From: Flavobacteriaceae bacterium
GTDB lineage: Bacteria > Bacteroidota > Bacteroidia > Flavobacteriales > Flavobacteriaceae
Reading direction: 5' to 3'
Assembly: GCA_024743095.1 (NCBI GenBank)
Contig: JANSXF010000005.1
Span: 1-64,000 of the forward strand
Length of the DNA: 64,000 nt
Part shown: in pieces, positions 1 through 64,000 of the stretch
Numbering within the stretch: position 1 is the stretch's first letter
How the letters are laid out: each line of letters opens with the position of its first letter
Translations under genes and position numbers: made by a program
Notes under the pieces: model-generated
What the model was told of the DNA's origin: nothing
The model's input: only the letters and a program-made list of their open reading frames with translations
The model's database searches: none

Positions 1-147
1 ATCATGGATTTTATTGCTGTGTTTTTCACAAACGGGACACTTTGCCCGTTTGGATTTTATTGATGCATCTATTTTAACCAGGGAATGGGAGCAATCAATG
101 TTATTTACAATTAACCCAGGCATGCCGATCAGTTGTTTTACGGTCAT
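1..147 (-). CDS. ISL3-family transposase, N-terminal part, cut by window edge
   Basis: A minus-strand frame opens with ATG at 145-147 and stays open for 49 codons to the window edge. It encodes a short leader followed by a zinc-finger-like segment with the pattern CPVCEKHSNKIH, which is the usual start of ISL3-family transposases (a CxxC ribbon ahead of the DDE domain). The catalytic part lies outside the window, so I cannot tell whether the element is intact. It marks an insertion just outside the defence operon. The family call rests only on the zinc-finger segment and its position near the N terminus. Confidence 0.6.
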   Translation of the reverse strand, partial: MTVKQLIGMPGLIVNNIDCSHSLVKIDASIKSKRAKCPVCEKHSNKIHD

Positions 148-302
148 AAGTAGTTGTTTATTAGCTACTTAAAGATAATAAATATCACCCTATAAAGCAA
201 AGGACAAACGCATTTAAATTACTGAATATCAATACGTTAAAACCAAAACCCTAATGCATGGATTTCCCCAAATATGACGAAGAACCCATCACTCCGAAAT
301 AG

Positions 303-761
303 CCAGATGATGTAGAATTAATCTTTTCCACACTTTGGACCCAACTCTCTGACAAAAATCAAAGGCTAATCACCGGAGCGCTCTCGGATTTCAGAACTAT
401 TAGAAACAACGGGCAATTACTGACCACTTCTGATTATAATTCCCTAAATCAGGATGACGCCATCTTTTTGAGAAAGACCTTGCAAAAGAACAATAAACAG
501 AAGGTTGTTATCACACATCATGTACCCACTTTTTACAATTATCCCAAGAAATACTTAGGTGATCCCCTTAACGAAGCATTTGCCATTGAACTGGAAGATC
601 TTATAAAAACTAATGGTCCTCATTATTGGATCTTTGGTCACCATCATTCTAACACGGAACCTTTTAAAATTGGAAGCACCACGCTTACGACCAACCAATT
701 GGGTTATGTACAGATGGGTGAACATCTACAATTCTCTTATAATTCAGTGATCAGCCTATGA
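303..761 (+). pseudogene. Metallophosphoesterase, C-terminal remnant
   Basis: The frame reads VELIFSTLW, then SDF, YNSL, VVITHHVPTFYNYP, LNEAFA, YWIFGHHH and TNQLGYV, which is the second half of a calcineurin-like phosphoesterase. The THH and GHHH segments are metal ligands. The N-terminal metal-binding half (D-x-H, GN-x-E) is absent, the same frame carries a TAG at 300-302 directly before the conserved part, and there is no convincing start codon. It is therefore a 5'-truncated gene, possibly lost when the neighbouring mobile DNA arrived. The stop is at 759-761. Confidence 0.75.
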
Positions 762-797
762 TTGGAATCACCTCGGAACGTTATGAAAAGGAATTCT

Positions 798-821
798 CTT
801 CCAAACAAGCTTGCTTGGAAG
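798..821. other. 24-bp inverted repeat between phosphoesterase remnant and defence operon
   Basis: CTTCCAA and TTGGAAG face each other around CAAGCTTG, giving a near-perfect 12-bp-arm palindrome with one mismatch. It lies 76 bases beyond the stop of the last gene of the defence operon and could end its transcript, but no T-run follows on the minus strand. It is a weak terminator candidate only. Confidence 0.35.
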
Positions 822-896
822 AACAGATAAAAATCGTCTAACCAATAGTCCGAGAAAAGGGAGGGTTACAATCTTCGAAAAGTTAAATATCATTTC

Positions 897-1607
897 TTAG
901 GAACCTTGAAATATTGAAATCAACGAATAATTATCCTGTGCATTTTTTTGTAACCAATCGTCCAATTGAGAAAGTTTGTCTGTTTCTTTTTGTTTTGAAT
1001 TTACAATTTCTAGCAATTGATGGACGCCCAAAACGTCTGTTACACCATCTGAAGCTATCAATACATAATCCCCAGGTTTAAAATCTATAATTAATTTATA
1101 GCCAATCTTTGCTTTCTTGATATCATTTTGAATTGCTCTAGTTACAATATGATTGTATTTCTTTGCGTTGCTTGCTTCTACAAAAACCTTATTTTCAATT
1201 AATTCATTTTTTAAATTATGCTCTACTGATTCAAAAACTATTTGACCATGTTTTATATGCCAAATTTTTACATCACCAACCCAAAAACAGTGCAGGTCAT
1301 TACTACTCTGAATAACTCCTCCCAATGTTGCGCCCATTTTAGATTCTAGCTTTTCATTTTCAAGCGTTAGAGCTTTTGTTGTTTTGTTCACCTTTTTTTG
1401 AATGCTTTCCCTATCAATATTTTGAAGAGACTTTAACTCTTCATATAGGTTTGAAGTGATAAAGTTTGCGGCATAAGCTCCATTCTTGTATCCTCCCATG
1501 CCATCTGCCAAAAGGTATAGGTTATTGTACTTACCTAGACTTTTGACCAACACGACATCTTGGTTGGATTTACGCGCCCCCTTATTTGTGATGAAATAAC
1601 TATCCAT
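897..1607 (-). CDS. PP2C-family Ser/Thr protein phosphatase (defence operon)
   Basis: Predicted cytoplasmic metal-dependent phosphatase that removes phosphate from Ser/Thr. The PP2C signature runs in order: GARKSNQD near the N terminus, LLADGMGGYKNG, GATLGG, WVGDVKIW and ASDGVTDV, which supply the metal-binding aspartates. About 236 residues is normal for a minimal PP2C domain. I chose the ATG at 1605-1607 because it overlaps the upstream ATPase gene by 8 bases (ATGGATAG) and begins just before the domain; an upstream ATG at 1640 would add 11 residues with no domain role. It is the last gene of the operon and the natural opponent of the giant kinase encoded four genes upstream. I do not recall a phosphatase in the described MADS gene set, so this may be a variant component. 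Confidence 0.9.
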   Translation of the reverse strand: MDSYFITNKGARKSNQDVVLVKSLGKYNNLYLLADGMGGYKNGAYAANFITSNLYEELKSLQNIDRESIQKKVNKTTKALTLENEKLESKMGATLGGVIQSSNDLHCFWVGDVKIWHIKHGQIVFESVEHNLKNELIENKVFVEASNAKKYNHIVTRAIQNDIKKAKIGYKLIIDFKPGDYVLIASDGVTDVLGVHQLLEIVNSKQKETDKLSQLDDWLQKNAQDNYSLISIFQGS

Positions 1608-4600
1608 CCTTTTTAACAGCATTAATTGTTGCTCCACCATGTTTAGTTACTCTTGGTCTTGTTATTATTTTTACTGGTTGATTTGTTACCCGCTTTTCAG
1701 TTGCTTTTGATGCCCACAAGAATCCTTCTCCTGGTTTTAAAATACTCATGTCTGCTGGTGACAGATTTGCTAGTTGGGTAATAGATTTTTGAATATGCTT
1801 TAACCATTGTGGACTGTTAAACTTATGCAATAATACTATTGAGCTTAATTCAATAATTTCATTTGGCAAACTTGGCGGGTCTTGACTAGCAATTAATATA
1901 CTCACCCCTTTGTGTCTCATTTCTCGAATAGCTGTAACAATGTTTCCAGTCAAATCTTTATTATCCATGTATTTATGAGCTTCATCAAATACAATGAACT
2001 TATTAAATTGATTTTCTGAACTGTTTGTTGAGGAAAAAATATCTAATGCCGTTACAAATAACCCTAGTGCCTGATCTTTATGGATGAACTCATCTCTCAT
2101 ATCAATTATGATAAGTTTTGATGGTTGTAGATACTCTGATAGATGATTTACATCTTTTACATATTTTGAGGCAAATCTAATTCTGCGGGTTGCTAAGGTT
2201 TTATCTCTTTTAGACAATAGTTCACTACCACTTATTTCTTGATTTAATGTAGGTACATTTAAATTGTTTGAATCAAATAATTCTTCTAAAATGAAATTAA
2301 TTTCGTTGATATAATCTGAAGTATTACCCACTGCATTCATCAAAAACTGCCAATCCTTTATAGATAATTCATTGGGGTTAAACAATAATGGTGCAACTTC
2401 AACCGATGGAAACTGATTCCTACGTTCTTCCACTTTACGCTCAGGACATAGAATTATAATATCATCAATATTATCCGGCTCTACATTATAAACTTCCTTT
2501 AAAATCCTTATTTCATTTTCTTGGTCGTTAGGTTGAATCATTGATGTAAACTCCGGTTCATAATCCATACTCTCACTGTAATGGAATATCACTCCCGCTA
2601 GTGGTGATGGTATCTTATTTACATTACTAAATTGTTTTAATACCATTTCAGTTAATGTGCCAATGGAATAACTTTTTCCACCGCCTTGAACTCCAAATAG
2701 ACTAATTGTATTAACCCCACTTAAATCAATAGCGATTTTTTTGTTTTGATGCGCTGTTTCACCTAAAATTCCATACTGTGAAGAAGGTCTAGAGTTACCT
2801 ATAAATATTTCAAAATCGGGTTCCGAATAAGGTTTATCAGAATTTGTTATTTTACTTTCACTAGGTGTTGTAATAAGCTCTTGAGGCTCATATACAACTT
2901 CTTGTTCTTGAATCAAGTCGTTTGACTGAATCGATTTTTCTTCTGGTTTCACATCTAGTTCTTCAGACTTGTTAGCTTGCTCTTTTTTAGGTTTATTTTC
3001 CCCTTCTTTGAGTGATTGGGATTTTTTAAGCTTTTGACTAAATGTTTTCATTCTATTATCTATTCCTAAAGCTTCTATTAACTCATTGCCCAAGTCATCT
3101 CCTTCTAATCGAATGGTATTCAAATCGGAATCGGAATCTAAAATATCTTCGATTAAATCTTTGCCCATCGTAAACATGGTTATATCGCCATCAACTATTT
3201 CTTTGAGATGTTTTTTTGATGTAGAAAAATCGTAAATAACACCTACTTTATTGAATTTTAAACTATAACCTAAATCTAAATCCAACAAGAAGTCGTTATA
3301 ATTATCATATACCAAATCACTCAAATAGTTATAACGATTTGACCTATTTATATAAAAGCCAAGTAATCCACGTAGCTCCTTATTTTTTATTTCCCTATCC
3401 AACCTATCGTTAGAGAGATTGTATTGTGGGTCGAAATGGAATCTTAATACCTCTATAGTGTTTTCAATCTGTTCCGTCATTTTCATTTTCAAGTCTTCAC
3501 GTTCTGTTTCATTAAGCGTCTTCCTGCACTTAATTTCTATAACAGTAATGAGAATTTCCCTTTTCTCTGGGTCTATAGACACCAACAAACTATCGGCCCT
3601 ACTTTTACTTTCAAAACTATTTTGGTTAAATAAATTTTGATGTAAATCGATAGGTATTAAAATGCCGTTTTCTAAAAATCCTTTCTTTTCCAACACCCTC
3701 TTTGTAAAAGCAGAACCAATTACCTCGAATGCCTTGTTTTTAGATGAGTTGAGTTGTAATACCAATGAGCTACTTAAAGCCCTTAGATCTTCCAAAAGAG
3801 ATTTAATTTTTACTTGATGTTCTTCATTGTGAATGTCCAAGTCAAACTCCTTAAAATGAGGGCCTATTAACCCTAGTACCTCTGATGTTGGCCTTGTAGT
3901 TAAATAAGATGATATTCCTGAAACTTCTTCACCAGGTACATAATCCAATAAAAATGGAATATCCTCACCATTTGAGGGTTGGTCATATACCTCTGGCCCC
4001 ATATTCTTATCAAATGTTACCACCCAGTCTGAATAATCATGTAAGTGAGTTATTAGCACTTTATCCCTTTCATTCAATACCATTTGTGTTGATGGAATTG
4101 CCTCTGTATATTCTAATTTTAGAGCACAACTTGTAAAGGATTGCATGTTCTCAAATAATTGAATACCCAATTGGCCAAGATTACTATAAACTATTGGTAA
4201 GTTATTACCCTTAATAAACCTGTTCCACTTAAATCTATTGTCATCGTTCTCAACATTGACTGTATGATCCGTAACAATGCCATTCACATAGAAATTTCTA
4301 GTGTCTAAATCTGGTTTTACCAATTCAATTTTTATTGGAAATGGGCTTATTAAAAAACTAATATGCGCATTGAACTTCAATGGATTCTTTAAATAATCTG
4401 AAATGTTATTTATTGAAAATCTTAATTTCGGAAACAGCCTGTTTTTGGACGGCTGCGAAAACACTTCAGCTTCTTCAGAAATGATTGATTGTGGATTCAA
4501 AAGACTTTTAAGTGCGTCTCCATGCTCAATGATTTTATCACTATCCTTAAATAATCTTATCTCATATTTTGTATTACTAAAATCTTTTTCTTTTTCTAAT

Positions 4601-7029
4601 TCAATTAATGCATCAGAAAACACATTGGCATCTCCAGCATTCACCAAATTCAAAATTAATTTGTCTACATAAGGATGTTGCTTTAAGTAATTTTTAATAT
4701 GGGTAACTACCTGTCTTTTACTAATATCTGTATCGATATAGTTTTCTTTTGTGATATTAAAAAGCCCTCTGAAATAATGAAGCAACTGTCTAGATATTGA
4801 TGTAAAAGACTTACTCAACTTATTGTCTACTCCTTCTAAATACAAGCCCCATCCATGTGCTAATTCACCTGAATAATTATAATTTTTTAAAGACTGATTG
4901 CCTACTATAACCAATGGATTATTGGAATAGCTAAATTCATTATTAAAAAGTACTTCTAAATTATTTGGCCATGCTTCTTTGTATTTTGAAAAACCCAATG
5001 TTTCTTGTTCCCATTTAAAAAACACATCTAACAACTGCAATATCCAAGCTAATCTTAAAGGGTGCAAAGGTGAAAAAAGTAATGCTTCTATTTTTTTACC
5101 GTCAGGTAGTTTGGTGTCTAATTTAACAACATCCAAAAATTGCAATTCACATACTAAATCTATCAAATCAGCTTTGTCTTCCTCTGAAATTTCAGTGTTG
5201 GAAATTTGATTTTGAAGTTCAGAAGTCCATGCTGTATATGCTGAAATATAATTAGAAATGTCTTCTTTGAAATTAAATATATCAGCTGTTTCGAAAACAC
5301 CATCATTGTTTTCATTAGATTCCTGAATACGTTTGAACACTTTAGTACGCAAGCTCAAGACTGTTTCCGGTGCGCTCAATGTTAGCTTGCTCTCTATAAA
5401 TTTGGAATCATTAAAATTTGTAAATGACGCATTGTTATTTAAATCTACTTTAACATAACCCAAATATCCTGCGTTATCCAAAAACACTTTTTCAATGGTT
5501 CTTAATTTAGAAGATAAAAGTATTTGATAGTTATGGTTTGGGGAATAGTTTATATGAAATACAGAGGTATGGCTAACTTTTTTATCGTCTAACCAACAAT
5601 TTGAAGGTTCAATTGGTTCGGGTATTGCAGGCTCATTTTCATGCTTTAAATCGTAAATTCTATGATTTAAAAATGCTTGAAGCACACTTTTAACCTTGTC
5701 TTTTCTTTGGTTGTCTTCCCGATCGATCGTATCATCAACCACAAAATCAAAATCTTCGGAATCACAGGTTAGTTTATATTGGAACTCATCTTTCGAGGAT
5801 TCTGGGTTATTTTTTAATTCTTCTTCCCATACTTCTTGAATTTTAATCTCTTTAAAATCATCATCATTATTCAAAATTTCTCCAAACTCGTTTTCTGCCA
5901 ATACTTTAATAAAATAGGCTCCATCATCTATTTGATTAGGCTCTAATTCTACTATAGCATCTCTGTAAGGACGATTATTAGCTGTCTTTTTTAATTTTCG
6001 CAACACAGAAATTTCTTCACCTCTTCCTCCATCAACTGCCATTAAAACAATTTTGAAATACTTCAAATCGGATATTTGATTAGGATTCGGATTAGTTGAA
6101 AATCTTATTTTAATTTTCGAGGCACTATTTGGATTAGCATATAATATTTTTCTATCATTTTCTGTTTTAAAATCACTCGATTTAATTTCTTCAACAGATA
6201 GTTTTACTTTACTAAAATCTATTTCTAAATCGGATATTTTCCAGTTTGAGAAGTTCAGGTTTTGATATTTTTGGAAGATCGTTTCTGCTATCTCCTGCTT
6301 TGTGTTTAATTGGTCTTCTTTTTTTATGAAGTCTACAATTTCACTTTGCAACGTATTCGATTCGATAGGCATGTCTGCAATCCGGTCTATCATAGGTTTA
6401 TCAAAGTTTGATAGTACCTCAACACAATCCGAATTGAATTTTATTCTCGACCTTATTTTATTGCTGTCCTCTAGTAATTTTGTATCAGGTATTAGATTTA
6501 GCTTATAGAGGTTGTTCCCTATACTTTCATCACTATAACCAATTTCTTTAAGACTTATGAGAAAGTTGATAATCTGAGTATTCTTGAGGTTATCTTGACC
6601 TATGAAATCGATAATATCTTCAATAATTGAGTATTTAAACTCTACAGGGATTTCATTAATTAATTTATTGACTAATTTTGTTTCTACTCCTTCTAAACTT
6701 AATTCCTTAAAGGTTGCATTCCCATAAGAATCTTCTGCCGCTGTTCTACTGTTAGATGGGATTAGAATTAAAAGCGGTTTGTATTGGTTGTTCCTTAATT
6801 CAATCAGTTTGGTAGCACTAATACATTTTTCATTAATATTCACCTCTGATATAATATAGGTATCTATTTCTGGAAATAGTTCATTAATTTTATCGCACAA
6901 GACATTTAGTTCTTTAAATGCCAATCCTGCAATTTTCATACAATGTCCAGGTTTAGCATTATGCAATTCTTCTTGATGCAAATCAATAACTAAATCAATA
7001 ATTTCTTTATAATATGTATTTATAATCAT
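1600..7029 (-). CDS. Giant HerA/FtsK-like ATPase with PD-(D/E)XK motif, MAD8-like
   Basis: A 1,809-residue protein. The C-terminal third is a HerA/FtsK-type ATPase: Walker A GVQGGGKS with the lysine at 1452 and Walker B FIVFDEAHKY with D1682/E1683, followed by IREMRHKG and LIASQDP segments typical of HerA. A Lys/Glu-rich linker (about 1320-1390) separates it from a long N-terminal region. Within that region, D1146 (RADSLLVS) and E1165-I-K1167 (VIEIKCRK) have the spacing of a PD-(D/E)XK nuclease core. The first 150 residues (LLILIPSNSRTAAEDSYGN) look like a recognition or helicase-loader-type domain I cannot name. From memory the architecture matches the ATP-binding protein MAD8 of MADS; that match needs a profile search. 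It starts 9 bases after the upstream gene and overlaps the phosphatase by 8. Confidence 0.8.
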   Translation of the reverse strand: MIINTYYKEIIDLVIDLHQEELHNAKPGHCMKIAGLAFKELNVLCDKINELFPEIDTYIISEVNINEKCISATKLIELRNNQYKPLLILIPSNSRTAAEDSYGNATFKELSLEGVETKLVNKLINEIPVEFKYSIIEDIIDFIGQDNLKNTQIINFLISLKEIGYSDESIGNNLYKLNLIPDTKLLEDSNKIRSRIKFNSDCVEVLSNFDKPMIDRIADMPIESNTLQSEIVDFIKKEDQLNTKQEIAETIFQKYQNLNFSNWKISDLEIDFSKVKLSVEEIKSSDFKTENDRKILYANPNSASKIKIRFSTNPNPNQISDLKYFKIVLMAVDGGRGEEISVLRKLKKTANNRPYRDAIVELEPNQIDDGAYFIKVLAENEFGEILNNDDDFKEIKIQEVWEEELKNNPESSKDEFQYKLTCDSEDFDFVVDDTIDREDNQRKDKVKSVLQAFLNHRIYDLKHENEPAIPEPIEPSNCWLDDKKVSHTSVFHINYSPNHNYQILLSSKLRTIEKVFLDNAGYLGYVKVDLNNNASFTNFNDSKFIESKLTLSAPETVLSLRTKVFKRIQESNENNDGVFETADIFNFKEDISNYISAYTAWTSELQNQISNTEISEEDKADLIDLVCELQFLDVVKLDTKLPDGKKIEALLFSPLHPLRLAWILQLLDVFFKWEQETLGFSKYKEAWPNNLEVLFNNEFSYSNNPLVIVGNQSLKNYNYSGELAHGWGLYLEGVDNKLSKSFTSISRQLLHYFRGLFNITKENYIDTDISKRQVVTHIKNYLKQHPYVDKLILNLVNAGDANVFSDALIELEKEKDFSNTKYEIRLFKDSDKIIEHGDALKSLLNPQSIISEEAEVFSQPSKNRLFPKLRFSINNISDYLKNPLKFNAHISFLISPFPIKIELVKPDLDTRNFYVNGIVTDHTVNVENDDNRFKWNRFIKGNNLPIVYSNLGQLGIQLFENMQSFTSCALKLEYTEAIPSTQMVLNERDKVLITHLHDYSDWVVTFDKNMGPEVYDQPSNGEDIPFLLDYVPGEEVSGISSYLTTRPTSEVLGLIGPHFKEFDLDIHNEEHQVKIKSLLEDLRALSSSLVLQLNSSKNKAFEVIGSAFTKRVLEKKGFLENGILIPIDLHQNLFNQNSFESKSRADSLLVSIDPEKREILITVIEIKCRKTLNETEREDLKMKMTEQIENTIEVLRFHFDPQYNLSNDRLDREIKNKELRGLLGFYINRSNRYNYLSDLVYDNYNDFLLDLDLGYSLKFNKVGVIYDFSTSKKHLKEIVDGDITMFTMGKDLIEDILDSDSDLNTIRLEGDDLGNELIEALGIDNRMKTFSQKLKKSQSLKEGENKPKKEQANKSEELDVKPEEKSIQSNDLIQEQEVVYEPQELITTPSESKITNSDKPYSEPDFEIFIGNSRPSSQYGILGETAHQNKKIAIDLSGVNTISLFGVQGGGKSYSIGTLTEMVLKQFSNVNKIPSPLAGVIFHYSESMDYEPEFTSMIQPNDQENEIRILKEVYNVEPDNIDDIIILCPERKVEERRNQFPSVEVAPLLFNPNELSIKDWQFLMNAVGNTSDYINEINFILEELFDSNNLNVPTLNQEISGSELLSKRDKTLATRRIRFASKYVKDVNHLSEYLQPSKLIIIDMRDEFIHKDQALGLFVTALDIFSSTNSSENQFNKFIVFDEAHKYMDNKDLTGNIVTAIREMRHKGVSILIASQDPPSLPNEIIELSSIVLLHKFNSPQWLKHIQKSITQLANLSPADMSILKPGEGFLWASKATEKRVTNQPVKIITRPRVTKHGGATINAVKKDG

Positions 7030-7038
7030 TGGTGCTTA

Positions 7039-8604
7039 CTATTGTTGGTTCAATGGGTATCTTGGTCTTACTTTTTGCAGTATGTATGCATCGCTTAAAT
7101 CGTCGTAAAACCCTATTTGACGTAATTTTTGTTTAAAGGCCTCCACATTTTCCTTGAATGCTAAATGTGTGTTTACATTGGCATCTCTAAATCTTGGTTC
7201 GGTAATTCCATTGATTATTAATCCATATCTCTCCTTAATTCTATTCATTAATTCTTCAATAGATAAACTTCGGGTTTCAAAATGGTCGTCTTGACTTTCC
7301 AAGACCATAATCTGCACCAAGGTTTCCAATAAACGTGTTCCCATTACAAATCTTCTCGGGTGCTTTTTACTTCTTCCTTGAGCCATAAAACCTCTATCTG
7401 AATTGTTTTGACTCAAATTTGCTAACATCCCTCTATATTCCTTTAATTGTCTTTTAGATTTAGTATTGAGAATAATGGCCAAATACTTATCAAAATAGGT
7501 TTCTTCATATTTAGTGATATCATCAACCAATAACTTATCCTCTTCATCTAAATCTTTATAAAGACTATTAAATTTTACCCTGAAGTAAATTTCTTTCTCG
7601 TTACTGGTTTCCTTCAATTCTATCAATGCCTTTTCTAAATTTTCAGAATTGTCCTTATTCAATTCTAAATATTCTAAAGTCATATTAATTTTGAATGTTG
7701 CAACAATATATTTGTAAATAGAATTGTATAGTCTATCTGCATCCTCTATCGCATAGGCGGACACTCTACTTTCAAAATCATCTGTTGTATCAATTACAAT
7801 ATTCCATTCATCCTCAATATTTACTGTTCCTTTTTCAATCATTACTGGTAAAAAATGAACCAATTTTTGGGTATATAATGACATGTGGAAGGAAATGATT
7901 GTTTTTAAGTAGTCAACCAAAACACTTCTAGGTATTTTATCTTTATAAACTAATAACCTCCTAATATCATCACAGAATAATCCAGCTTGCTTTTTTAATA
8001 ATGGTTCAATTTTGTTTAATGCAGTTGCCGAATCTAAAACAAAGCGAGGTGATATTTTTGGAATGATGTTTAGCATCCCTAAACTATCTATATCGAGATT
8101 GTCTAAACTATTGAGTGTATCTGTGGTAGCATCCCAACCTTCAATTAAGAATTTTTTTAGGTCATCTTTAACTTGTGGATTAGCGCTTAACATCAAATAG
8201 ACTTGATCTGCTGAATAATAATCTCTGGCTACACTTGCGTTACGCACTCTATAACTTTCTAAATGCACAGGTCTTAATGAGGCTACTTTTTCCTTGTCGA
8301 TTTTACCACGATAAGCCATATTAACAAAATTGTTACGTATCCAAGGTTCTATAGCTTCAGAATTATCGGAATACCCTACAACCTTATTCTCATTTTCCAA
8401 CACTCCTAATGCATTCTTTAAATGATTTATCTCAATCAAAGTTTTTCCTCTTCCTCTAGATAGCTGTCTTGGTTTTTGCCCATTATATCTTAAGAGCATG
8501 AACAAATTAACAAGGGTGTATTCTATATTAATAGATTTTGCATCGATAGTACAAATGAGTTCATTACGAAACACACTTTCCTCCTTATTCATTTTAATCG
8601 CCAT
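7039..8604 (-). CDS. Conserved protein of unknown fold, MAD7-like
   Basis: A 521-residue, largely helical, charged protein with no membrane segment and no motif I recognise. It sits 2 bases after the kinase gene and 9 bases before the HerA-like ATPase gene, so the three are surely co-translated. By position between a MAD6-like kinase and a MAD8-like ATPase it corresponds to MAD7 of the methylation-associated defence system. Basic segments (RQLSRGRGK near residue 50, RSKKHPRRFVMG near residue 415) could contact nucleic acid. No function is claimed beyond membership of the complex or pathway. ATG at 8602-8604; a second ATG four codons later is also possible. Confidence 0.7.
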   Translation of the reverse strand: MAIKMNKEESVFRNELICTIDAKSINIEYTLVNLFMLLRYNGQKPRQLSRGRGKTLIEINHLKNALGVLENENKVVGYSDNSEAIEPWIRNNFVNMAYRGKIDKEKVASLRPVHLESYRVRNASVARDYYSADQVYLMLSANPQVKDDLKKFLIEGWDATTDTLNSLDNLDIDSLGMLNIIPKISPRFVLDSATALNKIEPLLKKQAGLFCDDIRRLLVYKDKIPRSVLVDYLKTIISFHMSLYTQKLVHFLPVMIEKGTVNIEDEWNIVIDTTDDFESRVSAYAIEDADRLYNSIYKYIVATFKINMTLEYLELNKDNSENLEKALIELKETSNEKEIYFRVKFNSLYKDLDEEDKLLVDDITKYEETYFDKYLAIILNTKSKRQLKEYRGMLANLSQNNSDRGFMAQGRSKKHPRRFVMGTRLLETLVQIMVLESQDDHFETRSLSIEELMNRIKERYGLIINGITEPRFRDANVNTHLAFKENVEAFKQKLRQIGFYDDLSDAYILQKVRPRYPLNQQ

Positions 8605-8606
8605 AC

Positions 8607-11600
8607 TTAAAAGTTTATTGGTTCGATTACTATTCTATTTTGATTGTCCTTTTTGATGCTGAAATAGTCTGCATCGTCTCTTGTTACAACCACTTCACTA
8701 TAGTTTAAGTTCTTGAGTAGGTTTTTGAAAATAATTAGCTCTACAAATTTTCCTCGAATATCATTTAGTGAGGGACTAAACCCTTGTTGAATGAAATACA
8801 GCATTTCGTATAAATCCAGGGATATGGTTAACTTGATTTGTGACTCTGTTTTATGCTTGAACATGAAACTATCTGGCTCGTATTCCAGATATTTTACCAA
8901 GTGCTCTGTGTTGTTCACCTTTAACTCGAAATCATTGAGATTAAACAGTCTAAAGGATTTGCTATATGGGTCTGTTACCTCTGTAGCTGCCAAGACCAAA
9001 CTATTTTGGTCAATATTGGTGTTATCACAACCCTCATTCAGGGCTATGGCTCTGGAAATACTTTGTATGGTTTCTTTGCCTGTGCTCTTATCATGAAGCA
9101 ATTGTACAAATTTGAAAACCGAATGGTATGGTAGCCTTAACATGAATGATGGCATCCCTTTCCCTTTTTGATTTTCACTCCTTATTAAAGTGGATTTTCC
9201 TTCGTAATAATGGTGTCTGATATAGGATTTTTGAACGCTTCTTATGCGCTCTAGAATTTCACTAGTCTTTTCGTGAACCGGCAAACGTAATTCATCATCC
9301 TTTACCTTATTGAAGATATCTATTAAGTCTATTTCCCGTTCTGAAAACTCAATAAATTCCTTTGGTTGATGCTTATCAAAAAATAAGTTTCTATCGGTTT
9401 CCGGAATTGGTACTTCTCCAATATCTGTTTCCCTTAACAACTTAATCAATCTGTCTTGGTTGCCTGAATCACCCAAAGCAGGATTGGTAATATTAAAATA
9501 ATAGTATTGCCAATAGCTTTCAGGTTTACCAGCTGCTGCTTCATAAAACTTATTGATGTCTTCACATTCATGGTCTCTGGTTAAGGTAAAAGCTATGAAA
9601 GAACGCAAGTCACGCATGGTAATGTGCAATTCTCGTTTTAAACTTACGGTACGTAAGAGCCACTCCATTCTGGTGATCACTTCATCACCCGCTGCTGAAT
9701 CGTTTAAGGATTCTACGTTGTATTTAATGAAACATTTATTCGCTAGTGAACAGCCTTCACATTTTGTCCATAGTGCTTTATTGGTCAGTTTCTTTACTTG
9801 CTTTCTGAATAAGCTCCCACCATTTTCAGTGTTTGCCACCACAGAGCGCAGGTTAAGATTGATAATCATGACTCCCTCGGGCAACTTAAAATGACCTTCG
9901 TTATAGAAATATTGGTCTATTAACTCATAAAGGTCTTGATGTTTTGATGAGGTCATTAGGAAATCCACCAAACGCCCTTCATTAATAGCAATAATGCGCC
10001 CCTCTTTGGCTCGACTGAAATCCCTAATATTTTCAAAAGGTTCAAAAAAGGTTTCCAAAACATCATTATTGGCATTATCCTCTTGGTCTTGCGACCCATC
10101 ATAATTGCTTTCGTAAGGTGTTCCTTTTATCTGGAAACGCGCTCCATTTTTATGTTGAAAGCTTTCCAAATTCTTCACCGCCTGGTTCTGTTCAATCTCT
10201 TTAATAAATGCTGTTTTACCATCACCTGCGTTACCTGTAATGATTAGTAACTTGTATCTGTCGTCTAGGATATCAGGAATTAATTTTTGATCCAATAATG
10301 ATGGTGAATACGTTAATTTATCAAACTGATTAGCCGTTTGACTAGCCCTAGTTCCGAAGTTTCCTTGTTTAGACTGACTGTAAAGCGAATTGATGTATTC
10401 TACAATGTTAAGGCCTTCTACATCTATTTTAAAACGCTTTATTTTGTCCTTATTTTTCTCAACAGTTTCAATTAAACTTTGATAGACCCTTTCCACATTT
10501 CCGTCAGTAAAGGTTTTTGCTCCACCATTCCAAAATGTCTCGCTTACAATTGATTCACTATCCACCTTGATGTTTACTTTTATTTTTTCATCAAGTTTTA
10601 TAGACGATTTATATTTTTTCAGGTTATCCTTAAACTTACTCAAGGCTTCATCAATCGTATCTTTAAGCACTACAAACCGTTGCATGTTATCTGCCAACTT
10701 GATATTACAACCTGGTTGATAAATTGTGATTTCAGTATGATATAATCGTTCTGTATTTGGCAGTTCTGTACCAGTATCTTCTTTCTCTGCCAACAAATTA
10801 TCTTCGCCAATAGCCTCTAGAGCATCCAGCATTTCTTTGGCTGACCCAAAACGTTCCTCCTTTTTGGTACTGATGGCTTTGGATAGTAAGTCTGCAAAGT
10901 TTTGAGAAATAGCTTCGTTTAACTGCTTTGGGTTATTTGCCGTTTTAGACATAATTGGCATCTTACTTGGTGTCCATGGGTATTGTTTGCAAACCAATTG
11001 GAATAAGGTGACACCTAATGAAAATACATCTGCTGATGTATCCCAATTGACATTATTGCTATCAGTTACTAAATCTGGTGCGAGATATGGATTGGTTCCT
11101 ACAAAATCTGTATTGTCCTCCGCAAAAGAGGCTACATTAAAATCAATTAACACAAAACGTTCTTGGCAGTCCCAAATAATGTTTTGGGGCTTAATATCAC
11201 GATGGTACATTGGTGGATTTTGCGACTGCATAGAAACCAAAGCTGACAGTATATCTGTTGCAAGCTGATAAACTCTATACATTGGTAATCTGGCATCGGT
11301 GCGTACATAAGTACTTAAATTATCGCCATCCAATAATTCGGTTAAGGTGTAAAATTGCCCTGATGGTGTTGTCCCATTCCAAACAAATCGTACAATATTA
11401 GGGTGACTTAACTTACTTAATGCTGCATATTCATCTTTTACAGATGCATCATTCACACTGGTATTAAAGAGCTTCATGGCATATTCCGTGCCTTGAATGG
11501 AATGCTTTACCCTAAACACTTTGGAATAGCCTCCTTTACCCAGTTCGTTGTAGATGGTGTAGTCCCCTATACGGTCCCCTTCATTTATTTCATCCAACTC

Positions 11601-13076
11601 TTTTTCGGAAACATCTGTATCTTCTTTTTTAGAGTCTTGTGTTTCTTTTTTAATTGTACTTTCAACTTCTAAGGATGTTCCTTTTTTAATGATGGCTTCT
11701 AATTCCTCTACGCTATCAATACGCTGAAACTCATCAACCAAAATGGTTTTATTACAGATATCATCAATCCAACTTGGTAAGGTTTGTTTTACTTTAGATG
11801 GCCAATTTTTTTCTGGTAATCTCCCATTTAGGTTGTTCAATTCGTAAGGCGATTTTATTGGTTCTTCTCCTACAAATAACCAATAGGTTAGAATACCAAA
11901 GGAATATAAATCGGAGGCTCTAGAAGCTTCTCCAACCGTTAATTCCAATGCGTGGTATGGTGTGGCATTTTGCTCATTAATGGTGGCTTGAACAGTATAG
12001 CCTTCTTCATTGTGATAAGTAAAATATGCTTTACCGAAATTACCTAGCATCGCATAACCACCCCTGTAATAGATATTATCCGGATTAATATCCCGGTGGA
12101 ATACATTATGCTCGTGTGCTGCTTTTAACGCTGACGCGATATTCTTTAAAATATCTATCTTTTCTGTAAAGGTAAATTCGCTTGTTTTTGCTTTGTTGCG
12201 TAAGGAATCTTCCTCTAGGAAATCTGTGATTTCATAAAAGAGATGGTTTTCTTCATCTAATTCATATTGAACATTAGTAATAAAGGGATTACTCTTGATA
12301 TGCTCTAATGCCTTAAAACCATTCTTAATCTTGAGTTCCCGTTGTTTGAGCTCTTCCGGTGATAAACCTTTTACCTGAAGCGTATATTCTTTAATACGTT
12401 TACGAATGGATGAGGTGACCCCTTTTGGTTTTGCCAGATACTCTGTATAATAATTTTCTTGGTCTACGATTTCCAGAATCTCGTGGCTATAGAGTTCCTT
12501 TTTATCTTCGGTTTTCTTTTCACTGAAACGCCCAACTAAATAATCTACTATTTTATCATGTATATCAACAATGGTGTTTTCGTACTTATCACTTGCAGGA
12601 TTTGCAATAAAATTGATTAAGCGTTTTTCTAATTGAAAACTCACTTTACCTGCTTCTTGAACAATATAAGGTTCTATACCATTGGGATACGACAAAGTCA
12701 CCATATTGACTATATAGGCTTTCCCTAAATCGTAATCAAACTCTTTGAGTTTTGAAGCTAAAATGGCCGTTTTAATACGCCCTGTTTTTAGTGGATTGGG
12801 TTTTTGGCGGTCGTTAACATACCAATAGTTATCATCGCCTTCTATACGTCCTTTCCAATCTTTATTTTCTATGTTGTAGATGGCGTGTGGTGTAACCACA
12901 ATTAGGTCGTACTCCCAATATTGGGTTTGGTTGTTACGTGGGTTAGTCGCTGCCAGTTCAATATTAGGAATCAACGTAAAACTATCTGGAAGATTGACTT
13001 CCAGAAAATCTATTAAACGTTGTTCACCTGCATTAACAACAGTCTCGAAATAAGGTGGTTTTATGATTCTTGCCAT
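8607..13076 (-). CDS. NERD / tandem Ser-Thr kinase / P-loop ATPase, MAD6-like
   Basis: A 1,489-residue signalling protein. Residues about 10-110 form a NERD nuclease-like domain (YDLIVV, then NIENKDW). A first kinase-like domain follows (about 260-460) with HRDINPDN but GNFG in place of DFG and no clear glycine loop, so it may be a pseudokinase. The second kinase domain (about 495-770) has LGKGGYSKVF, the VAIK-type lysine in YAMKLF, HRDIKPQN with D627, and DFN for DFG, and looks active. After a linker the C-terminal half has a Walker A (TGNAGDGKTAF) and a long helical region with a CxxC...C cluster. PglW of BREX type 2/Pgl and MAD6 of MADS share the NERD-kinase plan. I preferred ATG 13074-13076 (MARIIKPPYFE), overlapping hsdS by 16 bases, over an upstream start that only adds basic residues. 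Confidence 0.85.
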   Translation of the reverse strand: MARIIKPPYFETVVNAGEQRLIDFLEVNLPDSFTLIPNIELAATNPRNNQTQYWEYDLIVVTPHAIYNIENKDWKGRIEGDDNYWYVNDRQKPNPLKTGRIKTAILASKLKEFDYDLGKAYIVNMVTLSYPNGIEPYIVQEAGKVSFQLEKRLINFIANPASDKYENTIVDIHDKIVDYLVGRFSEKKTEDKKELYSHEILEIVDQENYYTEYLAKPKGVTSSIRKRIKEYTLQVKGLSPEELKQRELKIKNGFKALEHIKSNPFITNVQYELDEENHLFYEITDFLEEDSLRNKAKTSEFTFTEKIDILKNIASALKAAHEHNVFHRDINPDNIYYRGGYAMLGNFGKAYFTYHNEEGYTVQATINEQNATPYHALELTVGEASRASDLYSFGILTYWLFVGEEPIKSPYELNNLNGRLPEKNWPSKVKQTLPSWIDDICNKTILVDEFQRIDSVEELEAIIKKGTSLEVESTIKKETQDSKKEDTDVSEKELDEINEGDRIGDYTIYNELGKGGYSKVFRVKHSIQGTEYAMKLFNTSVNDASVKDEYAALSKLSHPNIVRFVWNGTTPSGQFYTLTELLDGDNLSTYVRTDARLPMYRVYQLATDILSALVSMQSQNPPMYHRDIKPQNIIWDCQERFVLIDFNVASFAEDNTDFVGTNPYLAPDLVTDSNNVNWDTSADVFSLGVTLFQLVCKQYPWTPSKMPIMSKTANNPKQLNEAISQNFADLLSKAISTKKEERFGSAKEMLDALEAIGEDNLLAEKEDTGTELPNTERLYHTEITIYQPGCNIKLADNMQRFVVLKDTIDEALSKFKDNLKKYKSSIKLDEKIKVNIKVDSESIVSETFWNGGAKTFTDGNVERVYQSLIETVEKNKDKIKRFKIDVEGLNIVEYINSLYSQSKQGNFGTRASQTANQFDKLTYSPSLLDQKLIPDILDDRYKLLIITGNAGDGKTAFIKEIEQNQAVKNLESFQHKNGARFQIKGTPYESNYDGSQDQEDNANNDVLETFFEPFENIRDFSRAKEGRIIAINEGRLVDFLMTSSKHQDLYELIDQYFYNEGHFKLPEGVMIINLNLRSVVANTENGGSLFRKQVKKLTNKALWTKCEGCSLANKCFIKYNVESLNDSAAGDEVITRMEWLLRTVSLKRELHITMRDLRSFIAFTLTRDHECEDINKFYEAAAGKPESYWQYYYFNITNPALGDSGNQDRLIKLLRETDIGEVPIPETDRNLFFDKHQPKEFIEFSEREIDLIDIFNKVKDDELRLPVHEKTSEILERIRSVQKSYIRHHYYEGKSTLIRSENQKGKGMPSFMLRLPYHSVFKFVQLLHDKSTGKETIQSISRAIALNEGCDNTNIDQNSLVLAATEVTDPYSKSFRLFNLNDFELKVNNTEHLVKYLEYEPDSFMFKHKTESQIKLTISLDLYEMLYFIQQGFSPSLNDIRGKFVELIIFKNLLKNLNYSEVVVTRDDADYFSIKKDNQNRIVIEPINF

Positions 13077-14437
13077 TGTTCTATTTCGTTTTCTATTAGG
13101 GTGATTGCTTCCTTTTCCATAAAACAAGCTGTTTCAAATTTGTTAGAATAAGATTCCACAAGTTTTGATATCTCCTCCATTTTATCATTCAATATTGGAA
13201 TTTTTAGACTCTTCAGGAAATGTTCATCTATAGTTAAAACTGCGGATCCATATATTCCAGAGCGAATATAATTTTTGATTTTTGGTGTGGACAAATACCC
13301 ATACACGTAATAAGGAGATATAAGGGTTTCATCAATAATCACACGTATCGAGTGTTGATTGACTGCACTTTTAGCATATGTATCATCAACTAGGAAGGCA
13401 GAACCCAATATCTCCTGACCAGAACTTGATACCAATATCCACTTTTTATTAACAATTAATGTCTCTAAACCTTTTGTGCTTCTACTTAAAAACTTGTTGA
13501 TCAACAATGGGTTTGATTCTGATACATTTGTGGTTGACAAGAATCTAATTCCATTTGAGCCCACATAATTTCTCCTGCCTCTTTGAGCTGTGAACATTTT
13601 TCTTAACACCAACTCCCCTAACTCGATCGACTTATAGCGGGCTTTTGACAACTCTTCATCAGCATTATTAATATTCAGGTAAAAAGAGCTGTCAAGTCGA
13701 TTGTGGTAGTTGCCCAATATGTCCTTGACGTTCTTTTTCATGTATAGTGCCTGTCTTGGTTTAAAATTTAAATTTTGATCAAATATTCTATGAGACTCTT
13801 TCAACAACTTATTAGCTTCTACACGAAGCTTTGAAGCCTCAACAATAAGATTATGAATTTGTTGTTGTTTGTTTTCTTCTGGAAGTAAAACTGGTAACCG
13901 TCCTAATTCTTCAGGTGAAATTCTTGGAACTACAGCACCGTAAATCATGGATTGGATATACTCATTTACAATTGGTGCGCTTAAATACGCATATAAAAAT
14001 CCAAAAGGTATTTGGCTAGTTTCAATTCTAATTATTTCTTGAGAGCCAATGCACCCAGAAAAACTATCATTTACCAAAGTAGTATTTCCAACAGTTCCGG
14101 CACAACTCATTAATATTTGTTTATCTCTTAAAGTCATTTCATCAACCCAAGGTGTGTATTTCACTGAAATATTTTTAGCATTATCAAGGGGTTGGGCTTT
14201 TACCATATCACTAGCAGTAATATATTGATGTGCATAATCAGTATTTTCAACAAATACTCTTTTGAAAATTCCACCTTGGTATAATTTATCTGTCAAATCG
14301 ACTAGACTTGAATTAGTAATACCTTTATCTAATAAATCTGATATCACTTTTTTACCCCTATTTAAATAATAATCAGGCTTGAATACGGTAAGTCCTTCAT
14401 TGAATCTTGATATACTAATTTGACCGCTTTTCATCAT
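13061..14437 (-). CDS. hsdS: Type I restriction-type specificity subunit (HsdS-like, MAD5-like)
   Basis: A 458-residue DNA-recognition subunit expected to pair with the methylase encoded just upstream. Two target-recognition domains are visible, each followed by a helical spacer: the first ends PRISPEELGRLPVLLP with the helix KQQQIHNLIVEASKLRVEA, the second ends SAVLTIDEHFLKSLKIPIL. That repeat of a recognition domain plus coiled helix is the HsdS plan and implies a two-part target sequence. Its ATG at 14435-14437 shares one base with the methylase stop (TAATG), so translation is coupled. No hsdR follows; instead the kinase gene overlaps its 3' end. Confidence 0.9.
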   Translation of the reverse strand: MMKSGQISISRFNEGLTVFKPDYYLNRGKKVISDLLDKGITNSSLVDLTDKLYQGGIFKRVFVENTDYAHQYITASDMVKAQPLDNAKNISVKYTPWVDEMTLRDKQILMSCAGTVGNTTLVNDSFSGCIGSQEIIRIETSQIPFGFLYAYLSAPIVNEYIQSMIYGAVVPRISPEELGRLPVLLPEENKQQQIHNLIVEASKLRVEANKLLKESHRIFDQNLNFKPRQALYMKKNVKDILGNYHNRLDSSFYLNINNADEELSKARYKSIELGELVLRKMFTAQRGRRNYVGSNGIRFLSTTNVSESNPLLINKFLSRSTKGLETLIVNKKWILVSSSGQEILGSAFLVDDTYAKSAVNQHSIRVIIDETLISPYYVYGYLSTPKIKNYIRSGIYGSAVLTIDEHFLKSLKIPILNDKMEEISKLVESYSNKFETACFMEKEAITLIENEIEQWQES

Positions 14438-16479
14438 TAGAGCTTGTTAAGAAATTTATTATATGCTTCAGAAATCTTCGGTAAATCATCATCCAGTTTT
14501 TTTACTTTTTCCACTCTTGCTTTTACCTGTGGTGAACTACCATCCTTTTTTTGTACCAAGTATTCCTTTTCTACCCCAAAAACTAGTTCTGCACCATCAT
14601 CATCACGCAAATAAATAGGATTGCCACGCCTGTCTTTACCTAGTTTTTCGGCAATTGCCATGAAGACATCGTAGTCTTCATCTTTATCTTGAGCCAATTG
14701 GCGCTGTAAATCGCTTTTTCGTTCTAAAAACAATAAGGATGCTTGTACACCCACTTGTGGCAAAAAAGCCTCTACCGCCAAATCAACAGATGCGAGAATT
14801 TTAAATTTATCGAGTATCCACTCCCGAACGCTTTGTGTATTTGGATTACCCAAAATACCATCCGGCAATACAATCGCCATTTTACCACCTGGTTTTAGAA
14901 AGTTGTAGCAGGCTTCTATAAACAATACTTCTGGTGCATTGCTGTAAGCCCCTAACTCGTAACGCAAGGAACCATCTTCTTTATAAATAATGCTGGCATC
15001 TACTTTTACTTTAGCGCCGAATGGTGGGTTGGTAAATACCATATCAAACTTTTCGCGTGCATCATAGCCATAGGTATTACTTCCATCATCCATCGCCAAT
15101 AAGCTTCTTTTGATACTTGCTTCGATTTTTTCAATTTCGGATGGATGTTCCCAGTTTGGGTATGCTAAGGAATTGACGTGAAAAATATTGGCATGACCAT
15201 CACCTGCCATCACCATATTCATACGTGCCGCTTTCTTCAAATCAGGGTCGAAATCAAAACCAAAGATGTTATTTTCGGCATATTGTCTTACCAATTCATT
15301 TACTTGTGGACTGTTGTATTTTGCCTCTAACAAAGGACCTGACAAGTCTGGAAATAGCTCTCGGGTGATTTGCTTACGCACGTGGTCTAATACCATTACT
15401 AGAAATCCACCCGAACCACAAGCAGGATCCAGCACCCGATGGTTTTCTTTAGGGTCAAGCATTTCCACCATTGCCTTAATAATGTTACGTGGTGTAAAAA
15501 ACTGACCTGCTTCTTGTTTTAAAGTATTACTTACAATGGTTTCGTAGGCCATACCCTTAACATCGACAGAAGCATCTAAAAATGAGTATTTTGCCAGTTC
15601 ACCAGCGATAAAGGCTAATCCTTTATTGGTTAAATCAATAGACTCATTACCTTGAAACACTTCAGAAAAGACCTCATCTTTTTTTAATTCATCAAATAAG
15701 CCTTTAATACGTTTGGCGACCGCTTCACGACCCGCATCCGTATTTTGCTCCTTAACACCAACCCAGAATTTGCGACGGTAACTGATATTATCATCAGTTG
15801 GCAAAAACCTGCGTTTTTCGTCATACAGCTTACAGAAAATCAAGTTTAAGAGTTGCCAGAATGCGTCTTTTTTACGTCCTTCATTACCATAAATGTAATC
15901 ATGTGAACGCTTAAATACCTTGATTAAAGAATCGTTGGCGGGTTTTCTACTGTAAGAACGGTCGTTGCGGTCTAAATCTTCTAGGGTTTCTCCTTCACCA
16001 GGAAAATCCGACAAATCTGTGAATTGGAAATCCAAACCAATGTCATCTTCCTCTTTTTGTAGAAAGTGATAGCTTGAACCATTTGCCCATAAACCAAACT
16101 CACAATCATCGGCTGCTCCCATAGCGTTTTCCAATGTTGCTGTAAGCCCTTTTTTCTTATCGGTTACTTTTACCTTATCATCCTGAACCACCACCATCCG
16201 GATAATATTTTCCTGTACATGTTCCTTACCCTTGGCAAACACCACCAATTCCAACTTTTGCTTTTTGGACTTGTCCGTTTCAGGGTCGGTATAAACAATA
16301 GTGAAATCACGCTCCATATCGTCCAAATCAAACCCATATTCTTCGTTGAGCATCAGTATTACCGATTGCAAGTTGGATTCTTTTGCACTTATTTTTTTCG
16401 CTTGGTTGGTTAGTACACAAAGTAATTGGTTATCCTCTAATACGGTACTTTCCTTTTTTTCTTTTATTTCTGTTGCCAT
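14437..16479 (-). CDS. hsdM: Type I N6-adenine DNA methyltransferase (HsdM-like, MAD2-like)
   Basis: A 680-residue adenine methylase. An HsdM N-terminal helical domain leads to the linker QEAGQFFTPRNI, the AdoMet-binding motif DPACGSGG starting at D351, the catalytic TNPPFGAK with N484 and a C-terminal PDGILGN segment. It would methylate adenines in the sequence chosen by the HsdS-like protein and so mark self DNA. It begins 7 bases after the nucleotidyltransferase gene. The acidic N-terminal 190 residues are somewhat longer than in classical EcoKI-type HsdM. With no HsdR in the window this pair fits MADS- or BREX-like defence better than plain type I restriction. Confidence 0.93.
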   Translation of the reverse strand: MATEIKEKKESTVLEDNQLLCVLTNQAKKISAKESNLQSVILMLNEEYGFDLDDMERDFTIVYTDPETDKSKKQKLELVVFAKGKEHVQENIIRMVVVQDDKVKVTDKKKGLTATLENAMGAADDCEFGLWANGSSYHFLQKEEDDIGLDFQFTDLSDFPGEGETLEDLDRNDRSYSRKPANDSLIKVFKRSHDYIYGNEGRKKDAFWQLLNLIFCKLYDEKRRFLPTDDNISYRRKFWVGVKEQNTDAGREAVAKRIKGLFDELKKDEVFSEVFQGNESIDLTNKGLAFIAGELAKYSFLDASVDVKGMAYETIVSNTLKQEAGQFFTPRNIIKAMVEMLDPKENHRVLDPACGSGGFLVMVLDHVRKQITRELFPDLSGPLLEAKYNSPQVNELVRQYAENNIFGFDFDPDLKKAARMNMVMAGDGHANIFHVNSLAYPNWEHPSEIEKIEASIKRSLLAMDDGSNTYGYDAREKFDMVFTNPPFGAKVKVDASIIYKEDGSLRYELGAYSNAPEVLFIEACYNFLKPGGKMAIVLPDGILGNPNTQSVREWILDKFKILASVDLAVEAFLPQVGVQASLLFLERKSDLQRQLAQDKDEDYDVFMAIAEKLGKDRRGNPIYLRDDDGAELVFGVEKEYLVQKKDGSSPQVKARVEKVKKLDDDLPKISEAYNKFLNKL

Positions 16480-16486
16480 TGATTGA

Positions 16487-17329
16487 CTATATTTTTATTT
16501 GGTTGTTTATGTTTTCTATACTTTTCAAAACCTCATCGTAGTTTAAAGTCTTATGGGTTTCCAATATTTGATTGATGAGTCTGCTTTCTTCTTTTTTACC
16601 CACTTCAATTGATAGCACCTCCTTGATGCTTTGTTTAGCCCCTGGATAGTTATCTAACAAGTGATTGATGTGAATTCCCAATAAGACTGCTCCACCTTTA
16701 ACTATGGTATGGTCTTCGGTGTAAACCGCTTCAAAATGTTCAAGCGATTCATCCCGATGGATTTCCAGATAGTTTTGCAGGATAAAGGCGATATCATCCG
16801 CATCCTTATTCGTTTTGTGATTACGGTCTTTCCAGGCTACTATTTTTAATAACCCAATACCTGCCAAGGATGCAATTTGAATATCGATATCCTCATCAAT
16901 ACTTACCTTTAAGGACGCCTCATTTACAGCAGAAAACCCAAGTACTGACATGGCAAACTCTTCATCTGGCGGCCAAAAGATTTTATCGTCTTCCATCATG
17001 ATATTACCAAAAGGCACGATATCTAAATCGAACTTTCCCAAATATTGGAACCGCTGCTTTTGGTCTGGGTCTTTAGTAAAATTAGGTAGTTGCGTGATGC
17101 CTTCTTCAACTGTTTTGTATTGCTCCCAATCATTGATGGTGATGGCAATATCCAAATCGTGTGTTAACCGTCCGGAACTTTCATCGTGTAACTCCATAAT
17201 AATATCCCGAGCGGTCGCCCCAATGACAAAAAAGGAAATACCCGATGTCTTAAAATAGTCGGTTAATTCCTGAAGAATAGGCTTCAATAACGGGTGGTTG
17301 AATTTTTTACTGGATATGCTGTAACTCAT
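16487..17329 (-). CDS. AbiEii-like nucleotidyltransferase
   Basis: A protein of about 280 residues with a DNA polymerase beta-type nucleotidyltransferase fold: FVIGATARDI followed by THDLDIAI provides the glycine strand and the DxD metal pair, and KDRNHKTNKDADDIAFI is the conserved helix of AbiEii/AbiGii-type proteins. Known AbiEii toxins transfer nucleotides to cellular targets; whether this member is toxic is unknown. The start at 17327-17329 (MSYSISSKKF) gives a 23-base overlap with the AbiEi-like gene upstream, the usual arrangement of this pair. An ATG at 17374 would add 15 residues and a 68-base overlap. It is placed second in the defence operon, where I would expect other components (MAD3/MAD4) in MADS as I remember it. 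Confidence 0.8.
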   Translation of the reverse strand: MSYSISSKKFNHPLLKPILQELTDYFKTSGISFFVIGATARDIIMELHDESSGRLTHDLDIAITINDWEQYKTVEEGITQLPNFTKDPDQKQRFQYLGKFDLDIVPFGNIMMEDDKIFWPPDEEFAMSVLGFSAVNEASLKVSIDEDIDIQIASLAGIGLLKIVAWKDRNHKTNKDADDIAFILQNYLEIHRDESLEHFEAVYTEDHTIVKGGAVLLGIHINHLLDNYPGAKQSIKEVLSIEVGKKEESRLINQILETHKTLNYDEVLKSIENINNQIKI

Positions 17330-18311
17330 TTTCAAATACTTGGTTAGCGATTTCCACGTTTCTACCATAGCCACTATTCTTTAAATCGGTATAAATCAAT
17401 AAGGCCGGTACCGTATTTTGATTCCAGTTGTTGTTTTGCCAAAACTTTTGGCGCACTTCTACATTACCTGTTTTATCAGGAACTAAACGCAATGTTTTTG
17501 CTATTTCAGGCAGTTCCAGATTGCTATAGATGGTAAATTCTTGCGGCCTGAAATTATCGGTTAGGATAGCTCCCGCAGACTCACCACCCCAAAGGATGTC
17601 TCTACCAGTTTGGTTTAAAAGTGTATGACGCCAATTTTGAACCATATCTGTATCTATAAACTTCATTCGGCTTCTTATAATTCGAGGTTTTAAAACGGTA
17701 TTAAACTCCACCAACCATCTTTCCAAAAGTTCTTCTTTATTTTTAAGCACTCTTTTTTCATTGGTTTTAATCAAATAGTTTAGCTCTTCCAATTCTGCCA
17801 TCACATTACTTACAGACCCCAGAGACACGCCTACCTTTTGTGCAATTGTTCGATATGAATCCTGTAAGTTTTCGGGTTCGCTTAACAGATGGAAGATAAT
17901 TTTAACCCCAGCTTCTTGAAAGGCCCTAGATTGATTGGTTAGGGTAGCAGTCCTTCTCTTCTGACCTTCAATGTATATCACTAGGTCGCCCTTTTTAACA
18001 AAAGCATTACCTGCAATATCTATATAATTAAATCCCCTCTCCTTAAGCTGATTTGCCGCTTCTTTAGATATGTATTGTGCAATTAATATTATTGGCTTGT
18101 TGCTTCGATTTCTAATTTCTTCAAGCTGTGACAATACCAATCCTTGATTAGAGGTTCTCATAGCTGATTTTGCCTCTACCACAAAATGCATGTTTTTGAT
18201 GTTCAAAATAGCATCATAGTTATCTCTTGAAGTTTCAATATCAATCGGTATATTGATAAGGTTCTCCAGATTTGCTACTGCTTCATAAATAAAATCGTTA
18301 TTTCGATACAT
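17307..18311 (-). CDS. AbiEi-like antitoxin/regulator with winged HTH, MAD1-like
   Basis: A 334-residue protein. The N-terminal 110 residues form a small nuclease-like fold (YDAILNIKNMHFVVEAKSA, then GFNYIDIAGNAFV) as found in AbiEi-type proteins; it is probably not catalytic here. Residues about 130-195 hold a winged helix-turn-helix (SYRTIAQKVGVSLGSVSNVMAELEEL). The C-terminal part ends with a conserved RRxxL-type segment and FWQNN. It is first in the operon and overlaps the nucleotidyltransferase gene, so it probably represses its own promoter; the nested palindrome 9 bases upstream of its ATG fits. In MADS the first gene, MAD1, is also an HTH protein. The ATG is at 18309-18311. Confidence 0.8.
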   Translation of the reverse strand: MYRNNDFIYEAVANLENLINIPIDIETSRDNYDAILNIKNMHFVVEAKSAMRTSNQGLVLSQLEEIRNRSNKPIILIAQYISKEAANQLKERGFNYIDIAGNAFVKKGDLVIYIEGQKRRTATLTNQSRAFQEAGVKIIFHLLSEPENLQDSYRTIAQKVGVSLGSVSNVMAELEELNYLIKTNEKRVLKNKEELLERWLVEFNTVLKPRIIRSRMKFIDTDMVQNWRHTLLNQTGRDILWGGESAGAILTDNFRPQEFTIYSNLELPEIAKTLRLVPDKTGNVEVRQKFWQNNNWNQNTVPALLIYTDLKNSGYGRNVEIANQVFENELQHIQ

Positions 18312-18319
18312 AATCTTGC

Positions 18320-18370
18320 GTTCATTATTTTTAATCGTTCAGTGACAATGAACATTCAAATATAATGAAC
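18320..18370. promoter_or_regulatory. Nested palindromic operator of the defence operon
   Basis: Four half-sites are symmetric about position 18345: GTTCA at 18320-18324 and 18337-18341 facing TGAAC at 18349-18353 and 18366-18370. Each like pair starts 17 bases apart. The outer arms extend to GTTCATTAT and ATAATGAAC. The array ends 9 bases upstream of the AbiEi-like start codon, so bound protein would cover the promoter. AbiEi antitoxins are known to autorepress through inverted repeats; the link here is inferred. Confidence 0.65.
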
Positions 18371-18564
18371 AAAAGGAATTATTCCTACAAAATGAAAAGA
18401 ATTTTTAATTTATGCAAGGGTTTAATTTTGTGTGTATTATAGGTCAACAGCCCTGGTTCTCTAGTAATGACCGGCACCTAATTTTGGGGAGAAATCACCT
18501 TGCTTAACCAAATTTCATCTTAGTGAGTAAAAAATAAAGGGCATTAAGTCAATAAAACGTTGGG

Positions 18565-19227
18565 TTATTTTCGCTTGTCCCTGCTCTTGCCATCAAAGCT
18601 GACCAAATTGAATAGTTCCCTCAATCTTGACCGGACACGGCTACCATAACGTTCCTCAAGTTCAATGGCATTAAGGTTGGTTGTCGCATGTGTCTTAAGT
18701 TTGTGGTCAACATGCAATTCATAGCGAGAAAGTAAAATCTCACCCATTACATTACACCCCTTTCCAAAGTGAATTCCATCAGGCTCAGCTCCCAAATCAT
18801 CAAAACAGAAGAATTGGGAATCCCCATAATCCCCAATGACCTTATACCCAAGGTGATTGAATCCAAAGACAATGTTTCTACAGGGAATCACGCCATAGGG
18901 ACGTCGATGTGGCACGATATGTTTCATCAATCTCATCAAGCTGGTCTTTCCACATCCCACTGGACCGGTCAGAAGGATTCCCTTGTCGATATCAATGTTC
19001 AGTTGCCGACATCGGGCCGTGTCCCGGATAAAGTACAGGCATAGTTTATAAATGATGTCCCTGTCCTCTTTGTAGATCTTGAACTTTTTACCAAACATCA
19101 GCTTGCCCTTGGCTTCCAGATAGATCAATATCTTCCCAAAATCATATTCGATCTCACGTCCAATGAGACTGCCCAGTTCATATTGGACAGCACCTTCGGT
19201 GATGATATGTGGCGCACTATAGTTCAA
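18565..19227 (-). CDS. DnaC/IstB-like P-loop ATPase of mobile island
   Basis: A 220-residue AAA-type ATPase with Walker A GPVGCGKTS, Walker B FFCFDDLG, sensor region THATTNL and the RVRSRLRELF arginine segment. It resembles DnaC/IstB helicase loaders that sit in replication modules of Bacteroidota mobile elements. Its start overlaps the stop of the upstream DNA-binding gene by 4 bases, forming a three-gene set with it and the small HTH gene. It probably loads a helicase or helps element replication. Base composition here looks richer in G+C than the defence operon, in keeping with a different origin. Confidence 0.8.
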   Translation of the reverse strand: MNYSAPHIITEGAVQYELGSLIGREIEYDFGKILIYLEAKGKLMFGKKFKIYKEDRDIIYKLCLYFIRDTARCRQLNIDIDKGILLTGPVGCGKTSLMRLMKHIVPHRRPYGVIPCRNIVFGFNHLGYKVIGDYGDSQFFCFDDLGAEPDGIHFGKGCNVMGEILLSRYELHVDHKLKTHATTNLNAIELEERYGSRVRSRLRELFNLVSFDGKSRDKRK

Positions 19228-19763
19228 AGTGGTTCGCTGTAATTTTTGTCATGGGTGGTCTGGAGGTTGTCCGTATTTGGGACGGTGCATGAACGTTTGC
19301 CGTTGTCTCCCATTTTTTCTGATCTTGATTTTTTATCTTTTTTTTGTTTGATGGGGTTTGAATAGTTTTTTGGGGTTTGAATAGGTTTGTTGTTACGCAC
19401 CACCTCTTGTCCAGAGCTTGTCCCATTATCGGTAGGGCTTGGGTCCAATGCTTGTACATCACTTGTCCCAAAATTGAACATCTTGATCTTGCTTCCCTTG
19501 AACGGATTGTGGGACGGAAAATAGAGGATATAGCCCCAGTGTTCCAATTCCTTGATACAGCGGTGATAGGTGGACTTGGAACCGATCTTTGCCAAGTCCA
19601 TGGCCTCCTCCCTATCGATATGGAAGGATTCCCGGAACAGCTTGTAGTTCCACAATTGGAAAAGGGCCATGTACAGGCTGATGTGGGTAGGGTTCAAACG
19701 GCTGTCCCTGGCAAACTGCCCAAAGACCCCGTTGAGATGTTTGATGTAATTGATGTCCTCCAA
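19224..19763 (-). CDS. Replication-type winged-helix protein of mobile island
   Basis: A 179-residue protein with an N-terminal winged helix (HLNGVFGQFARDSRLNPTHISLYMALFQLWN, then KIGSKSTYHRCIKELEHWGYI) and a low-complexity, basic, Asn/Lys/Ser-rich tail. The pattern matches small RepA/DnaD-like proteins that precede a DnaC-like ATPase in Bacteroidota islands. The tail probably contacts the ATPase. It lies 3 bases after the small HTH gene. The exact role (origin binding or transcription control) cannot be told from sequence alone. Confidence 0.65.
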   Translation of the reverse strand: MEDINYIKHLNGVFGQFARDSRLNPTHISLYMALFQLWNYKLFRESFHIDREEAMDLAKIGSKSTYHRCIKELEHWGYILYFPSHNPFKGSKIKMFNFGTSDVQALDPSPTDNGTSSGQEVVRNNKPIQTPKNYSNPIKQKKDKKSRSEKMGDNGKRSCTVPNTDNLQTTHDKNYSEPL

Positions 19764-19766
19764 AAT

Positions 19767-20045
19767 CTATATCCGTTTATGGATCTTGTTCTTTTCCAGG
19801 ACCTCCATGATCTCATGGTACTCATAATACAGCACACCACCGATCTTGGTAAAGGGCAGGGTTCCATTGATCCTCAAATTTTGAAGGGTTCCAGGCGATA
19901 TCCCGAGAAGCTCCCTGACTTCGTTGGACTTGAGCCATTTCTTTTCAGATCGGCCCTTGTTGTTATGTAAAAGTTCTTTGATGTCCTCCAGCAGTTCAAA
20001 CTTGAACTCCATTAGGTCTTCCGTTGTGATAATGGTCGCTCCCAT
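19767..20045 (-). CDS. MerR/excisionase-like small HTH protein
   Basis: A 92-residue protein. After an amphipathic N-terminal helix, residues 37-85 carry KWLKSNEVRELLGISPGTLQNLRINGTLPFTKIGGVLYY, the helix-turn-helix of MerR-like/excisionase (HTH_17) proteins that recognise DNA next to mobile-element modules. It is first in a three-gene set with the replication-type protein and the DnaC-like ATPase. It may act as an excision factor or regulator of the island, although no integrase is present in the window. Confidence 0.75.
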   Translation of the reverse strand: MGATIITTEDLMEFKFELLEDIKELLHNNKGRSEKKWLKSNEVRELLGISPGTLQNLRINGTLPFTKIGGVLYYEYHEIMEVLEKNKIHKRI

Positions 20046-20632
20046 AGATTTTGAGTTTTTAAAAAAGGGGCTATCGCCTTGGGATCCTTCAATTTGACGG
20101 CCCCTTCAATGATTTGACTTTCGTGAACAAAACTCAAAAAGGTTTTTGGAAAAACTTCCCAAGTTGGCACATAGGTGGGTGTTTTTTTTGGTTCCTATAA
20201 TTTGATGGTATTTGGACCCATATGCGCTTGTGGAATTAAAAAATAATGGTCAAAATTCAGAAAATCCACCCCCTAAACCCCAAAAATCAAAAATTCCCAA
20301 GTTGGGACCCACCTTGGGAAAAATATCAAGGTCTCCCAACCATTGGATTTTGACCCTATTTATCGATCAAAACAACGCGGAATTCCCAATTTTAAAGCGA
20401 TGGGAGCATATTACCCCTGGGAGGTATCACCTTGATGAAGCTTGGCCAATTTCCATATGACCAATCATTAATAACTTGCCAAACATCATGAAATCCTTCC
20501 TGATCTTAAAAAATTTGGCTGAATTTGTAAGCTCGATGAAATTTGGTCTTATTTGGGTTGAATTGAAGACTGAAAATTTTATCAATTTTTTTGTTTTTCA
20601 CTTTTATGCCCCATTCATACTTCATCAAGTTC
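20046..20632. other. 587-base gap with inverted repeat, possible island origin
   Basis: No gene is supported here. At 20294-20320, TTCCCAAG faces CTTGGGAA around the smaller palindrome TGGGACCCA. TTCCCAAGTTGG also occurs as a direct repeat at 20156-20167 and 20294-20305. Being upstream of the replication-type genes, this could be a protein-binding or origin region of the island. The evidence is only the repeats and the position. Confidence 0.4.
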
Positions 20633-20980
20633 CTATAGCTTCTCGTCAAGCTGATCCAAAAAGTACATTTGACCATCGGGAAGGATGCTCAAAATCAGTT
20701 CCAATACTTGGACGACACTCTCCTCCTTTGATACATTTTGGTTAGCTGGGGATAGCATCATCCCATCTCCATCAAGGGCAAATGTACAGACCTCCAAAAG
20801 GCTTTTGATGAGCATCAAAAGATGGTTGTTGTCCCTGACCTCGAAAGTCACATTATTTCCCTTTGGGTCGATGGACCTATTGTTTCCCAACAGTCCCGAA
20901 AGATTGTTCCTGAGCTGTTGTATCTCTTCCAAGGTCTTCAGCCTTTTCCTCTTTGATTTCATATCAATGGAATTATCCAA
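20633..20980 (-). CDS. Small protein homologous to the C-terminal domain of its HEPN neighbour
   Basis: 115 residues. From about residue 50 it reads NNHLLMLIKSLLEVCTFALD, VVQVLELILSILPDG and MYFLDQLDEKL. These line up with SFMISNLIKVCITALE, ISEVLGYILDLIPHD and MEFLDKVRQLLLEQ at the end of the 402-residue HEPN protein directly upstream. The genes overlap by 8 bases, so they are translated together. It is probably a duplicated domain that became its own gene and may bind its larger relative. The function is unknown. Confidence 0.65.
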   Translation of the reverse strand: MDNSIDMKSKRKRLKTLEEIQQLRNNLSGLLGNNRSIDPKGNNVTFEVRDNNHLLMLIKSLLEVCTFALDGDGMMLSPANQNVSKEESVVQVLELILSILPDGQMYFLDQLDEKL

Positions 20981-22181
20981 TTGTGGTTTCTTGTTCCAAT
21001 AGCAGCTGCCTTACCTTGTCCAAGAATTCCATTTCATCATGGGGTATCAGATCCAATATATATCCCAAAACCTCACTGATATTGCGGTGGGGTTGGGGAA
21101 CTGAACGCGATGGGTTATTCTCGGTTTCCAATGCAGTGATACAGACCTTGATCAGGTTTGAGATCATGAAAGAGGTCTCACCATATCCCTCGGTTATGAG
21201 TTCGATACTGTACAATCCCTTCTCGGGGATATAGGGTTTCAGGGCGTGGAAATGCATTTTTTCCAGTTCCTTCAATTGACCTAGTATTGCTGCTTCATTA
21301 TTGTTCTCTTCTTCCTCGATAACTTTTGGGCATACATTTTCAAAAACCTTTTCCTTACCATCAATAATGCTCTTGCACTGATTCAAATGCTTATGGAATA
21401 TGGACTCCACTTCTTGGATAAAACCCTTCATTTTTGATTGAATGGTTATTGCCTCTGTTTTGGCAATCTCAAACTCATTGCCATACCGAGCAACACTGTA
21501 GGCATGTTCCAATAGGAGCAAGAGTTCATTGTTGTTGGATTCAGACGGTTCCAAAAAGGGTTGCAGTGTGGGAAAGAACTGTTTACAATAGTTGATATGG
21601 CTGATGATACTGTGGGTCACCATACTTTTTCCAATGCACATCTGTTCGATGAATCGGAACGAAAGCTCAAAGGCCTGGTGCATATTGAAGGTGGCGATGG
21701 CATAGTCACCTTCCTTTATAAGTATGTCCGCGGTGTTGGCAAAGGCATTTATTTTTCCCAATTCCATTCTATGATATCGGGTGGCCCTTTTGATGAGGGT
21801 ATCATATGCCATTGTAGAATAATCCATAATGTTCCTTCCTTGTAAACGAGCGAAAACATTTTCTCCCAGACAGCAATGTTCCAAGAAATAGAGCGATCCC
21901 CTTTCAAGGCCTGTTTCCAATTGAGTTTCTGTATAGACCCTTATCCTGAAATCGGGATGCTTCTTTCCTTTCTTGGCAACTAGGGAACGAATCTCATTGG
22001 GAAGTGGGTCATTGTTTACGTCCACAAACAGGGTAAGGAAATAATATTCGGTATTGCCCTCGTTCTGTTTTTTGGACAGAAAGGCACTGTCAATGGTTAT
22101 GATGTTCAGGATGCTATCAAGCAATTCGGACTGCTCTTCTGCTCTTTCAAAGTTTTCCGGTATGTTTGTGTCATATTTCAT
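20973..22181 (-). CDS. HEPN-domain protein of mobile island
   Basis: A 402-residue protein. Residues about 40-110 resemble a degenerate nucleotidyltransferase-like region. Residues about 135-260 form a HEPN helical bundle (KINAFANTADILIKEGDYAIATF, HQAFELSFRFIEQM, HSIISHI, HAYSVARYGNEFEI). The final 70 residues are repeated in the small gene that follows. HEPN proteins are often RNases or scaffolds in defence and mobile elements; the usual RxxxxxH motif is not clear here, so RNase activity is uncertain. It is transcribed away from the XRE regulator across a 144-base gap. Confidence 0.65.
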   Translation of the reverse strand: MKYDTNIPENFERAEEQSELLDSILNIITIDSAFLSKKQNEGNTEYYFLTLFVDVNNDPLPNEIRSLVAKKGKKHPDFRIRVYTETQLETGLERGSLYFLEHCCLGENVFARLQGRNIMDYSTMAYDTLIKRATRYHRMELGKINAFANTADILIKEGDYAIATFNMHQAFELSFRFIEQMCIGKSMVTHSIISHINYCKQFFPTLQPFLEPSESNNNELLLLLEHAYSVARYGNEFEIAKTEAITIQSKMKGFIQEVESIFHKHLNQCKSIIDGKEKVFENVCPKVIEEEENNNEAAILGQLKELEKMHFHALKPYIPEKGLYSIELITEGYGETSFMISNLIKVCITALETENNPSRSVPQPHRNISEVLGYILDLIPHDEMEFLDKVRQLLLEQETTIG

Positions 22182-22313
22182 GGGATTATGGTTTAAAGGG
22201 TTCGAGAATCGAAAACCATATTAAGGCAACATTCCCAAGTACCCCACCAAGGGCACTTGTATTTTATTGGACCAGATTTGTATTTTACAATCGGATTATT
22301 GTGGGAAAGACCC

Positions 22314-22321
22314 TATATTTG
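22314..22321 (+). promoter_or_regulatory. Bacteroidota -7 box of the XRE gene, likely leaderless
   Basis: TATATTTG matches the Bacteroidota -7 consensus TAnnTTTG and ends only 4 bases before the ATG at 22326. The transcript would start at or near the start codon, which suggests a leaderless mRNA. A good -33 TTTG at normal spacing is not evident. Confidence 0.4.
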
Positions 22322-22325
22322 AGAT

Positions 22326-22739
22326 ATGGAGACAAAGACCAAGAACAATCACATAGGCAGAAAAATCAGTAGAATAAGGGAACTTCGCGGTATGAAGCAA
22401 GAGACCCTTGCCGAAGAACTGGGCATCAGCCAACAGGCCGTTTCCAATATCGAGAACAGTGAAAAGGTGGACGATGTGAAATTGGAAGAAATTGCCAAGG
22501 CTTTGGGAGTGACTACAGAAGCAATCAAAAACTTTTCTGATGATTCGGTAATAAACTACTTCAACAATTTCTACGATAATAGTTTTACAAATAGTCAAGG
22601 TACATTCCACCCTAATAACTGCACCTTCAATCCACTTGATAAATTGGTAGAGGCCTATGAAGAAAACAAAAAACTTTATGAGCGGCTTCTTCAAGCAGAA
22701 AAGGAGAAGGTTGCTTATTTGGAAAAGCTTATCAAATAG
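22326..22739 (+). CDS. XRE-family transcriptional regulator
   Basis: A 137-residue DNA-binding protein. Residues 9-65 are a Cro/CI-type helix-turn-helix (IRELRGMKQETLAEELG, SQQAVSNIENSE), followed by a C-terminal coiled coil (LDKLVEAYEENKKLYERLLQAEKEKVAYLEKLI) that would make a dimer. It is divergent from the HEPN operon and probably controls it or itself. This type is common in Bacteroidota mobile islands. Confidence 0.85.
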   Translation: METKTKNNHIGRKISRIRELRGMKQETLAEELGISQQAVSNIENSEKVDDVKLEEIAKALGVTTEAIKNFSDDSVINYFNNFYDNSFTNSQGTFHPNNCTFNPLDKLVEAYEENKKLYERLLQAEKEKVAYLEKLIK

Positions 22740-22778
22740 CAAAATGCCATTTTCATTACCCTAAGTTTTATTCAAGAC

Positions 22779-23252
22779 TCAGTTATTAATAAGCTGTATT
22801 AAATGGTTTACCTCGTCAATGAATCCGTGTAAATAATTTGGCACCTGACTTTTGCCTTGATCTATTCTCCAACTCATCAATGAACCGTTATGGTAATATT
22901 GGATAAAAAGACCGCCACCATCGGCACAATCCGGACAGCCCAGTATGGTATCATTTTCACTTAAAAGCTCTTGGGGAAAATAATCCATCAGGTCTTTTAC
23001 CTGTTCGAATTTTTCATTTTCCAACTTAATGAAATTCAAGTTAGTGCCAGAATAATCATCCACGGTATCCTCAAACAGTTCCGAATCGGTCAATTTGAAT
23101 GTTTCGACACACCCTTCCCCTGCACACATCCCATAGAAATGTCCAAAAACCAAATAATCCTGGTCTCCCAGAAGAACGGTGTTTTCATCATCATTATCAG
23201 TGCATGACAAAATGAAACAAAGGCAACAAAAGACGGACACTATTTTTTCCAT
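22779..23252 (-). CDS. Small lipoprotein of unknown function
   Basis: About 157 residues from the chosen start at 23250-23252 (MEKIVSVFCCLCFILSC); the ATG at 23285 would put 11 polar residues ahead of the signal. The lipobox FILSC-T places the mature protein on a membrane surface. The mature part has two cysteine pairs (MCAGEGC, GCPDC) and acidic stretches. It resembles no enzyme I know. It converges with the XRE gene and stands alone, so it may be a cargo gene of the island. Confidence 0.6.
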   Translation of the reverse strand: MEKIVSVFCCLCFILSCTDNDDENTVLLGDQDYLVFGHFYGMCAGEGCVETFKLTDSELFEDTVDDYSGTNLNFIKLENEKFEQVKDLMDYFPQELLSENDTILGCPDCADGGGLFIQYYHNGSLMSWRIDQGKSQVPNYLHGFIDEVNHLIQLINN

Positions 23253-23407
23253 GGGTGTTTTGTTATAAGATACCGAGAAACCCAAACAGTTGCCTAATGA
23301 AACTGGTCAATGCCATGTCTTAACCTAAATTTCATATGCCGTTCAACTTAAATCTCTAACCTATTGAACAATATAGGCTATAGCCCCTAACAAGCAATGT
23401 TTCAAAC

Positions 23408-23528
23408 CGGGTTCATTCATTACATTTGTTGCATAGTTGCCATACCGCGGTTAAGGATGTGCCAGCACCTTGCGGGTGATGGGGGCACAGACGGCTGATA
23501 AAGACAGCGTGGTATGGCAATGAACCCG
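23408..23528. repeat. Large compound inverted repeat, candidate oriT or structured RNA
   Basis: TTGCCATACC (23437-23446) pairs with GGTATGGCAA (23511-23520) and the stem extends by three more pairs. An outer CGGGTTCATT (23408-23417) pairs with AATGAACCCG (23519-23528), sharing two A residues. Inside, TGTGCC/GGCACA and CACC/GGTG form a second hairpin. It lies in a 467-base gap between the lipoprotein gene and the BfmA/BtgA mobilisation gene. A nick region or a structured RNA would both explain it; an open frame of 87 codons across it looks accidental. Confidence 0.5.
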
Positions 23529-23719
23529 TTTTTTCCATTGCATGGTCGCTTATAGTCAATGTGAGTTGAATCGGTAAGCTTTTATTATTTGTCCCTAAAT
23601 CCCATTTCTCCTTTTTAAAGTGACCATAACCTATTTTTTTGCACGCTCGGATAGATGGCCCTATACAATAACCCAATGATCAATAACCGGTTGTTAGTGT
23701 ACAATTCCAATATATTTGT

Positions 23720-24307
23720 TTACATATTTTTGAGTTTTGTTCGGTATTTTTCTATGGCCCCAGGATTGAGGTCCAGTTTGAGGTGATCCTTGCCGAAACG
23801 GTTATGGGACACTGATATGTGGTCCAGCACATAGGCAAAATCTTCCTTGAGTTCTTCCATCCGTTCCTCCAATCTGACGTAGCGGATCTTGGGCACCGTG
23901 GTCTCATTATCCAGAAGCTCGGGGTTAGTAGGATTGATTATTTCCGTGAGCTGCTTTTCATAAAACTCAAAGTCTCCTTCCCATTCTTGATCCCCTTCAG
24001 GTTCCAACTCTTGTTGAAAAAGCGCTTGGATCATACTTACCGTGGGCAAGGTCTGCTCTTTTTCGATGCTTCGCATGATGGCCACCATGGAGTTGAAACG
24101 TCTTTTGATCAAATATTTCAAGCTCGCAATAGTTTCGTACATCCTTTCGTCAGGGGAGATTCCATTGTGGTCAAAAAACTCCACCATGGCCAACAGGGTC
24201 ATGGTCTGTGACTTTCCTTGCCGATTGGAAAATCTTCGAAATTTCTTGGCCACCGAAATCTTGATGCTCAAGCATGTAAATTGTTCTTTTTCGTATCCTT
24301 TATCCAT
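23720..24307 (-). CDS. BfmA/BtgA-family mobilisation protein
   Basis: A 195-residue protein with the family pattern: SIKISVAKKFRRFSNRQGKSQTMTLLAMVEFFDHNGISPDE near the N terminus, a ribbon-helix-helix-like DNA-binding start, then KRRFNSMVAIMRSIEKEQTLPT and a helical C terminus. Known members bind the transfer origin of mobilisable Bacteroides elements and assist the relaxase. No relaxase follows in the window, so the transfer locus looks incomplete. Likely oriT candidates are the compound inverted repeat downstream and the GC-rich repeats upstream. Confidence 0.8.
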   Translation of the reverse strand: MDKGYEKEQFTCLSIKISVAKKFRRFSNRQGKSQTMTLLAMVEFFDHNGISPDERMYETIASLKYLIKRRFNSMVAIMRSIEKEQTLPTVSMIQALFQQELEPEGDQEWEGDFEFYEKQLTEIINPTNPELLDNETTVPKIRYVRLEERMEELKEDFAYVLDHISVSHNRFGKDHLKLDLNPGAIEKYRTKLKNM

Positions 24308-24437
24308 TTTTTCACCAAAAATTCCTTGATTTTACTGGGCCCAGCTCATTTTTTCATCAAAAACCACTTGACCCCAAATTGCTTTAAATTCCAAAAACCT
24401 TTATAAACAGGGCTTTTCCGAAGGAAAATGAATCAAT

Positions 24438-24490
24438 AGCGCCGCGCTTGCGCGCTATCCTCTTGCTCTTCCTTTTCGTCCCGCAGGGAC
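24438..24490. repeat. GC-rich inverted repeats upstream of mobilisation gene
   Basis: Inside a 420-base gap without a gene (24308-24727), AGCGC (24438-24442) faces GCGCT (24452-24456) around more GCG repeats, and GTCCC (24478-24482) faces GGGAC (24486-24490). The stretch stands out from the AT-rich surroundings and lies 130-180 bases upstream of the BfmA/BtgA start, where transfer origins are often found. No other signal was seen in the gap apart from the terminator at 24653. Confidence 0.4.
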
Positions 24491-24652
24491 AAAAACGAAT
24501 CGCACAACATGGTTTAAAAACCAGTTGCATTTTGTTTAAAAGTCTAATCGAATGGTACGGAATTCAGGAAAGTCAAATCAAATTGGATTGCCGTACTTGG
24601 TTGAAATTTCAACCTGTTCTTAAAGATATGTAATTCAAGCTTTTGAACATAG

Positions 24653-24676
24653 AAAAACCCAATCATAATGATTGGG
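24653..24676 (-). terminator. Rho-independent terminator of the radC-like gene
   Basis: CCCAATCAT (24658-24666) and ATGATTGGG (24668-24676) make a perfect hairpin. On the minus strand it is followed by a run of five T. It lies 52 bases after the stop of the RadC-like gene. Confidence 0.8.
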
Positions 24677-24727
24677 TCGTTTTGATACATTTTGACATCC
24701 AATGCATTGCTGTCAAATCCCTGTTCT

Positions 24728-25177
24728 TTACATCAAACCATGATCGGCAAAACTGTAATAATTTCCATCGGGTGCCAGGATGATATGGTCCAATACCTTG
24801 ACATCAAAAAGCTGGGCAGCCTGTTGGATCTTTTTGGTCAACTGCTTGTCCGCTTCACTGGCCTTCAATTGGCCGGACGGATGGTTATGTGTTAATATAA
24901 TGCCTACTGACAACGTTTTTAAAACAATGGCAAAAAGAATGCGCATATCCACCAAGGTTCCCGTAATCCCACCAATGGACAAGGGATAGATCCCTTTGAC
25001 TTTATTCGATTGGTTGAGCAAAAGAATTTTAAAACATTCGTTCAATCCAATGGTGTCGGTATCCCAATTTTTGAAGAGCAGTTGTGCCACATCGTTTGAA
25101 TTGGTGATGGAGTTCGATTGCAGGGTACTGAGTTTTTCCCTGTAGCTGATCTGTATTTCATTGACTTGCTGTTCCAT
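24728..25177 (-). CDS. RadC-like JAB-domain protein
   Basis: 149 residues with the JAB/MPN metalloprotease-like motif of RadC: LSIGGITGTLVDMRILF, then ILTHNHPSGQLKASEAD and LDHIILAPDGNYYSFADHG. The HxHPSG segment with the later Ser and Asp fits the zinc site. Compared with chromosomal RadC it lacks the N-terminal helix-hairpin-helix, as is usual for versions on mobile islands. Its cellular role is unsettled; it was named for DNA repair but may act in element maintenance. It follows the SSB gene by 67 bases and shares its direction. Confidence 0.85.
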   Translation of the reverse strand: MEQQVNEIQISYREKLSTLQSNSITNSNDVAQLLFKNWDTDTIGLNECFKILLLNQSNKVKGIYPLSIGGITGTLVDMRILFAIVLKTLSVGIILTHNHPSGQLKASEADKQLTKKIQQAAQLFDVKVLDHIILAPDGNYYSFADHGLM

Positions 25178-25244
25178 GATCTTACCTTTTAAGGATCAAA
25201 AAAGAAGGGGCACCAAAGAAACCCTTTGGATACCCCTATCCCAT

Positions 25245-25586
25245 TTAATCATTAGCACCTCCCAACAAAAGGATTTCACTGGCCACGATCTCGGTCACAT
25301 AGCGTTTGTTCCCTTCTTTGTCCTCGTAGGAACGGGAGGTCAGTTTTCCTTCGATGGCAATTTCCTTGCCCTTGGTCACAAAACCTTCGATGATATCGGC
25401 CAGTTTCCCCCATCCGATCACGGTATGCCATTCGGTATTGGTCACCCGTTCCCCTTCGGAGTTCTTGTAATGTTCGTTGGTGGCCATGGTGAACCGTGCC
25501 ACACGCTTCCCTTTGTCAAGGTCAGTAATGGTAGGGTCTTGCCCCACGTTTCCGATCAACTGCACTTTGTTTCTCAATGTACTCAT
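25245..25586 (-). CDS. ssb: Single-stranded DNA-binding protein (mobile-island copy)
   Basis: 113 residues forming one OB fold: MSTLRNKVQLIGNVGQDPTI, VARFTMATNE, TEWHTVIGWGKLADI, GKEIAIEGKLTSRSYEDK and RYVTEIVASEI are all standard SSB strands. It lacks the long acidic tail of the housekeeping protein and ends right after the fold, as do many plasmid and ICE copies. It would coat single-stranded DNA made during transfer or replication of the island. About 90 bases upstream of its start begins a noncoding element that is repeated at 34.2 kb. Confidence 0.92.
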   Translation of the reverse strand: MSTLRNKVQLIGNVGQDPTITDLDKGKRVARFTMATNEHYKNSEGERVTNTEWHTVIGWGKLADIIEGFVTKGKEIAIEGKLTSRSYEDKEGNKRYVTEIVASEILLLGGAND

Positions 25587-25677
25587 GATAAAAAGTTTTA
25601 AAGGTCTACCGTCTTCCAGTTTGGATAAATCAGCAAACAGGGTTAAAAATTTCCCCTCTATTTTTTTGGTTTTTGTT

Positions 25678-26025
25678 TCCCAAATTTTAAGGGGCGTTTG
25701 TTTGCTTCTTAGGTGCGCAGCACAATAAAAGAAGGGGGTTCTGTCAGGGCTTTTGGCCAGAAATCGGGAGGCTCCGCGACGTAAAAAAACCTTAGGTTTT
25801 CAAGGAAGTGGAAACCCTATTTATGGACAAAACCTGTCTTGGCCTTGACAGGTTCAATGAGGGCCCTTGGGAATTCCTTCAGACCCATTGACAATTGAGC
25901 GTACGGGAAGTTAAGCGAGTGCAGGCGATGGTGTCCTGATTGGAAGTCCTTGGGCACTGCCCTGTTTTTCGATGTACCGAAAAACAACCAGGGCTTCTTT
26001 TATTATGGACCCCTTAAAATTTGAT
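25678..26025. repeat. Noncoding repeat element, copy 1 (upstream of ssb)
   Basis: This stretch matches 34235-34532 in the same orientation over its length, with shared blocks such as TTTGCTTGCTTCTTA-like, CACAATAAAAGAA, GGAAGTGGAAACCCTATTTA, GGGCCCTTGGGAA, GATGGTGTCCT and GAAAAACAAC. Near its right end CCCTGTTTTTCG and CGAAAAACA...AGGG form a hairpin kept in both copies. Copy 1 has an extra 45 bases carrying the palindrome AAAACCTTAGGTTTT. Both copies lie upstream of minus-strand genes, so a promoter-leader or RNA role is possible. Confidence 0.6.
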
Positions 26026-26548
26026 GGGCGTGCGGACGGATTGTAGCTTTCCACAGCAAAGCCCCAAGAAGGGTTTGCAAAGGAAGGGTACACCAAAAAT
26101 CCGTTTGGACGACTTCCTTTTTAGTCATACAATCATCAAAGTCTCAAAACCAAAAAATTTCTACTGGGAAACTGTCTGATTGATTTTAGTACCAAGCAAG
26201 AGATAAAAAGGTACCAAGCCAAAAGACTCTATTGTCGTGAAAAACAAACAATTACCTAAGTATACATCAAAAAGGTACTAAGCTGGACATAAAAGGCATT
26301 GGGCTTATTCATAAAAGTTCGTCTTCTATAGCAAATCATATTGGAAATCATTAGGTTGATTATTGCATCAGTCTGTCCTGTTTCCAAAAGGCCCCTCCAA
26401 TGCTCCGCTAAAACGTCTAGCACTCTGGGCAAAATCAAACAGTAAATCTTCTATCTACTGAGTACTACACCAATCCATACTATACCTAATCATTAGAATA
26501 TTTATGACTAATCTTGAAAAGGAATCAACCTACATTATTGACTTGCCT
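26026..26548. other. 523-base gap with short GTACYAAGC repeats
   Basis: No supported gene. GTACCAAGC occurs at 26189-26197 and 26211-26219 and GTACTAAGC at 26275-26283, the last two preceded by AAAAAG. They could be protein-binding sites, but three loose copies are weak evidence. A 60-codon minus-strand frame here has no recognisable product. Confidence 0.25.
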
Positions 26549-28762
26549 CTATGATATGTTTAGCAATGGTGTAGGTTTTTCCGATGGTATTTGTTCTCTT
26601 TTTTGAAATATCAATTCTGGAAGAATAATTTTTGCTTCTGTCTCAATCTCTTCCTTGTACCAGTAAACCAAATGATTTACATGGCAGTCCTTAATTCGAT
26701 ACCCCTTTTTTCCATATTCGTGAATCTTATCTTTGAACTTGCCCGAAAATTTAACCAGACAATTACCCATTTCATCATAACAACCATCACTATCAACATT
26801 TAATTGGTCTCCGCTCTTAAAATTGCACAAGAGATGTTGCCGAGTAATAAAAAAGTCCAGCCATACATCTTTATGCGATAGCTGTATTACTAACAAGTCT
26901 GAAGGCTGATACGAGTTATAATCAAATTCTTTTTGAATGTCCTCACACGATAATTTATCCAGAAAATCACTGTTCAAATGAACAATCAGATTCTGTTTTG
27001 CCCTAGTCATGGCCACATAAACCTGTCGTTTCTTTTGATCGGAGTCTAAGTTATATCCATCCAACATCAAGAATACATTATCAAACTCTTTCCCTTTTGC
27101 TTTATGGATAGTGGAAACATTTATGGTCTCCCCCATAGTTTTTGTAAAATCCTCCAGTTTGGATTCCTTGACAAACATTTCAAAATCGGATCGGTACTTC
27201 TTCTTTGGATTGCTGGCATCAAAGTTCTTGATGATACTGATACAAGCCTCAATGTTGGAGCTGTCCCTATAGGTGTCCCAAAGTTTACGCTTTGCTTTTT
27301 TCCATGTACTTTCATCGATGATATATTGGTCTTGGGCTGCGCCTAGTTGTTCAATAAAAAAGCGCACCTCCAATAAATCATATAGACTAAAACCATCATT
27401 TGATTGAATCAACTTGGCAGGTAAACCGCCTTTTATCAAAAGCCCAGCAATCTGAAGAGCCTCATCATTTGTGTGTGTCAACACACATGTCGACCCAACT
27501 AAGTCAGTTGATAAAATATCCTTGACCAATGGAGCAATGAGATTTGAACTGGAATATTTGACCACTTTGACCAAACCATTTTCCATTTGTTTGGGAACAA
27601 TGGGAGTTTGTTTTAAACGGTGACTTATCTGTTCCACAAATTGATTGGTAAACGCTACCAAGTTGGCCTTACTCCGATAATTCTCAACAAGCTCAATTTT
27701 TTTGGCTCTTTGTTCGGAAATAAATCGCTCAAGGTGCTCAGAGCTGGCGCCCCTGAATTCATATATATTCTGGTCATCATCACCAACAGCTATTACCCGC
27801 ATTTCTTCATTGTGTTCCATGAGCGTTTTTATAAGCTCAAATTCGTGCTTGTCCATATCCTGGGCCTCATCGATGACCAATACCGATTTTGTAATATGGT
27901 TGGTTTCAATATCCCCGTTCTTTATTTTGTCCACGGCATCCTTAATCACAGTTTGCGATTTTTCCAGGGAACCGACACGCCCCAATAAATCAAAGCAGTA
28001 GGAGTGAAATGTTTTTATTTCCACGTATAAGGCTGCCTTATTTATCAACTCAAATAAGCGGGACTTAAACTCAGTGGCAGCCGCTCTTGAGAAGGTAACC
28101 ATCAGCAATTGTTCGTGCTTCACATCCTCCATCAACAAGAGGGAAGCCAATTTATGGACCAGCACCCTAGTTTTACCACTCCCAGGTCCAGCAGCCACCG
28201 CAATATGCTGGCTACTATTATCCTTGATGATGCTAAGCTGTGCGGGTGAAAGTGCTCCAAAAAGCTTCCTAAACTTTGCGGGAGTTATGTTTCTTTTAAT
28301 TTCATTTTGCCTACTTCCCTTAAAATATTTGTTCAGAAACGAAGCGTAGTTCAACTGGAAGTAATCTTCAACAAACTGTAATGCCCCTTTATAATCAGCA
28401 ATCATTTTTTGGGCATATTCCCCTACTATATGGATTTGTTGGATCTTGTTTTCATAAAACCGATGGAGCTTTTCATAATCCTCAACCTTATATTTTATCC
28501 GATTGTCCTTTTCCAGTCTCTCTATGGTAAACCTATTGTAAACGACCAGAAACCCACCTTCGATATTTATGGCATCTATTCTGGAAAGATAAAATAGTGC
28601 ATCCTCAATGTCATCAACATCAATATTGGACTTGAACAAGGTATTGCGGTTTTCATATTCACTTTTTAAACCGTGTACCGAAAACTCGACCAACACCTTT
28701 TCCATATCAGTGCCTGAAATGAAATCTTCACTTTTTTGGTACAGGGAATCATTAGTGTCCAT
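26549..28762 (-). CDS. UvrD/PcrA-like superfamily I helicase (severed C-terminal half of a fusion)
   Basis: A 737-codon frame with the SF1 motifs in order: VAAGPGSGKTRVL (Walker A), LLMVTFSRAAATEF, SVLVIDEAQDMD, AVGDDDQNIYEFRGAS, VENYRS, NVSTIHKAKGKEFDNVF and YVAMTRAKQNL. The apparent start codon and first four residues (MDTN) are encoded by the end of the IS element; DSL comes from the target duplication. Removing the IS and one target copy lets this frame run on through 39 codons to the RecQ stop. So it was the downstream half of a larger protein and its native start is gone. Expression would need the IS or an internal start. Confidence 0.9.
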   Translation of the reverse strand: MDTNDSLYQKSEDFISGTDMEKVLVEFSVHGLKSEYENRNTLFKSNIDVDDIEDALFYLSRIDAINIEGGFLVVYNRFTIERLEKDNRIKYKVEDYEKLHRFYENKIQQIHIVGEYAQKMIADYKGALQFVEDYFQLNYASFLNKYFKGSRQNEIKRNITPAKFRKLFGALSPAQLSIIKDNSSQHIAVAAGPGSGKTRVLVHKLASLLLMEDVKHEQLLMVTFSRAAATEFKSRLFELINKAALYVEIKTFHSYCFDLLGRVGSLEKSQTVIKDAVDKIKNGDIETNHITKSVLVIDEAQDMDKHEFELIKTLMEHNEEMRVIAVGDDDQNIYEFRGASSEHLERFISEQRAKKIELVENYRSKANLVAFTNQFVEQISHRLKQTPIVPKQMENGLVKVVKYSSSNLIAPLVKDILSTDLVGSTCVLTHTNDEALQIAGLLIKGGLPAKLIQSNDGFSLYDLLEVRFFIEQLGAAQDQYIIDESTWKKAKRKLWDTYRDSSNIEACISIIKNFDASNPKKKYRSDFEMFVKESKLEDFTKTMGETINVSTIHKAKGKEFDNVFLMLDGYNLDSDQKKRQVYVAMTRAKQNLIVHLNSDFLDKLSCEDIQKEFDYNSYQPSDLLVIQLSHKDVWLDFFITRQHLLCNFKSGDQLNVDSDGCYDEMGNCLVKFSGKFKDKIHEYGKKGYRIKDCHVNHLVYWYKEEIETEAKIILPELIFQKREQIPSEKPTPLLNIS

Positions 28763-30050
28763 TTAAAATAGACTGAATTTCAGTTGTTTATAATCATGTT
28801 CTTTGACATTATTGTAATCTATATTTGCAAACAGCTCATTTACAGGTGTTTTGTCCAGTAAGGATATGCCAAGAACCTGTAGAATTTCGTAGGTCGTACG
28901 CTGTAATTTTAGTTTTTCTGCCACTATGGCCACCAAGCAATAGGTTATTATGGCGGTATATATTTGTACTCTTACGGCATTTTCGGATGTTCCCCAAAAG
29001 GATTTGATCTTCAAATGTTGTTTGATCCATTTGAAAAAGAGTTCGATTTGCCAACGGTTTTTGTAGAGCAGGGCTATTTCCAATGCCTCGGCCTCCCTGT
29101 TGTTGGTCAAAAACACAAAGGTGCGATCGGTCTCCTTATCATAATATTTGATCCTGCGCAGCTTTTGGGGATAATCCTTCCAGGTATGGAAACCTGTGAG
29201 TTTCCCTATCTGATCGCATAACAGGCCCGTTGATCTGTCGGTCTTTGCCGAGTACATTCTCTTGAACCGAAGGTTGGACTTTGCACGAATAACGAAGTAT
29301 GCGGAACACCGCTCTATACGGTGGAGCCTTTTATAGTCAAGATATCCGCGGTCAAAGATGTACCAGGCACCTGCTTCATAGACCAGACGGTCCATGGCGT
29401 TCATATCGTGTACGCTGGCGGCGGTAATATGGACAAAGACCGGGATCTGGGTGTTGACATCGAAAAGTGTATGGAGCTTTATGCCTCCTTTTTTCTTGCG
29501 GAACCTGGCCCACCAGAATACGCTCAGGCACAGGTCAATGGTAGTGGAATCAAAAGCATAGGTCTTCTGACCTGTTTCTTGGGCTTTCCCCGTTCCCATA
29601 CCATTTGCCAGGGATATCAAGTGATATGCAAAATCCTCGAATATCCTGTGGTTGCGTTTCTCGTTGGCCTTGGCCAGATTGCTCCTTGTTACACCTTTGC
29701 CCAGACCAAGATGGTAGGACTTTTTACTATGTGCCTCAAGGGCGGTTACCAGATCACGCAGACTGTCCCGATTGGCAAGTTGTCCAAAGACCATACAGAG
29801 TAATTGGTTCCAGCAGGTAAAATGCTTGACATACTTGTTTCCATCATACTCTTTAACAATACCGTCGAATACTCGACGTGGAAGAAAAACTGTCAATTGT
29901 GCGAAAACATATTTGCCTTGGTTCATGGTCGTTCGGTTTAAAACCGACCAAACTAATCCAATTCAAATCGTCACGCACCCAAAACGGGCGTAACTTATAG
30001 ATTATCAATAATTTCAAAGAACTTTTAAATACTTTTAGTGGACACTAGTG
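28751..30050 (-). mobile_element. IS4-family insertion sequence, about 1,300 bp
   Basis: The element is flanked by the direct repeat ACAGGGAATC (28741-28750 and 30051-30060), a 10-bp target duplication. Its ends share the core TAGTGTCCA in inverted orientation (28753-28761 on the left, complement of 30039-30047 on the right). One transposase gene fills it. The boundaries may shift by one or two bases because the ends match imperfectly. The exact duplication shows a fairly recent insertion. It sits inside a helicase fusion gene. Confidence 0.85.
28763..29926 (-). CDS. IS4-family transposase
   Basis: 387 residues, full length for this group. An N-terminal segment (YVKHFTCWNQLLCMVFGQLANRDSLRDL) of the DUF4372 type precedes the DDE RNase H-like domain: FDSTTIDLCLS with the first Asp, VYEAGAWYIFDRGYLDY with the second, and YKNRWQIELFFKWIKQHLKI with the Y(2)R(3)E(6)K-type signature of IS4 transposases. 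It catalyses cut-and-paste transposition of the 1.3-kb element around it. The gene ends 12 bases inside the left end and appears intact, so the element may still be mobile. Confidence 0.93.
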   Translation of the reverse strand: MNQGKYVFAQLTVFLPRRVFDGIVKEYDGNKYVKHFTCWNQLLCMVFGQLANRDSLRDLVTALEAHSKKSYHLGLGKGVTRSNLAKANEKRNHRIFEDFAYHLISLANGMGTGKAQETGQKTYAFDSTTIDLCLSVFWWARFRKKKGGIKLHTLFDVNTQIPVFVHITAASVHDMNAMDRLVYEAGAWYIFDRGYLDYKRLHRIERCSAYFVIRAKSNLRFKRMYSAKTDRSTGLLCDQIGKLTGFHTWKDYPQKLRRIKYYDKETDRTFVFLTNNREAEALEIALLYKNRWQIELFFKWIKQHLKIKSFWGTSENAVRVQIYTAIITYCLVAIVAEKLKLQRTTYEILQVLGISLLDKTPVNELFANIDYNNVKEHDYKQLKFSLF

Positions 30051-30177
30051 ACAGGGAATCTATAATGAACCGGGCCAGTTCGTGCCGCCTCTCCAATCTG
30101 TCCGTCAATTCAGCTCTTGAATAATTGGATTGGATGGAAAAATGATTTTTGGAATAGTTGTGCTGCTCCCTTTTGAT

Positions 30178-32697
30178 CTAGTTTTTAATTGTCCATATGT
30201 TGATTATCGTTTTGATCTTGTGGGGCGAAACACTTTTGCATCCACTTTGATCTGCCAGCTCATTCAATTCCTTGATATGAAACACTTTTTTCTCCAAGTC
30301 AAATTCTGAAGTCAAAAACCTTTCTATTTCACTGATGGACTCCAATATGTTCATGGACCTATTTTTCTTGGTTCCACGCTCTATAAAGGCTGTTAAGTCC
30401 TTGGAGTCGGCCAAAATCTTCTCTTCCCTCAAAATATTTACCACACTGATGACCTCTTCCTTTCTTATACCAAGGTGATCGGATATATAATCAATTCGAG
30501 ATTCGGCCGCTTCATCCGTAGTCTGTTTTCTACTCTTACTGGAAAGTAATTTTTTGATGATGCGAATGGCATGTTGCTTTTGTCTATCGTTGAACTTTTC
30601 TGATAGATTTATCTTCTCAATGGCTTCATTGGCATTCTTGGAAAGTATCCCATTGGCATAAATACGTGGCATGTTCTGGCCTCTCCTGAGATAACCAGCT
30701 TCTTCCAAGGCAGAAATGGCTGTGGAAACCCTGGTTTCAATCTCGACCACATTATCATCCCATCCTGCTTTTCGCGCTATTTCCAAAGCTGAATTGGAAA
30801 CTTTGCTCCTAAACCGTGTAATTTCCTTGACGGCCTTCCATATTTGTTGGATTTCCCTAATATTCAGCTTGGTTTGGTTTAATAAAACAAAATGCTTGCT
30901 CAGATCATCCTCATTATAAAGCGCATAGCAATCCGCAGTAATATTTGTATCCCTTCCGGCCCTGCCAGATTCCTGCACATAATTTTCGAGGGAATCCGAA
31001 AGTTCATAATGAATCACCAAACCAACATCCTTTTTATCTACGCCCATACCAAAGGCAGAAGTAGCGACCATTATTTGTATGTCTCCCTTAATGAAGGCAT
31101 CCTGGTTTTCTGATTTCTCCTGCTTATCCATTTTACCATGATAAGCCCTAGCCGAATACCCATCATTTGACAACCTTTCAGCTATTTGAAATGCCTTTTT
31201 AGTGCGTGATACATAGATAATGGTCGGACAATTCTTTCCATCGATCAAATTGCGAAGTGTATTGTATTTATCCTCTTCATTATCCTTGGGAATCACTTTG
31301 TAACTCAGGTTGGTCCGTGAAACGGAAGCATTGAAACTTTCCAGGCTAAGTCCAAGCTTGGCTTGAAAATAATCCTTAATGTCCTGAATAACATTTGGTT
31401 TTGCCGTTGCCGTAAAACAGGAAACGGGTATGCCCGTTTCAAGGTTTTTTTTCTCCTGGAGCATTTTGATAAAATCCCCGATGTACAAATAGTCCACCCT
31501 AAAATCTTGGCCCCAAGAAGAAAAGCAGTGGGCCTCGTCTATCACAAAACGGACAACGTTTCGTCCAAGCAAAAGTCTTTCAATCGACTTGGACCGCAAC
31601 GATTCCGGTGAAATGTATAAAATGGAAGCACTGCCGTTTTCGACGCGTTCAAACGACTTTGCACGTTCGATCGGATCAAGAAGGCCATTTATAGTGACCG
31701 CTTCGGTAATATTAATCTTTTCAAGATTGTCCACTTGGTCCTTCATTAGGGACTGTAAGGGTGAAATGATTACCGTAAGGCCCCTGACACTTTCCCCGTT
31801 CATCAGTGCTGGCACTTGAAATGCAATGGATTTACCTCCCCCAGTTGGAAACACGGCCAAAATGGATTTGTTGTGTATGGCCGCTGTTACCGCTTCTTCC
31901 TGCAAGGCCTTGCCATCAAATGTTCTGTAGTCGGGATATCCAAAGAACCTTTTAAGACCCAACTTTACATCCAACGCCTTATTGCAGTAAGTACAGCCCT
32001 CAATGCAGGGATTGTTCCTGAGCAGATACATGATTCGTTCAACTTCAGGATAATTTTTAAGCACCCAGGGTGGCGTGATCGAATTTCGACTATCCGTATC
32101 TATAATTGCCAAACTATACGCAAGGCCCACAGGGTCAGTCTGGATGATGTTATCCATTGGGGCTGATCCACAAATTTTATCCGTGAACCTTTTTCGAATC
32201 AACCTTGATAGGTTATCGGTAAAAGGAGCATACCCGACAAAATCAAAAAATGATGCAAATTCCTTCCTGTCCTTCAATAAGGCATGGTAGATCTGTTTGA
32301 AATCCTCGTCCATTCTATTAAAGGCGGAGATTTCATCATAAAACAGATCCCTTGCCTTTATCGCATCGTTTACTGGGTTGTTCAACTCCTCTGTTTGGAG
32401 TTTGTCATCCTTTAGCAAGGAGTGATAGGGTTTGGCAGGAAATAAGAGGGGGGATAAAAACAGTGTGTCCACGACCTTGGTTCCAGAAAGTTTCCTGCCC
32501 ACAGATTTCTGGACATAGGGTATATCATGATAAATGATATTATGCCCACATATATACTCGTGCTGACCGAATATTTCCAACAGCTCAGGTATGGCATTGG
32601 AGTGAAATGTATAACCCGCTACGTCAATTCCTCCAATGTCAAGGACTTGCCCACTTTTAGGTTGAACCTCGGTATCAAAAAAAAAGATTTTTTTCAT
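30178..32697 (-). CDS. RecQ-family helicase with N-terminal DEDD exonuclease domain (severed N-terminal half)
   Basis: 839 residues. The N-terminal ~190 carry a DEDD-type 3'-5' exonuclease pattern (FFFDTEVQ, YICGHNIIYHDI, VVDTLFLSPLLF, NPVNDAIKARDLF). The RecQ core follows: FPTGGGKSIAFQVPAL, FVIDEAHCFSSWGQDFR, CFTATAKP, ARAYHGKM, MVATSAFGMGVDKKD and YVQESGRAGRD, then a winged-helix region. It should unwind DNA 3' to 5' with ATP. The stop TAG at 30178-30180 appears to be a nonsense change inside a longer gene, since the downstream frame continues to a UvrD helicase. The gene lies 209 bases after the DUF gene upstream. Confidence 0.9.
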   Translation of the reverse strand: MKKIFFFDTEVQPKSGQVLDIGGIDVAGYTFHSNAIPELLEIFGQHEYICGHNIIYHDIPYVQKSVGRKLSGTKVVDTLFLSPLLFPAKPYHSLLKDDKLQTEELNNPVNDAIKARDLFYDEISAFNRMDEDFKQIYHALLKDRKEFASFFDFVGYAPFTDNLSRLIRKRFTDKICGSAPMDNIIQTDPVGLAYSLAIIDTDSRNSITPPWVLKNYPEVERIMYLLRNNPCIEGCTYCNKALDVKLGLKRFFGYPDYRTFDGKALQEEAVTAAIHNKSILAVFPTGGGKSIAFQVPALMNGESVRGLTVIISPLQSLMKDQVDNLEKINITEAVTINGLLDPIERAKSFERVENGSASILYISPESLRSKSIERLLLGRNVVRFVIDEAHCFSSWGQDFRVDYLYIGDFIKMLQEKKNLETGIPVSCFTATAKPNVIQDIKDYFQAKLGLSLESFNASVSRTNLSYKVIPKDNEEDKYNTLRNLIDGKNCPTIIYVSRTKKAFQIAERLSNDGYSARAYHGKMDKQEKSENQDAFIKGDIQIMVATSAFGMGVDKKDVGLVIHYELSDSLENYVQESGRAGRDTNITADCYALYNEDDLSKHFVLLNQTKLNIREIQQIWKAVKEITRFRSKVSNSALEIARKAGWDDNVVEIETRVSTAISALEEAGYLRRGQNMPRIYANGILSKNANEAIEKINLSEKFNDRQKQHAIRIIKKLLSSKSRKQTTDEAAESRIDYISDHLGIRKEEVISVVNILREEKILADSKDLTAFIERGTKKNRSMNILESISEIERFLTSEFDLEKKVFHIKELNELADQSGCKSVSPHKIKTIINIWTIKN

Positions 32698-32906
32698 CTA
32701 TCCTTTTTCTGAATGATCGTATCATTCCACTGTTTCCACATAATCAACGGATTTGGGCCAAAAAAGTTGTTCTTTCTTGTTCCCGGTGTCACAGAGCCAT
32801 TTTTAACAACTGTTTTAAGGGATGCCAGTAAATTACCAATAATTATCGAATGTTCCTTAAAACCAATGTGCAAGGATACAGTTGATACTCTTTCAAGTAG
32901 TTGTGT

Positions 32907-33986
32907 TTACTTTACCTTACCGAGAATGGGATCTTCGAATCCATTTAAAGGGTCTAAACCATTGGCCTTTCGTTTGGCCCACTCGATATAGGCCTTGGGA
33001 TCTTCCCCAAGCATTGAATCCATATTCTCTACTTGGCGCTCCATTTCACCTATATACTCACGTATGGTTTGTGCTTTTTTCCAGTTTTGTGCATTCTCAA
33101 TAAGCTCCTCCAATTTTTTCTTTTCAGACTCAATAACAGCTAGTCTCTTTCGCTCAACTTCCAATTCCCGTTCCTTTTCCTTCCTTTCTTCTGCTTGTTG
33201 GGCCCTGAGGTCATGCCAGTACTTACAATCCTTTTCTATCCAAGCGATGATTTCAGGTAGATAATCTTCAAGGTCCCTGGTTTTTGTATCTATCCATCTT
33301 TTCTGATCAAAGGAAGGCCCTGCCTGAAACTCTAGTCTTTCCGTTTTTATCCAAGATTCCCGACTAAATCCATCATCCCCTTTTTCTCTAACCCTGCTAT
33401 ACTTTTGACGAAGGTTTATCTCTGTTTTCTGGCCAAACATTTCCACATAGCATCGTCCATATTGGAAACTTATTTTATGTCCCAACTTTTCGATGGCACG
33501 AACCAAAGTGTTCATAATTCTTAGGGCCCTAGCCCGTTGTTTTTTATCAGTACTGATAGGGAGAAACTCGAATTTAGGGTCATTTGAACTAAACCTCGAA
33601 CCATATTCCTTGTCCAATTTCTTCCCAAGAGCCGTTTCGGTTTTCTTTATCAATGGATGTGGCCGGGACAGTTTGGTCGGGACCTTTAAATCAAAGGCCC
33701 TGTCATTCTTAAGCTCTTCTATGCGTGCTTTGTATTCGCTCACAAACTTTACCATAATCTTACCGTCTGGCTTTCTGTTCCCTGCCACATCCATAGGTGG
33801 TAACTTATCCTGCTTTACTTTCTTTCCATATCGAAGTTTTTGCCAATATCCCCGTTTAGGCAGCGGAATTTGATAGTGATGACATTTTTTTCTTAAAATA
33901 TGTGCGGGCACTTGTAGTTTTTCTGAGATCTGAACCATGGGTTTTGACCAGACCAAGTCATATAGTTCCTTTCTGGTAATAGCCAT
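32907..33986 (-). CDS. Conserved protein with N-terminal HTH-like segment
   Basis: 359 residues. It opens with ITRKELYDLVWSKPMVQISEKLQVPAHILRKKCHHYQIPLPKRGYWQKL, a recognisable HTH-like start shared by many bacterial proteins of unknown role. A middle region (about 140-230) has RWIDTKTRDLEDYLP and a long charged coiled coil (RKEKERELEVERKRLAVIESEKKKLEELIEN) ends the protein. No enzyme motif was seen. It is upstream of and in the same direction as the RecQ gene and may be co-transcribed with it. It could be a DNA-binding adaptor for the helicases; that is a guess. Confidence 0.55.
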   Translation of the reverse strand: MAITRKELYDLVWSKPMVQISEKLQVPAHILRKKCHHYQIPLPKRGYWQKLRYGKKVKQDKLPPMDVAGNRKPDGKIMVKFVSEYKARIEELKNDRAFDLKVPTKLSRPHPLIKKTETALGKKLDKEYGSRFSSNDPKFEFLPISTDKKQRARALRIMNTLVRAIEKLGHKISFQYGRCYVEMFGQKTEINLRQKYSRVREKGDDGFSRESWIKTERLEFQAGPSFDQKRWIDTKTRDLEDYLPEIIAWIEKDCKYWHDLRAQQAEERKEKERELEVERKRLAVIESEKKKLEELIENAQNWKKAQTIREYIGEMERQVENMDSMLGEDPKAYIEWAKRKANGLDPLNGFEDPILGKVK

Positions 33987-34234
33987 AAATATGAGTGTAT
34001 TATTTCATGAATATTATTATGGAGTAGTTTTTGTTTTAATTTCCGCGGGAGTTTCCTTCCTTAAAAAGGTAAAGCCCTATTTTGTCGATTGAACAGTCTC
34101 TGGCGAAAGTTCAAGTTTGCTTCCAACGTACTTGAATACACTCGAAAAACCGCTGAACTGATTCCAAAAATCCGGCTTTTTTATTTTTCACTTAAAAAAT
34201 TTGACCAAAACCATTTAATCAATAATTCCCATTA

Positions 34235-34532
34235 TTTCCCAAATTTCAATGGGGTATTTGCTTGCTTCTTACATGCATCTCACAATAAAAGAAAGCGGGG
34301 GACAGTCAAGGCTTTTGGGAAGGAAGTGGAAACCCTATTTACGAACAAACACCATCTTGGCCTTGATAAGTTCCATTAGGGCCCTTGGGAACACCATCAT
34401 CCCCATTGTACGGAAAATCATGTGATTCAAGATGATGGTGTCCTAATCGGAAGTCCCTGGACACTACCCTGTTTTTTGATGACTCGAAAAACAACAAAGG
34501 GCTACTTTTATTAAAAACTCCTTAAAAATCAA
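34235..34532. repeat. Noncoding repeat element, copy 2
   Basis: Diverged direct copy of 25678-26025, roughly three quarters identical by eye, lacking the 45-base insert. The CCCTGTTTTTTG / CGAAAAACA...AGGG hairpin is kept with a G-T pair in place of C-G. A further perfect pair, ACACCATCATC facing GATGATGGTGT, lies in the middle of this copy only. The copy occupies much of a 685-base gap (33987-34671) upstream of the HTH-like gene. I see no gene in it. Confidence 0.6.
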
Positions 34533-34614
34533 CATTGATGAGTATACTCCATGTCATACTTAAATGGATGAAAAGTACAGACGCATCCAAAACATAGTAA
34601 AATTTGAATTAAAA

Positions 34615-34629
34615 CGACATTTATTGTCG
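34615..34629. promoter_or_regulatory. Inverted repeat upstream of the esterase-WYL genes
   Basis: CGACA (34615-34619) faces TGTCG (34625-34629) around five AT bases, 42 bases before the ATG of the esterase gene. WYL regulators commonly bind such inverted repeats at their own promoters, and one is encoded next in the operon. Short arms make this tentative. Confidence 0.4.
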
Positions 34630-34671
34630 CTATTCATTGCGTCATTTGCCCTGAACGTTTAATTTAACCAA

Positions 34672-35160
34672 ATGAATATTTTATATCTCCACGGACTCAA
34701 AAGTGTACTCAGCGCGGAAAAAAGACAGATTCTCAAAGGATTTGGAAAGGTTTATGCTCCGGATATCAATTATAAAAAACTACATATCCAACCTGTTGAA
34801 ATCTTAAAACAATTCCCCAATACTGAATTCAATGTTATCATAGGCAGTAGTAAGGGTGGGCTGAATGCTTTCATTATGTCTGAAAGTCTGAGAAGGCCCG
34901 CCTTAGTTTTCAATCCCCCTTTACAAAAACATATATCCATTGATTTCCAAAACCATTACACCAAATGTTTGGCTCCTAAAACCATAATATTAGGAAGAAA
35001 GGATGATATAGTTGATCCTAACGAGACCCTTAAATTTTTAAGCACGTATTCCAAGGAGGCTGAAATCAATATCAAATTGGTTCCGCATTTGGGGCATCGC
35101 ATTCCTTTGGAATTATTCAAGGAGGAAGTAGGCCACTTTTTCAGCAAACTTTGCTATTAA
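34672..35160 (+). CDS. YqiA-like alpha/beta-hydrolase esterase
   Basis: 162 residues. It begins MNILYLHGLKS, the family start, and has the nucleophile elbow VIIGSSKGGLNAF with the catalytic serine, then IILGRKDDIVDP with the acid residue and LVPHLGHRIPLE with the histidine, a complete triad. UPF0227/YqiA proteins hydrolyse short acyl esters; the substrate is unknown. It lies 10 bases upstream of a WYL regulator gene on the same strand, so the two form a unit. Confidence 0.8.
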   Translation: MNILYLHGLKSVLSAEKRQILKGFGKVYAPDINYKKLHIQPVEILKQFPNTEFNVIIGSSKGGLNAFIMSESLRRPALVFNPPLQKHISIDFQNHYTKCLAPKTIILGRKDDIVDPNETLKFLSTYSKEAEINIKLVPHLGHRIPLELFKEEVGHFFSKLCY

Positions 35161-35170
35161 ATCCATCAAT

Positions 35171-36064
35171 ATGTCTGTTCACCAAACTATTAAGCGTTAT
35201 ACCAAAATTATTTCACTTCTGAGGAGAAGGCCCATGAGCTATGAGGAGATTCAAAATAAAATGCTATCGGACCCTGATGTTATTGAAGATAAATTACTCA
35301 CTTCCCAACGCACATTTCAAAGGGATATTCGGGCAATAGCATCTATTTATGAAATTGAGATTGCTTCCGATAAAAGTCAAAACAGATATTATATCAAAGA
35401 AGACCTAGAGGACATCCAGACCAGACGTTTGCGAGAAAGTTATGAACTTGTAAACGCTATTAAAATGTCAAAGGGGCTTGGGAACATCCTCTCCTTTGAG
35501 GAAAGAGGAAGTTTGGGCACAAAAAATATGTCAGGGTTGATCCACGCTATACAGAATAACCTGATTGTAGAATTCAGCTACATTAAATACTGGGATGCTT
35601 CGGAAAGTTCGCGAAAGGTCAAACCTATTTGCTTAAAGGAGTCCAGAAACCGCTGGTATTTGATAGGCGAAGATGAGAGGGACGGAAAAATCAAGAATTT
35701 CTCCTTGGATCGCATACAAAATTTATGCATTACGCCCGGCACATTTATCCCCTTTTCTTATGACGTCAACATGGAATTCAAAGACAGCTTCGGGATTATC
35801 AATGGATCAAACGAAAAGCCAGTTGAAGTCATCCTTTCATTTACCCCAGAACAAGGTAGATATATACAATCTCTACCCCTTCATCGCAGTCAGCACACTA
35901 TTGTTGAGAACAGTGATGAAATTCGTTTTAGTTATTTAATTAAACCGACTCATGATTTCAAAATGGAGCTACTCTCTTATGGAGATCAAGTGAAGGTAAT
36001 TTCTCCAAAGCCACTTCAAGAGCAAATTAAAAATCAATTGAAGCAAGCCATTAAAAAATATTGA
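35171..36064 (+). CDS. WYL-domain transcriptional regulator
   Basis: 297 residues. The N-terminal ~85 are a winged helix (IKRYTKIISLLRRRPMSYEEIQNKM, TSQRTFQRDIRAIASIYEIEI). Residues about 120-195 are the WYL domain (VEFSYIKYWDASESSRKVKPICLKESRNRWYLIGEDERDGKIKNFSLDRI), here with WYLIG as the name-giving motif, and a WCX-like C terminus follows. WYL proteins sense nucleic-acid or nucleotide ligands and often control phage-defence genes. It lies 103 bases upstream of an AAA ATPase gene. Confidence 0.9.
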   Translation: MSVHQTIKRYTKIISLLRRRPMSYEEIQNKMLSDPDVIEDKLLTSQRTFQRDIRAIASIYEIEIASDKSQNRYYIKEDLEDIQTRRLRESYELVNAIKMSKGLGNILSFEERGSLGTKNMSGLIHAIQNNLIVEFSYIKYWDASESSRKVKPICLKESRNRWYLIGEDERDGKIKNFSLDRIQNLCITPGTFIPFSYDVNMEFKDSFGIINGSNEKPVEVILSFTPEQGRYIQSLPLHRSQHTIVENSDEIRFSYLIKPTHDFKMELLSYGDQVKVISPKPLQEQIKNQLKQAIKKY

Positions 36065-36167
36065 ACGACAGCTTCTGGCGCATTCCTAAAATACATTTGA
36101 ATCAGTTAACAACCTTGGTGAAATATACCCTCGTAATTTGAATCGAAGAAAACCGTAGCTGACCTTA

Positions 36168-37229
36168 ATGATTCACCAACAATTATTTTACATTATGAAT
36201 CAACCAAAACTTAAAGATTATTCATTACTAAATAAGGATATATATTATTATCCAGATCAAGTGTATTTAAGTTACTATGAAAAAATCCCTAGTAATAATT
36301 GCTATCGTAATCTTGATTTTAAAAAGTTGATACGGGAATTCCCAAAAATATTCGAAGATGAAATTTTGAATTATCATCGCCAATTTGAAAGAACGGATGA
36401 GACTACTTTAGGATCCCACATATTTATTTTAAAGAATGAAATTCTTGTATATTTAGATTCTACAGAATTTAGAGTGCTTTTCCAAAAAGAGTCCACAAAA
36501 ACGCAGAATCTGGAGGAATTCTGTTTGAAGTTTAAGAAGAAAAAAACGGATCTGGCCCAGATTAATCTCATAATATTACAGGACAATAGCTTTCAAAACA
36601 GAAAGATTGATTTTAAAATTCCAGAAATCAATTTAGATCATTTATATAATGATGGATTTAATAGATTTCATGAAAAAGTTCTGTCAATCCTTTCGGAAAA
36701 GAATTCAAGCGGACTACATTTGTTCTATGGGATGCCGGGAACAGGCAAGAGCACTTATATTCGATATTTATGTGGCTTCCTTGAAAAGAAAGTGATTTTT
36801 CTGCCAGGACAGCTCGCTCAGAACCTAGACAATGTGTATATGATGCGGTATCTCATTTCAAATTCAAACTCAATACTAATCATTGAAGACGCAGAAGAGT
36901 TAATTGTTTCAAGGGATGACCAAAGAAATTCAAACCTAGCCATGATCCTAAATTTGACCGATGGTATACTGGGAGAATCCTTAAAGATTCAGATAATAGC
37001 CACCTTCAATACCGACCTTAAAAAAATCGATCCTGCATTAAAAAGAAAAGGTCGTTTAAAAAGCAGTTATGAATTTAAGCCCCTAACTTCCAAAAAAGCG
37101 AATCGGTTGCTGAAAAATGAAGGAGAAAACAAATTTACCGACACCCCCCTCACATTGGCAGAAATCTTCAATTCTAAAGAAGATCAACAAATGAAGGAGC
37201 CGAAAAGAAAAGCTGTAGGTTTTCGGTGA
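36168..37229 (+). CDS. BCS1-like AAA ATPase
   Basis: 353 residues. The N-terminal ~170 have no motif I recognise. Then comes an AAA core: Walker A FYGMPGTGKSTYI with K194, Walker B ILIIEDAEELI, sensor 1 IIATFNTDLKKIDPALKRKGRL with the arginine region. The two helices after it are as in BCS1/CDC48-type proteins. It would remodel or unfold a partner, here probably the nuclease encoded right after it (an apparent gap of 171 bases to the chosen start). No transmembrane segment is visible. Together with the nuclease it may form a defence pair, which is inference from context. Confidence 0.8.
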   Translation: MIHQQLFYIMNQPKLKDYSLLNKDIYYYPDQVYLSYYEKIPSNNCYRNLDFKKLIREFPKIFEDEILNYHRQFERTDETTLGSHIFILKNEILVYLDSTEFRVLFQKESTKTQNLEEFCLKFKKKKTDLAQINLIILQDNSFQNRKIDFKIPEINLDHLYNDGFNRFHEKVLSILSEKNSSGLHLFYGMPGTGKSTYIRYLCGFLEKKVIFLPGQLAQNLDNVYMMRYLISNSNSILIIEDAEELIVSRDDQRNSNLAMILNLTDGILGESLKIQIIATFNTDLKKIDPALKRKGRLKSSYEFKPLTSKKANRLLKNEGENKFTDTPLTLAEIFNSKEDQQMKEPKRKAVGFR

Positions 37230-37400
37230 GATTGTTTTTTGGCGAAATGGTCGAGGCATATCATATTAAGTTTTGGGAAACATACTATTTTAGAAAACTT
37301 GTGCAACAACGGGATACTAAAATATGCTATTCTAAAAACCTGGTTAAGGGCATATGGCACTATAGTTAAATGCAACGAAACATGTAATAAAAAAAGATTT

Positions 37401-38654
37401 ATGGATGTAAGATATCAAGACCTGATAAAATTTGAAACGGAATGCGAGGAAGACCTTGATAAAATTAAATCTCATTTAAGCGCCTTCAATATTTTCAATG
37501 TACTTGGAGTTCAATATAGGGAAATACGACATAGTAATTTTGTGGGGTGGTTGTTAAATCCCAAGGGATCCCACGGGTTTAAAACCAATATTTTAGGACA
37601 ACTTCTAAAGCATCTCAATTCAAGAGGTCTGATTTCCGCTTCAGAATTAAATGAATTTTTAACCAAAGCATTGGTAAAGACCGAGGTTGTTAGGGAGAGT
37701 GAGAAAAATATTGATTTGTTCCTTATCAATAAAGAACTTGGTTTTGCCATAACCATCGAAAACAAAATTTATTCTGATTATTCAATACATCAGTTAGGCG
37801 ACTATTACGAACATGTAGAAAAGCAATATCCCCACTTAAAGAAAAGAATATATCTGACACTTACACCATTGGAAAGCAGTCGTCATAAAAATAAAAAATT
37901 CCTTCACGGCGAAAAATATACCAACATCACATACAAGGATATTATACGATTTTTAAAAAAATGTGAGAATATTACCAATAACCTAGATTTCTTTATTAAA
38001 GCAAGTGTAAATCAATACATCTCCATGGTAGAAAAAGACATCACCAAAACAAGCAAAGAAATTGCCAAAGCAAAGGAAATTTATAAAAAGTATGGGCAAG
38101 TCATTAATTTCATAATCAACAATCAAGCCGACTTTTCTGTCCACAAAAACTTGATTTTGGATATCATAACTAGTATGGAAGAAGATTTTATAATCAGCCA
38201 TGAGACAAATGACAAGAACATCATTTATCTATTGCCTAAGAAGCAGAAGCTCTTAGATTTGTTTTATTATCCAAAAGCAGAATCCAGAGGTGGTGATTAT
38301 ATTTTCAGTTATGTCTTGCTCATAAAAAAGGATAATATAGCAATGAAGTTGGCATTTGGTCCTATTGCTGAATCGGATGAAAACAAGCATATACAAGAAG
38401 TCAAACGTGACCTTCTTTCAAAAATGAAAGGGTTCAAGTGTTTGAGCAAAAGTAAAATCCCAACCATTGAAATTTACTATGATACTGACGAGCATGATTA
38501 TGCAAGGGTTTGCAGCATACAGCTTTTTACCGAAGATGATTTAATCTCTGAAAACAAGTCATTCAGGCAAATGTTCGAGTCAAAATTCAATGAGGTCAAC
38601 AATGTTCTTTTACAACCATTTACAAAGGAACTTTTTGAGACACTATCCCAATAA
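37401..38654 (+). CDS. PD-(D/E)XK nuclease-superfamily protein (PDDEXK_4-like)
   Basis: 417 residues from the ATG at 37401 (MDVRYQDLIKFE). The frame is open upstream to an alternative start at 37239, but that 54-residue extension lacks conserved features. Key segments are REIRHSNFVGWLLNPKGSHGF, then D105 in NIDLFLIN and E120-N-K122 in FAITIENKI, followed by HQLGDYYEHV and RIYLTLTP. This is the PD-(D/E)XK core of the PF14281 type. It should cut DNA or RNA with divalent metal. The AAA ATPase gene is immediately upstream; a strong terminator follows 23 bases after the stop. Confidence 0.8.
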   Translation: MDVRYQDLIKFETECEEDLDKIKSHLSAFNIFNVLGVQYREIRHSNFVGWLLNPKGSHGFKTNILGQLLKHLNSRGLISASELNEFLTKALVKTEVVRESEKNIDLFLINKELGFAITIENKIYSDYSIHQLGDYYEHVEKQYPHLKKRIYLTLTPLESSRHKNKKFLHGEKYTNITYKDIIRFLKKCENITNNLDFFIKASVNQYISMVEKDITKTSKEIAKAKEIYKKYGQVINFIINNQADFSVHKNLILDIITSMEEDFIISHETNDKNIIYLLPKKQKLLDLFYYPKAESRGGDYIFSYVLLIKKDNIAMKLAFGPIAESDENKHIQEVKRDLLSKMKGFKCLSKSKIPTIEIYYDTDEHDYARVCSIQLFTEDDLISENKSFRQMFESKFNEVNNVLLQPFTKELFETLSQ

Positions 38655-38676
38655 GTGTGTAAGTTGAAAATAACAG

Positions 38677-38709
38677 GGGTTGGGCTTTTCTAGAGCCTGA
38701 CCCTTTTTT
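38677..38709 (+). terminator. Rho-independent terminator
   Basis: GGGTTGGGCT (38677-38686) pairs with AGCCTGACCC (38694-38703), including two G-T pairs, and is followed by six T. It lies just after the PD-(D/E)XK nuclease gene. The same hairpin overlaps the end of the IS256-like remnant read from the other strand. Confidence 0.8.
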
Positions 38710-38825
38710 CATAGATTGTAAGGAACTGGTTTAAAATGATGCCCCAGTTCCTGAAGGGCATGGACCATTTCTCAGTGGCCTCCCTTGTTGCCAAATATAC
38801 GGATTTCATCACCGCATCGTCGGTC
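38690..38825 (-). pseudogene. IS256-family transposase, C-terminal remnant
   Basis: On the minus strand the frame reads [19 protein letters not shown], then [16 protein letters not shown] and [10 protein letters not shown] before TAG at 38690-38692. The W-x-x-x-x-NWG-x-x-LNQF-x-x-x-Y segment is the conserved end of IS256 transposases. Only about 45 codons remain; upstream the frame meets a stop and unrelated sequence. It is debris from an old insertion. Confidence 0.75.
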
Positions 38826-39502
38826 GGTTGAAACGCCGGACATAGCATACCACCTTAGCCGGATAAAATTGAGCACCCTCCAAAACGACACAATAACCTA
38901 AATTTCAAAATCAATACCACCAAATATTGGATGGCTCAAATTTTCCATTTTTGGTGGCCTCAACCATCCGGCTCATCCATACAAAGCACATAATCCAACC
39001 CATATGGAAACCCAATCTCCATTTTGGGTCAAAATCCATCGTTTTTAATGTTAAAAAGGTTGAAATTTGTTAAAAGGTAAGCAATTCGGTGAGCATAAAA
39101 ATTTGGACAGTCTTAAGTCCCTTATTTAAAGAGGGGTTTGAGAAGTAAGTTCTGGAGCCTCCATGCCCGTGAGAGCATCTAAAATTGGCTTAATGATATC
39201 GAGTGCTTTCGCATTCTCATATCCCTCGTGTTAATGAACCATCCATTGGATTTCCACCTTTACATCACCGCTTAAAAGATATCTTAATGACTTAGTTGAT
39301 TTCCTGGTTGGAAACGCCGGGCATAGTATACCAGCCACGGTGGAAGCTAGTGACCATAGCAAAACCATTAATAAGCGACTGAATTCATGTCCACTACTTT
39401 AAAAAATAATATGGTCCAGATTAGCCATTTTTAATGGTTCTCGGTATCACGCCCATCCATTATACATCATTTTGGTTTTTCTCAATTACTTATACATTTG
39501 TC
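38826..39502. other. 677-base gap with diverged duplicate debris
   Basis: No intact gene. GTTGGAAACGCCGGGCATAG at about 39309 resembles GTTGAAACGCCGGACATAG at about 38827, and a shared block (ending in CCATTTTTNRTGG and CCATCC) follows each, so an old segment is present twice. A minus-strand stretch near 39150-39260 (HEGYENAKALDIIKPILDAL) looks like a fragment of some protein with stops on both sides. I could not name it. Confidence 0.35.
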
Positions 39503-40522
39503 TTAGTTAGAATTCCTTATTTTCTTTTCCCATTCCCAAGCGGATCTCATGGCATCGTCTAAACTATATTTCGATATCCATCTAAGTATTTTGTTCGCCT
39601 TTGTGGTATCCGCGTAAGCTTGCACAACATCGCCGCGGCGCCTGTTCATAATCTTGAAGTTTAGCTGTTCTCCGGAAACACGTTCAAAACTCTGTATTAC
39701 TTCCAGCACGGAACTTCCCTTTCCTGTACCCAAATTGAACACCTCATAATTACCGTCATTTTTGTTTTCTAATAAACGCTGGAGTGATACTACATGTGCC
39801 TTGGCCAAATCCACCACATGGATATAATCCCGGATACAGGTTCCATCTGTTGTTGGATAGTCATTGCCAAAAACCGATAGTTGTTTTCTCAATCCAATAG
39901 CCGTTTGCGTAATAAAGGGAACCAAATTTTGGGGCACCTCCAATGGAAACTCTCCGATTTGAGCACTGGGATGTGCGCCTATGGGATTGAAATATCTAAG
40001 TGCAATGGCACTCAAATTGGGGTTCACATTACATATATCCTGGATGATTTCCTCACCAATTTGTTTTGTATTGCCGTATGGTGATTCAGCCGGTTTCACG
40101 GGAGCACCCTCTGTAATGGGTAGTTCATCCGCTTGTCCATACACTGTGCACGATGAACTGAAAATAAAATTGGCTTTACTCTTCTTTAACAACTCTTGAA
40201 GTAGATAGACCAGGGCGTTCAAATTATTTTCATAATACAGTAATGGTTTCTTTACACTCTCACCAACAGCCTTTGAAGCTGAAAAATGGATTACACCCTC
40301 AATATTGCCATACTTAGCAAAAAAATCCTGCAACTTTGATTTTTCACGAAGATCTAGTTGTTCGAAAAAGGGACGCTGCCCAGTGATGGCTTCAATACCA
40401 TCCAAAACGGTAATGGAGGAATTTGACAGGTTGTCAATAATGGCCACCTCATATCCTTCACTTTGCAATTCAACAACTGTATGGGAGCCAATATACCCCA
40501 TACCACCTGTTACCAATATCAT
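39503..40522 (-). CDS. galE: UDP-glucose 4-epimerase
   Basis: 339 residues, normal length. The Rossmann fold opens VTGGMGYIGSHT, with FSSSCTVYG giving the serine and YGNTK the catalytic Tyr-x-x-x-Lys pair, then ALRYFNPIGAHPSAQIGE and GTCIRDYIHVVDLA. It interconverts UDP-galactose and UDP-glucose in the cytoplasm, the last step of the Leloir pathway, and so completes the galK-galT set found 20 kb away. It follows the PUL genes in the same direction after a 367-base gap, so it may be a separate unit. Confidence 0.95.
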   Translation of the reverse strand: MILVTGGMGYIGSHTVVELQSEGYEVAIIDNLSNSSITVLDGIEAITGQRPFFEQLDLREKSKLQDFFAKYGNIEGVIHFSASKAVGESVKKPLLYYENNLNALVYLLQELLKKSKANFIFSSSCTVYGQADELPITEGAPVKPAESPYGNTKQIGEEIIQDICNVNPNLSAIALRYFNPIGAHPSAQIGEFPLEVPQNLVPFITQTAIGLRKQLSVFGNDYPTTDGTCIRDYIHVVDLAKAHVVSLQRLLENKNDGNYEVFNLGTGKGSSVLEVIQSFERVSGEQLNFKIMNRRRGDVVQAYADTTKANKILRWISKYSLDDAMRSAWEWEKKIRNSN

Positions 40523-40889
40523 ACGTTTTTGTTTTAAAAATTACCTTTATATGTACCATACACCACTCATCTGCAAATGCCTCATAAAAGAATCCATCGC
40601 GTGGTCCTTCAGCCAAGAATCTCATCACGGATACAATTCGGCTCGTCTTTAGCAACCTGTTTGGTGTTTAATTTTTTTTCCATACTCCACAGGTGTTGAA
40701 CGTAATATGATTTCCACCAACATTACAAAGCTCCATCGATACTAGGTCATTAGTTTACCTTAAATCTTGGCTGTTTCAAAATATTTTTCATTCTTAAAAG
40801 TCATTTTGTGACCATTGGTAGGCTGTATCTTCCAGTTCTTCCGAAAAAGGTATTGGTTACTTTTCTCTTCAGATTATATTATGTTTAAT
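40523..40889. other. 367-base gap upstream of galE
   Basis: AT-rich sequence between the sulfatase and galE, both on the minus strand. It probably holds the galE promoter, but I could not fix a clear -7 TAnnTTTG box on the minus strand. No RNA gene or repeat was seen. Confidence 0.4.
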
Positions 40890-42596
40890 TTAATTGCCAC
40901 GTCCTGTTAAATTATTCGGATCTTCATAGTCAATCCTGTTTTTCACTGCATTTACACCATTAGGTTTGGGCCATACCTTGGTTTCATATGCCATCTTTTC
41001 CCATAAATCTTTCAATTCATTTACCATATCGGTTTTTTGTGTGGCGAGATCATGCATCTCGGTGCGATCATCAACGATATTGTACAATTCCCATAGGGTT
41101 TCATCCGAAGGGTCTACCGTTACAAGCTTCCATTCTCCCTTGCGAATGGCGGCATGCCCTTCATGTTCCCAAAAAATGACATTATGTTTTTGCTCATCTA
41201 TCCCTTTGAAATTATCGACCAAGCTGACTCCTCTTTTTGACAAAATAGGTTTTCCGTTGTAGGTTTCTGGGTAAGTAGCTCCGGATATATCAAGACAAGT
41301 GGCCATTATATCAACTAAATGCCCGGGTTCCGCATCCACAATCCCAGATTTTACAATTCCTTTGGGCCAATGAGCAATCAATGGGGTAGATATCCCTCCC
41401 TCGTGGGTGAACCGCTTAAACTTTTTGAAGGGGGTATTGCTGGTAACCGTCCAAACACGCCCTTGGCTAGCCCCTTGCCGAGCTGAATTTTTTCTCCAAT
41501 CTTCATAATTTCGGCTCGTGTTGATTCCCCATTGCCAGCCATAATCCTCTCCCATGGGTTCTGCTGAGCATCCATTATCGGACAGAAAAAGAATCAGAGT
41601 ATTGTCCAATGCTCTTTTTTCCCTTAAATGGTCCACAATTCGGCCAATATTCTTATCCATTATATCAATCTGGGCAGCGTAGATGGCTCGCATAAATTTC
41701 AGGTCCTGCTGCACAGTATCAGGCAAAGAAGCCCATTCAGGGGTGTCCTGCTCAGGCAAATCCCAATCTTCTGATACCAATCCCATTTCCTTCATGTTTT
41801 GATATTTCTCCAATCTGAGCGCTTCGTATCCTCCCGAATATTTGTCTTTGTATTTGGCGATAACATCATCGTGCGCCTCCAAAGGCCAATGTGGAGCATT
41901 GTAGGCCACATATTCAAAGAAGGGCTTTTCCTCTTTAAGCGCCTTATCTATGTGTTCGATAGCTTTAGTAGTGAACACATCAGTGGTGTACCATTCCTTG
42001 TTGTTGGGTTGAGGCTCATACTCCCCAGGATTAGGAGTCGCCGGTATAATAATTTTGCCATTTTCATAGATTTCGCAGGTTTCCAAAACCTTAAAGTAAC
42101 TATCAATCCAATTATGGATAACGTACGTGTTTTGAAAACCACGGTTTTCTGGCCAAGATTCGCGTTCGGTCCCAGCATGCCACTTACCAGACATTCCCGT
42201 TGAATATCCCACTTCGGACAATAATTGCGGAATGGTCACCACGGAATCGTTCAAAACACCCAAATATCCTGGGCCTTGGTTAACCCCAGTCATATGTCCA
42301 ATACCAGCTTCAGAAGGATACACTCCGGTCATTAAACTTGCCCTAGTAGGACAGCAACGGGCCGCATTGTAAAATTGGGTAAACTTGATTCCATCTTGAG
42401 CAAGACCATCCAAATTGGGTGTGGAAATTTCTCCGCCATAACAACCTAAATCCGAATAGCCCATATCGTCCGCCATAATCAAAACAATGTTGGGCCTTTC
42501 ATTTGGTCGCTCCTTCTGTTCTTGTTTGGAATTGCAACCCACAATAGCCAAGGTTGCCAAAACTAAAGCCCCACTGTATTTTAATATTGTCATCAT
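40890..42596 (-). CDS. Type I sulfatase (arylsulfatase-like) lipoprotein
   Basis: 568 residues. A lipoprotein signal (ALVLATLAIVGC) puts it in the periplasm or on the outer membrane. The mature enzyme begins PNIVLIMADDMGYSDLG with the metal-binding aspartates. NAARCCPTRASLMTG contains the C-x-P-x-R motif whose first cysteine is matured to formylglycine, GKWHAG supplies Lys and His, and LFLSDNGCSAE gives the remaining metal ligands. It removes sulfate esters from a polysaccharide or its fragments; the exact linkage cannot be read from sequence. It sits at the end of the SusCD-FG-GAP gene series and needs a formylglycine-generating enzyme from elsewhere. Confidence 0.93.
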   Translation of the reverse strand: MMTILKYSGALVLATLAIVGCNSKQEQKERPNERPNIVLIMADDMGYSDLGCYGGEISTPNLDGLAQDGIKFTQFYNAARCCPTRASLMTGVYPSEAGIGHMTGVNQGPGYLGVLNDSVVTIPQLLSEVGYSTGMSGKWHAGTERESWPENRGFQNTYVIHNWIDSYFKVLETCEIYENGKIIIPATPNPGEYEPQPNNKEWYTTDVFTTKAIEHIDKALKEEKPFFEYVAYNAPHWPLEAHDDVIAKYKDKYSGGYEALRLEKYQNMKEMGLVSEDWDLPEQDTPEWASLPDTVQQDLKFMRAIYAAQIDIMDKNIGRIVDHLREKRALDNTLILFLSDNGCSAEPMGEDYGWQWGINTSRNYEDWRKNSARQGASQGRVWTVTSNTPFKKFKRFTHEGGISTPLIAHWPKGIVKSGIVDAEPGHLVDIMATCLDISGATYPETYNGKPILSKRGVSLVDNFKGIDEQKHNVIFWEHEGHAAIRKGEWKLVTVDPSDETLWELYNIVDDRTEMHDLATQKTDMVNELKDLWEKMAYETKVWPKPNGVNAVKNRIDYEDPNNLTGRGN

Positions 42597-42721
42597 TTCT
42601 TGAATTAGTTAAATGCCCAACGCATTGATTTATAGGTTTTATCCGATGAAATCTTCCATCGGAATCTATTTTACCGTTTAAACTTCACCCTACTAAATTT
42701 CAACCTCAACTTTCAGAGGTA

Positions 42722-45700
42722 TTATTGTTGCTCACCGCGAATTTTAAAAACCCGGGTATCCGTGTTGTTTCTGCTCACGAGAATAAGGGATTCGTCCTTA
42801 GAACTTTTTACTATTTTAATATCCCGTGCTTCGCCTGCCAAAGAAAAACCGGATTCTTTATTGTCCATATATTCCAACTCCCCATTGCCCTTTCCTTTGA
42901 GAAATACTCCAAAAGATGCATCACTCCGTCCCATGTCAGGTTGGTTTCCAAAAAAGTTGCCCACGGCCAGCACATCAAGGTTTCCGTCTAGGTCAACATC
43001 TTGGGTGGAAAATCCATAAATGGGCGAAAGCTGAGCTTCGATGGGCAAATCGTGCATCATAAATGTTGAATCCCCTCTGTTTTCCAACCAAATTGAGGCT
43101 AACGTCTGCACCTGAAGATGATAACTGTTTGCCAACTGTTCCTCCGGAAAAATTTCATTGAAAGTGCTCGATGCATATTTTTCATAGGTCTTGTACACCT
43201 TTTTTACACTTACAATCTGTTTGGAGAGCATATCCAGACCGGGATATACCCATTGTTTATCATTTCTGTAATAGGCCATAACAGGGTCGTAGGCCAGATT
43301 GCCATCAAAATCCCGCAAATAAAGATCTATCGGTTTTTCAGGGGAAGCGGATAAATTGGTGTTCAGTCCCATATTCCCAAGAAGGAAATCCTGATCTCCG
43401 TCGCCGTCCAAATCCACTGCTTCAATGGTGTTCCACCATCCGGAAGAATTATCAATGCTGCTGACAAAAACTTGGTCGTCCTGATACTTAAAAATACTAA
43501 TGGGCATCCATTCCCCAACAACCACAAGCTCTCGGGATGTCCTCAACCAAGCAGCATCGGTCACCATGCCAATACGGCCATTATAACTCAAGTAGCCCGA
43601 GGTTTGATCACTGAACTTTCCTGTTCCATCATTGATTAGCACCCGACTTATGCCTGGGTTCCCATATTCGTGAGGTGTGGAACGCCCCCCGATGAAAAAA
43701 TCAGGGTTGCCGTCGTTGTTGAAATCGCCCGAAACCACGCACGACGCATTAAACCGATTGCCGGGTACAGCGTCTTCCATAAGGGTGAAATTTCCTTTCC
43801 CATCATTATAGTAAAGTCTATCCCTTACCCGAACACTTTTATCTGGTTCTCCTCCTCCACTCGCAATGTAGAGGTCCAAGTCCCCATCCCCATCAACATC
43901 CAAAAACGAGGCTCCAACATCCTCACAGAACTTATTCTTTTCAAAAACGTTCGTATTTCCCTTTTCGAAATAGGTCTCTTTTCCCTTTTGTTGCAAAAAC
44001 AAACTCCCCGCCTGATCTTTGGCACCTCCAATAAAAAAGTCATCCAATCCGTCCCCATTAACATCACCAACAGCAATCTTTGGACCTTCAGTGGATATTA
44101 AATGTGGGATAAGTTGCTCCACGGAGAAATCCACGAAAAAGTTTTCCTCATGGATGAAATCTATCCCTGAATCCTGTGAAACATCCACAAATAGCTTTGA
44201 TGCTTTCTGCGTTGTATAGGAACCGTCAGATTTTTTAGCATTAGACTGATCAACTTTAAGAGTGGTGTTGACTGCCACATTTTTGATTTTTTCAACGGTG
44301 TCATCTGGCCAACTGATGGTAGTTTTATAAATCTTATCATCATCCCCCAACCCAAAATGCACATCAACAATAGCTGAAGACAACCATCCTTTGGTGGATT
44401 TTACTTCTTGAATCTGAATTCCCGAGGCGGTTTCTATTTTTACTCTAGCTCCAATACCAAACGTATTCTTGTCGTTTCCATTCAACTTAACTTTTAAAAA
44501 GGACTTGGGCTGTTGTTCCATCAAGCGGTTTTCAAAAATACCGGCATCATCATCTAAATTATTGGTTACAATATCCAAGTCACCATCATTGTCAAGGTCA
44601 ACGGTGATAGCCCCATTGGACAATCCTTTAAAGTCGAGTCCCCAAACATTGCCCACTTCCTCAAACTTTTCTCCATTGTTTCGATAGGCCATATTTTCGA
44701 TATCTCCTTTCGGGATCAATTCAATTAATTGAAGGGTGGAAATGGAATCCGCCTTTATGAAGTCATTCGAAGTATAATTGGTAAAATCAAGATTGTTTGG
44801 CCGTTTTGGAATACCGTTCGAGACGAACATATCCTTGGTCCCGTTATTGTCCAAATCATCAAAAATGACACTCCAACTCCAATCCGTGGCTTCAACACCT
44901 TGATATTGCCCCACTTCCCGGAACTGAACCAAGTCTTCACCCAGCAAAGGACCGGCATTGGCTTGAAGCATGTTCCGTCCGTATTGATGATGATAGCCAA
45001 ACTGCCTTTTGTATTGGTAAATATCGTACGGGTCCACGCCGCTGGTTTTTTTGGATATACTTTCATCAAATGGTTTCATATCCATTGTGGCAATATCCAG
45101 CCAACCATCATTGTTGTAATCCGAAATATCATTGCCCATGGAAAAGGCACTGACATGACCCGTGGATGCTGTTATTTTCTCACTGAAAGTACCGTCTTGG
45201 TTGTTATAATAGAGGTAATCGTTTTCATGAAAATCATTGGAAACATAAATATCGGGCCAGCCATCATTGTTGATATCGCCCGTGCTAACAGCGAGTCCGT
45301 AGCCCATGGTACCGCCAAAAATACCGGCCTCCTCACTTACATCCACAAACTTGTCCCCATCATTTCTAAAAATCCTGTCACCGGCCAAATCATCACGTTC
45401 TTCCCTAAATTTTGAGGGTTTGTAAGATTCCGTGGAATGTATGGAGTGGTTTAAGAGGTACATATCAAGATCTCCATCTTTATCGTAATCGAAAAAGGTT
45501 GCATGCTGGGAATAACTGGCTATGTCAAGACCATATTCACCTGCGTTTTCGGTAAAGGTGTTGTCCTTGTTGTTGATGTAGAGCCTGTTCTTGCCTTGAA
45601 GATTTTTAAACCCATTCACCTGACAAATATAAATGTCCAACCATCCGTCTCCATTCACGTCTGCCATGGTCACTCCCGTAGTCCAAGAGGTGCTACCTTC

Positions 45701-46081
45701 CGGACCAGCGACACCCGCCATTTCGGTAATGTCCTTGAATTCAAGCCCCCCTTGATTAAGGTAAAGTTTATCCGCTCCTTGGTTTGAGGTGAACAATAAA
45801 TCAGGCAGTCCATCATTGTTGATATCCCCTGCGGCCACTCCGCCTCCATTGTACATATAAATGTATTCCACGATGTTCAACTCTTCCGATTCCTCAATAT
45901 CATTTGAGAAATCTATTCCTGTGGAATAGGAAGACATTTTTTTGAAAAGTTTACCTTCATCCTTGGTACAACTTGCAAGAAGCAATAAGGACCAAACGGA
46001 TACCAAAAAAACAACACGGAAAACCATAGGATTTGAATTTCCTATGTTCCTCTTCGCTTTTATATCTACCACTATTTTCAT
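42722..46081 (-). CDS. FG-GAP/VCBS repeat lipoprotein with ASPIC-UnbV domain (paralogue 1)
   Basis: 1,119 residues. A signal (VSVWSLLLLASC) ends in a lipobox; the second methionine, at residue 19 (46027), gives a more typical signal and is an alternative start. Many calcium-binding FG-GAP repeats of the type DVNGDGWLDIYI follow, with the N-terminal propeller at about 60-450. An ASPIC/UnbV domain at about 540-620 (IGARVKIETASGI, VDVHFGLGDDDKIYKTTISWPD) comes next and a second propeller occupies the C-terminal half. This is the CRTAC1-like architecture. Such proteins are common in PULs of marine Bacteroidota and are probably surface glycan-binding or handling proteins; no catalytic residues are known. 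It is the last of three paralogues in tandem. Confidence 0.88.
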   Translation of the reverse strand: MKIVVDIKAKRNIGNSNPMVFRVVFLVSVWSLLLLASCTKDEGKLFKKMSSYSTGIDFSNDIEESEELNIVEYIYMYNGGGVAAGDINNDGLPDLLFTSNQGADKLYLNQGGLEFKDITEMAGVAGPEGSTSWTTGVTMADVNGDGWLDIYICQVNGFKNLQGKNRLYINNKDNTFTENAGEYGLDIASYSQHATFFDYDKDGDLDMYLLNHSIHSTESYKPSKFREERDDLAGDRIFRNDGDKFVDVSEEAGIFGGTMGYGLAVSTGDINNDGWPDIYVSNDFHENDYLYYNNQDGTFSEKITASTGHVSAFSMGNDISDYNNDGWLDIATMDMKPFDESISKKTSGVDPYDIYQYKRQFGYHHQYGRNMLQANAGPLLGEDLVQFREVGQYQGVEATDWSWSVIFDDLDNNGTKDMFVSNGIPKRPNNLDFTNYTSNDFIKADSISTLQLIELIPKGDIENMAYRNNGEKFEEVGNVWGLDFKGLSNGAITVDLDNDGDLDIVTNNLDDDAGIFENRLMEQQPKSFLKVKLNGNDKNTFGIGARVKIETASGIQIQEVKSTKGWLSSAIVDVHFGLGDDDKIYKTTISWPDDTVEKIKNVAVNTTLKVDQSNAKKSDGSYTTQKASKLFVDVSQDSGIDFIHEENFFVDFSVEQLIPHLISTEGPKIAVGDVNGDGLDDFFIGGAKDQAGSLFLQQKGKETYFEKGNTNVFEKNKFCEDVGASFLDVDGDGDLDLYIASGGGEPDKSVRVRDRLYYNDGKGNFTLMEDAVPGNRFNASCVVSGDFNNDGNPDFFIGGRSTPHEYGNPGISRVLINDGTGKFSDQTSGYLSYNGRIGMVTDAAWLRTSRELVVVGEWMPISIFKYQDDQVFVSSIDNSSGWWNTIEAVDLDGDGDQDFLLGNMGLNTNLSASPEKPIDLYLRDFDGNLAYDPVMAYYRNDKQWVYPGLDMLSKQIVSVKKVYKTYEKYASSTFNEIFPEEQLANSYHLQVQTLASIWLENRGDSTFMMHDLPIEAQLSPIYGFSTQDVDLDGNLDVLAVGNFFGNQPDMGRSDASFGVFLKGKGNGELEYMDNKESGFSLAGEARDIKIVKSSKDESLILVSRNNTDTRVFKIRGEQQ

Positions 46082-46096
46082 CTGTCCGTCTGTGTT

Positions 46097-49000
46097 TTAA
46101 TTTTTTCTGTATACCTCTAGGGAATCGTTGTTTCGAGCCACAATTATGAGTTCTTTTCCTACCACTTCCAGTTTTTTGATGTCCCTAATTTCGCCCTCCA
46201 TGTTTATGCCCGATTCTTTGGTTCCGGCCGCTTCAAAATTACCTTTGCCATTGTTCAACAATACGGTTCCGTAACTTGCATCGTACCTGCCCACTTCAGG
46301 CTTAACCCCAAACAAATTCCCACCAAGCATCACATCAATAGACCCATCATGATTAAAGTCATCCAACAATACCGCAAATGTTGGGGAAATCTGCGCTTCT
46401 TTAGGTAATGGTTTTATGGTAAAACCTGCGTTTCCATTACTTAGTACGACAACACTTTCCAGCATTTTGGTTTCATGGACAATGGCCCCTTTCAATTCTT
46501 CTGCTGAAAATACTTGTTCAATGGTTTGTTCTTTATAGGATTCGTAGGAGTTGTATTTTTTGAACAGATAGGGCATCTGCTGAACAATATCTTGCCGCAT
46601 TGGGGTCACATAGGCCTTGTCCCCAATGTACTTGCAAATAATTTGTTCCACATCTCCATTTCCATCAAAATCATTGATGTAACAATACAAAGGCTTGTCC
46701 GCACTCGCCTTAAAACGGGAATTTAGTCCGTGGTTGCCCAAAACAAAGTCAGGATAACCATCATTGTTCAAATCCGCCACTTGGCATGTGTTCCACCAGC
46801 CTGTGGTATCTTTAAATGGGCCGATTTGAGCTGGTTCCAAAACTCCATTCCTGTTTTCCAAAAGGGTGATGGGCATCCACTTACCGACCACCAAAAGGTC
46901 TTGATCGCCATCATTGTCAAAATCGACCCATTTTGCATCGGTCACCAGGCCCAAATTCAACAAAGCGCTAGCATTTTGGGAAGTTACATCGGTGAAATTT
47001 CCTGTTCCGTCATTCTCCAAAAGGTAACTTGATTGCGGCACACCATAATTCTTGATTTTGAGGCGTACCCCCACAAAAAGGTCCAAATCCCCATCACCGT
47101 CATAATCTCCGGACACAACGGATGATGTACTTTCTGGTTTTGCATTGGGGAGCAATTGTTTCGATTTTTCAAAATTGCCCTTACCATCATTGAAGTACAA
47201 TCTGTCCACCAAGGCAAATGAGTTTCCCGTAAATTCTATACCCCCACTGGTCACATACAAATCCAAGTCACCATCGTTATCGGCATCAAAGAAAGTACAA
47301 CCCAAATCTTCCGATTCCTTGTCCTCCTCGAATAGCGCCAAATTGGTCTTCATAAAAGCTCCGTTGCTTTGCTGGATAAACAGTAATCCCGCCGTTCCTT
47401 TTGCCCCTCCAATGAAGACATCCTGCAAACCATCGTTATTTACATCGGCTTCAGCAATTTTTGGTCCTTGTGTGGATTTGAAATGATAGAGCAATCGGTC
47501 ATAATCAAAATCAACAAAGGCATTTTCCTTGTGAATGAATTCCATAACTTCGGTGCTCTTTAATTTTTGGAACAGTTTTGAATCATTTCCTGAAAGGAAT
47601 GGCGAAGGCTTTATTTTTTGAATGGTTTGCTCATCAACTGTCAGGGTCTGATTGGATTGGACATCGGTCAGATATGTGGTACCTCCATAGGGCCAATCGA
47701 TGATCACACTATCTATTTTTTGGATAGGACCGAGCCCGAAATTGAGTATGGGATCAATAGTGGACTGAAACCCCCGATTTAAAAATTGTTCTTTGTAGAA
47801 CAGTTTTCCATTGGCCTTCAAGGTCACTTTTGTACCAATGGCCTGTCGGTTTTTTTGAGCGCCCAACAGTTTAATTTTTAAATAGTGGGCCTCTGGATGT
47901 TGCTCTACGGTGGTGTTTTTATACACAAAAAGTGGCATATTGGCATTGTTCACGATAAGGTCCAAATCCCCGTCATTGTCCAAATCGCCATAGGCTGCTC
48001 CGTTGGAATGTGATGGCTCCGCCAAACCCCATTCTTTGGCAGTATTCGTAAAGGATAGATCGGGACCTCCAGAATACATGTAATTTGAAATTTTGTTGGG
48101 TGGCATCAAATCCACTAAATGTTTGTAGTCCACCCCAGATTTTTTCTCTACCATTTTGGCCACCTCCTCACTCACTACGTAGTTGGTGTAATCCCGGTTC
48201 AAAAGGTCTTTGACCAATCCATTTGAAATAAAAATATCATTGTAACCATCGTAATTAAAATCGGAAATCAGTGGGCTCCAGCTCCAGTCGGTTGCCTCAA
48301 TCCCCACCAAACGACCAATTTCACTGAAGGTAATCTGTCCATCTGTTTTGCCATTATGTTGGTGGAGCATATTTCGGGTGTATTGGTGATAATACCCATT
48401 TTTAAGGTTGTTTTGGTATTGATCCCAGTTTTCGAACACCATTGTGGTCTTTAAGCGGCCATCTGACTCGGGCAGCATTTCGGTGACAAATATCTCTGGA
48501 TATCCATCGCCAGAAATATCAGCAATATCCGACCCCATGGACCCCATGCTGATGGATCGCATTTGCTCCTCAAGATTTTCAGAAAATGTACCATCACCAT
48601 TGTTCATGTAAATGTAATCCTTCTCAAAAAAATCATTGGAAATATAGAGGTCGGGCCAACCATCTCGATTAAGGTCACTTACCGATATACCAAGGCCAAA
48701 TCCTATTTCACTACTATAAATTCCGGCTTCTTCGGTAACATTTTTAAAAACCATACCATCGTTACGAAGAAGCTTGTCACCACCCAGCTTGTTATGTACC
48801 TTACGTTCATTGGCCTCAAGATCAAAGCTACGAATAGATCTATAGGAATTGTTTAGAATATATACATCTAGGTCACCATCTCCGTCAAAATCGAAAAAAG
48901 CGGCATGGGTCGAAAGTCCTTGGTCCGCCAGACCTAGTTCCTCAGCCATATCAGTAAAAGTACCATCCCTATTGTTAATAAAGAATTCATTTTGTTTATT

Positions 49001-49459
49001 GTCCCCCTTGATACCACCAGAATTACAAACATATATATCCAACCACCCGTCCGAATTGATATCGACCATTGAAACCCCGGTCGACCACGCTCGCATACCG
49101 GAAACTCCAGCACTTTCTGTCACGTCTTCAAATTGAAAATTGCCGCGATTCAGGAACAGCTTGTTCGGCAATAGGTTGGCAGTCATATATACATCCAACA
49201 GACCATCGTTGTTTACATCCCCAAGACCAACTCCTCCCCCATTGTAATAATTACGGTATTTATAAATATTAAATTCATTAGTGTAATTTAGAGTGTTTTC
49301 AAAAAACAAGCCTGTCTCTTCCATGGACATGGATTCAAAAAGAGGCCTCTTTTCTTTCTTTTTTTCAACACAAGAAATGCCTAAACAACATAAAGCAAGA
49401 AGGACCATAAGAACCAGCAATCTGGCTTCAATTTTTATGAACAATCCTTTGACATCCAT
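46097..49459 (-). CDS. FG-GAP/VCBS repeat lipoprotein with ASPIC-UnbV domain (paralogue 2)
   Basis: 1,120 residues with the lipobox LGISC. The domain order equals that of paralogue 1: a first FG-GAP propeller (GGVGLGDVNNDGLLDVYMT, VDINSDGWLDIYVC), the ASPIC/UnbV domain (IGTKVTLKANGKL, LNFGLGPIQKIDSVIIDWP) and a second set of repeats ending with a REIRDIKKLE segment also present in its relatives. It starts 15 bases upstream of paralogue 1. The conserved ends suggest gene duplication followed by divergence to bind different parts of one glycan or different glycans. Confidence 0.88.
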   Translation of the reverse strand: MDVKGLFIKIEARLLVLMVLLALCCLGISCVEKKKEKRPLFESMSMEETGLFFENTLNYTNEFNIYKYRNYYNGGGVGLGDVNNDGLLDVYMTANLLPNKLFLNRGNFQFEDVTESAGVSGMRAWSTGVSMVDINSDGWLDIYVCNSGGIKGDNKQNEFFINNRDGTFTDMAEELGLADQGLSTHAAFFDFDGDGDLDVYILNNSYRSIRSFDLEANERKVHNKLGGDKLLRNDGMVFKNVTEEAGIYSSEIGFGLGISVSDLNRDGWPDLYISNDFFEKDYIYMNNGDGTFSENLEEQMRSISMGSMGSDIADISGDGYPEIFVTEMLPESDGRLKTTMVFENWDQYQNNLKNGYYHQYTRNMLHQHNGKTDGQITFSEIGRLVGIEATDWSWSPLISDFNYDGYNDIFISNGLVKDLLNRDYTNYVVSEEVAKMVEKKSGVDYKHLVDLMPPNKISNYMYSGGPDLSFTNTAKEWGLAEPSHSNGAAYGDLDNDGDLDLIVNNANMPLFVYKNTTVEQHPEAHYLKIKLLGAQKNRQAIGTKVTLKANGKLFYKEQFLNRGFQSTIDPILNFGLGPIQKIDSVIIDWPYGGTTYLTDVQSNQTLTVDEQTIQKIKPSPFLSGNDSKLFQKLKSTEVMEFIHKENAFVDFDYDRLLYHFKSTQGPKIAEADVNNDGLQDVFIGGAKGTAGLLFIQQSNGAFMKTNLALFEEDKESEDLGCTFFDADNDGDLDLYVTSGGIEFTGNSFALVDRLYFNDGKGNFEKSKQLLPNAKPESTSSVVSGDYDGDGDLDLFVGVRLKIKNYGVPQSSYLLENDGTGNFTDVTSQNASALLNLGLVTDAKWVDFDNDGDQDLLVVGKWMPITLLENRNGVLEPAQIGPFKDTTGWWNTCQVADLNNDGYPDFVLGNHGLNSRFKASADKPLYCYINDFDGNGDVEQIICKYIGDKAYVTPMRQDIVQQMPYLFKKYNSYESYKEQTIEQVFSAEELKGAIVHETKMLESVVVLSNGNAGFTIKPLPKEAQISPTFAVLLDDFNHDGSIDVMLGGNLFGVKPEVGRYDASYGTVLLNNGKGNFEAAGTKESGINMEGEIRDIKKLEVVGKELIIVARNNDSLEVYRKN

Positions 49460-49464
49460 TATTT

Positions 49465-50037
49465 TTATTGTTTTGTCAAGTCTTTAAAACTAAAATATAC
49501 ATGCTCAAGATTGATGTCGTTCCACACCTTTAGTTCACGATTCCCATCGACCTTTACATATACTGGACCTACCCTATTGGCAGGTTCATTTGTTTCCATT
49601 TCTATAAATCCATTTCCTTTAAACCATATCTCAAATTTTGGCAAAAGCTCTTGCAGCAATACAATATTGTCATAATTTCTATTAAAACCGTTCCAATACA
49701 GGTAACTGAACCTTCCTGACATCCCCACGATAACCTCATTTTTGAATTCTGGATAAAATTCACACCTGACGGGGTATTTGAAACGATCAGGGAACTTGAT
49801 ATCTATAAGTCCCAATGCGGATTCCATAAAGAGTCCTTTCTGATTCATTTTAAAAATTTCTTCCTCGAATTCTGTACGGGTCATCTTGAATTCAATCCCA
49901 TACCAAAGACTATCATTAACTTTCCCGGAATTTAATTCCTCTTGCACTAAATCTTCGTGGGAGGATTTACATCCAGTCATGCTAAGTAAACAACCGATCA
50001 ATAGATATTGCCATATCATTCCTATCCTATGTCGCAT
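49465..50037 (-). CDS. Small PUL lipoprotein of unknown function
   Basis: 190 residues. The lipobox LLSMTGC follows a short signal (MIWQYLLIGCLLSMTGC). The mature part has no repeats and no catalytic motif that I recognise; segments such as EFKMTRTEFEEEIFKMNQKG and RFSYLYWNGFN suggest a compact alpha/beta fold. It lies between paralogues 2 and 3 with gaps of 5 and 12 bases, so it is surely co-expressed with the FG-GAP genes and may be an accessory surface protein. The methionine at codon 7 is a possible alternative start. Confidence 0.7.
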   Translation of the reverse strand: MRHRIGMIWQYLLIGCLLSMTGCKSSHEDLVQEELNSGKVNDSLWYGIEFKMTRTEFEEEIFKMNQKGLFMESALGLIDIKFPDRFKYPVRCEFYPEFKNEVIVGMSGRFSYLYWNGFNRNYDNIVLLQELLPKFEIWFKGNGFIEMETNEPANRVGPVYVKVDGNRELKVWNDINLEHVYFSFKDLTKQ

Positions 50038-50049
50038 ATATAACCATCA

Positions 50050-53000
50050 TTATTTGGTAGTGGCCTTAAAAAGTTTTATCGTATCATTGTTTCTCGACAC
50101 CAACAAAGACTTCTTACCATCCAGTTCAATTCTTTTAATATCCCTTATTTCACCTCTAACAAAAAATCCAGAATTCGTTGCAGATATGGATTCAAATTTT
50201 TTATCGCCCAAATATTTCAATACAACCCCCTGTAAACCGCTATATATTCCTATTTGAGGCTTTGCTTTAAATAAATTTCCACCTAAAATAATCTCATTGT
50301 TACCATCACCATCCAAATCTTCGGTTTCTATGGCATACACAGGACCCAATTGAGCCTCATATGGGAGTTCTTGCTTTTCGAAATGACCATTTTCGTTCCA
50401 AAAAATTGCAGATGCGGTGGAAAGAACATCCAACCTTAATGAATTCTCAATCTGTTCTTCCTTGAAAATGTCCTGGACTGTCTGGAGAGCATAATCCTCA
50501 CTTTTGAGATATCTCTTTCTCAGATATGTCAATTGACCCGTAATATCTTTTTTCTGTGCTACCGGATAAGATTTTCCATTCTTTCCAACCGTGATGATGT
50601 GGTCAATTTTACTATTCCCATCAAAATCATTGACATACATAGAAACAGGATTATCCCGAGAAGCTCTGAGCATTGTATTGGTACCGAGATTACCAACAAT
50701 AAGATCGTAATCTCCGTCCTTGTCAACATCTGATTTGTGCAGCACATTCCAGAATCCTTTTTCGTTGGTGAATCCCCAGGTATCAGTGGCATCCTGCAAT
50801 GTCCCATGAGTATTGATAAAAACCTTAATAGACATCCAATCCCCGACCAAAACAAGATCATCGTCTCCATCCCTATCGATATCGAACCAAGAAGCATCCG
50901 TTATCATTCCGATATCCGTAAGGTCGCTTACTTTGATGCCAAGGACGCTTTTGAAATTCCCTTTACCATCATTTTCCAATATATACCCGCTTTCAGGAAG
51001 ACCGTATGACAAAGGGCGGTATCGTCCCCCTAGAAAAATGTCCATATCACCATCCTTATCATAATCTGAGAGTGCCAAACAAGATGTAGACACCAATTTA
51101 TTTGCTGGAGTAATAGGAATTGGCTTGGAAAAATTACCTTTGCCGTCGTTTTTATAAAGTCGATCTGCCAGGGCAAATGAGTTTGCTGAGAATTCATAAC
51201 CTCCACTTGCGACTATCAAATCTTGGTCTCCATCGTTGTCTACGTCAACAAAAACAGCATCAGTATCCTCTGATCCCTGACTTTCTTCGAAGATGGCAGT
51301 ATTGGTTCTAAGGAATTTTCCAGAGGCTTGCATTTGGTACAACCCCCCTGTAAAACCCTTTGAAGCCCCAACAAAAACATCGGGCAAACCATTGTTGTTC
51401 ACATCACCTACAGCTATTTTAGGACCTTCCGACGAATTCATATGTAATAATAACTTATCATAATCAAAATCGACAAAATCATTTTCCTGATGAACGTAAT
51501 CCAGACCAAATCTATCATCAACACCCTCTACCATAGAAAGCCTGGTTTCCTCCAACTGAACTTCGGCATTGGTTTTATCTAAATTATATTCCACTGTTAA
51601 AAATTGATCTGGCTTGATATTGTTCAGTGTGGTAACAGACCCGTTTGACCACCTTACTTGCAAAGTATCTATGCTACTATCGTCTTTCAAGCCAAAGTGC
51701 AAACGGGGATCCACGGAAGACATACTTCCTCTCATTGGGTAGAGTTCCTTAAAATATCGTTTTCCGGAAACTTTTAAGGTGACCTGACTTCCAATGCCTC
51801 CCTTGTTGTTCTCAGGCCCAATTAAATTTAAGTTTAGAAAGTGGCCTCCCTTAGTTTCGTTTCGGTAAATGAAAGGAGGCATGTTGTTGTTGCTTACAAT
51901 CAGGTCAAGATCCCCATCGTTGTCCATATCACCATAGGCGGCACCAGTGGAAAACCCGTTTTGTCCAAGACCCCATTCTTCACTTACATTGGAAAACTGT
52001 AACCCACCCCTATTCTTATACATATAATTAGGGATTGGTTCGGACGGCATACTATCTATCAATTTTTTGATTACAGCTCCTTCTTTCTTATAGATTTCTC
52101 TCAGCTTTTGGGGGTTAAAGTAATAATCCGCGAAGTCATGATCCTGTAAATCCTTTACCATACCATTAGTCACAAAAATCTCATTTTTGCCATTGTTGTC
52201 AAAGTCAGCCATAAAGGCACCCCAGCTCCAGTCAGTGGCTTCCACACCTGAGAAACGTGAAATTTCACTAAAATGTACCGACTTGTTTGAAACACCATTG
52301 TTCAGCTGAAAAACATTTCTAGGAAACTGCCTGTGATATCCGTTCTTAACCTTTAACCTATAGCTGTCCCAATCATCAAAAACCGTCTTTGATTTCAATC
52401 TAGTTTCGTCTTCAGGAAGCATCTCAGTTACAAAAATTTCCGGATAGCCGTCATTGTTCATATCAACAATATCAACACCCATAGAGCCTAAACTGATTTC
52501 TTCCAAAGTCGATTCCAACGATTCCTTGAATGTTCCATCAGCTTGATTGATGTATAAATAGTCCTTCTCAAAAAAGTCATTGGCGACAAAAATATCCGGC
52601 CACCCATCTCTGTTAATATCGCCAATTGAAACACCTAGGCCAAATCCAATGGCACTGGCATAAATACCAGCTTGTTCGCTTACATCTGTAAATCCAGTAC
52701 CTGTACCTCCCAAAGATTTAGGCACACCATCGTTCCTATAGAGCTTGTTGCCTCCTTTAGGATCCCTAATATCCCTTAAGCCAGCGGTGGCATCCACCAC
52801 CATACTTGTTGGCTCCAAAGAATTGTTGGAAAGATAAAAGTCCAAATCACCATCTTTGTCATAATCGAAAAAAACGGCATGAATCGAGAAACCAACATCA
52901 GCAATTCCATAAGCTTCGGCAGATTCGGTAAACGTCGGAATGCCTCCATCTTTAAGTGTACCATTGTTTATAAAAAGCTCGTTATGCCTATTTTTTCCAT

Positions 53001-53481
53001 GACTAACTCCACTTTTACAGACCAAAATATCGAGCCATCCATCATTGTTTATATCAATGACACTGACTCCTGTGGACCAAACTCCTGAACTTGACACTCC
53101 AGCCTTTTTAGTGACATCTTTAAAATTGAAGTCACCCTGATTAAGATAAAAACTGTTGTCGACTTGATTTCCTGAAAAATATACATCCAGTAGACCATCA
53201 TTATTGAAATCACCCAATCCAACACCCGCGCCATTATAGAATGCCCTGAAAATGTATACGTTAAAATCCTCCGTATATTGAAGGTTATTGGCAAAATCAA
53301 TACCTATATCAGATGCTTCCAAATAAGTGAATTGGGAAGGCTTTAAATTGCTTTTTTGTCTTTCACAAGAAACAAAGGAAAGACCCAGACCAAATAAAGC
53401 AATCAAAAACACCCCCCTATAGGTGTAAGCTTCAGTTTTTAAAAAATATGTACGAACCCAATTTCTCATCCCACAATACAA
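50050..53481 (-). CDS. FG-GAP/VCBS repeat lipoprotein with ASPIC-UnbV domain (paralogue 3)
   Basis: 1,143 residues, the member nearest SusD. The signal segment GVFLIALFGLGLSFVSC ends in a lipobox; the ATG at 53469 (residue 5) is an alternative start. FG-GAP repeats (AGVGLGDFNNDGLLDVYFS, VIDINNDGWLDILVC), the ASPIC/UnbV region (IGSQVTLKVSGKRY, DTLQVRWSNGSV) and the second propeller match paralogues 1 and 2 throughout. It follows susD by 148 bases. Being next to the transporter pair, it is the most likely dedicated surface glycan-binding protein of this locus. Confidence 0.88.
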   Translation of the reverse strand: MYCGMRNWVRTYFLKTEAYTYRGVFLIALFGLGLSFVSCERQKSNLKPSQFTYLEASDIGIDFANNLQYTEDFNVYIFRAFYNGAGVGLGDFNNDGLLDVYFSGNQVDNSFYLNQGDFNFKDVTKKAGVSSSGVWSTGVSVIDINNDGWLDILVCKSGVSHGKNRHNELFINNGTLKDGGIPTFTESAEAYGIADVGFSIHAVFFDYDKDGDLDFYLSNNSLEPTSMVVDATAGLRDIRDPKGGNKLYRNDGVPKSLGGTGTGFTDVSEQAGIYASAIGFGLGVSIGDINRDGWPDIFVANDFFEKDYLYINQADGTFKESLESTLEEISLGSMGVDIVDMNNDGYPEIFVTEMLPEDETRLKSKTVFDDWDSYRLKVKNGYHRQFPRNVFQLNNGVSNKSVHFSEISRFSGVEATDWSWGAFMADFDNNGKNEIFVTNGMVKDLQDHDFADYYFNPQKLREIYKKEGAVIKKLIDSMPSEPIPNYMYKNRGGLQFSNVSEEWGLGQNGFSTGAAYGDMDNDGDLDLIVSNNNMPPFIYRNETKGGHFLNLNLIGPENNKGGIGSQVTLKVSGKRYFKELYPMRGSMSSVDPRLHFGLKDDSSIDTLQVRWSNGSVTTLNNIKPDQFLTVEYNLDKTNAEVQLEETRLSMVEGVDDRFGLDYVHQENDFVDFDYDKLLLHMNSSEGPKIAVGDVNNNGLPDVFVGASKGFTGGLYQMQASGKFLRTNTAIFEESQGSEDTDAVFVDVDNDGDQDLIVASGGYEFSANSFALADRLYKNDGKGNFSKPIPITPANKLVSTSCLALSDYDKDGDMDIFLGGRYRPLSYGLPESGYILENDGKGNFKSVLGIKVSDLTDIGMITDASWFDIDRDGDDDLVLVGDWMSIKVFINTHGTLQDATDTWGFTNEKGFWNVLHKSDVDKDGDYDLIVGNLGTNTMLRASRDNPVSMYVNDFDGNSKIDHIITVGKNGKSYPVAQKKDITGQLTYLRKRYLKSEDYALQTVQDIFKEEQIENSLRLDVLSTASAIFWNENGHFEKQELPYEAQLGPVYAIETEDLDGDGNNEIILGGNLFKAKPQIGIYSGLQGVVLKYLGDKKFESISATNSGFFVRGEIRDIKRIELDGKKSLLVSRNNDTIKLFKATTK

Positions 53482-53629
53482 TCTACTTTATAAATGAGCC
53501 ATAAAGTTATCAAGAGGGAAATTTCCCTCTTGATAAATTCAAATTTGCACATGTTTGTAAGATACCTTACAAAAATTAACTAGAACTAAATCAACTATTT
53601 ACAATCATACCCCATCTCACATTAATACA

Positions 53630-55231
53630 TTAATTATATCCAGGATTTTGTTCCAAGTTTGGATTGGCGTTCAACTGGTTCAAAGGGATTGGGTATAGGT
53701 TTCTCGAGGAATCCTGCTGTTCTTTTTGGAACCAAGGCTCCAACCATCTATCATATCTAATTAGGATTGTTCGGGCATGGTTCTCCATTGCCAATTCCTT
53801 CTTAAATTCCCAAAACAAATCATCTTCCGTCAATATATCCAAAGGATCAACACCTGCTCTTTCCCTAACCTGATTCACCAACATAAGTGCTTCGGCACTA
53901 CCTGAATTCATTCTCCATAAAGCCTCAGCCCTTATTAAAAGAATATGGGCATATCGAAAAATAGCATAGTCATTAGATTGCCTCGCGGTATTCTCAGGTC
54001 CTGTTTCTAACTCCCATTTGGCATATCTTGCACCATTCTCATAACCAGTTCTGCCATCATTGGTAAACCAGTATTCAGGTACAATATTCACATTACAATC
54101 CGCTGCTTCTGGCGGAAGTTGATCTAATACTCCCACAAAACGGTCTACGTCTTCGGAACAATCAATAAGCCTATATTCGTCGATTGGATTCTGATAGAAG
54201 AACCCAATTTCTTCAGACCATGTTGGACCGGCCTCAATGGTATATTGTTGACCGATAAAGAACATTCCTCTTCGCTTGTCATTTTCCTCAAATGCATTAT
54301 AAAAATCTTCTTGAATACTTACACCACCCCAAGAAGTTCCAGCAGGATAATCCAATGTCCCCGTAACCGACTGGTGCGTTGCTCTTCTTATAATAGCAAA
54401 TTGTTCACCTGTATTCACCTTATCGTAAGGAACAACAAAAATGTTTTCCTGTGAGCCCTCGTTATCGACCATAAAATTGCTAAAGTAAAATGGTTCTATC
54501 TGGTATGCCCCACTATTTATGACATTGTTGGCAGCTTCTGCAGCCTCCACCCAATGGTCACCAGCATTATAATTATTTGCATTAAGATACATTTTAGCCA
54601 AGACAGTCCATGCAACCCATTTGTTCATTTTTGCATATGTCGCTCCTTTATCTTCACTTAAACCTGGTATTACCTCCAACAATTCCGATTCTATGAAAGC
54701 AAACACTTCTTCAGGAGAGCTTTGCTCTGGAGCTGGATTGGCGTCAGAAAAGCTTGTTTCCAACGGAACGTTACCGAACAGGTCAAGTAAGGTATAATAA
54801 TAAAAAGCCCTTAATGCTCTTAATTCAAATACAATGGGAGAATCAGAACCCACATTTTCCGTAAAAATCTCAATCAATCTATTACACGAACTTACTCCTC
54901 CAAAATATCCACTCCAAGCTCCGTTGAATATATCATCCTGCGGGGGGAAGTCGTGCCTGACGATTGCTGGCCAACGACCACCGTCATCCCATCCTCTATT
55001 GGATCGAATTGGCATGGCACTTTGGTCTGTCGGCATATCCATTAACCACATGTCCTCCCACCAGCGGTATAAGGTCGTATAAGCGGACGAGGCGGCCGAA
55101 GACAACTGGGCATCATCCTGAAAAAATGTTTCCGGTGTTATTTCACTATATACTTCTGAATCCAGTTCAGTACAAGATCTACTCAATCCGAATACTGCCA
55201 AGACAAAAAACAAAAATTTTATTTTTCTCAT
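53630..55231 (-). CDS. susD: SusD/RagB-family outer-membrane glycan-binding lipoprotein
   Basis: 533 residues. After a lipoprotein signal (FVLAVFGLSRSC) it has the SusD pattern: SEITPETFFQDDAQLSSAASSAYTTLYRWWED, LRALRAFYYYTLLDLFGNVPLET, SPEEVFAFIESEL, WVAWTVLAKMYLN with the tetratricopeptide-like helices, and FRYAHILLIRAEALWRMN towards the end. SusD forms a lid over the SusC barrel and binds the oligosaccharide. It lies 12 bases after susC. The substrate is not evident from sequence; the neighbouring sulfatase and Leloir genes suggest a sulfated galactose-containing glycan. Confidence 0.96.
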   Translation of the reverse strand: MRKIKFLFFVLAVFGLSRSCTELDSEVYSEITPETFFQDDAQLSSAASSAYTTLYRWWEDMWLMDMPTDQSAMPIRSNRGWDDGGRWPAIVRHDFPPQDDIFNGAWSGYFGGVSSCNRLIEIFTENVGSDSPIVFELRALRAFYYYTLLDLFGNVPLETSFSDANPAPEQSSPEEVFAFIESELLEVIPGLSEDKGATYAKMNKWVAWTVLAKMYLNANNYNAGDHWVEAAEAANNVINSGAYQIEPFYFSNFMVDNEGSQENIFVVPYDKVNTGEQFAIIRRATHQSVTGTLDYPAGTSWGGVSIQEDFYNAFEENDKRRGMFFIGQQYTIEAGPTWSEEIGFFYQNPIDEYRLIDCSEDVDRFVGVLDQLPPEAADCNVNIVPEYWFTNDGRTGYENGARYAKWELETGPENTARQSNDYAIFRYAHILLIRAEALWRMNSGSAEALMLVNQVRERAGVDPLDILTEDDLFWEFKKELAMENHARTILIRYDRWLEPWFQKEQQDSSRNLYPIPLNQLNANPNLEQNPGYN

Positions 55232-55243
55232 GATTTATTTTTT

Positions 55244-58200
55244 TTACAAACTAATATTAACTCCAAGGGTTATTGTTCTATTGGGATATTGACCCAACTC
55301 CCATCTATCTATCCCTGGTACTAGAATATCTCCACCGTATTGTGGGTTCCCTGAAAAACCGGGAGTTCTTCCAATGCCCCTACCTCTATCCAAGTAACGA
55401 ACTTCTGGGTCAGAACCCAAATAATTGGTAATTACAAAAAGGTTCTGACCAGAAATGTACAGTCTTAATTTCTGCAATACACTATCATCTGACAAGGGTA
55501 TGGTATATCCCAGAGTCGCATTGTCCAATTTCACAAATGAAGCATCTTCCACGTACAAGGAATGCCAAACCAGCAGACCCTTGTCTTCTTCTGTAAATCC
55601 ATCGGTTATTACCGGGTTCTGTATACCTACATAGCCAGCGTGCTCATACCGTGCTCTACGTCCATTTGCAATATCATGCCCAAAGGCGCCTCGAAAGAAA
55701 AAGTTTAAGTCCCAATTCTTATACCTGAATGTATTTGCTATTCCTGCAGTTAAATCTGGGAGACCATTTCCCTGTACCGTGAAGATATCCGCTTCTTGAT
55801 TGTCAGTAGTTCGGTTGCCCTCTTCATCAAGAAAATAAGGTAGTCCTTCCGAATTATATCCGGCAAAAGTTGGCGCAATAATATTTCCAATCCTTTCACC
55901 TTCCTGAATATAGGCTGCATAGGAGCCATTTTGGGCAATTCCTTCTCCGCGCAACAGCCCTCCCCCTTCTGGAATATCATTGTTGAACTTTATTAGTTTA
56001 GTTACATTCCTTGCCGCGTTGGCACTTATTTCCCAATTAAAATCGGCTTTATTTATCGCCTGGAAGTTTATCTGCACTTCAAATCCATTTGACTCCAATT
56101 CGCCCAGGTTCACCAACGATTGATTAAATAAATTAGGAGGACTTGGGACATCGATAACATTCAATAAATCTTTAGTATTTCTTTTATAATAATCAACAGA
56201 TCCGGAAATTCGGTAATCCATGAGAGCAAAATCAATACCCACGTTCAACTCGCCTTTCTCTTCCCATTTCAAATCAGGGTTAGGGTTTGATGTGGGCTGA
56301 ATGGCCGGCAAAAAAGAACCGTCAACATACCCCTGCTGTCCCGGTATGGCCCCCAACGTTGGCAAATAAGCGTAATTCTGGGATGGAAGGTTTCCGGTGA
56401 CGCCGTATCCAACCCTCATTTTCAGTGAATTGAACGCTTTTATTTTAAAAAGATCAGTCAATTCTGCACCACCACTTAATGCCCAAAAATTACCCCATCG
56501 GTTGTTCTGACCAAATTTTGAAGACCCTTCTCTCCTATAGCTAGCAGACAAATAATAGTTGTCTTTAAATGTTAAGTTGATTCTTCCAAAAAAGGAAGCC
56601 AACAGGGATTCCTGCTTGTTGGATGCAGTTGCCCTAACACCTTCAGGATCTCTAAAACCGTTTCCAATATCCAAGTTGTTAAATGTAAGTTCATTGGTTA
56701 TAAAATCCGTATTTTCCACGCTGAAGCTCTCATCCACGATAGTCTGATACGAATATCCCAAAAGTGCAGTGTACGCCCAATCATCAGTCTCTCCTGTATA
56801 TGTGCCTGTCGCCTCAAATAATTCATTGATTTGATCATAGGAACTCCTACGAGCCCTGCCGTTTGTAGCCTCAGCACCTGCACGTGAATTAGAATAAGAA
56901 TAAACCCCTTGCTGTTCGTTTGTTGACTGTATGGAGTAACTCATCCCTAAATTCAATCCTGTAATTGGCTTATAATCCAATTTAAAGTTGCCCAAAAAAT
57001 TCTTTCGGACACCCAAATGTGGATTCAGTTTTATCATTGCAACAGGGTTATACTGCTGTTCGATAAAAGTTTCAAAATAACCCTGCTGGGGATCATCGTT
57101 TATATATACTGGAGCTGTTGGCGAAAAGGTACTGGCATGTCGCAATGCCGCTGGATTTGAGTAGTTGATTTCACGCTTCGTTACTGAAACAATAGACCCC
57201 AACGTAAGTTTATCATCCAAAAAATTTTGAGAAATATTTATCCTGGCATTCAATTGTTCAAAACCTTGATCCACAAGAGTGCCCCCAATATCCCTATAGT
57301 TAATTGAAGCTCTGTAATTGGTTGACCCATTGTTTCTTGAAAAGGAGAGGTTGTGCACGTTACTAACCCCGGTCCTCAAAATCTCATCCTCGAAGTTGGT
57401 ATTACTCCCAAAGTCCACACCGCCAAACCTAATGTTTTCCTCTGCAGTTGCCGGCCTTATCCTCCTATCATTAAGCGGTTCATCAAAAGAAACGTATGAC
57501 GAGTAGTTCAACGTAGCTTTTTCGGAGTACGAACCTTTCTTGGTCGTTACTAAAATAACCCCGGCACTACCCCTTGTACCATAAATTGCAGCTGCGGAAG
57601 CATCCTTTAATACATCAATGGATGCAATATCGTTGGGGTCAACCAAATCGAGGTTTCCTCCAATCACTCCATCGATTACAATCAAAGGTGTAGAATTGGC
57701 ACCAAGAGTACTCACACCCCTCAGCCTGATGGAAAACGGTTGGTTTAAATCACTACCCGCCTTGGTAATATCCAATCCAGCGACTTTACCTTGCAGCAAC
57801 TGTTCCGAAGTAAATACGTTTCCCTGATTAAAGTCTTCTGTGGACACACTTGCCACAGCACTTGTAATTTCCTTTTTTTGAAGGGACCCATACCCTACCA
57901 CAACAACTTCATCAAGCTTTGCCGTATCCTCGCTCAAGGTTATATCCAACTCGGTTTCGCCCTCAAGGGGCAGTTCCACCTCACGAAATCCTATGTAAGA
58001 CACCACTAAAATCGCATTTGGGTCACTTACCTGAATACTAAAATTCCCATCAAAATCTGATTGTGTACCGTTTGAAGTCCCCTTCTCAATAACTGTAGCC
58101 CCTGGAAGTGGTGCGCCCTGGCTATCCACTACAGTACCTGTCACTGTTACCTGATAATTGAAAGCACCAAAATCTCGATGGTCAACCGAAATCGATGTAA

Positions 58201-58312
58201 CTCCTGCATCAAGATTCGAGAACATTAAAAAAACCCAAATGAAACACAGTGAAGACTTCAATTCAAGTCGCTTTCGCAACTTTTCTTTTTTTAATAAAGT
58301 TAGTTTTTTCAT
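55244..58312 (-). CDS. susC: SusC/RagA-family TonB-dependent outer-membrane transporter
   Basis: 1,022 residues, full length. After a signal it has a carboxypeptidase-regulatory-like domain (VTGTVVDSQGAPLPGATVIEKG, DFDGNFSIQV, YIGFREVELPL), a plug with the family box LDEVVVVGYGSLQKKEITSAV, VSTLGANSTPLIVIDGVIGG and DASAAAIYGTRGSAGVILVTTKKG, then a long beta barrel ending in PNRTITLGVNISL. It imports oligosaccharides across the outer membrane with TonB energy. It is the first gene of the PUL and is followed 12 bases later by susD. A hairpin lies about 50 bases upstream of its start. Confidence 0.97.
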   Translation of the reverse strand: MKKLTLLKKEKLRKRLELKSSLCFIWVFLMFSNLDAGVTSISVDHRDFGAFNYQVTVTGTVVDSQGAPLPGATVIEKGTSNGTQSDFDGNFSIQVSDPNAILVVSYIGFREVELPLEGETELDITLSEDTAKLDEVVVVGYGSLQKKEITSAVASVSTEDFNQGNVFTSEQLLQGKVAGLDITKAGSDLNQPFSIRLRGVSTLGANSTPLIVIDGVIGGNLDLVDPNDIASIDVLKDASAAAIYGTRGSAGVILVTTKKGSYSEKATLNYSSYVSFDEPLNDRRIRPATAEENIRFGGVDFGSNTNFEDEILRTGVSNVHNLSFSRNNGSTNYRASINYRDIGGTLVDQGFEQLNARINISQNFLDDKLTLGSIVSVTKREINYSNPAALRHASTFSPTAPVYINDDPQQGYFETFIEQQYNPVAMIKLNPHLGVRKNFLGNFKLDYKPITGLNLGMSYSIQSTNEQQGVYSYSNSRAGAEATNGRARRSSYDQINELFEATGTYTGETDDWAYTALLGYSYQTIVDESFSVENTDFITNELTFNNLDIGNGFRDPEGVRATASNKQESLLASFFGRINLTFKDNYYLSASYRREGSSKFGQNNRWGNFWALSGGAELTDLFKIKAFNSLKMRVGYGVTGNLPSQNYAYLPTLGAIPGQQGYVDGSFLPAIQPTSNPNPDLKWEEKGELNVGIDFALMDYRISGSVDYYKRNTKDLLNVIDVPSPPNLFNQSLVNLGELESNGFEVQINFQAINKADFNWEISANAARNVTKLIKFNNDIPEGGGLLRGEGIAQNGSYAAYIQEGERIGNIIAPTFAGYNSEGLPYFLDEEGNRTTDNQEADIFTVQGNGLPDLTAGIANTFRYKNWDLNFFFRGAFGHDIANGRRARYEHAGYVGIQNPVITDGFTEEDKGLLVWHSLYVEDASFVKLDNATLGYTIPLSDDSVLQKLRLYISGQNLFVITNYLGSDPEVRYLDRGRGIGRTPGFSGNPQYGGDILVPGIDRWELGQYPNRTITLGVNISL

Positions 58313-58361
58313 AATTTAGTTTAGTTATTATTATTGGCATATTCGGCCTGATGATAATTGC

Positions 58362-58388
58362 GGGAGGGGCTAGGATTGCACCCCTCCC
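58362..58388. promoter_or_regulatory. GC-rich hairpin between susC and its promoter region
   Basis: GGGAGGGG (58362-58369) faces CCCCTCCC (58381-58388), a perfect 8-bp stem in AT-rich sequence. Read on the plus strand it is followed by ATTTTTCTTTTC and so looks like a terminator for a transcript coming out of the start of susC. Read on the minus strand it is a leader hairpin of the susC mRNA. No plus-strand gene ends here, so a cis-antisense RNA or a leader control element is possible. Confidence 0.5.
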
Positions 58389-58839
58389 ATTTTTCTTTTC
58401 AAATATTTCTTTCTTAAAAGTTATTTTTTCAAACTCTTTGTTTCCAAAGGAAATATTTGGAATTATACTTTTAATATTTTAACCACTCTCTCTTTGCGTG
58501 ATCATAAATAAACCGCTAATATTTCAGCTAATTTAATAATTTTTTTAATATATGTAAAAATTAAGTTTATTTTTTTGCTGAAAATATTTTAAGTAAGGTC
58601 CTTGCCCAGTCATTTAGATTGAAAAGTGTATTAGGTTTCAAATGGTCAATTGCATTAAAATGCCAATGACACTTTAAATAATTCGAAAAATGTCATCACA
58701 GTTGAAACAAACCAACGTATTACAGTGTTCAATTTATAGGTTATGCAATGGAAAGACTATAAAAAAATTGGACACCTTAATAAAATAGGTGAAGACATAC
58801 CTTAATAAGAAATTAATGAACCCTTTTGCAGGTAAGTGT
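58389..58839. other. 451-base AT-rich gap with the PUL promoter
   Basis: AT-rich sequence between the susC leader and the Nudix regulator. Both neighbours are on the minus strand, so the PUL promoter should be here. No box matching TAnnTTTG at the right distance could be fixed, but TTTG-rich stretches occur near 58430-58460. I see no gene or repeat. Confidence 0.35.
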
Positions 58840-59553
58840 TTAAAATTGGATTACCTCTCTTAGTTTATCGAAGTCTCCATTGTTCATAGATGAATTTTCC
58901 AGGCTTTTTTCTTTAAAGTGATAAAGAAAAGCACCTTTTCGTGAAGTGGATTTATCTTTTTTATTGGTTTTATTCAAAATCCCCAGAGATAAAATCTTTT
59001 TTCGAAAATTCCTTGAATCGAACTCAGTATTGTAAATACTTTCGTAGAGCGTCTGCAATTGAGGTAGTGTAAAAAATTCCGGTAGCAGCTCAAAGCCTAT
59101 CGGTTTATTCCTCGCACGCAACCTAAGTCGCCTTATAGCATCCTTGACCATTTGTCCATGATCTAAAATAAGATCTGGGATTTCTTCAAAATCAAACCAA
59201 TGTGCGTCATGACTTTCGGTAGACTTCAAGTTAAACTCATCTATTCTGATTAGACTATAGTACACTACCGATATTACTCGTTCCAAAGGATCTCTTTGGA
59301 CCGCGCCATATGTTTTGAGCTGACGGAGGTATACGTTATCCAAACCAGACAACTTATATAAAATCTGATTTGCGCTATCATCCAAAGAAACATCGTTATC
59401 AATCAATTCTCCAATCAAAGACCACGACCCTTTAAATGGATCAATCTTTCTTTTAAACAACAATAACTTTAGTCGCTCGGAATCAAATCCAAAAATAACA
59501 CAGTCTATGGCGACGGATACCCTTTGGTTGGGATTGTATCTGGTTGAAATCAA
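58840..59553 (-). CDS. NrtR-type Nudix-domain transcriptional regulator
   Basis: 237 residues. Residues 10-140 form a Nudix fold (VAIDCVIFGFDSERLKLLLFKR, GSWSLIGELIDNDVSLDDSA, AVQRDPLERVISVVYYSLI). The Nudix box has lost its REXXEE core, so it binds rather than hydrolyses its ligand. Residues 150-230 are a winged helix (FELLPEFFTLPQLQTLYESIYN, FRKKILSLGIL). Such proteins in Bacteroidota control sugar-utilisation genes. It is divergent from galK-galT, with the palindrome at 59684 between them, and is near the PUL, so it is probably the galactose regulator. The effector is unknown. Confidence 0.85.
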   Translation of the reverse strand: MISTRYNPNQRVSVAIDCVIFGFDSERLKLLLFKRKIDPFKGSWSLIGELIDNDVSLDDSANQILYKLSGLDNVYLRQLKTYGAVQRDPLERVISVVYYSLIRIDEFNLKSTESHDAHWFDFEEIPDLILDHGQMVKDAIRRLRLRARNKPIGFELLPEFFTLPQLQTLYESIYNTEFDSRNFRKKILSLGILNKTNKKDKSTSRKGAFLYHFKEKSLENSSMNNGDFDKLREVIQF

Positions 59554-59683
59554 AATCTTTAAATATAATAATAGCTATATAAATGCAAATATAATACTTC
59601 AAAGTAGAACTGGTCATTTGTAAATAAGTGATTTAGGCTATTTAATATTTGCTTAAAACACAATTGAAGATTGTCTAGTAAAA

Positions 59684-59701
59684 TAATAAACGTTTTTATT
59701 A
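59684..59701. promoter_or_regulatory. Palindromic operator candidate of galK-galT
   Basis: TAATAAACGTTTTTATTA: perfect 7-bp arms TAATAAA and TTTATTA with a 4-base spacer, 34 bases upstream of the galK start codon and in the gap shared with the Nudix regulator. It is the most regular palindrome there and fits a dimeric regulator that controls galKT and perhaps itself. Confidence 0.5.
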
Positions 59702-59735
59702 CATTTATACCCTTAAAAATTAGACAAAATCAATC

Positions 59736-60869
59736 ATGACAGATATTGACCCTTCATTTGTTCCTGAAATTATTATAGAATCCCCTGGTCGAATTAATTT
59801 TATTGGAGGCCATACAGACTACAACAATGGTTTCGTATTACCCGCTGCCATAGATAAAAAAATTCGCTTTTACTTCCGAAAAATAGATTCTCTAGAGAAT
59901 GCAATGATTTTCAGCAAACAATATGAGCACCCAATAAAAATCAACCTATCACATATCGTAAAGAGCGATGTTATCTGGGAAAACTATATCCTGGGGGTTA
60001 TTCTTCAAATCCAAAAACTGGGTAAAAAGCTCCGCGGGTTTGAATGTGTAATTGACTCTAATTTACCTATTGGATCGGGCTTGAGTTCCTCTGCTGCTTT
60101 AGAATGTGGCATGGCATTTGGTCTTGATAAGCTTTTTGAATTAAACCTTACCAAAACCGAGATGGTTCAACTTTCTATGCAGGCCGAACACGAATTTGTA
60201 GGTACAAAATGTGGTATTATGGATCAGTTTGCTTCAGTCAATGGCAAGAAAGACAACGCGATTTTGCTCGATTGTAGAAGTAAGGAATATAGATATATAC
60301 CCACTGTCCTTGACCCCTACAAAATAGTTCTTCTCAACACCAATGTTTCCCATCAACTTTCAGATGGACAGTATAATTCAAGGCAAGATGAGTGTGCGGA
60401 AGCAGTTTCCATAATACAAAAAAAATTTCCGGAAGTCAATTCATTAAGGGACGTTAGTTTATCAATGCTTGAAGTAAGTAAACAAAGTCTATCGCCAATC
60501 CATTATAAACGCGCTCTTTTCGTGGTACAGGAAAATGAAAGAGTTTTAAAATCAGTAAAGGCTTTAGAAGAGAATAATATTGAGGAGCTCGGAAAACTTA
60601 TTTATGCCAGCCATGATGGCCTAAGGAATCTTTATGAGATCACTTGTCCAGAACTGGACTATTTGATTGATTTCTCCAAAAACAAAGAATATGTTATGGG
60701 TGCAAGAGTCATGGGAGGCGGATTTGGCGGATGCACCATCAATTTAGTGTATGAAGATTTTGTGAAACCTTATATCGAAGAAGTTTCAAAAGCCTACAAG
60801 GAAAAATTCAATATTGACCTAAGTGCCTTTGAGGTAAACCTGAGCAATGGCACAACACTTAGAAAATAA
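59736..60869 (+). CDS. galK: Galactokinase
   Basis: 377 residues, normal length. GHMP-kinase motifs are complete: SPGRINFIGGHTDYNNGFVLPAAI (galactokinase signature), LPIGSGLSSSAALE (ATP-binding) and MGARVMGGGFGGCTINLV. It phosphorylates galactose on carbon 1 in the cytoplasm, the first Leloir step. It is followed by galT; with the galT start chosen here the gap is 4 bases, so the pair is an operon. The gene is divergent from the Nudix regulator. Confidence 0.97.
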   Translation: MTDIDPSFVPEIIIESPGRINFIGGHTDYNNGFVLPAAIDKKIRFYFRKIDSLENAMIFSKQYEHPIKINLSHIVKSDVIWENYILGVILQIQKLGKKLRGFECVIDSNLPIGSGLSSSAALECGMAFGLDKLFELNLTKTEMVQLSMQAEHEFVGTKCGIMDQFASVNGKKDNAILLDCRSKEYRYIPTVLDPYKIVLLNTNVSHQLSDGQYNSRQDECAEAVSIIQKKFPEVNSLRDVSLSMLEVSKQSLSPIHYKRALFVVQENERVLKSVKALEENNIEELGKLIYASHDGLRNLYEITCPELDYLIDFSKNKEYVMGARVMGGGFGGCTINLVYEDFVKPYIEEVSKAYKEKFNIDLSAFEVNLSNGTTLRK

Positions 60870-60873
60870 GCAC

Positions 60874-61914
60874 ATGAATCTATATGACAACTCTCATTAT
60901 CGATTAAACATACTAACCAATGAATGGGTGTTGGTTACGCCGCACAGGACCAAACGGCCTTGGCAGGGAAAGAAAGAAAGCCTACCTGCAACTCAGGCCG
61001 AAACTTATGATCCATCATGCTATTTGTGCCCCGGGAACAAAAGGGCCAGCGGGGACACCAACCCCAACTATACCGAACCCTATTCATTTGTTAACGATTT
61101 TTCTGCGCTACTCCCAGAAGTAGTAACCGAGGAACATCAGAATAACCTAATGCAAGCGAAAAGTGAAAGTGGTATCTGCAAGGTCGTCTGTTTTTCACCA
61201 GACCATTCCCTGACCTTGCCTGTCATGAGGACCTCTGAAATAGAGAAAGTCATTTCGCTGTGGCAAAAAGAGTATAAAGAATTGGGCGATCTACCCGATA
61301 TCAACCATGTTTTGATTTTTGAAAATAAAGGAGCCATTATGGGATGTAGCAATCCCCATCCGCATGGTCAAATTTGGGCGCAAAAATCAATTCCTACGGA
61401 AGCCCTCAAAAAGTGTAATTCATTGGAAGCGTATTGGAACCAGCACCAACGAAGCATTTTAGAAGATTACATACAGCAAGAAATTGAGGCCAACGAGCGA
61501 ATTATCTCCCTTAACAATGATTTTGTGGCCCTTGTGCCCTATTGGGCAGTTTGGCCTTATGAGGTTATGATCACGCCAATAAAAAAGCTTACCTCCATTT
61601 CGGAGTTGGATGAAAGCCAAAAAAGGTCCTTCGCTGAAATCATAAAGACCGTAACCATTCGCTACGACAACCTTTTTGAGACGAGTTTTCCGTATTCTGC
61701 GGGCATCAATCAGGCACCCACAGATGGTAAAGACCATCCGGAGTGGCATTTCCACATGTCGTTTTATCCTCCATTGCTACGTTCGGCCACCGTTAAAAAA
61801 TTCATGGTGGGCTACGAAATGTTCGCCAATCCGCAAAGGGACATCACCGCCGAACAAGTTGCAGACACACTAAAGCAGTTACCCACAAAGCATTATAGCC
61901 AAAACCCAAGATAA
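60874..61914 (+). CDS. galT: Galactose-1-phosphate uridylyltransferase
   Basis: 346 residues from the chosen ATG at 60874 (MNLYDNSHYRLN); an upstream ATG at 60847 would overlap galK by 23 bases. Motifs are TNEWVLVTPHRTKRPW, CYLCPGNKRASG with zinc-binding cysteines, SNPHPHGQIWA with the active-site histidine, and EWHFHMSFYPPLLRS. It swaps UMP between UDP-glucose and galactose-1-phosphate, producing UDP-galactose for GalE. It ends in a terminator that overlaps its last codons. Confidence 0.96.
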   Translation: MNLYDNSHYRLNILTNEWVLVTPHRTKRPWQGKKESLPATQAETYDPSCYLCPGNKRASGDTNPNYTEPYSFVNDFSALLPEVVTEEHQNNLMQAKSESGICKVVCFSPDHSLTLPVMRTSEIEKVISLWQKEYKELGDLPDINHVLIFENKGAIMGCSNPHPHGQIWAQKSIPTEALKKCNSLEAYWNQHQRSILEDYIQQEIEANERIISLNNDFVALVPYWAVWPYEVMITPIKKLTSISELDESQKRSFAEIIKTVTIRYDNLFETSFPYSAGINQAPTDGKDHPEWHFHMSFYPPLLRSATVKKFMVGYEMFANPQRDITAEQVADTLKQLPTKHYSQNPR

Positions 61915-61935
61915 AGGGTTTTGGGTCTGTTTTTC
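61899..61935 (+). terminator. Terminator of galK-galT
   Basis: CCAAAACCC (61899-61907) pairs with GGGTTTTGG (61916-61924) and is followed by a T-rich run. The hairpin overlaps the galT stop codon. The converging hydrolase gene ends 29 bases after the galT stop. Confidence 0.85.
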
Positions 61936-61942
61936 TTTGTAG

Positions 61943-63007
61943 TTAATCTACTCCGTTCAACTTCTTGATCAAGTCAGCCTCATCTTGGCGGTAAGGGGTT
62001 CCATCCTTCCTGAAGATGTCATGGAACCACTCAACTGGTTCTTCACCACTCTCAATTGGAGTATCCCACTGGTAAATGGTATTGGTTTTTCCCTTGACCA
62101 ACCCCCAGTTGATGGCTCCGATGTTTTCTTCCTTCAGCATGGGCATGATGTTGGAAAATCTACTGTTTCGGGTTCGCGCCATATATTCGGTACAGATCAT
62201 GGGTCTTCCATGTGTCCTCAACAATTGTATGATCAATTTATGGTCTTCAGTGTCTCCGTAGTGGTGATAGGTAATAATGTCCGAGTTCAATGCCTGAAAC
62301 GCATTTAGGTCCACCAATCCCCATGACCAGATTCCAGCTGAAAGGGGTTGGGACGGATTGACTTCCCTTGCCCATGAAAATACGGCCTTTAACAACGGCA
62401 TGGAATCGTTTATCTTACCGGTGTTGCCCGGTTCATTGTATAAATCCCACAGCAGCACGCGGTCGTCATCCTTGAAAGTAATCAAAATATCCTTTACGTA
62501 GGTTTCCAAAAAAGGAAAATTAGCCACATTCTTTGAAGCGGGGTCGCCTGGATCCTGCATCCAACCGGAATTATGGGTTCCCGTAATAGGCTCTGGTTGC
62601 TTGCCGATTTTCGGTTCCTTTCCCCAAACATCATCAAAAAATACGAACATGGTCTTGATTCCTTTACTATCAGAAATGTCCAAATATTGATCTATTCTTT
62701 TTTTGAACCCTTTTGGGTCTTGCTTATACACAAGACTGTGGAGATAGACCCGCATTACATTCATGCCGATACCTTGGGCATACCCCAATTCCCTTTCAAT
62801 AGCTTCTGGATCAAAAGTATCTTCTTGCCACATCTCCAATTGATTGATGGCATTACTCGGTATGAAATTAGCACCGTTAATCCATTTGTACTGTGCATAC
62901 CATTTCTCCGCTTTTTCTATGGACCATTTTTCCAATTTTCCGGATTGCCCCTGAATCAGGCCAAAAGTCATTACTAGGGCTATTGTCAATATATTTTTGA
63001 TCTTCAT
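61943..63007 (-). CDS. Glycoside hydrolase, GH5-like (clan A), secreted
   Basis: 354 residues. A cleavable signal peptide (NILTIALVMTFGLIQGQ) sends it to the periplasm. It is a TIM barrel of the GH-A type: WINGANFIPSN, GMNVMRVYLHSLVY, VLLWDLYNEPGN with the acid/base glutamate after Asn, TYHHYGD and PMICTEYMAR with the nucleophile glutamate. Family members cleave beta-glycosidic bonds; the substrate cannot be set by sequence alone, though context suggests a galactan or mannan-type chain. It lies downstream of the symporter remnant on the same strand and converges on galT. Confidence 0.8.
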   Translation of the reverse strand: MKIKNILTIALVMTFGLIQGQSGKLEKWSIEKAEKWYAQYKWINGANFIPSNAINQLEMWQEDTFDPEAIERELGYAQGIGMNVMRVYLHSLVYKQDPKGFKKRIDQYLDISDSKGIKTMFVFFDDVWGKEPKIGKQPEPITGTHNSGWMQDPGDPASKNVANFPFLETYVKDILITFKDDDRVLLWDLYNEPGNTGKINDSMPLLKAVFSWAREVNPSQPLSAGIWSWGLVDLNAFQALNSDIITYHHYGDTEDHKLIIQLLRTHGRPMICTEYMARTRNSRFSNIMPMLKEENIGAINWGLVKGKTNTIYQWDTPIESGEEPVEWFHDIFRKDGTPYRQDEADLIKKLNGVD

Positions 63008-63101
63008 TTTATGATTTGATTTTATACTTCTTAAATTATTGTTTAGTCTTCATTTGGGATGATTATTCTATTTTTATGTTTGGGTTGATTCCATCAATAT
63101 A

Positions 63102-63950
63102 TCAACACATCAATGCATAAATAGCCGTTAAAATCAGCATGATGGCAAATGCACCTATATTGAATTTAGGGCTAGTTTTGAACACTTCTTTTTTCAATAT
63201 AATGCCTTTGGGGTCATCCTTACCCCTATTTTGAAGGTAACTCACCGATATGATCACCAGTATGGTAATTTAACAGGTATACCCCATTTGGTCCATCAAT
63301 GGCAGGTTTGGAAACAACCCTTCCAATGCACTTCCCGATGCCCACTCTTTTGGTCCAACCTTAAAGAACATAGCCACAGGAATGGAACTCAACACACCAA
63401 CAATGGCACCCTTGTTCGTGGTCTTTTTCCAGAAAAGTCCCAATAAAAAGACGGCCAAGATACCAGGGCTTACAACTCCTGTATATTCTTGAATAAACTG
63501 AAATGCTTGGTCAATACCACCCAAAAGTGGTGCAACGACTACGGCAATACCCAATGCTACCGCTGCGGAGATTCGACCCATACCCACGGTTTGCCTATTG
63601 TCGGCATTTGGATTGATCAATTGTTTATAGATGTCCATGGTGAAAATGGCTGAAGTAGAATTGAGCATGAAAGCGAGGGAAGATACAATGGCTGCCGCCA
63701 GAGCCGCAATGGCCAGTCCCAAGGCAAATCCCGAGCCTGACATTCCAATAAATTGTTCCGCGGAAATATTGGCCGCAATAAGTGATGCTCCAATGGCCCA
63801 CCATGGAAGCGATTTGCTGGCCAAAAAACAGTCCTCCGCATTTTTCTGATGCCCATCTTTCTTGCGTGATACCCAAAGTCCCACTCCCAATATTACAAGA
63901 GCATATGCAATGAAGACAAAATAGTCCCAAAACTCAAAGCTATTTTCCAT
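63102..63950 (-). pseudogene. Sodium:solute symporter (SSS), decayed
   Basis: The frame opens at 63950 with transmembrane segments of the SSS family (FWDYFVFIAYALVILGVGLW, SLPWWAIGASLIAANISAEQF). After GFALGLAIA, about residue 82, it jumps straight to AAAIVSSLAFMLNSTSAIFT, a segment that in full-length members (about 540 residues) lies some 250 residues further on. So an in-frame internal deletion has removed several membrane helices. A TAA at 63270-63272 then stops it, but the same frame continues as ITILVIISVSYLQNRGKDDP and FNIGAFAIMLILTAIYALMC to TGA at 63102-63104. Two lesions make it a pseudogene. The family imports sugars with sodium. Confidence 0.85.
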
Positions 63951-64000
63951 ACTTGTTTAGTTGGTTTGTTTTATGTGCTTGTGTTTTTTCTATGGCAATC

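What the first reader, a model, noticed from the sequence alone, without database searches (positions are those of the whole stretch)
897..18311. Eight-gene MADS-like defence operon with AbiE-like pair and PP2C phosphatase
Genes are packed with overlaps of 1-23 bases or gaps under 10 bases, all on the minus strand. The set is methylase, specificity subunit, NERD-kinase-ATPase, unknown protein and HerA-like ATPase, which I match from memory to MAD2, MAD5, MAD6, MAD7 and MAD8. The regulator fits MAD1. HsdR, PglZ and a DISARM-type helicase are absent. The MAD3/MAD4 places are taken by an AbiEii-like nucleotidyltransferase, and a phosphatase gene is added at the end. This may be an undescribed variant or subtype.
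Basis: partly seen in the sequence, partly recalled or inferred. Interest (0 to 1): 0.85.

Follow-up and report, generated by a model that had tools for sequence, protein, structure and literature searches.

The report
MADS-like defence operon with exchangeable front
Flavobacteria and their relatives carry a multi-gene operon that looks built to mark the cell's own DNA by methylation and attack unmarked DNA; it has gained a phosphatase that may switch its kinase off, and its control region with matching regulator (here a borrowed toxin-antitoxin pair) appears to have been swapped many times.

Summary
The operon is real: eight minus-strand genes, 897-18311. Five match NCBI MADS families (MAD2, 6, 7, 8 above cut-off; MAD5 396.5 against 400 bits). 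MAD3 and MAD4 were not found and MAD1's place holds an unrelated regulator, so it is a MADS-like variant, not canonical MADS. Among 84 related loci, mostly Bacteroidota, 80 hold the end of MAD8 and 76 of these carry a PP2C phosphatase gene directly after it. MAD6, MAD7 and MAD8 are homologues of SspF, SspG and SspH; MAD8 has an invariant PD-(D/E)xK motif and a HerA domain. AbiEi plus nucleotidyltransferase is a front cassette: its putative operator GTTCA-N7-TGAAC sits at the AbiEi start in 18 of 19 testable loci and in 0 of 44 with other fronts. DUF6577-type fronts have another repeat in 19 of 22. The tree needs 12 front changes. AbiEi-nucleotidyltransferase pairs outside MADS share the operator type (11 of 13). 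Phage defence, methylation, repression and kinase-phosphatase antagonism are inferred, not shown.

The parts
897..1607 (-). PP2C-type Ser/Thr phosphatase, last gene of the operon (ORF runs to 1640; conserved Met at 1607)
   Evidence: Pfam PP2C_2 43.2 bits (cut-off 24); aspartates D28, D46, D123, D198, D236 invariant in 77 of 77; directly after MAD8 in 76 of 80 loci
1600..7029 (-). MAD8-like protein, 1809 aa, SspH/DndH-like: PD-(D/E)xK nuclease region and C-terminal HerA domain
   Evidence: NF047742 234.7 bits (cut-off 175; matches residues 28-222); hhalign to SspH probability 96.9
3529..3594 (-). Codons of the PD-(D/E)xK motif of MAD8 (D1146, E1165, K1167)
   Evidence: invariant in 85 of 85 MAD8 rows; model of 985-1330 has McrC and HamA among its top hits, none significant
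2671..2694 (-). Walker A of the MAD8 HerA domain (GVQGGGKS)
   Evidence: profile against PDB sequences hits TdpA, HerA and YjgR at E 0.0016-0.019
7039..8604 (-). MAD7, SspG/DndG-like protein, 521 aa
   Evidence: NF047733 607.6 bits (cut-off 410); hhalign to SspG probability 98.1, E 6.5e-14
8607..13076 (-). MAD6: NERD nuclease domain, pseudokinase, Ser/Thr kinase, SspF-like P-loop ATPase (ORF runs to 13127; conserved Met at 13076)
   Evidence: NF047741 738.7 bits (cut-off 460); hhalign to SspF probability 99.7, E 6.1e-27
12735..13034 (-). NERD domain of MAD6
   Evidence: Pfam NERD 59.8 bits; D74 86/86, E87 84/86, K89 86/86
10827..11561 (-). Catalytic kinase domain of MAD6
   Evidence: Pfam Pkinase 198.8 bits; K552, D644, N649, D662 invariant in 86 of 86
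13061..14437 (-). MAD5, HsdS-like specificity subunit with two target-recognition halves
   Evidence: NF047740 396.5 bits (cut-off 400, just below); Pfam Methylase_S 48.8 bits; half swap against L030
14437..16479 (-). MAD2, N6-adenine-type DNA methyltransferase
   Evidence: NF047738 829.1 bits (cut-off 720); Pfam N6_Mtase 138.6 bits
16487..17329 (-). AbiEii-like nucleotidyltransferase (ORF runs to 17374; conserved Met at 17329)
   Evidence: Pfam AbiEii 31.7 bits (cut-off 22.5); D73, D75, D118, D191, D194, K177, R184 invariant in 29 of 29
17307..18311 (-). AbiEi_2-family regulator: N-terminal PD-(D/E)xK-like domain, winged helix, C-terminal AbiEi domain
   Evidence: Pfam AbiEi_2 78.7 bits (cut-off 21); model mean pLDDT 85.7; N-terminal fold hits weak
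18337..18353 (-). Putative AbiEi operator GTTCATTGTCACTGAAC, with further half-sites GTTCAT at 18365-18370 and AATGAAC at 18320-18326
   Evidence: only exact match in the own genome
18357..18364 (-). TATATTTG, fits the Bacteroidota -7 element TAnnTTTG (consensus recalled), lying between operator half-sites
   Evidence: sequence; similar in most of the AbiEi upstreams printed

Best explanation
This is a Bacteroidota form of a MADS-like system that marks self DNA by methylation and attacks unmarked DNA. Steps inferred from homology: (1) MAD2 with MAD5 methylates adenines at a split site set by the two halves of MAD5. (2) MAD6, MAD7 and MAD8 form an SspFGH/DndFGH-type restriction machine. MAD8 translocates DNA with its HerA motor and cuts with its PD-(D/E)xK domain, MAD7 binds target DNA, and MAD6 is the ATPase/kinase sensor hub with a NERD nuclease as second effector. 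(3) The added PP2C phosphatase keeps the MAD6 kinase or its substrates dephosphorylated until infection. (4) The front of the operon is a self-contained control cassette. AbiEi binds GTTCA-N7-TGAAC over the promoter and represses the whole operon; the nucleotidyltransferase it normally neutralises rides along as a backup growth-arresting toxin. Shown here: gene content, conservation of the active-site residues examined, homology of MAD6-8 to SspFGH, linkage of PP2C, and matching of regulator class to repeat class. Inferred: every activity, the repression, and phage defence.
For: MAD2/6/7/8 above NCBIfam cut-offs. PP2C after MAD8 in 76 of 80 loci, same strand, mostly overlapping by 1-4 bases; metal-ligand aspartates of PP2C kept in 77 of 77, catalytic kinase residues of MAD6 in 86 of 86, acidic motif residues of the nucleotidyltransferase in 29 of 29. 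MAD6/7/8 align to SspF/G/H with hhalign probabilities 99.7, 98.1 and 96.9, against 0.2 for a control pair. MAD8 D/E/K motif 85 of 85. Operator in 18 of 19 AbiEi loci, 0 of 22 DUF6577, 0 of 7 small-HTH, 0 of 15 other, 0 in 642,665 other bases of the AbiEi loci; a different repeat in 19 of 22 DUF6577 loci, 0 of 17 AbiEi and 0 of 8 small-HTH loci. Precedents seen in passages: KKP, in which a PP2C antitoxin restrains defence kinases (PMC11341870); AbiEi repressing its own operon through inverted repeats (PMC7319586); NERD plus inactive and active kinase on DndF (PMC10853773).
Against: No experiment. Loci with intact MAD6 kinase residues but no PP2C exist: L013, L055, L070, L091, and also the canonical L016 and the viral contigs L119 and L120, so the phosphatase is not strictly required. 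Foldseek hits for the MAD8 nuclease region and the AbiEi model are not significant (best E 0.05 and 0.02). The shared operator could partly reflect common descent of the AbiEi fronts. E46 of the AbiEi nuclease-like motif is missing in 9 of 32, so that domain may be inactive. No shared repeat was found for small-HTH fronts, and 11 fronts stayed unassigned. The methylation target is unknown.
Confidence: 0.6

Rival explanations
1. It is simply MADS as published, with Bacteroidota members already covered under 'MADS-like systems' (a phrase recalled from the abstract of Maestri et al. 2024), so nothing but the annotation is new.
For: Four of the five shared proteins pass the NCBIfam MADS cut-offs, so the curated families already reach this lineage. 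The MADS paper is not held and may list such loci.
Against: MAD3 is over cut-off in 0 of 39 genomes of related loci (40 asked, one not held) and finds nothing in the own genome. No ORF of the 84 loci has the L016 MAD4 as best BLAST hit. PP2C is absent from the one canonical locus, L016. None of the papers in the listings I saw appears to join the MADS defence system with PP2C or AbiE (one search listed only 12 of 582, many of them plant MADS-box papers), in an open-access library only.
Confidence: 0.3
2. The AbiE pair and PP2C are chance neighbours or passengers, not working parts of the defence system.
For: The AbiE pair occurs without MADS in other genomes and only 28 of 84 loci have both genes. 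PP2C is missing in 4 of 80 loci.
Against: PP2C is directly downstream of MAD8 in 76 of 80 loci, whereas the own genome has only two PP2C_2 genes in 4.04 Mb. In 61 of the 72 loci whose front is held, a regulator of one of three classes was found, and two of the classes have their own repeat at the promoter. Catalytic residues are kept.
Confidence: 0.1
3. The AbiE pair is an addiction module that stabilises the operon (loss of the operon frees the toxin) rather than its repressor cassette.
For: AbiEi and nucleotidyltransferase form a type IV toxin-antitoxin pair in other bacteria (PMC3985639, start of abstract in the listing). Some related loci sit on plasmids.
Against: Three loci keep AbiEi and its operator without the nucleotidyltransferase (L037, L072, L083) and none keeps the toxin alone; 30 other loci use DUF6577 or small-HTH fronts in which no such toxin gene was found. 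The control role is therefore the shared one.
Confidence: 0.3
4. PP2C opposes the nucleotidyltransferase or another target rather than MAD6: phosphorylation of the toxin by MAD6 silences it and PP2C frees it.
For: Phosphorylation regulates or neutralises nucleotidyltransferase toxins of the MenT kind (PMC11375011 and PMC7205606, starts of abstracts in the listing).
Against: PP2C is present in 76 loci but the nucleotidyltransferase in 28, so this cannot be its general role.
Confidence: 0.1

Closest known systems
MADS (methylation-associated defence system, MAD1-MAD8)
   Same: MAD2, MAD5, MAD6, MAD7, MAD8 in the same order; four above the curated cut-offs and MAD5 just below
   Different: MAD3 AAA ATPase and MAD4 not found, no excisionase-like MAD1; PP2C added; regulator cassette of another family
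SspFGH / DndFGH restriction modules
   Same: MAD6 C-terminal half, MAD7 and MAD8 are homologous to SspF, SspG and SspH; NERD plus tandem kinases is reported for some DndF (PMC10853773, passage)
   Different: No phosphorothioation genes among the eight; self-marking presumably by an HsdMS-like methylase; PP2C added
AbiE type IV toxin-antitoxin systems
   Same: AbiEi_2 regulator and AbiEii-like nucleotidyltransferase in overlapping order; inverted repeat at the promoter
   Different: Joined in one gene row to a MADS-like operon; AbiEi has an extra N-terminal PD-(D/E)xK-like domain (weakly supported)
KKP kinase-kinase-phosphatase defence module
   Same: Ser/Thr kinase and PP2C phosphatase in one operon (PMC11341870, passages)
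   Different: Here pseudokinase and kinase are fused to NERD and an ATPase, and the phosphatase is the last gene; no separate PfkA and PfkB genes
BREX type 2 (Pgl), PglW
   Same: PglW has NERD, pseudokinase and kinase (PMC12839542, section 23); MAD6 matches the PglW model at 221.7 bits
   Different: Far below the PglW cut-off of 990 bits; no PglZ or BrxC model among the NCBIfam and Pfam hits of the eight proteins

Membership tests
MADS | MAD2 methyltransferase, MAD6 kinase, MAD7, MAD8 above NCBIfam cut-off | tested here: met
   829.1/720, 738.7/460, 607.6/410, 234.7/175 bits
MADS | MAD5 specificity subunit above NCBIfam cut-off | tested here: inconclusive
   396.5 against 400 bits, full-length match
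MADS | MAD3 AAA ATPase | tested here: not met
   no match in own genome; over cut-off in 0 of 39 genomes of related loci (weak matches in 25)
MADS | MAD4 | tested here: not met
   no room for it between MAD2 and MAD5; no ORF of the 84 loci has L016 MAD4 as best BLAST hit; own genome none, though no control rang in that search
MADS | MAD1 excisionase-like HTH as first gene | tested here: not met
   first gene is AbiEi_2
MADS | methylation-dependent protection against phage | not testable with these tools
   needs methylome and phage assays
SspFGH/DndFGH | homologues of all three subunits F, G, H in order | tested here: met
   hhalign 99.7, 98.1, 96.9 percent; control 0.2
SspFGH/DndFGH | phosphorothioation genes as partner | tested here: not met
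   none among the NCBIfam and Pfam hits of the eight proteins; rest of the genome not searched for them
AbiE type IV toxin-antitoxin | AbiEi with winged helix and AbiEi domain followed by AbiEii nucleotidyltransferase | tested here: met
   Pfam AbiEi_2 and AbiEii above cut-off; acidic motif residues 29 of 29
AbiE type IV toxin-antitoxin | inverted repeat in the promoter region | tested here: met
   18 of 19 loci; binding itself not tested
AbiE type IV toxin-antitoxin | toxicity neutralised by AbiEi | not testable with these tools
   needs expression assays
BREX | PglZ and BrxC/PglY | tested here: not met
   no such model among the NCBIfam and Pfam hits of the eight proteins, (PADLOC lists of three proteins were capped at 25); rest of the genome not searched
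KKP | PP2C gene followed by two separate kinase genes | tested here: not met
   one fused protein, phosphatase gene last

The most novel reading that the evidence does not exclude
The operon has three layers of control. Its front is an exchangeable cassette (promoter, operator and matching repressor, with or without a toxin) that has been swapped repeatedly. Here a complete AbiE toxin-antitoxin module has become the operon's switch, so that losing AbiEi during infection both raises the restriction machinery and frees a second, growth-arresting effector. The MAD6 kinase and PP2C form a phosphorylation switch that arms an SspFGH-type nuclease guided by methylation. The same kind of AbiE cassette also fronts other likely defence genes (STAND ATPases, an MmeI-like restriction gene; 3 of 14 places looked at), which would make it a general plug-in front end for defence operons.
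Probability: 0.35. Interest if true: 0.8.

Novelty: new variant of a known kind. Interest (0 to 1): 0.63.

Why it matters
How MADS restricts DNA is listed as unknown in a 2026 review (PMC12904381, passages). Homology of MAD6-8 to SspFGH gives a concrete, testable engine: a HerA translocase with a nuclease domain and an ATPase sensor. A phosphatase kept in 76 of 80 copies makes the role of the kinase testable by simple mutants. Matched exchange of regulator and operator shows how a large defence operon could change its control without changing its core, and gives a DNA signature for finding such operons.

Tried and rejected
AbiEii gene as a stand-in for MAD3/MAD4: rejected, since MAD3/MAD4 in L016 lie between MAD2 and MAD5 and the pair here lies before MAD2. 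HsdR partner: none in the own genome, though the contig ends 896 bases past PP2C. MAD7 and MAD8 in phage records: no match. E. coli: no near match to the canonical core. MAD7 profile against PDB sequences: nothing significant; AbiEi: nothing significant, weak winged-helix hits among others. Canonical MADS loci beyond L016 could not be collected, so 'PP2C is absent from canonical MADS' rests on one complete canonical locus, plus three viral contigs (L119, L120, L122) and four distant loci (L020-L023, of which L022 and L023 lie on short contigs). A palindrome search for small-HTH fronts found no shared repeat. The search for Dnd-associated family TIGR03236 found nothing anywhere, controls included, so SspFGH references were taken from loci that the MAD7 model had touched weakly and checked by PADLOC (L160 and L162 clear; L161 G weak; L159 G no hit). 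Four G, three H and four F rows went into the profiles, weak ones included. PADLOC candidate system PDC-M21 (hits to PP2C and, weakly, the nucleotidyltransferase) was not followed up.

Limits of counts: one search found 94 relatives and kept the best 80; the 84-locus set is those 80 plus L109 and plasmid loci L013-L015. Near-copies (such as L049/L050, L075/L076, L087/L088) count singly there; L050, L075 and L088 were left out of the tree, with L017-L019 (same contigs as L082, L030, L029), L021-L023, L110 and rows of 480 residues or fewer. L121 is the same contig as L109 and was not counted. Genes were called as greedy ORFs and classes assigned by best BLAST hit at 1e-4 anywhere in the locus. 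The tree is the 'quick' method with a long-branch warning. hhalign E-values are for one pair, not a database.


Full report
What is there. Eight ORFs on the minus strand fill 897-18311. From the promoter side: AbiEi_2 regulator (17307-18311), AbiEii-like nucleotidyltransferase (16487-17329), MAD2 methyltransferase, MAD5 specificity subunit, MAD6, MAD7, MAD8, PP2C phosphatase (897-1607). NCBIfam scores: MAD2 829.1 (cut-off 720), MAD6 738.7 (460), MAD7 607.6 (410), MAD8 234.7 (175), MAD5 396.5 (400, just short). Pfam supports N6_Mtase, Methylase_S, NERD, Pkinase, PP2C, AbiEi_2 and AbiEii above their cut-offs. Start codons chosen from conservation give junctions from a 23-base overlap to a 9-base gap.

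Canonical comparison. A Piscinibacter plasmid (L016) has the MADS genes in order MAD1 to MAD8; MAD1, 3, 4, 5 and 7 were checked there and are above cut-off, MAD2, 6 and 8 were placed by annotation, position and alignment. There MAD3 (an AAA ATPase) and MAD4 lie between MAD2 and MAD5. In the window MAD2 and MAD5 overlap by one base. MAD3 finds nothing in the own genome and is over cut-off in 0 of 39 genomes that hold related loci (40 asked, one not held; weaker matches in 25 of 39, the best, 144.9 bits, in the genome of L070 but on another contig). MAD4 finds nothing in the own genome, in a search whose controls also stayed silent.

The lineage. A scan of a collection of 84,980 species genomes with a MAD7 alignment gave 94 relatives, of which 80 were kept: by record title all Bacteroidota except one Bacillus (L055). 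With one viral contig (L109) and three plasmid loci (L013-L015) this is a set of 84. The order MAD2-MAD5-MAD6-MAD7-MAD8 recurs; in gut Bacteroidales extra genes can sit between MAD5 and MAD6. PP2C follows MAD8 on the same strand in 76 of the 80 loci whose MAD8 end is held; the four without are two Hymenobacter loci, the Bacillus locus and one Chitinophagales MAG. PP2C was not found in L016, in the viral contigs L119, L120, L122 or in the distant loci L020-L023. The own genome has two PP2C_2 genes in all. On the MAD7 tree (86 rows, quick method) PP2C presence needs 3 changes. In samples of the phylum and the family MAD7 is rare: 6 of 395 and 6 of 397 genomes have a match, 1 and 4 above cut-off, the own genome included in each.

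Working parts. In MAD6 the first kinase domain lacks the DFG aspartate in 84 of 86 rows (Asn in 79), so it reads as a pseudokinase; the second keeps K552, D644, N649 and D662 in 86 of 86, and the P-loop lysine is kept in 86 of 86 and the NERD D/E/K in 86, 84 and 86 of 86. In MAD8, D1146, E1165 and K1167 are kept in 85 of 85, as are the Walker A lysine and Walker B acids. The five PP2C aspartates are kept in 77 of 77 and the nucleotidyltransferase motif residues in 28 or 29 of 29. The model of MAD8 985-1330 (mean pLDDT 75.9) has McrC and HamA nucleases among its top PDB hits at E 0.05-0.33, which is suggestive only.

Link to SspFGH. Profile comparison with SspF, SspG and SspH from loci L159-L162 (PADLOC names them clearly in L160 and L162) gives 99.7% and E 6.1e-27 for MAD6, 98.1% and 6.5e-14 for MAD7, 96.9% and 1.9e-10 for MAD8; the control pair MAD7-AbiEi gives 0.2%. 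The two SspH proteins also hit PADLOC's mad8 profile. In the MAD8 match the D, E and K of the motif align with D, E and K of SspH. A published survey describes DndF with NERD and tandem inactive and active kinases, DndG as triple winged helix and DndH with REase and HerA/FtsK (PMC10853773; sections 19, 21, 22 and passages read). The restriction half of this system is therefore most simply an SspFGH/DndFGH-type engine.

The front cassette. Among the 84 loci the front is AbiEi plus nucleotidyltransferase in 28, AbiEi alone in 3, the toxin alone in 0, a DUF6577/AbiEi-like regulator in 22, a small HTH in 8, unassigned in 11 and not held in 12. On the tree the five front classes (the fifth being MAD1 of L016 and L122) need 12 changes, against a shuffled mean of 29; starred branches force at least 7 for the AbiEi plus toxin class. 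A palindrome GTTCA-N7-TGAAC lies at the start of AbiEi in 18 of 19 loci with at least 60 bases held upstream (the exception, L048, has a shorter AbiEi ORF), in 0 of 22 DUF6577, 0 of 7 small-HTH and 0 of 15 other loci, and nowhere in 642,665 other bases of the AbiEi loci. In the window it is at 18337-18353, just downstream of TATATTTG and flanked by further half-sites; it is the only exact match in the own genome (one further site with 3 mismatches, and the reversed control pattern gave one hit). DUF6577 loci carry another inverted repeat, [CT]GGCA...TGCC[AG]AA...TTG, in 19 of 22, with 0 of 17 AbiEi and 0 of 8 small-HTH loci. Regulator and operator thus seem to travel together. AbiEi of Streptococcus agalactiae represses its own operon through inverted repeats (PMC7319586, passages).

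Origin of the cassette. A search of 299 genomes of the own family (Flavobacteriaceae, judged from contigs shared by length between L029, L030 and the family's G520, G624) found AbiEi relatives in 20, the own genome included. Of 14 places fetched for context, 13 have the nucleotidyltransferase next to AbiEi, and 11 of those 13 have GTTCA-N7-TGAAC close upstream (L148 and L157 do not). L158 has no nucleotidyltransferase and its palindrome is about 260 bases away. In two, an nSTAND-type ATPase gene follows within 3 bases (L146, L147), in one an Eco57I/MmeI-like gene 87 bases on (L152), and in L156 a type I R-like gene lies 1.4 kb on; not every neighbour of the rest was scanned. None of the 14 stretches shows a MADS core next to the pair within the few kb fetched.

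Specificity swapping. MAD2 is 95.9% identical between the window and Gelidibacter (L030), but MAD5 is 92.7% identical in its first recognition half and 22.7% in the second; against Yeosuana (L029) both halves differ (34.0 and 21.9%) while MAD2 is 95.4%. Against L052 both halves agree (72.8, 82.7%). MAD5 thus seems to evolve by exchange of recognition halves, as type I specificity subunits do (recalled).

Mechanism. The most likely reading is given in Best explanation. The kinase-phosphatase step leans on KKP, where the PP2C-family phosphatase acts as antitoxin to two kinases and a phage protein inhibits it (PMC11341870, passages). What is shown is linkage and conservation; what is inferred is every activity.

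Novelty. None of the papers in the listings I saw appears to join the MADS defence system with PP2C or AbiE (long hit lists were seen only in part: 15 of 42, 12 of 582), and no paper of the library mentions DUF6577. The MADS paper itself is not held, so I cannot exclude that it lists Bacteroidota loci. I call this a new variant of a known kind.

Noticed in passing
L145 (own genome contig C30, about 66964-68779): A second AbiEi-nucleotidyltransferase pair in the own genome (32% and 28% identical) with GTTCACGAATAATGAAC upstream; a sodium:alanine symporter gene lies behind it.
   Followed up: partly
L146:985-5001, L147:1009-5001, L152:1-4079: AbiE cassettes directly in front of other likely defence genes: nSTAND ATPases and an MmeI/Eco57I-like methylase gene.
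   Followed up: partly
L092:4345-5856, L094:1521-3014, L097:3929-5611, L104:4019-5872, L109:3904-5673: Schlafen AlbA_2 plus HATPase_c_4 proteins between MAD5 and MAD6 in gut Bacteroidales; L094 also has a CpXC protein and L096 a WG-repeat protein there.
   Followed up: partly
L051:1410-4532: A 1040-aa UvrD-like helicase gene between MAD2 and MAD5 in an Aureispira MAG.
   Followed up: no
L119:256-20855: Viral contig with two MAD2-like methyltransferase genes, MAD5-8 and a 1227-aa protein behind MAD8; no MAD3/MAD4 hit.
   Followed up: no
L122:7821-20204: Rearranged MADS-like operon in a viral contig: MAD1-like, short MAD6, MAD7, MAD2, MAD5, MAD8.
   Followed up: no
L055:1682-17000: A Bacillus record carries a Bacteroidota-type core (MAD7 60% identical) without PP2C, next to a phage-integrase-like ORF: a possible cross-phylum transfer.
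   Followed up: partly
window 17307-18311, residues 1-120: AbiEi N-terminal domain looks PD-(D/E)xK-like (weak hits to NucS/EndoMS, CdiA-CT, MspJI) with D33 30/32, E46 23/32, K48 30/32.
   Followed up: partly
window 20973-22181 and 18565-19227: 402-aa protein with a HEPN domain about 2.7 kb upstream of the operon; nearer lies a possible AAA ATPase (Pfam hit below cut-off) that looks like a mobile-element gene (impression only).
   Followed up: no
L013:27162-28587: The Hymenobacter plasmid locus lacks PP2C but has 139-aa and 329-aa proteins with no NCBIfam or PADLOC hit right behind MAD8, perhaps a substitute.
   Followed up: no
window 1-18000: G+C of the operon stretch is about 0.30-0.39 against mostly 0.37-0.43 over the next 15 kb, which would fit horizontal acquisition.
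   Followed up: no
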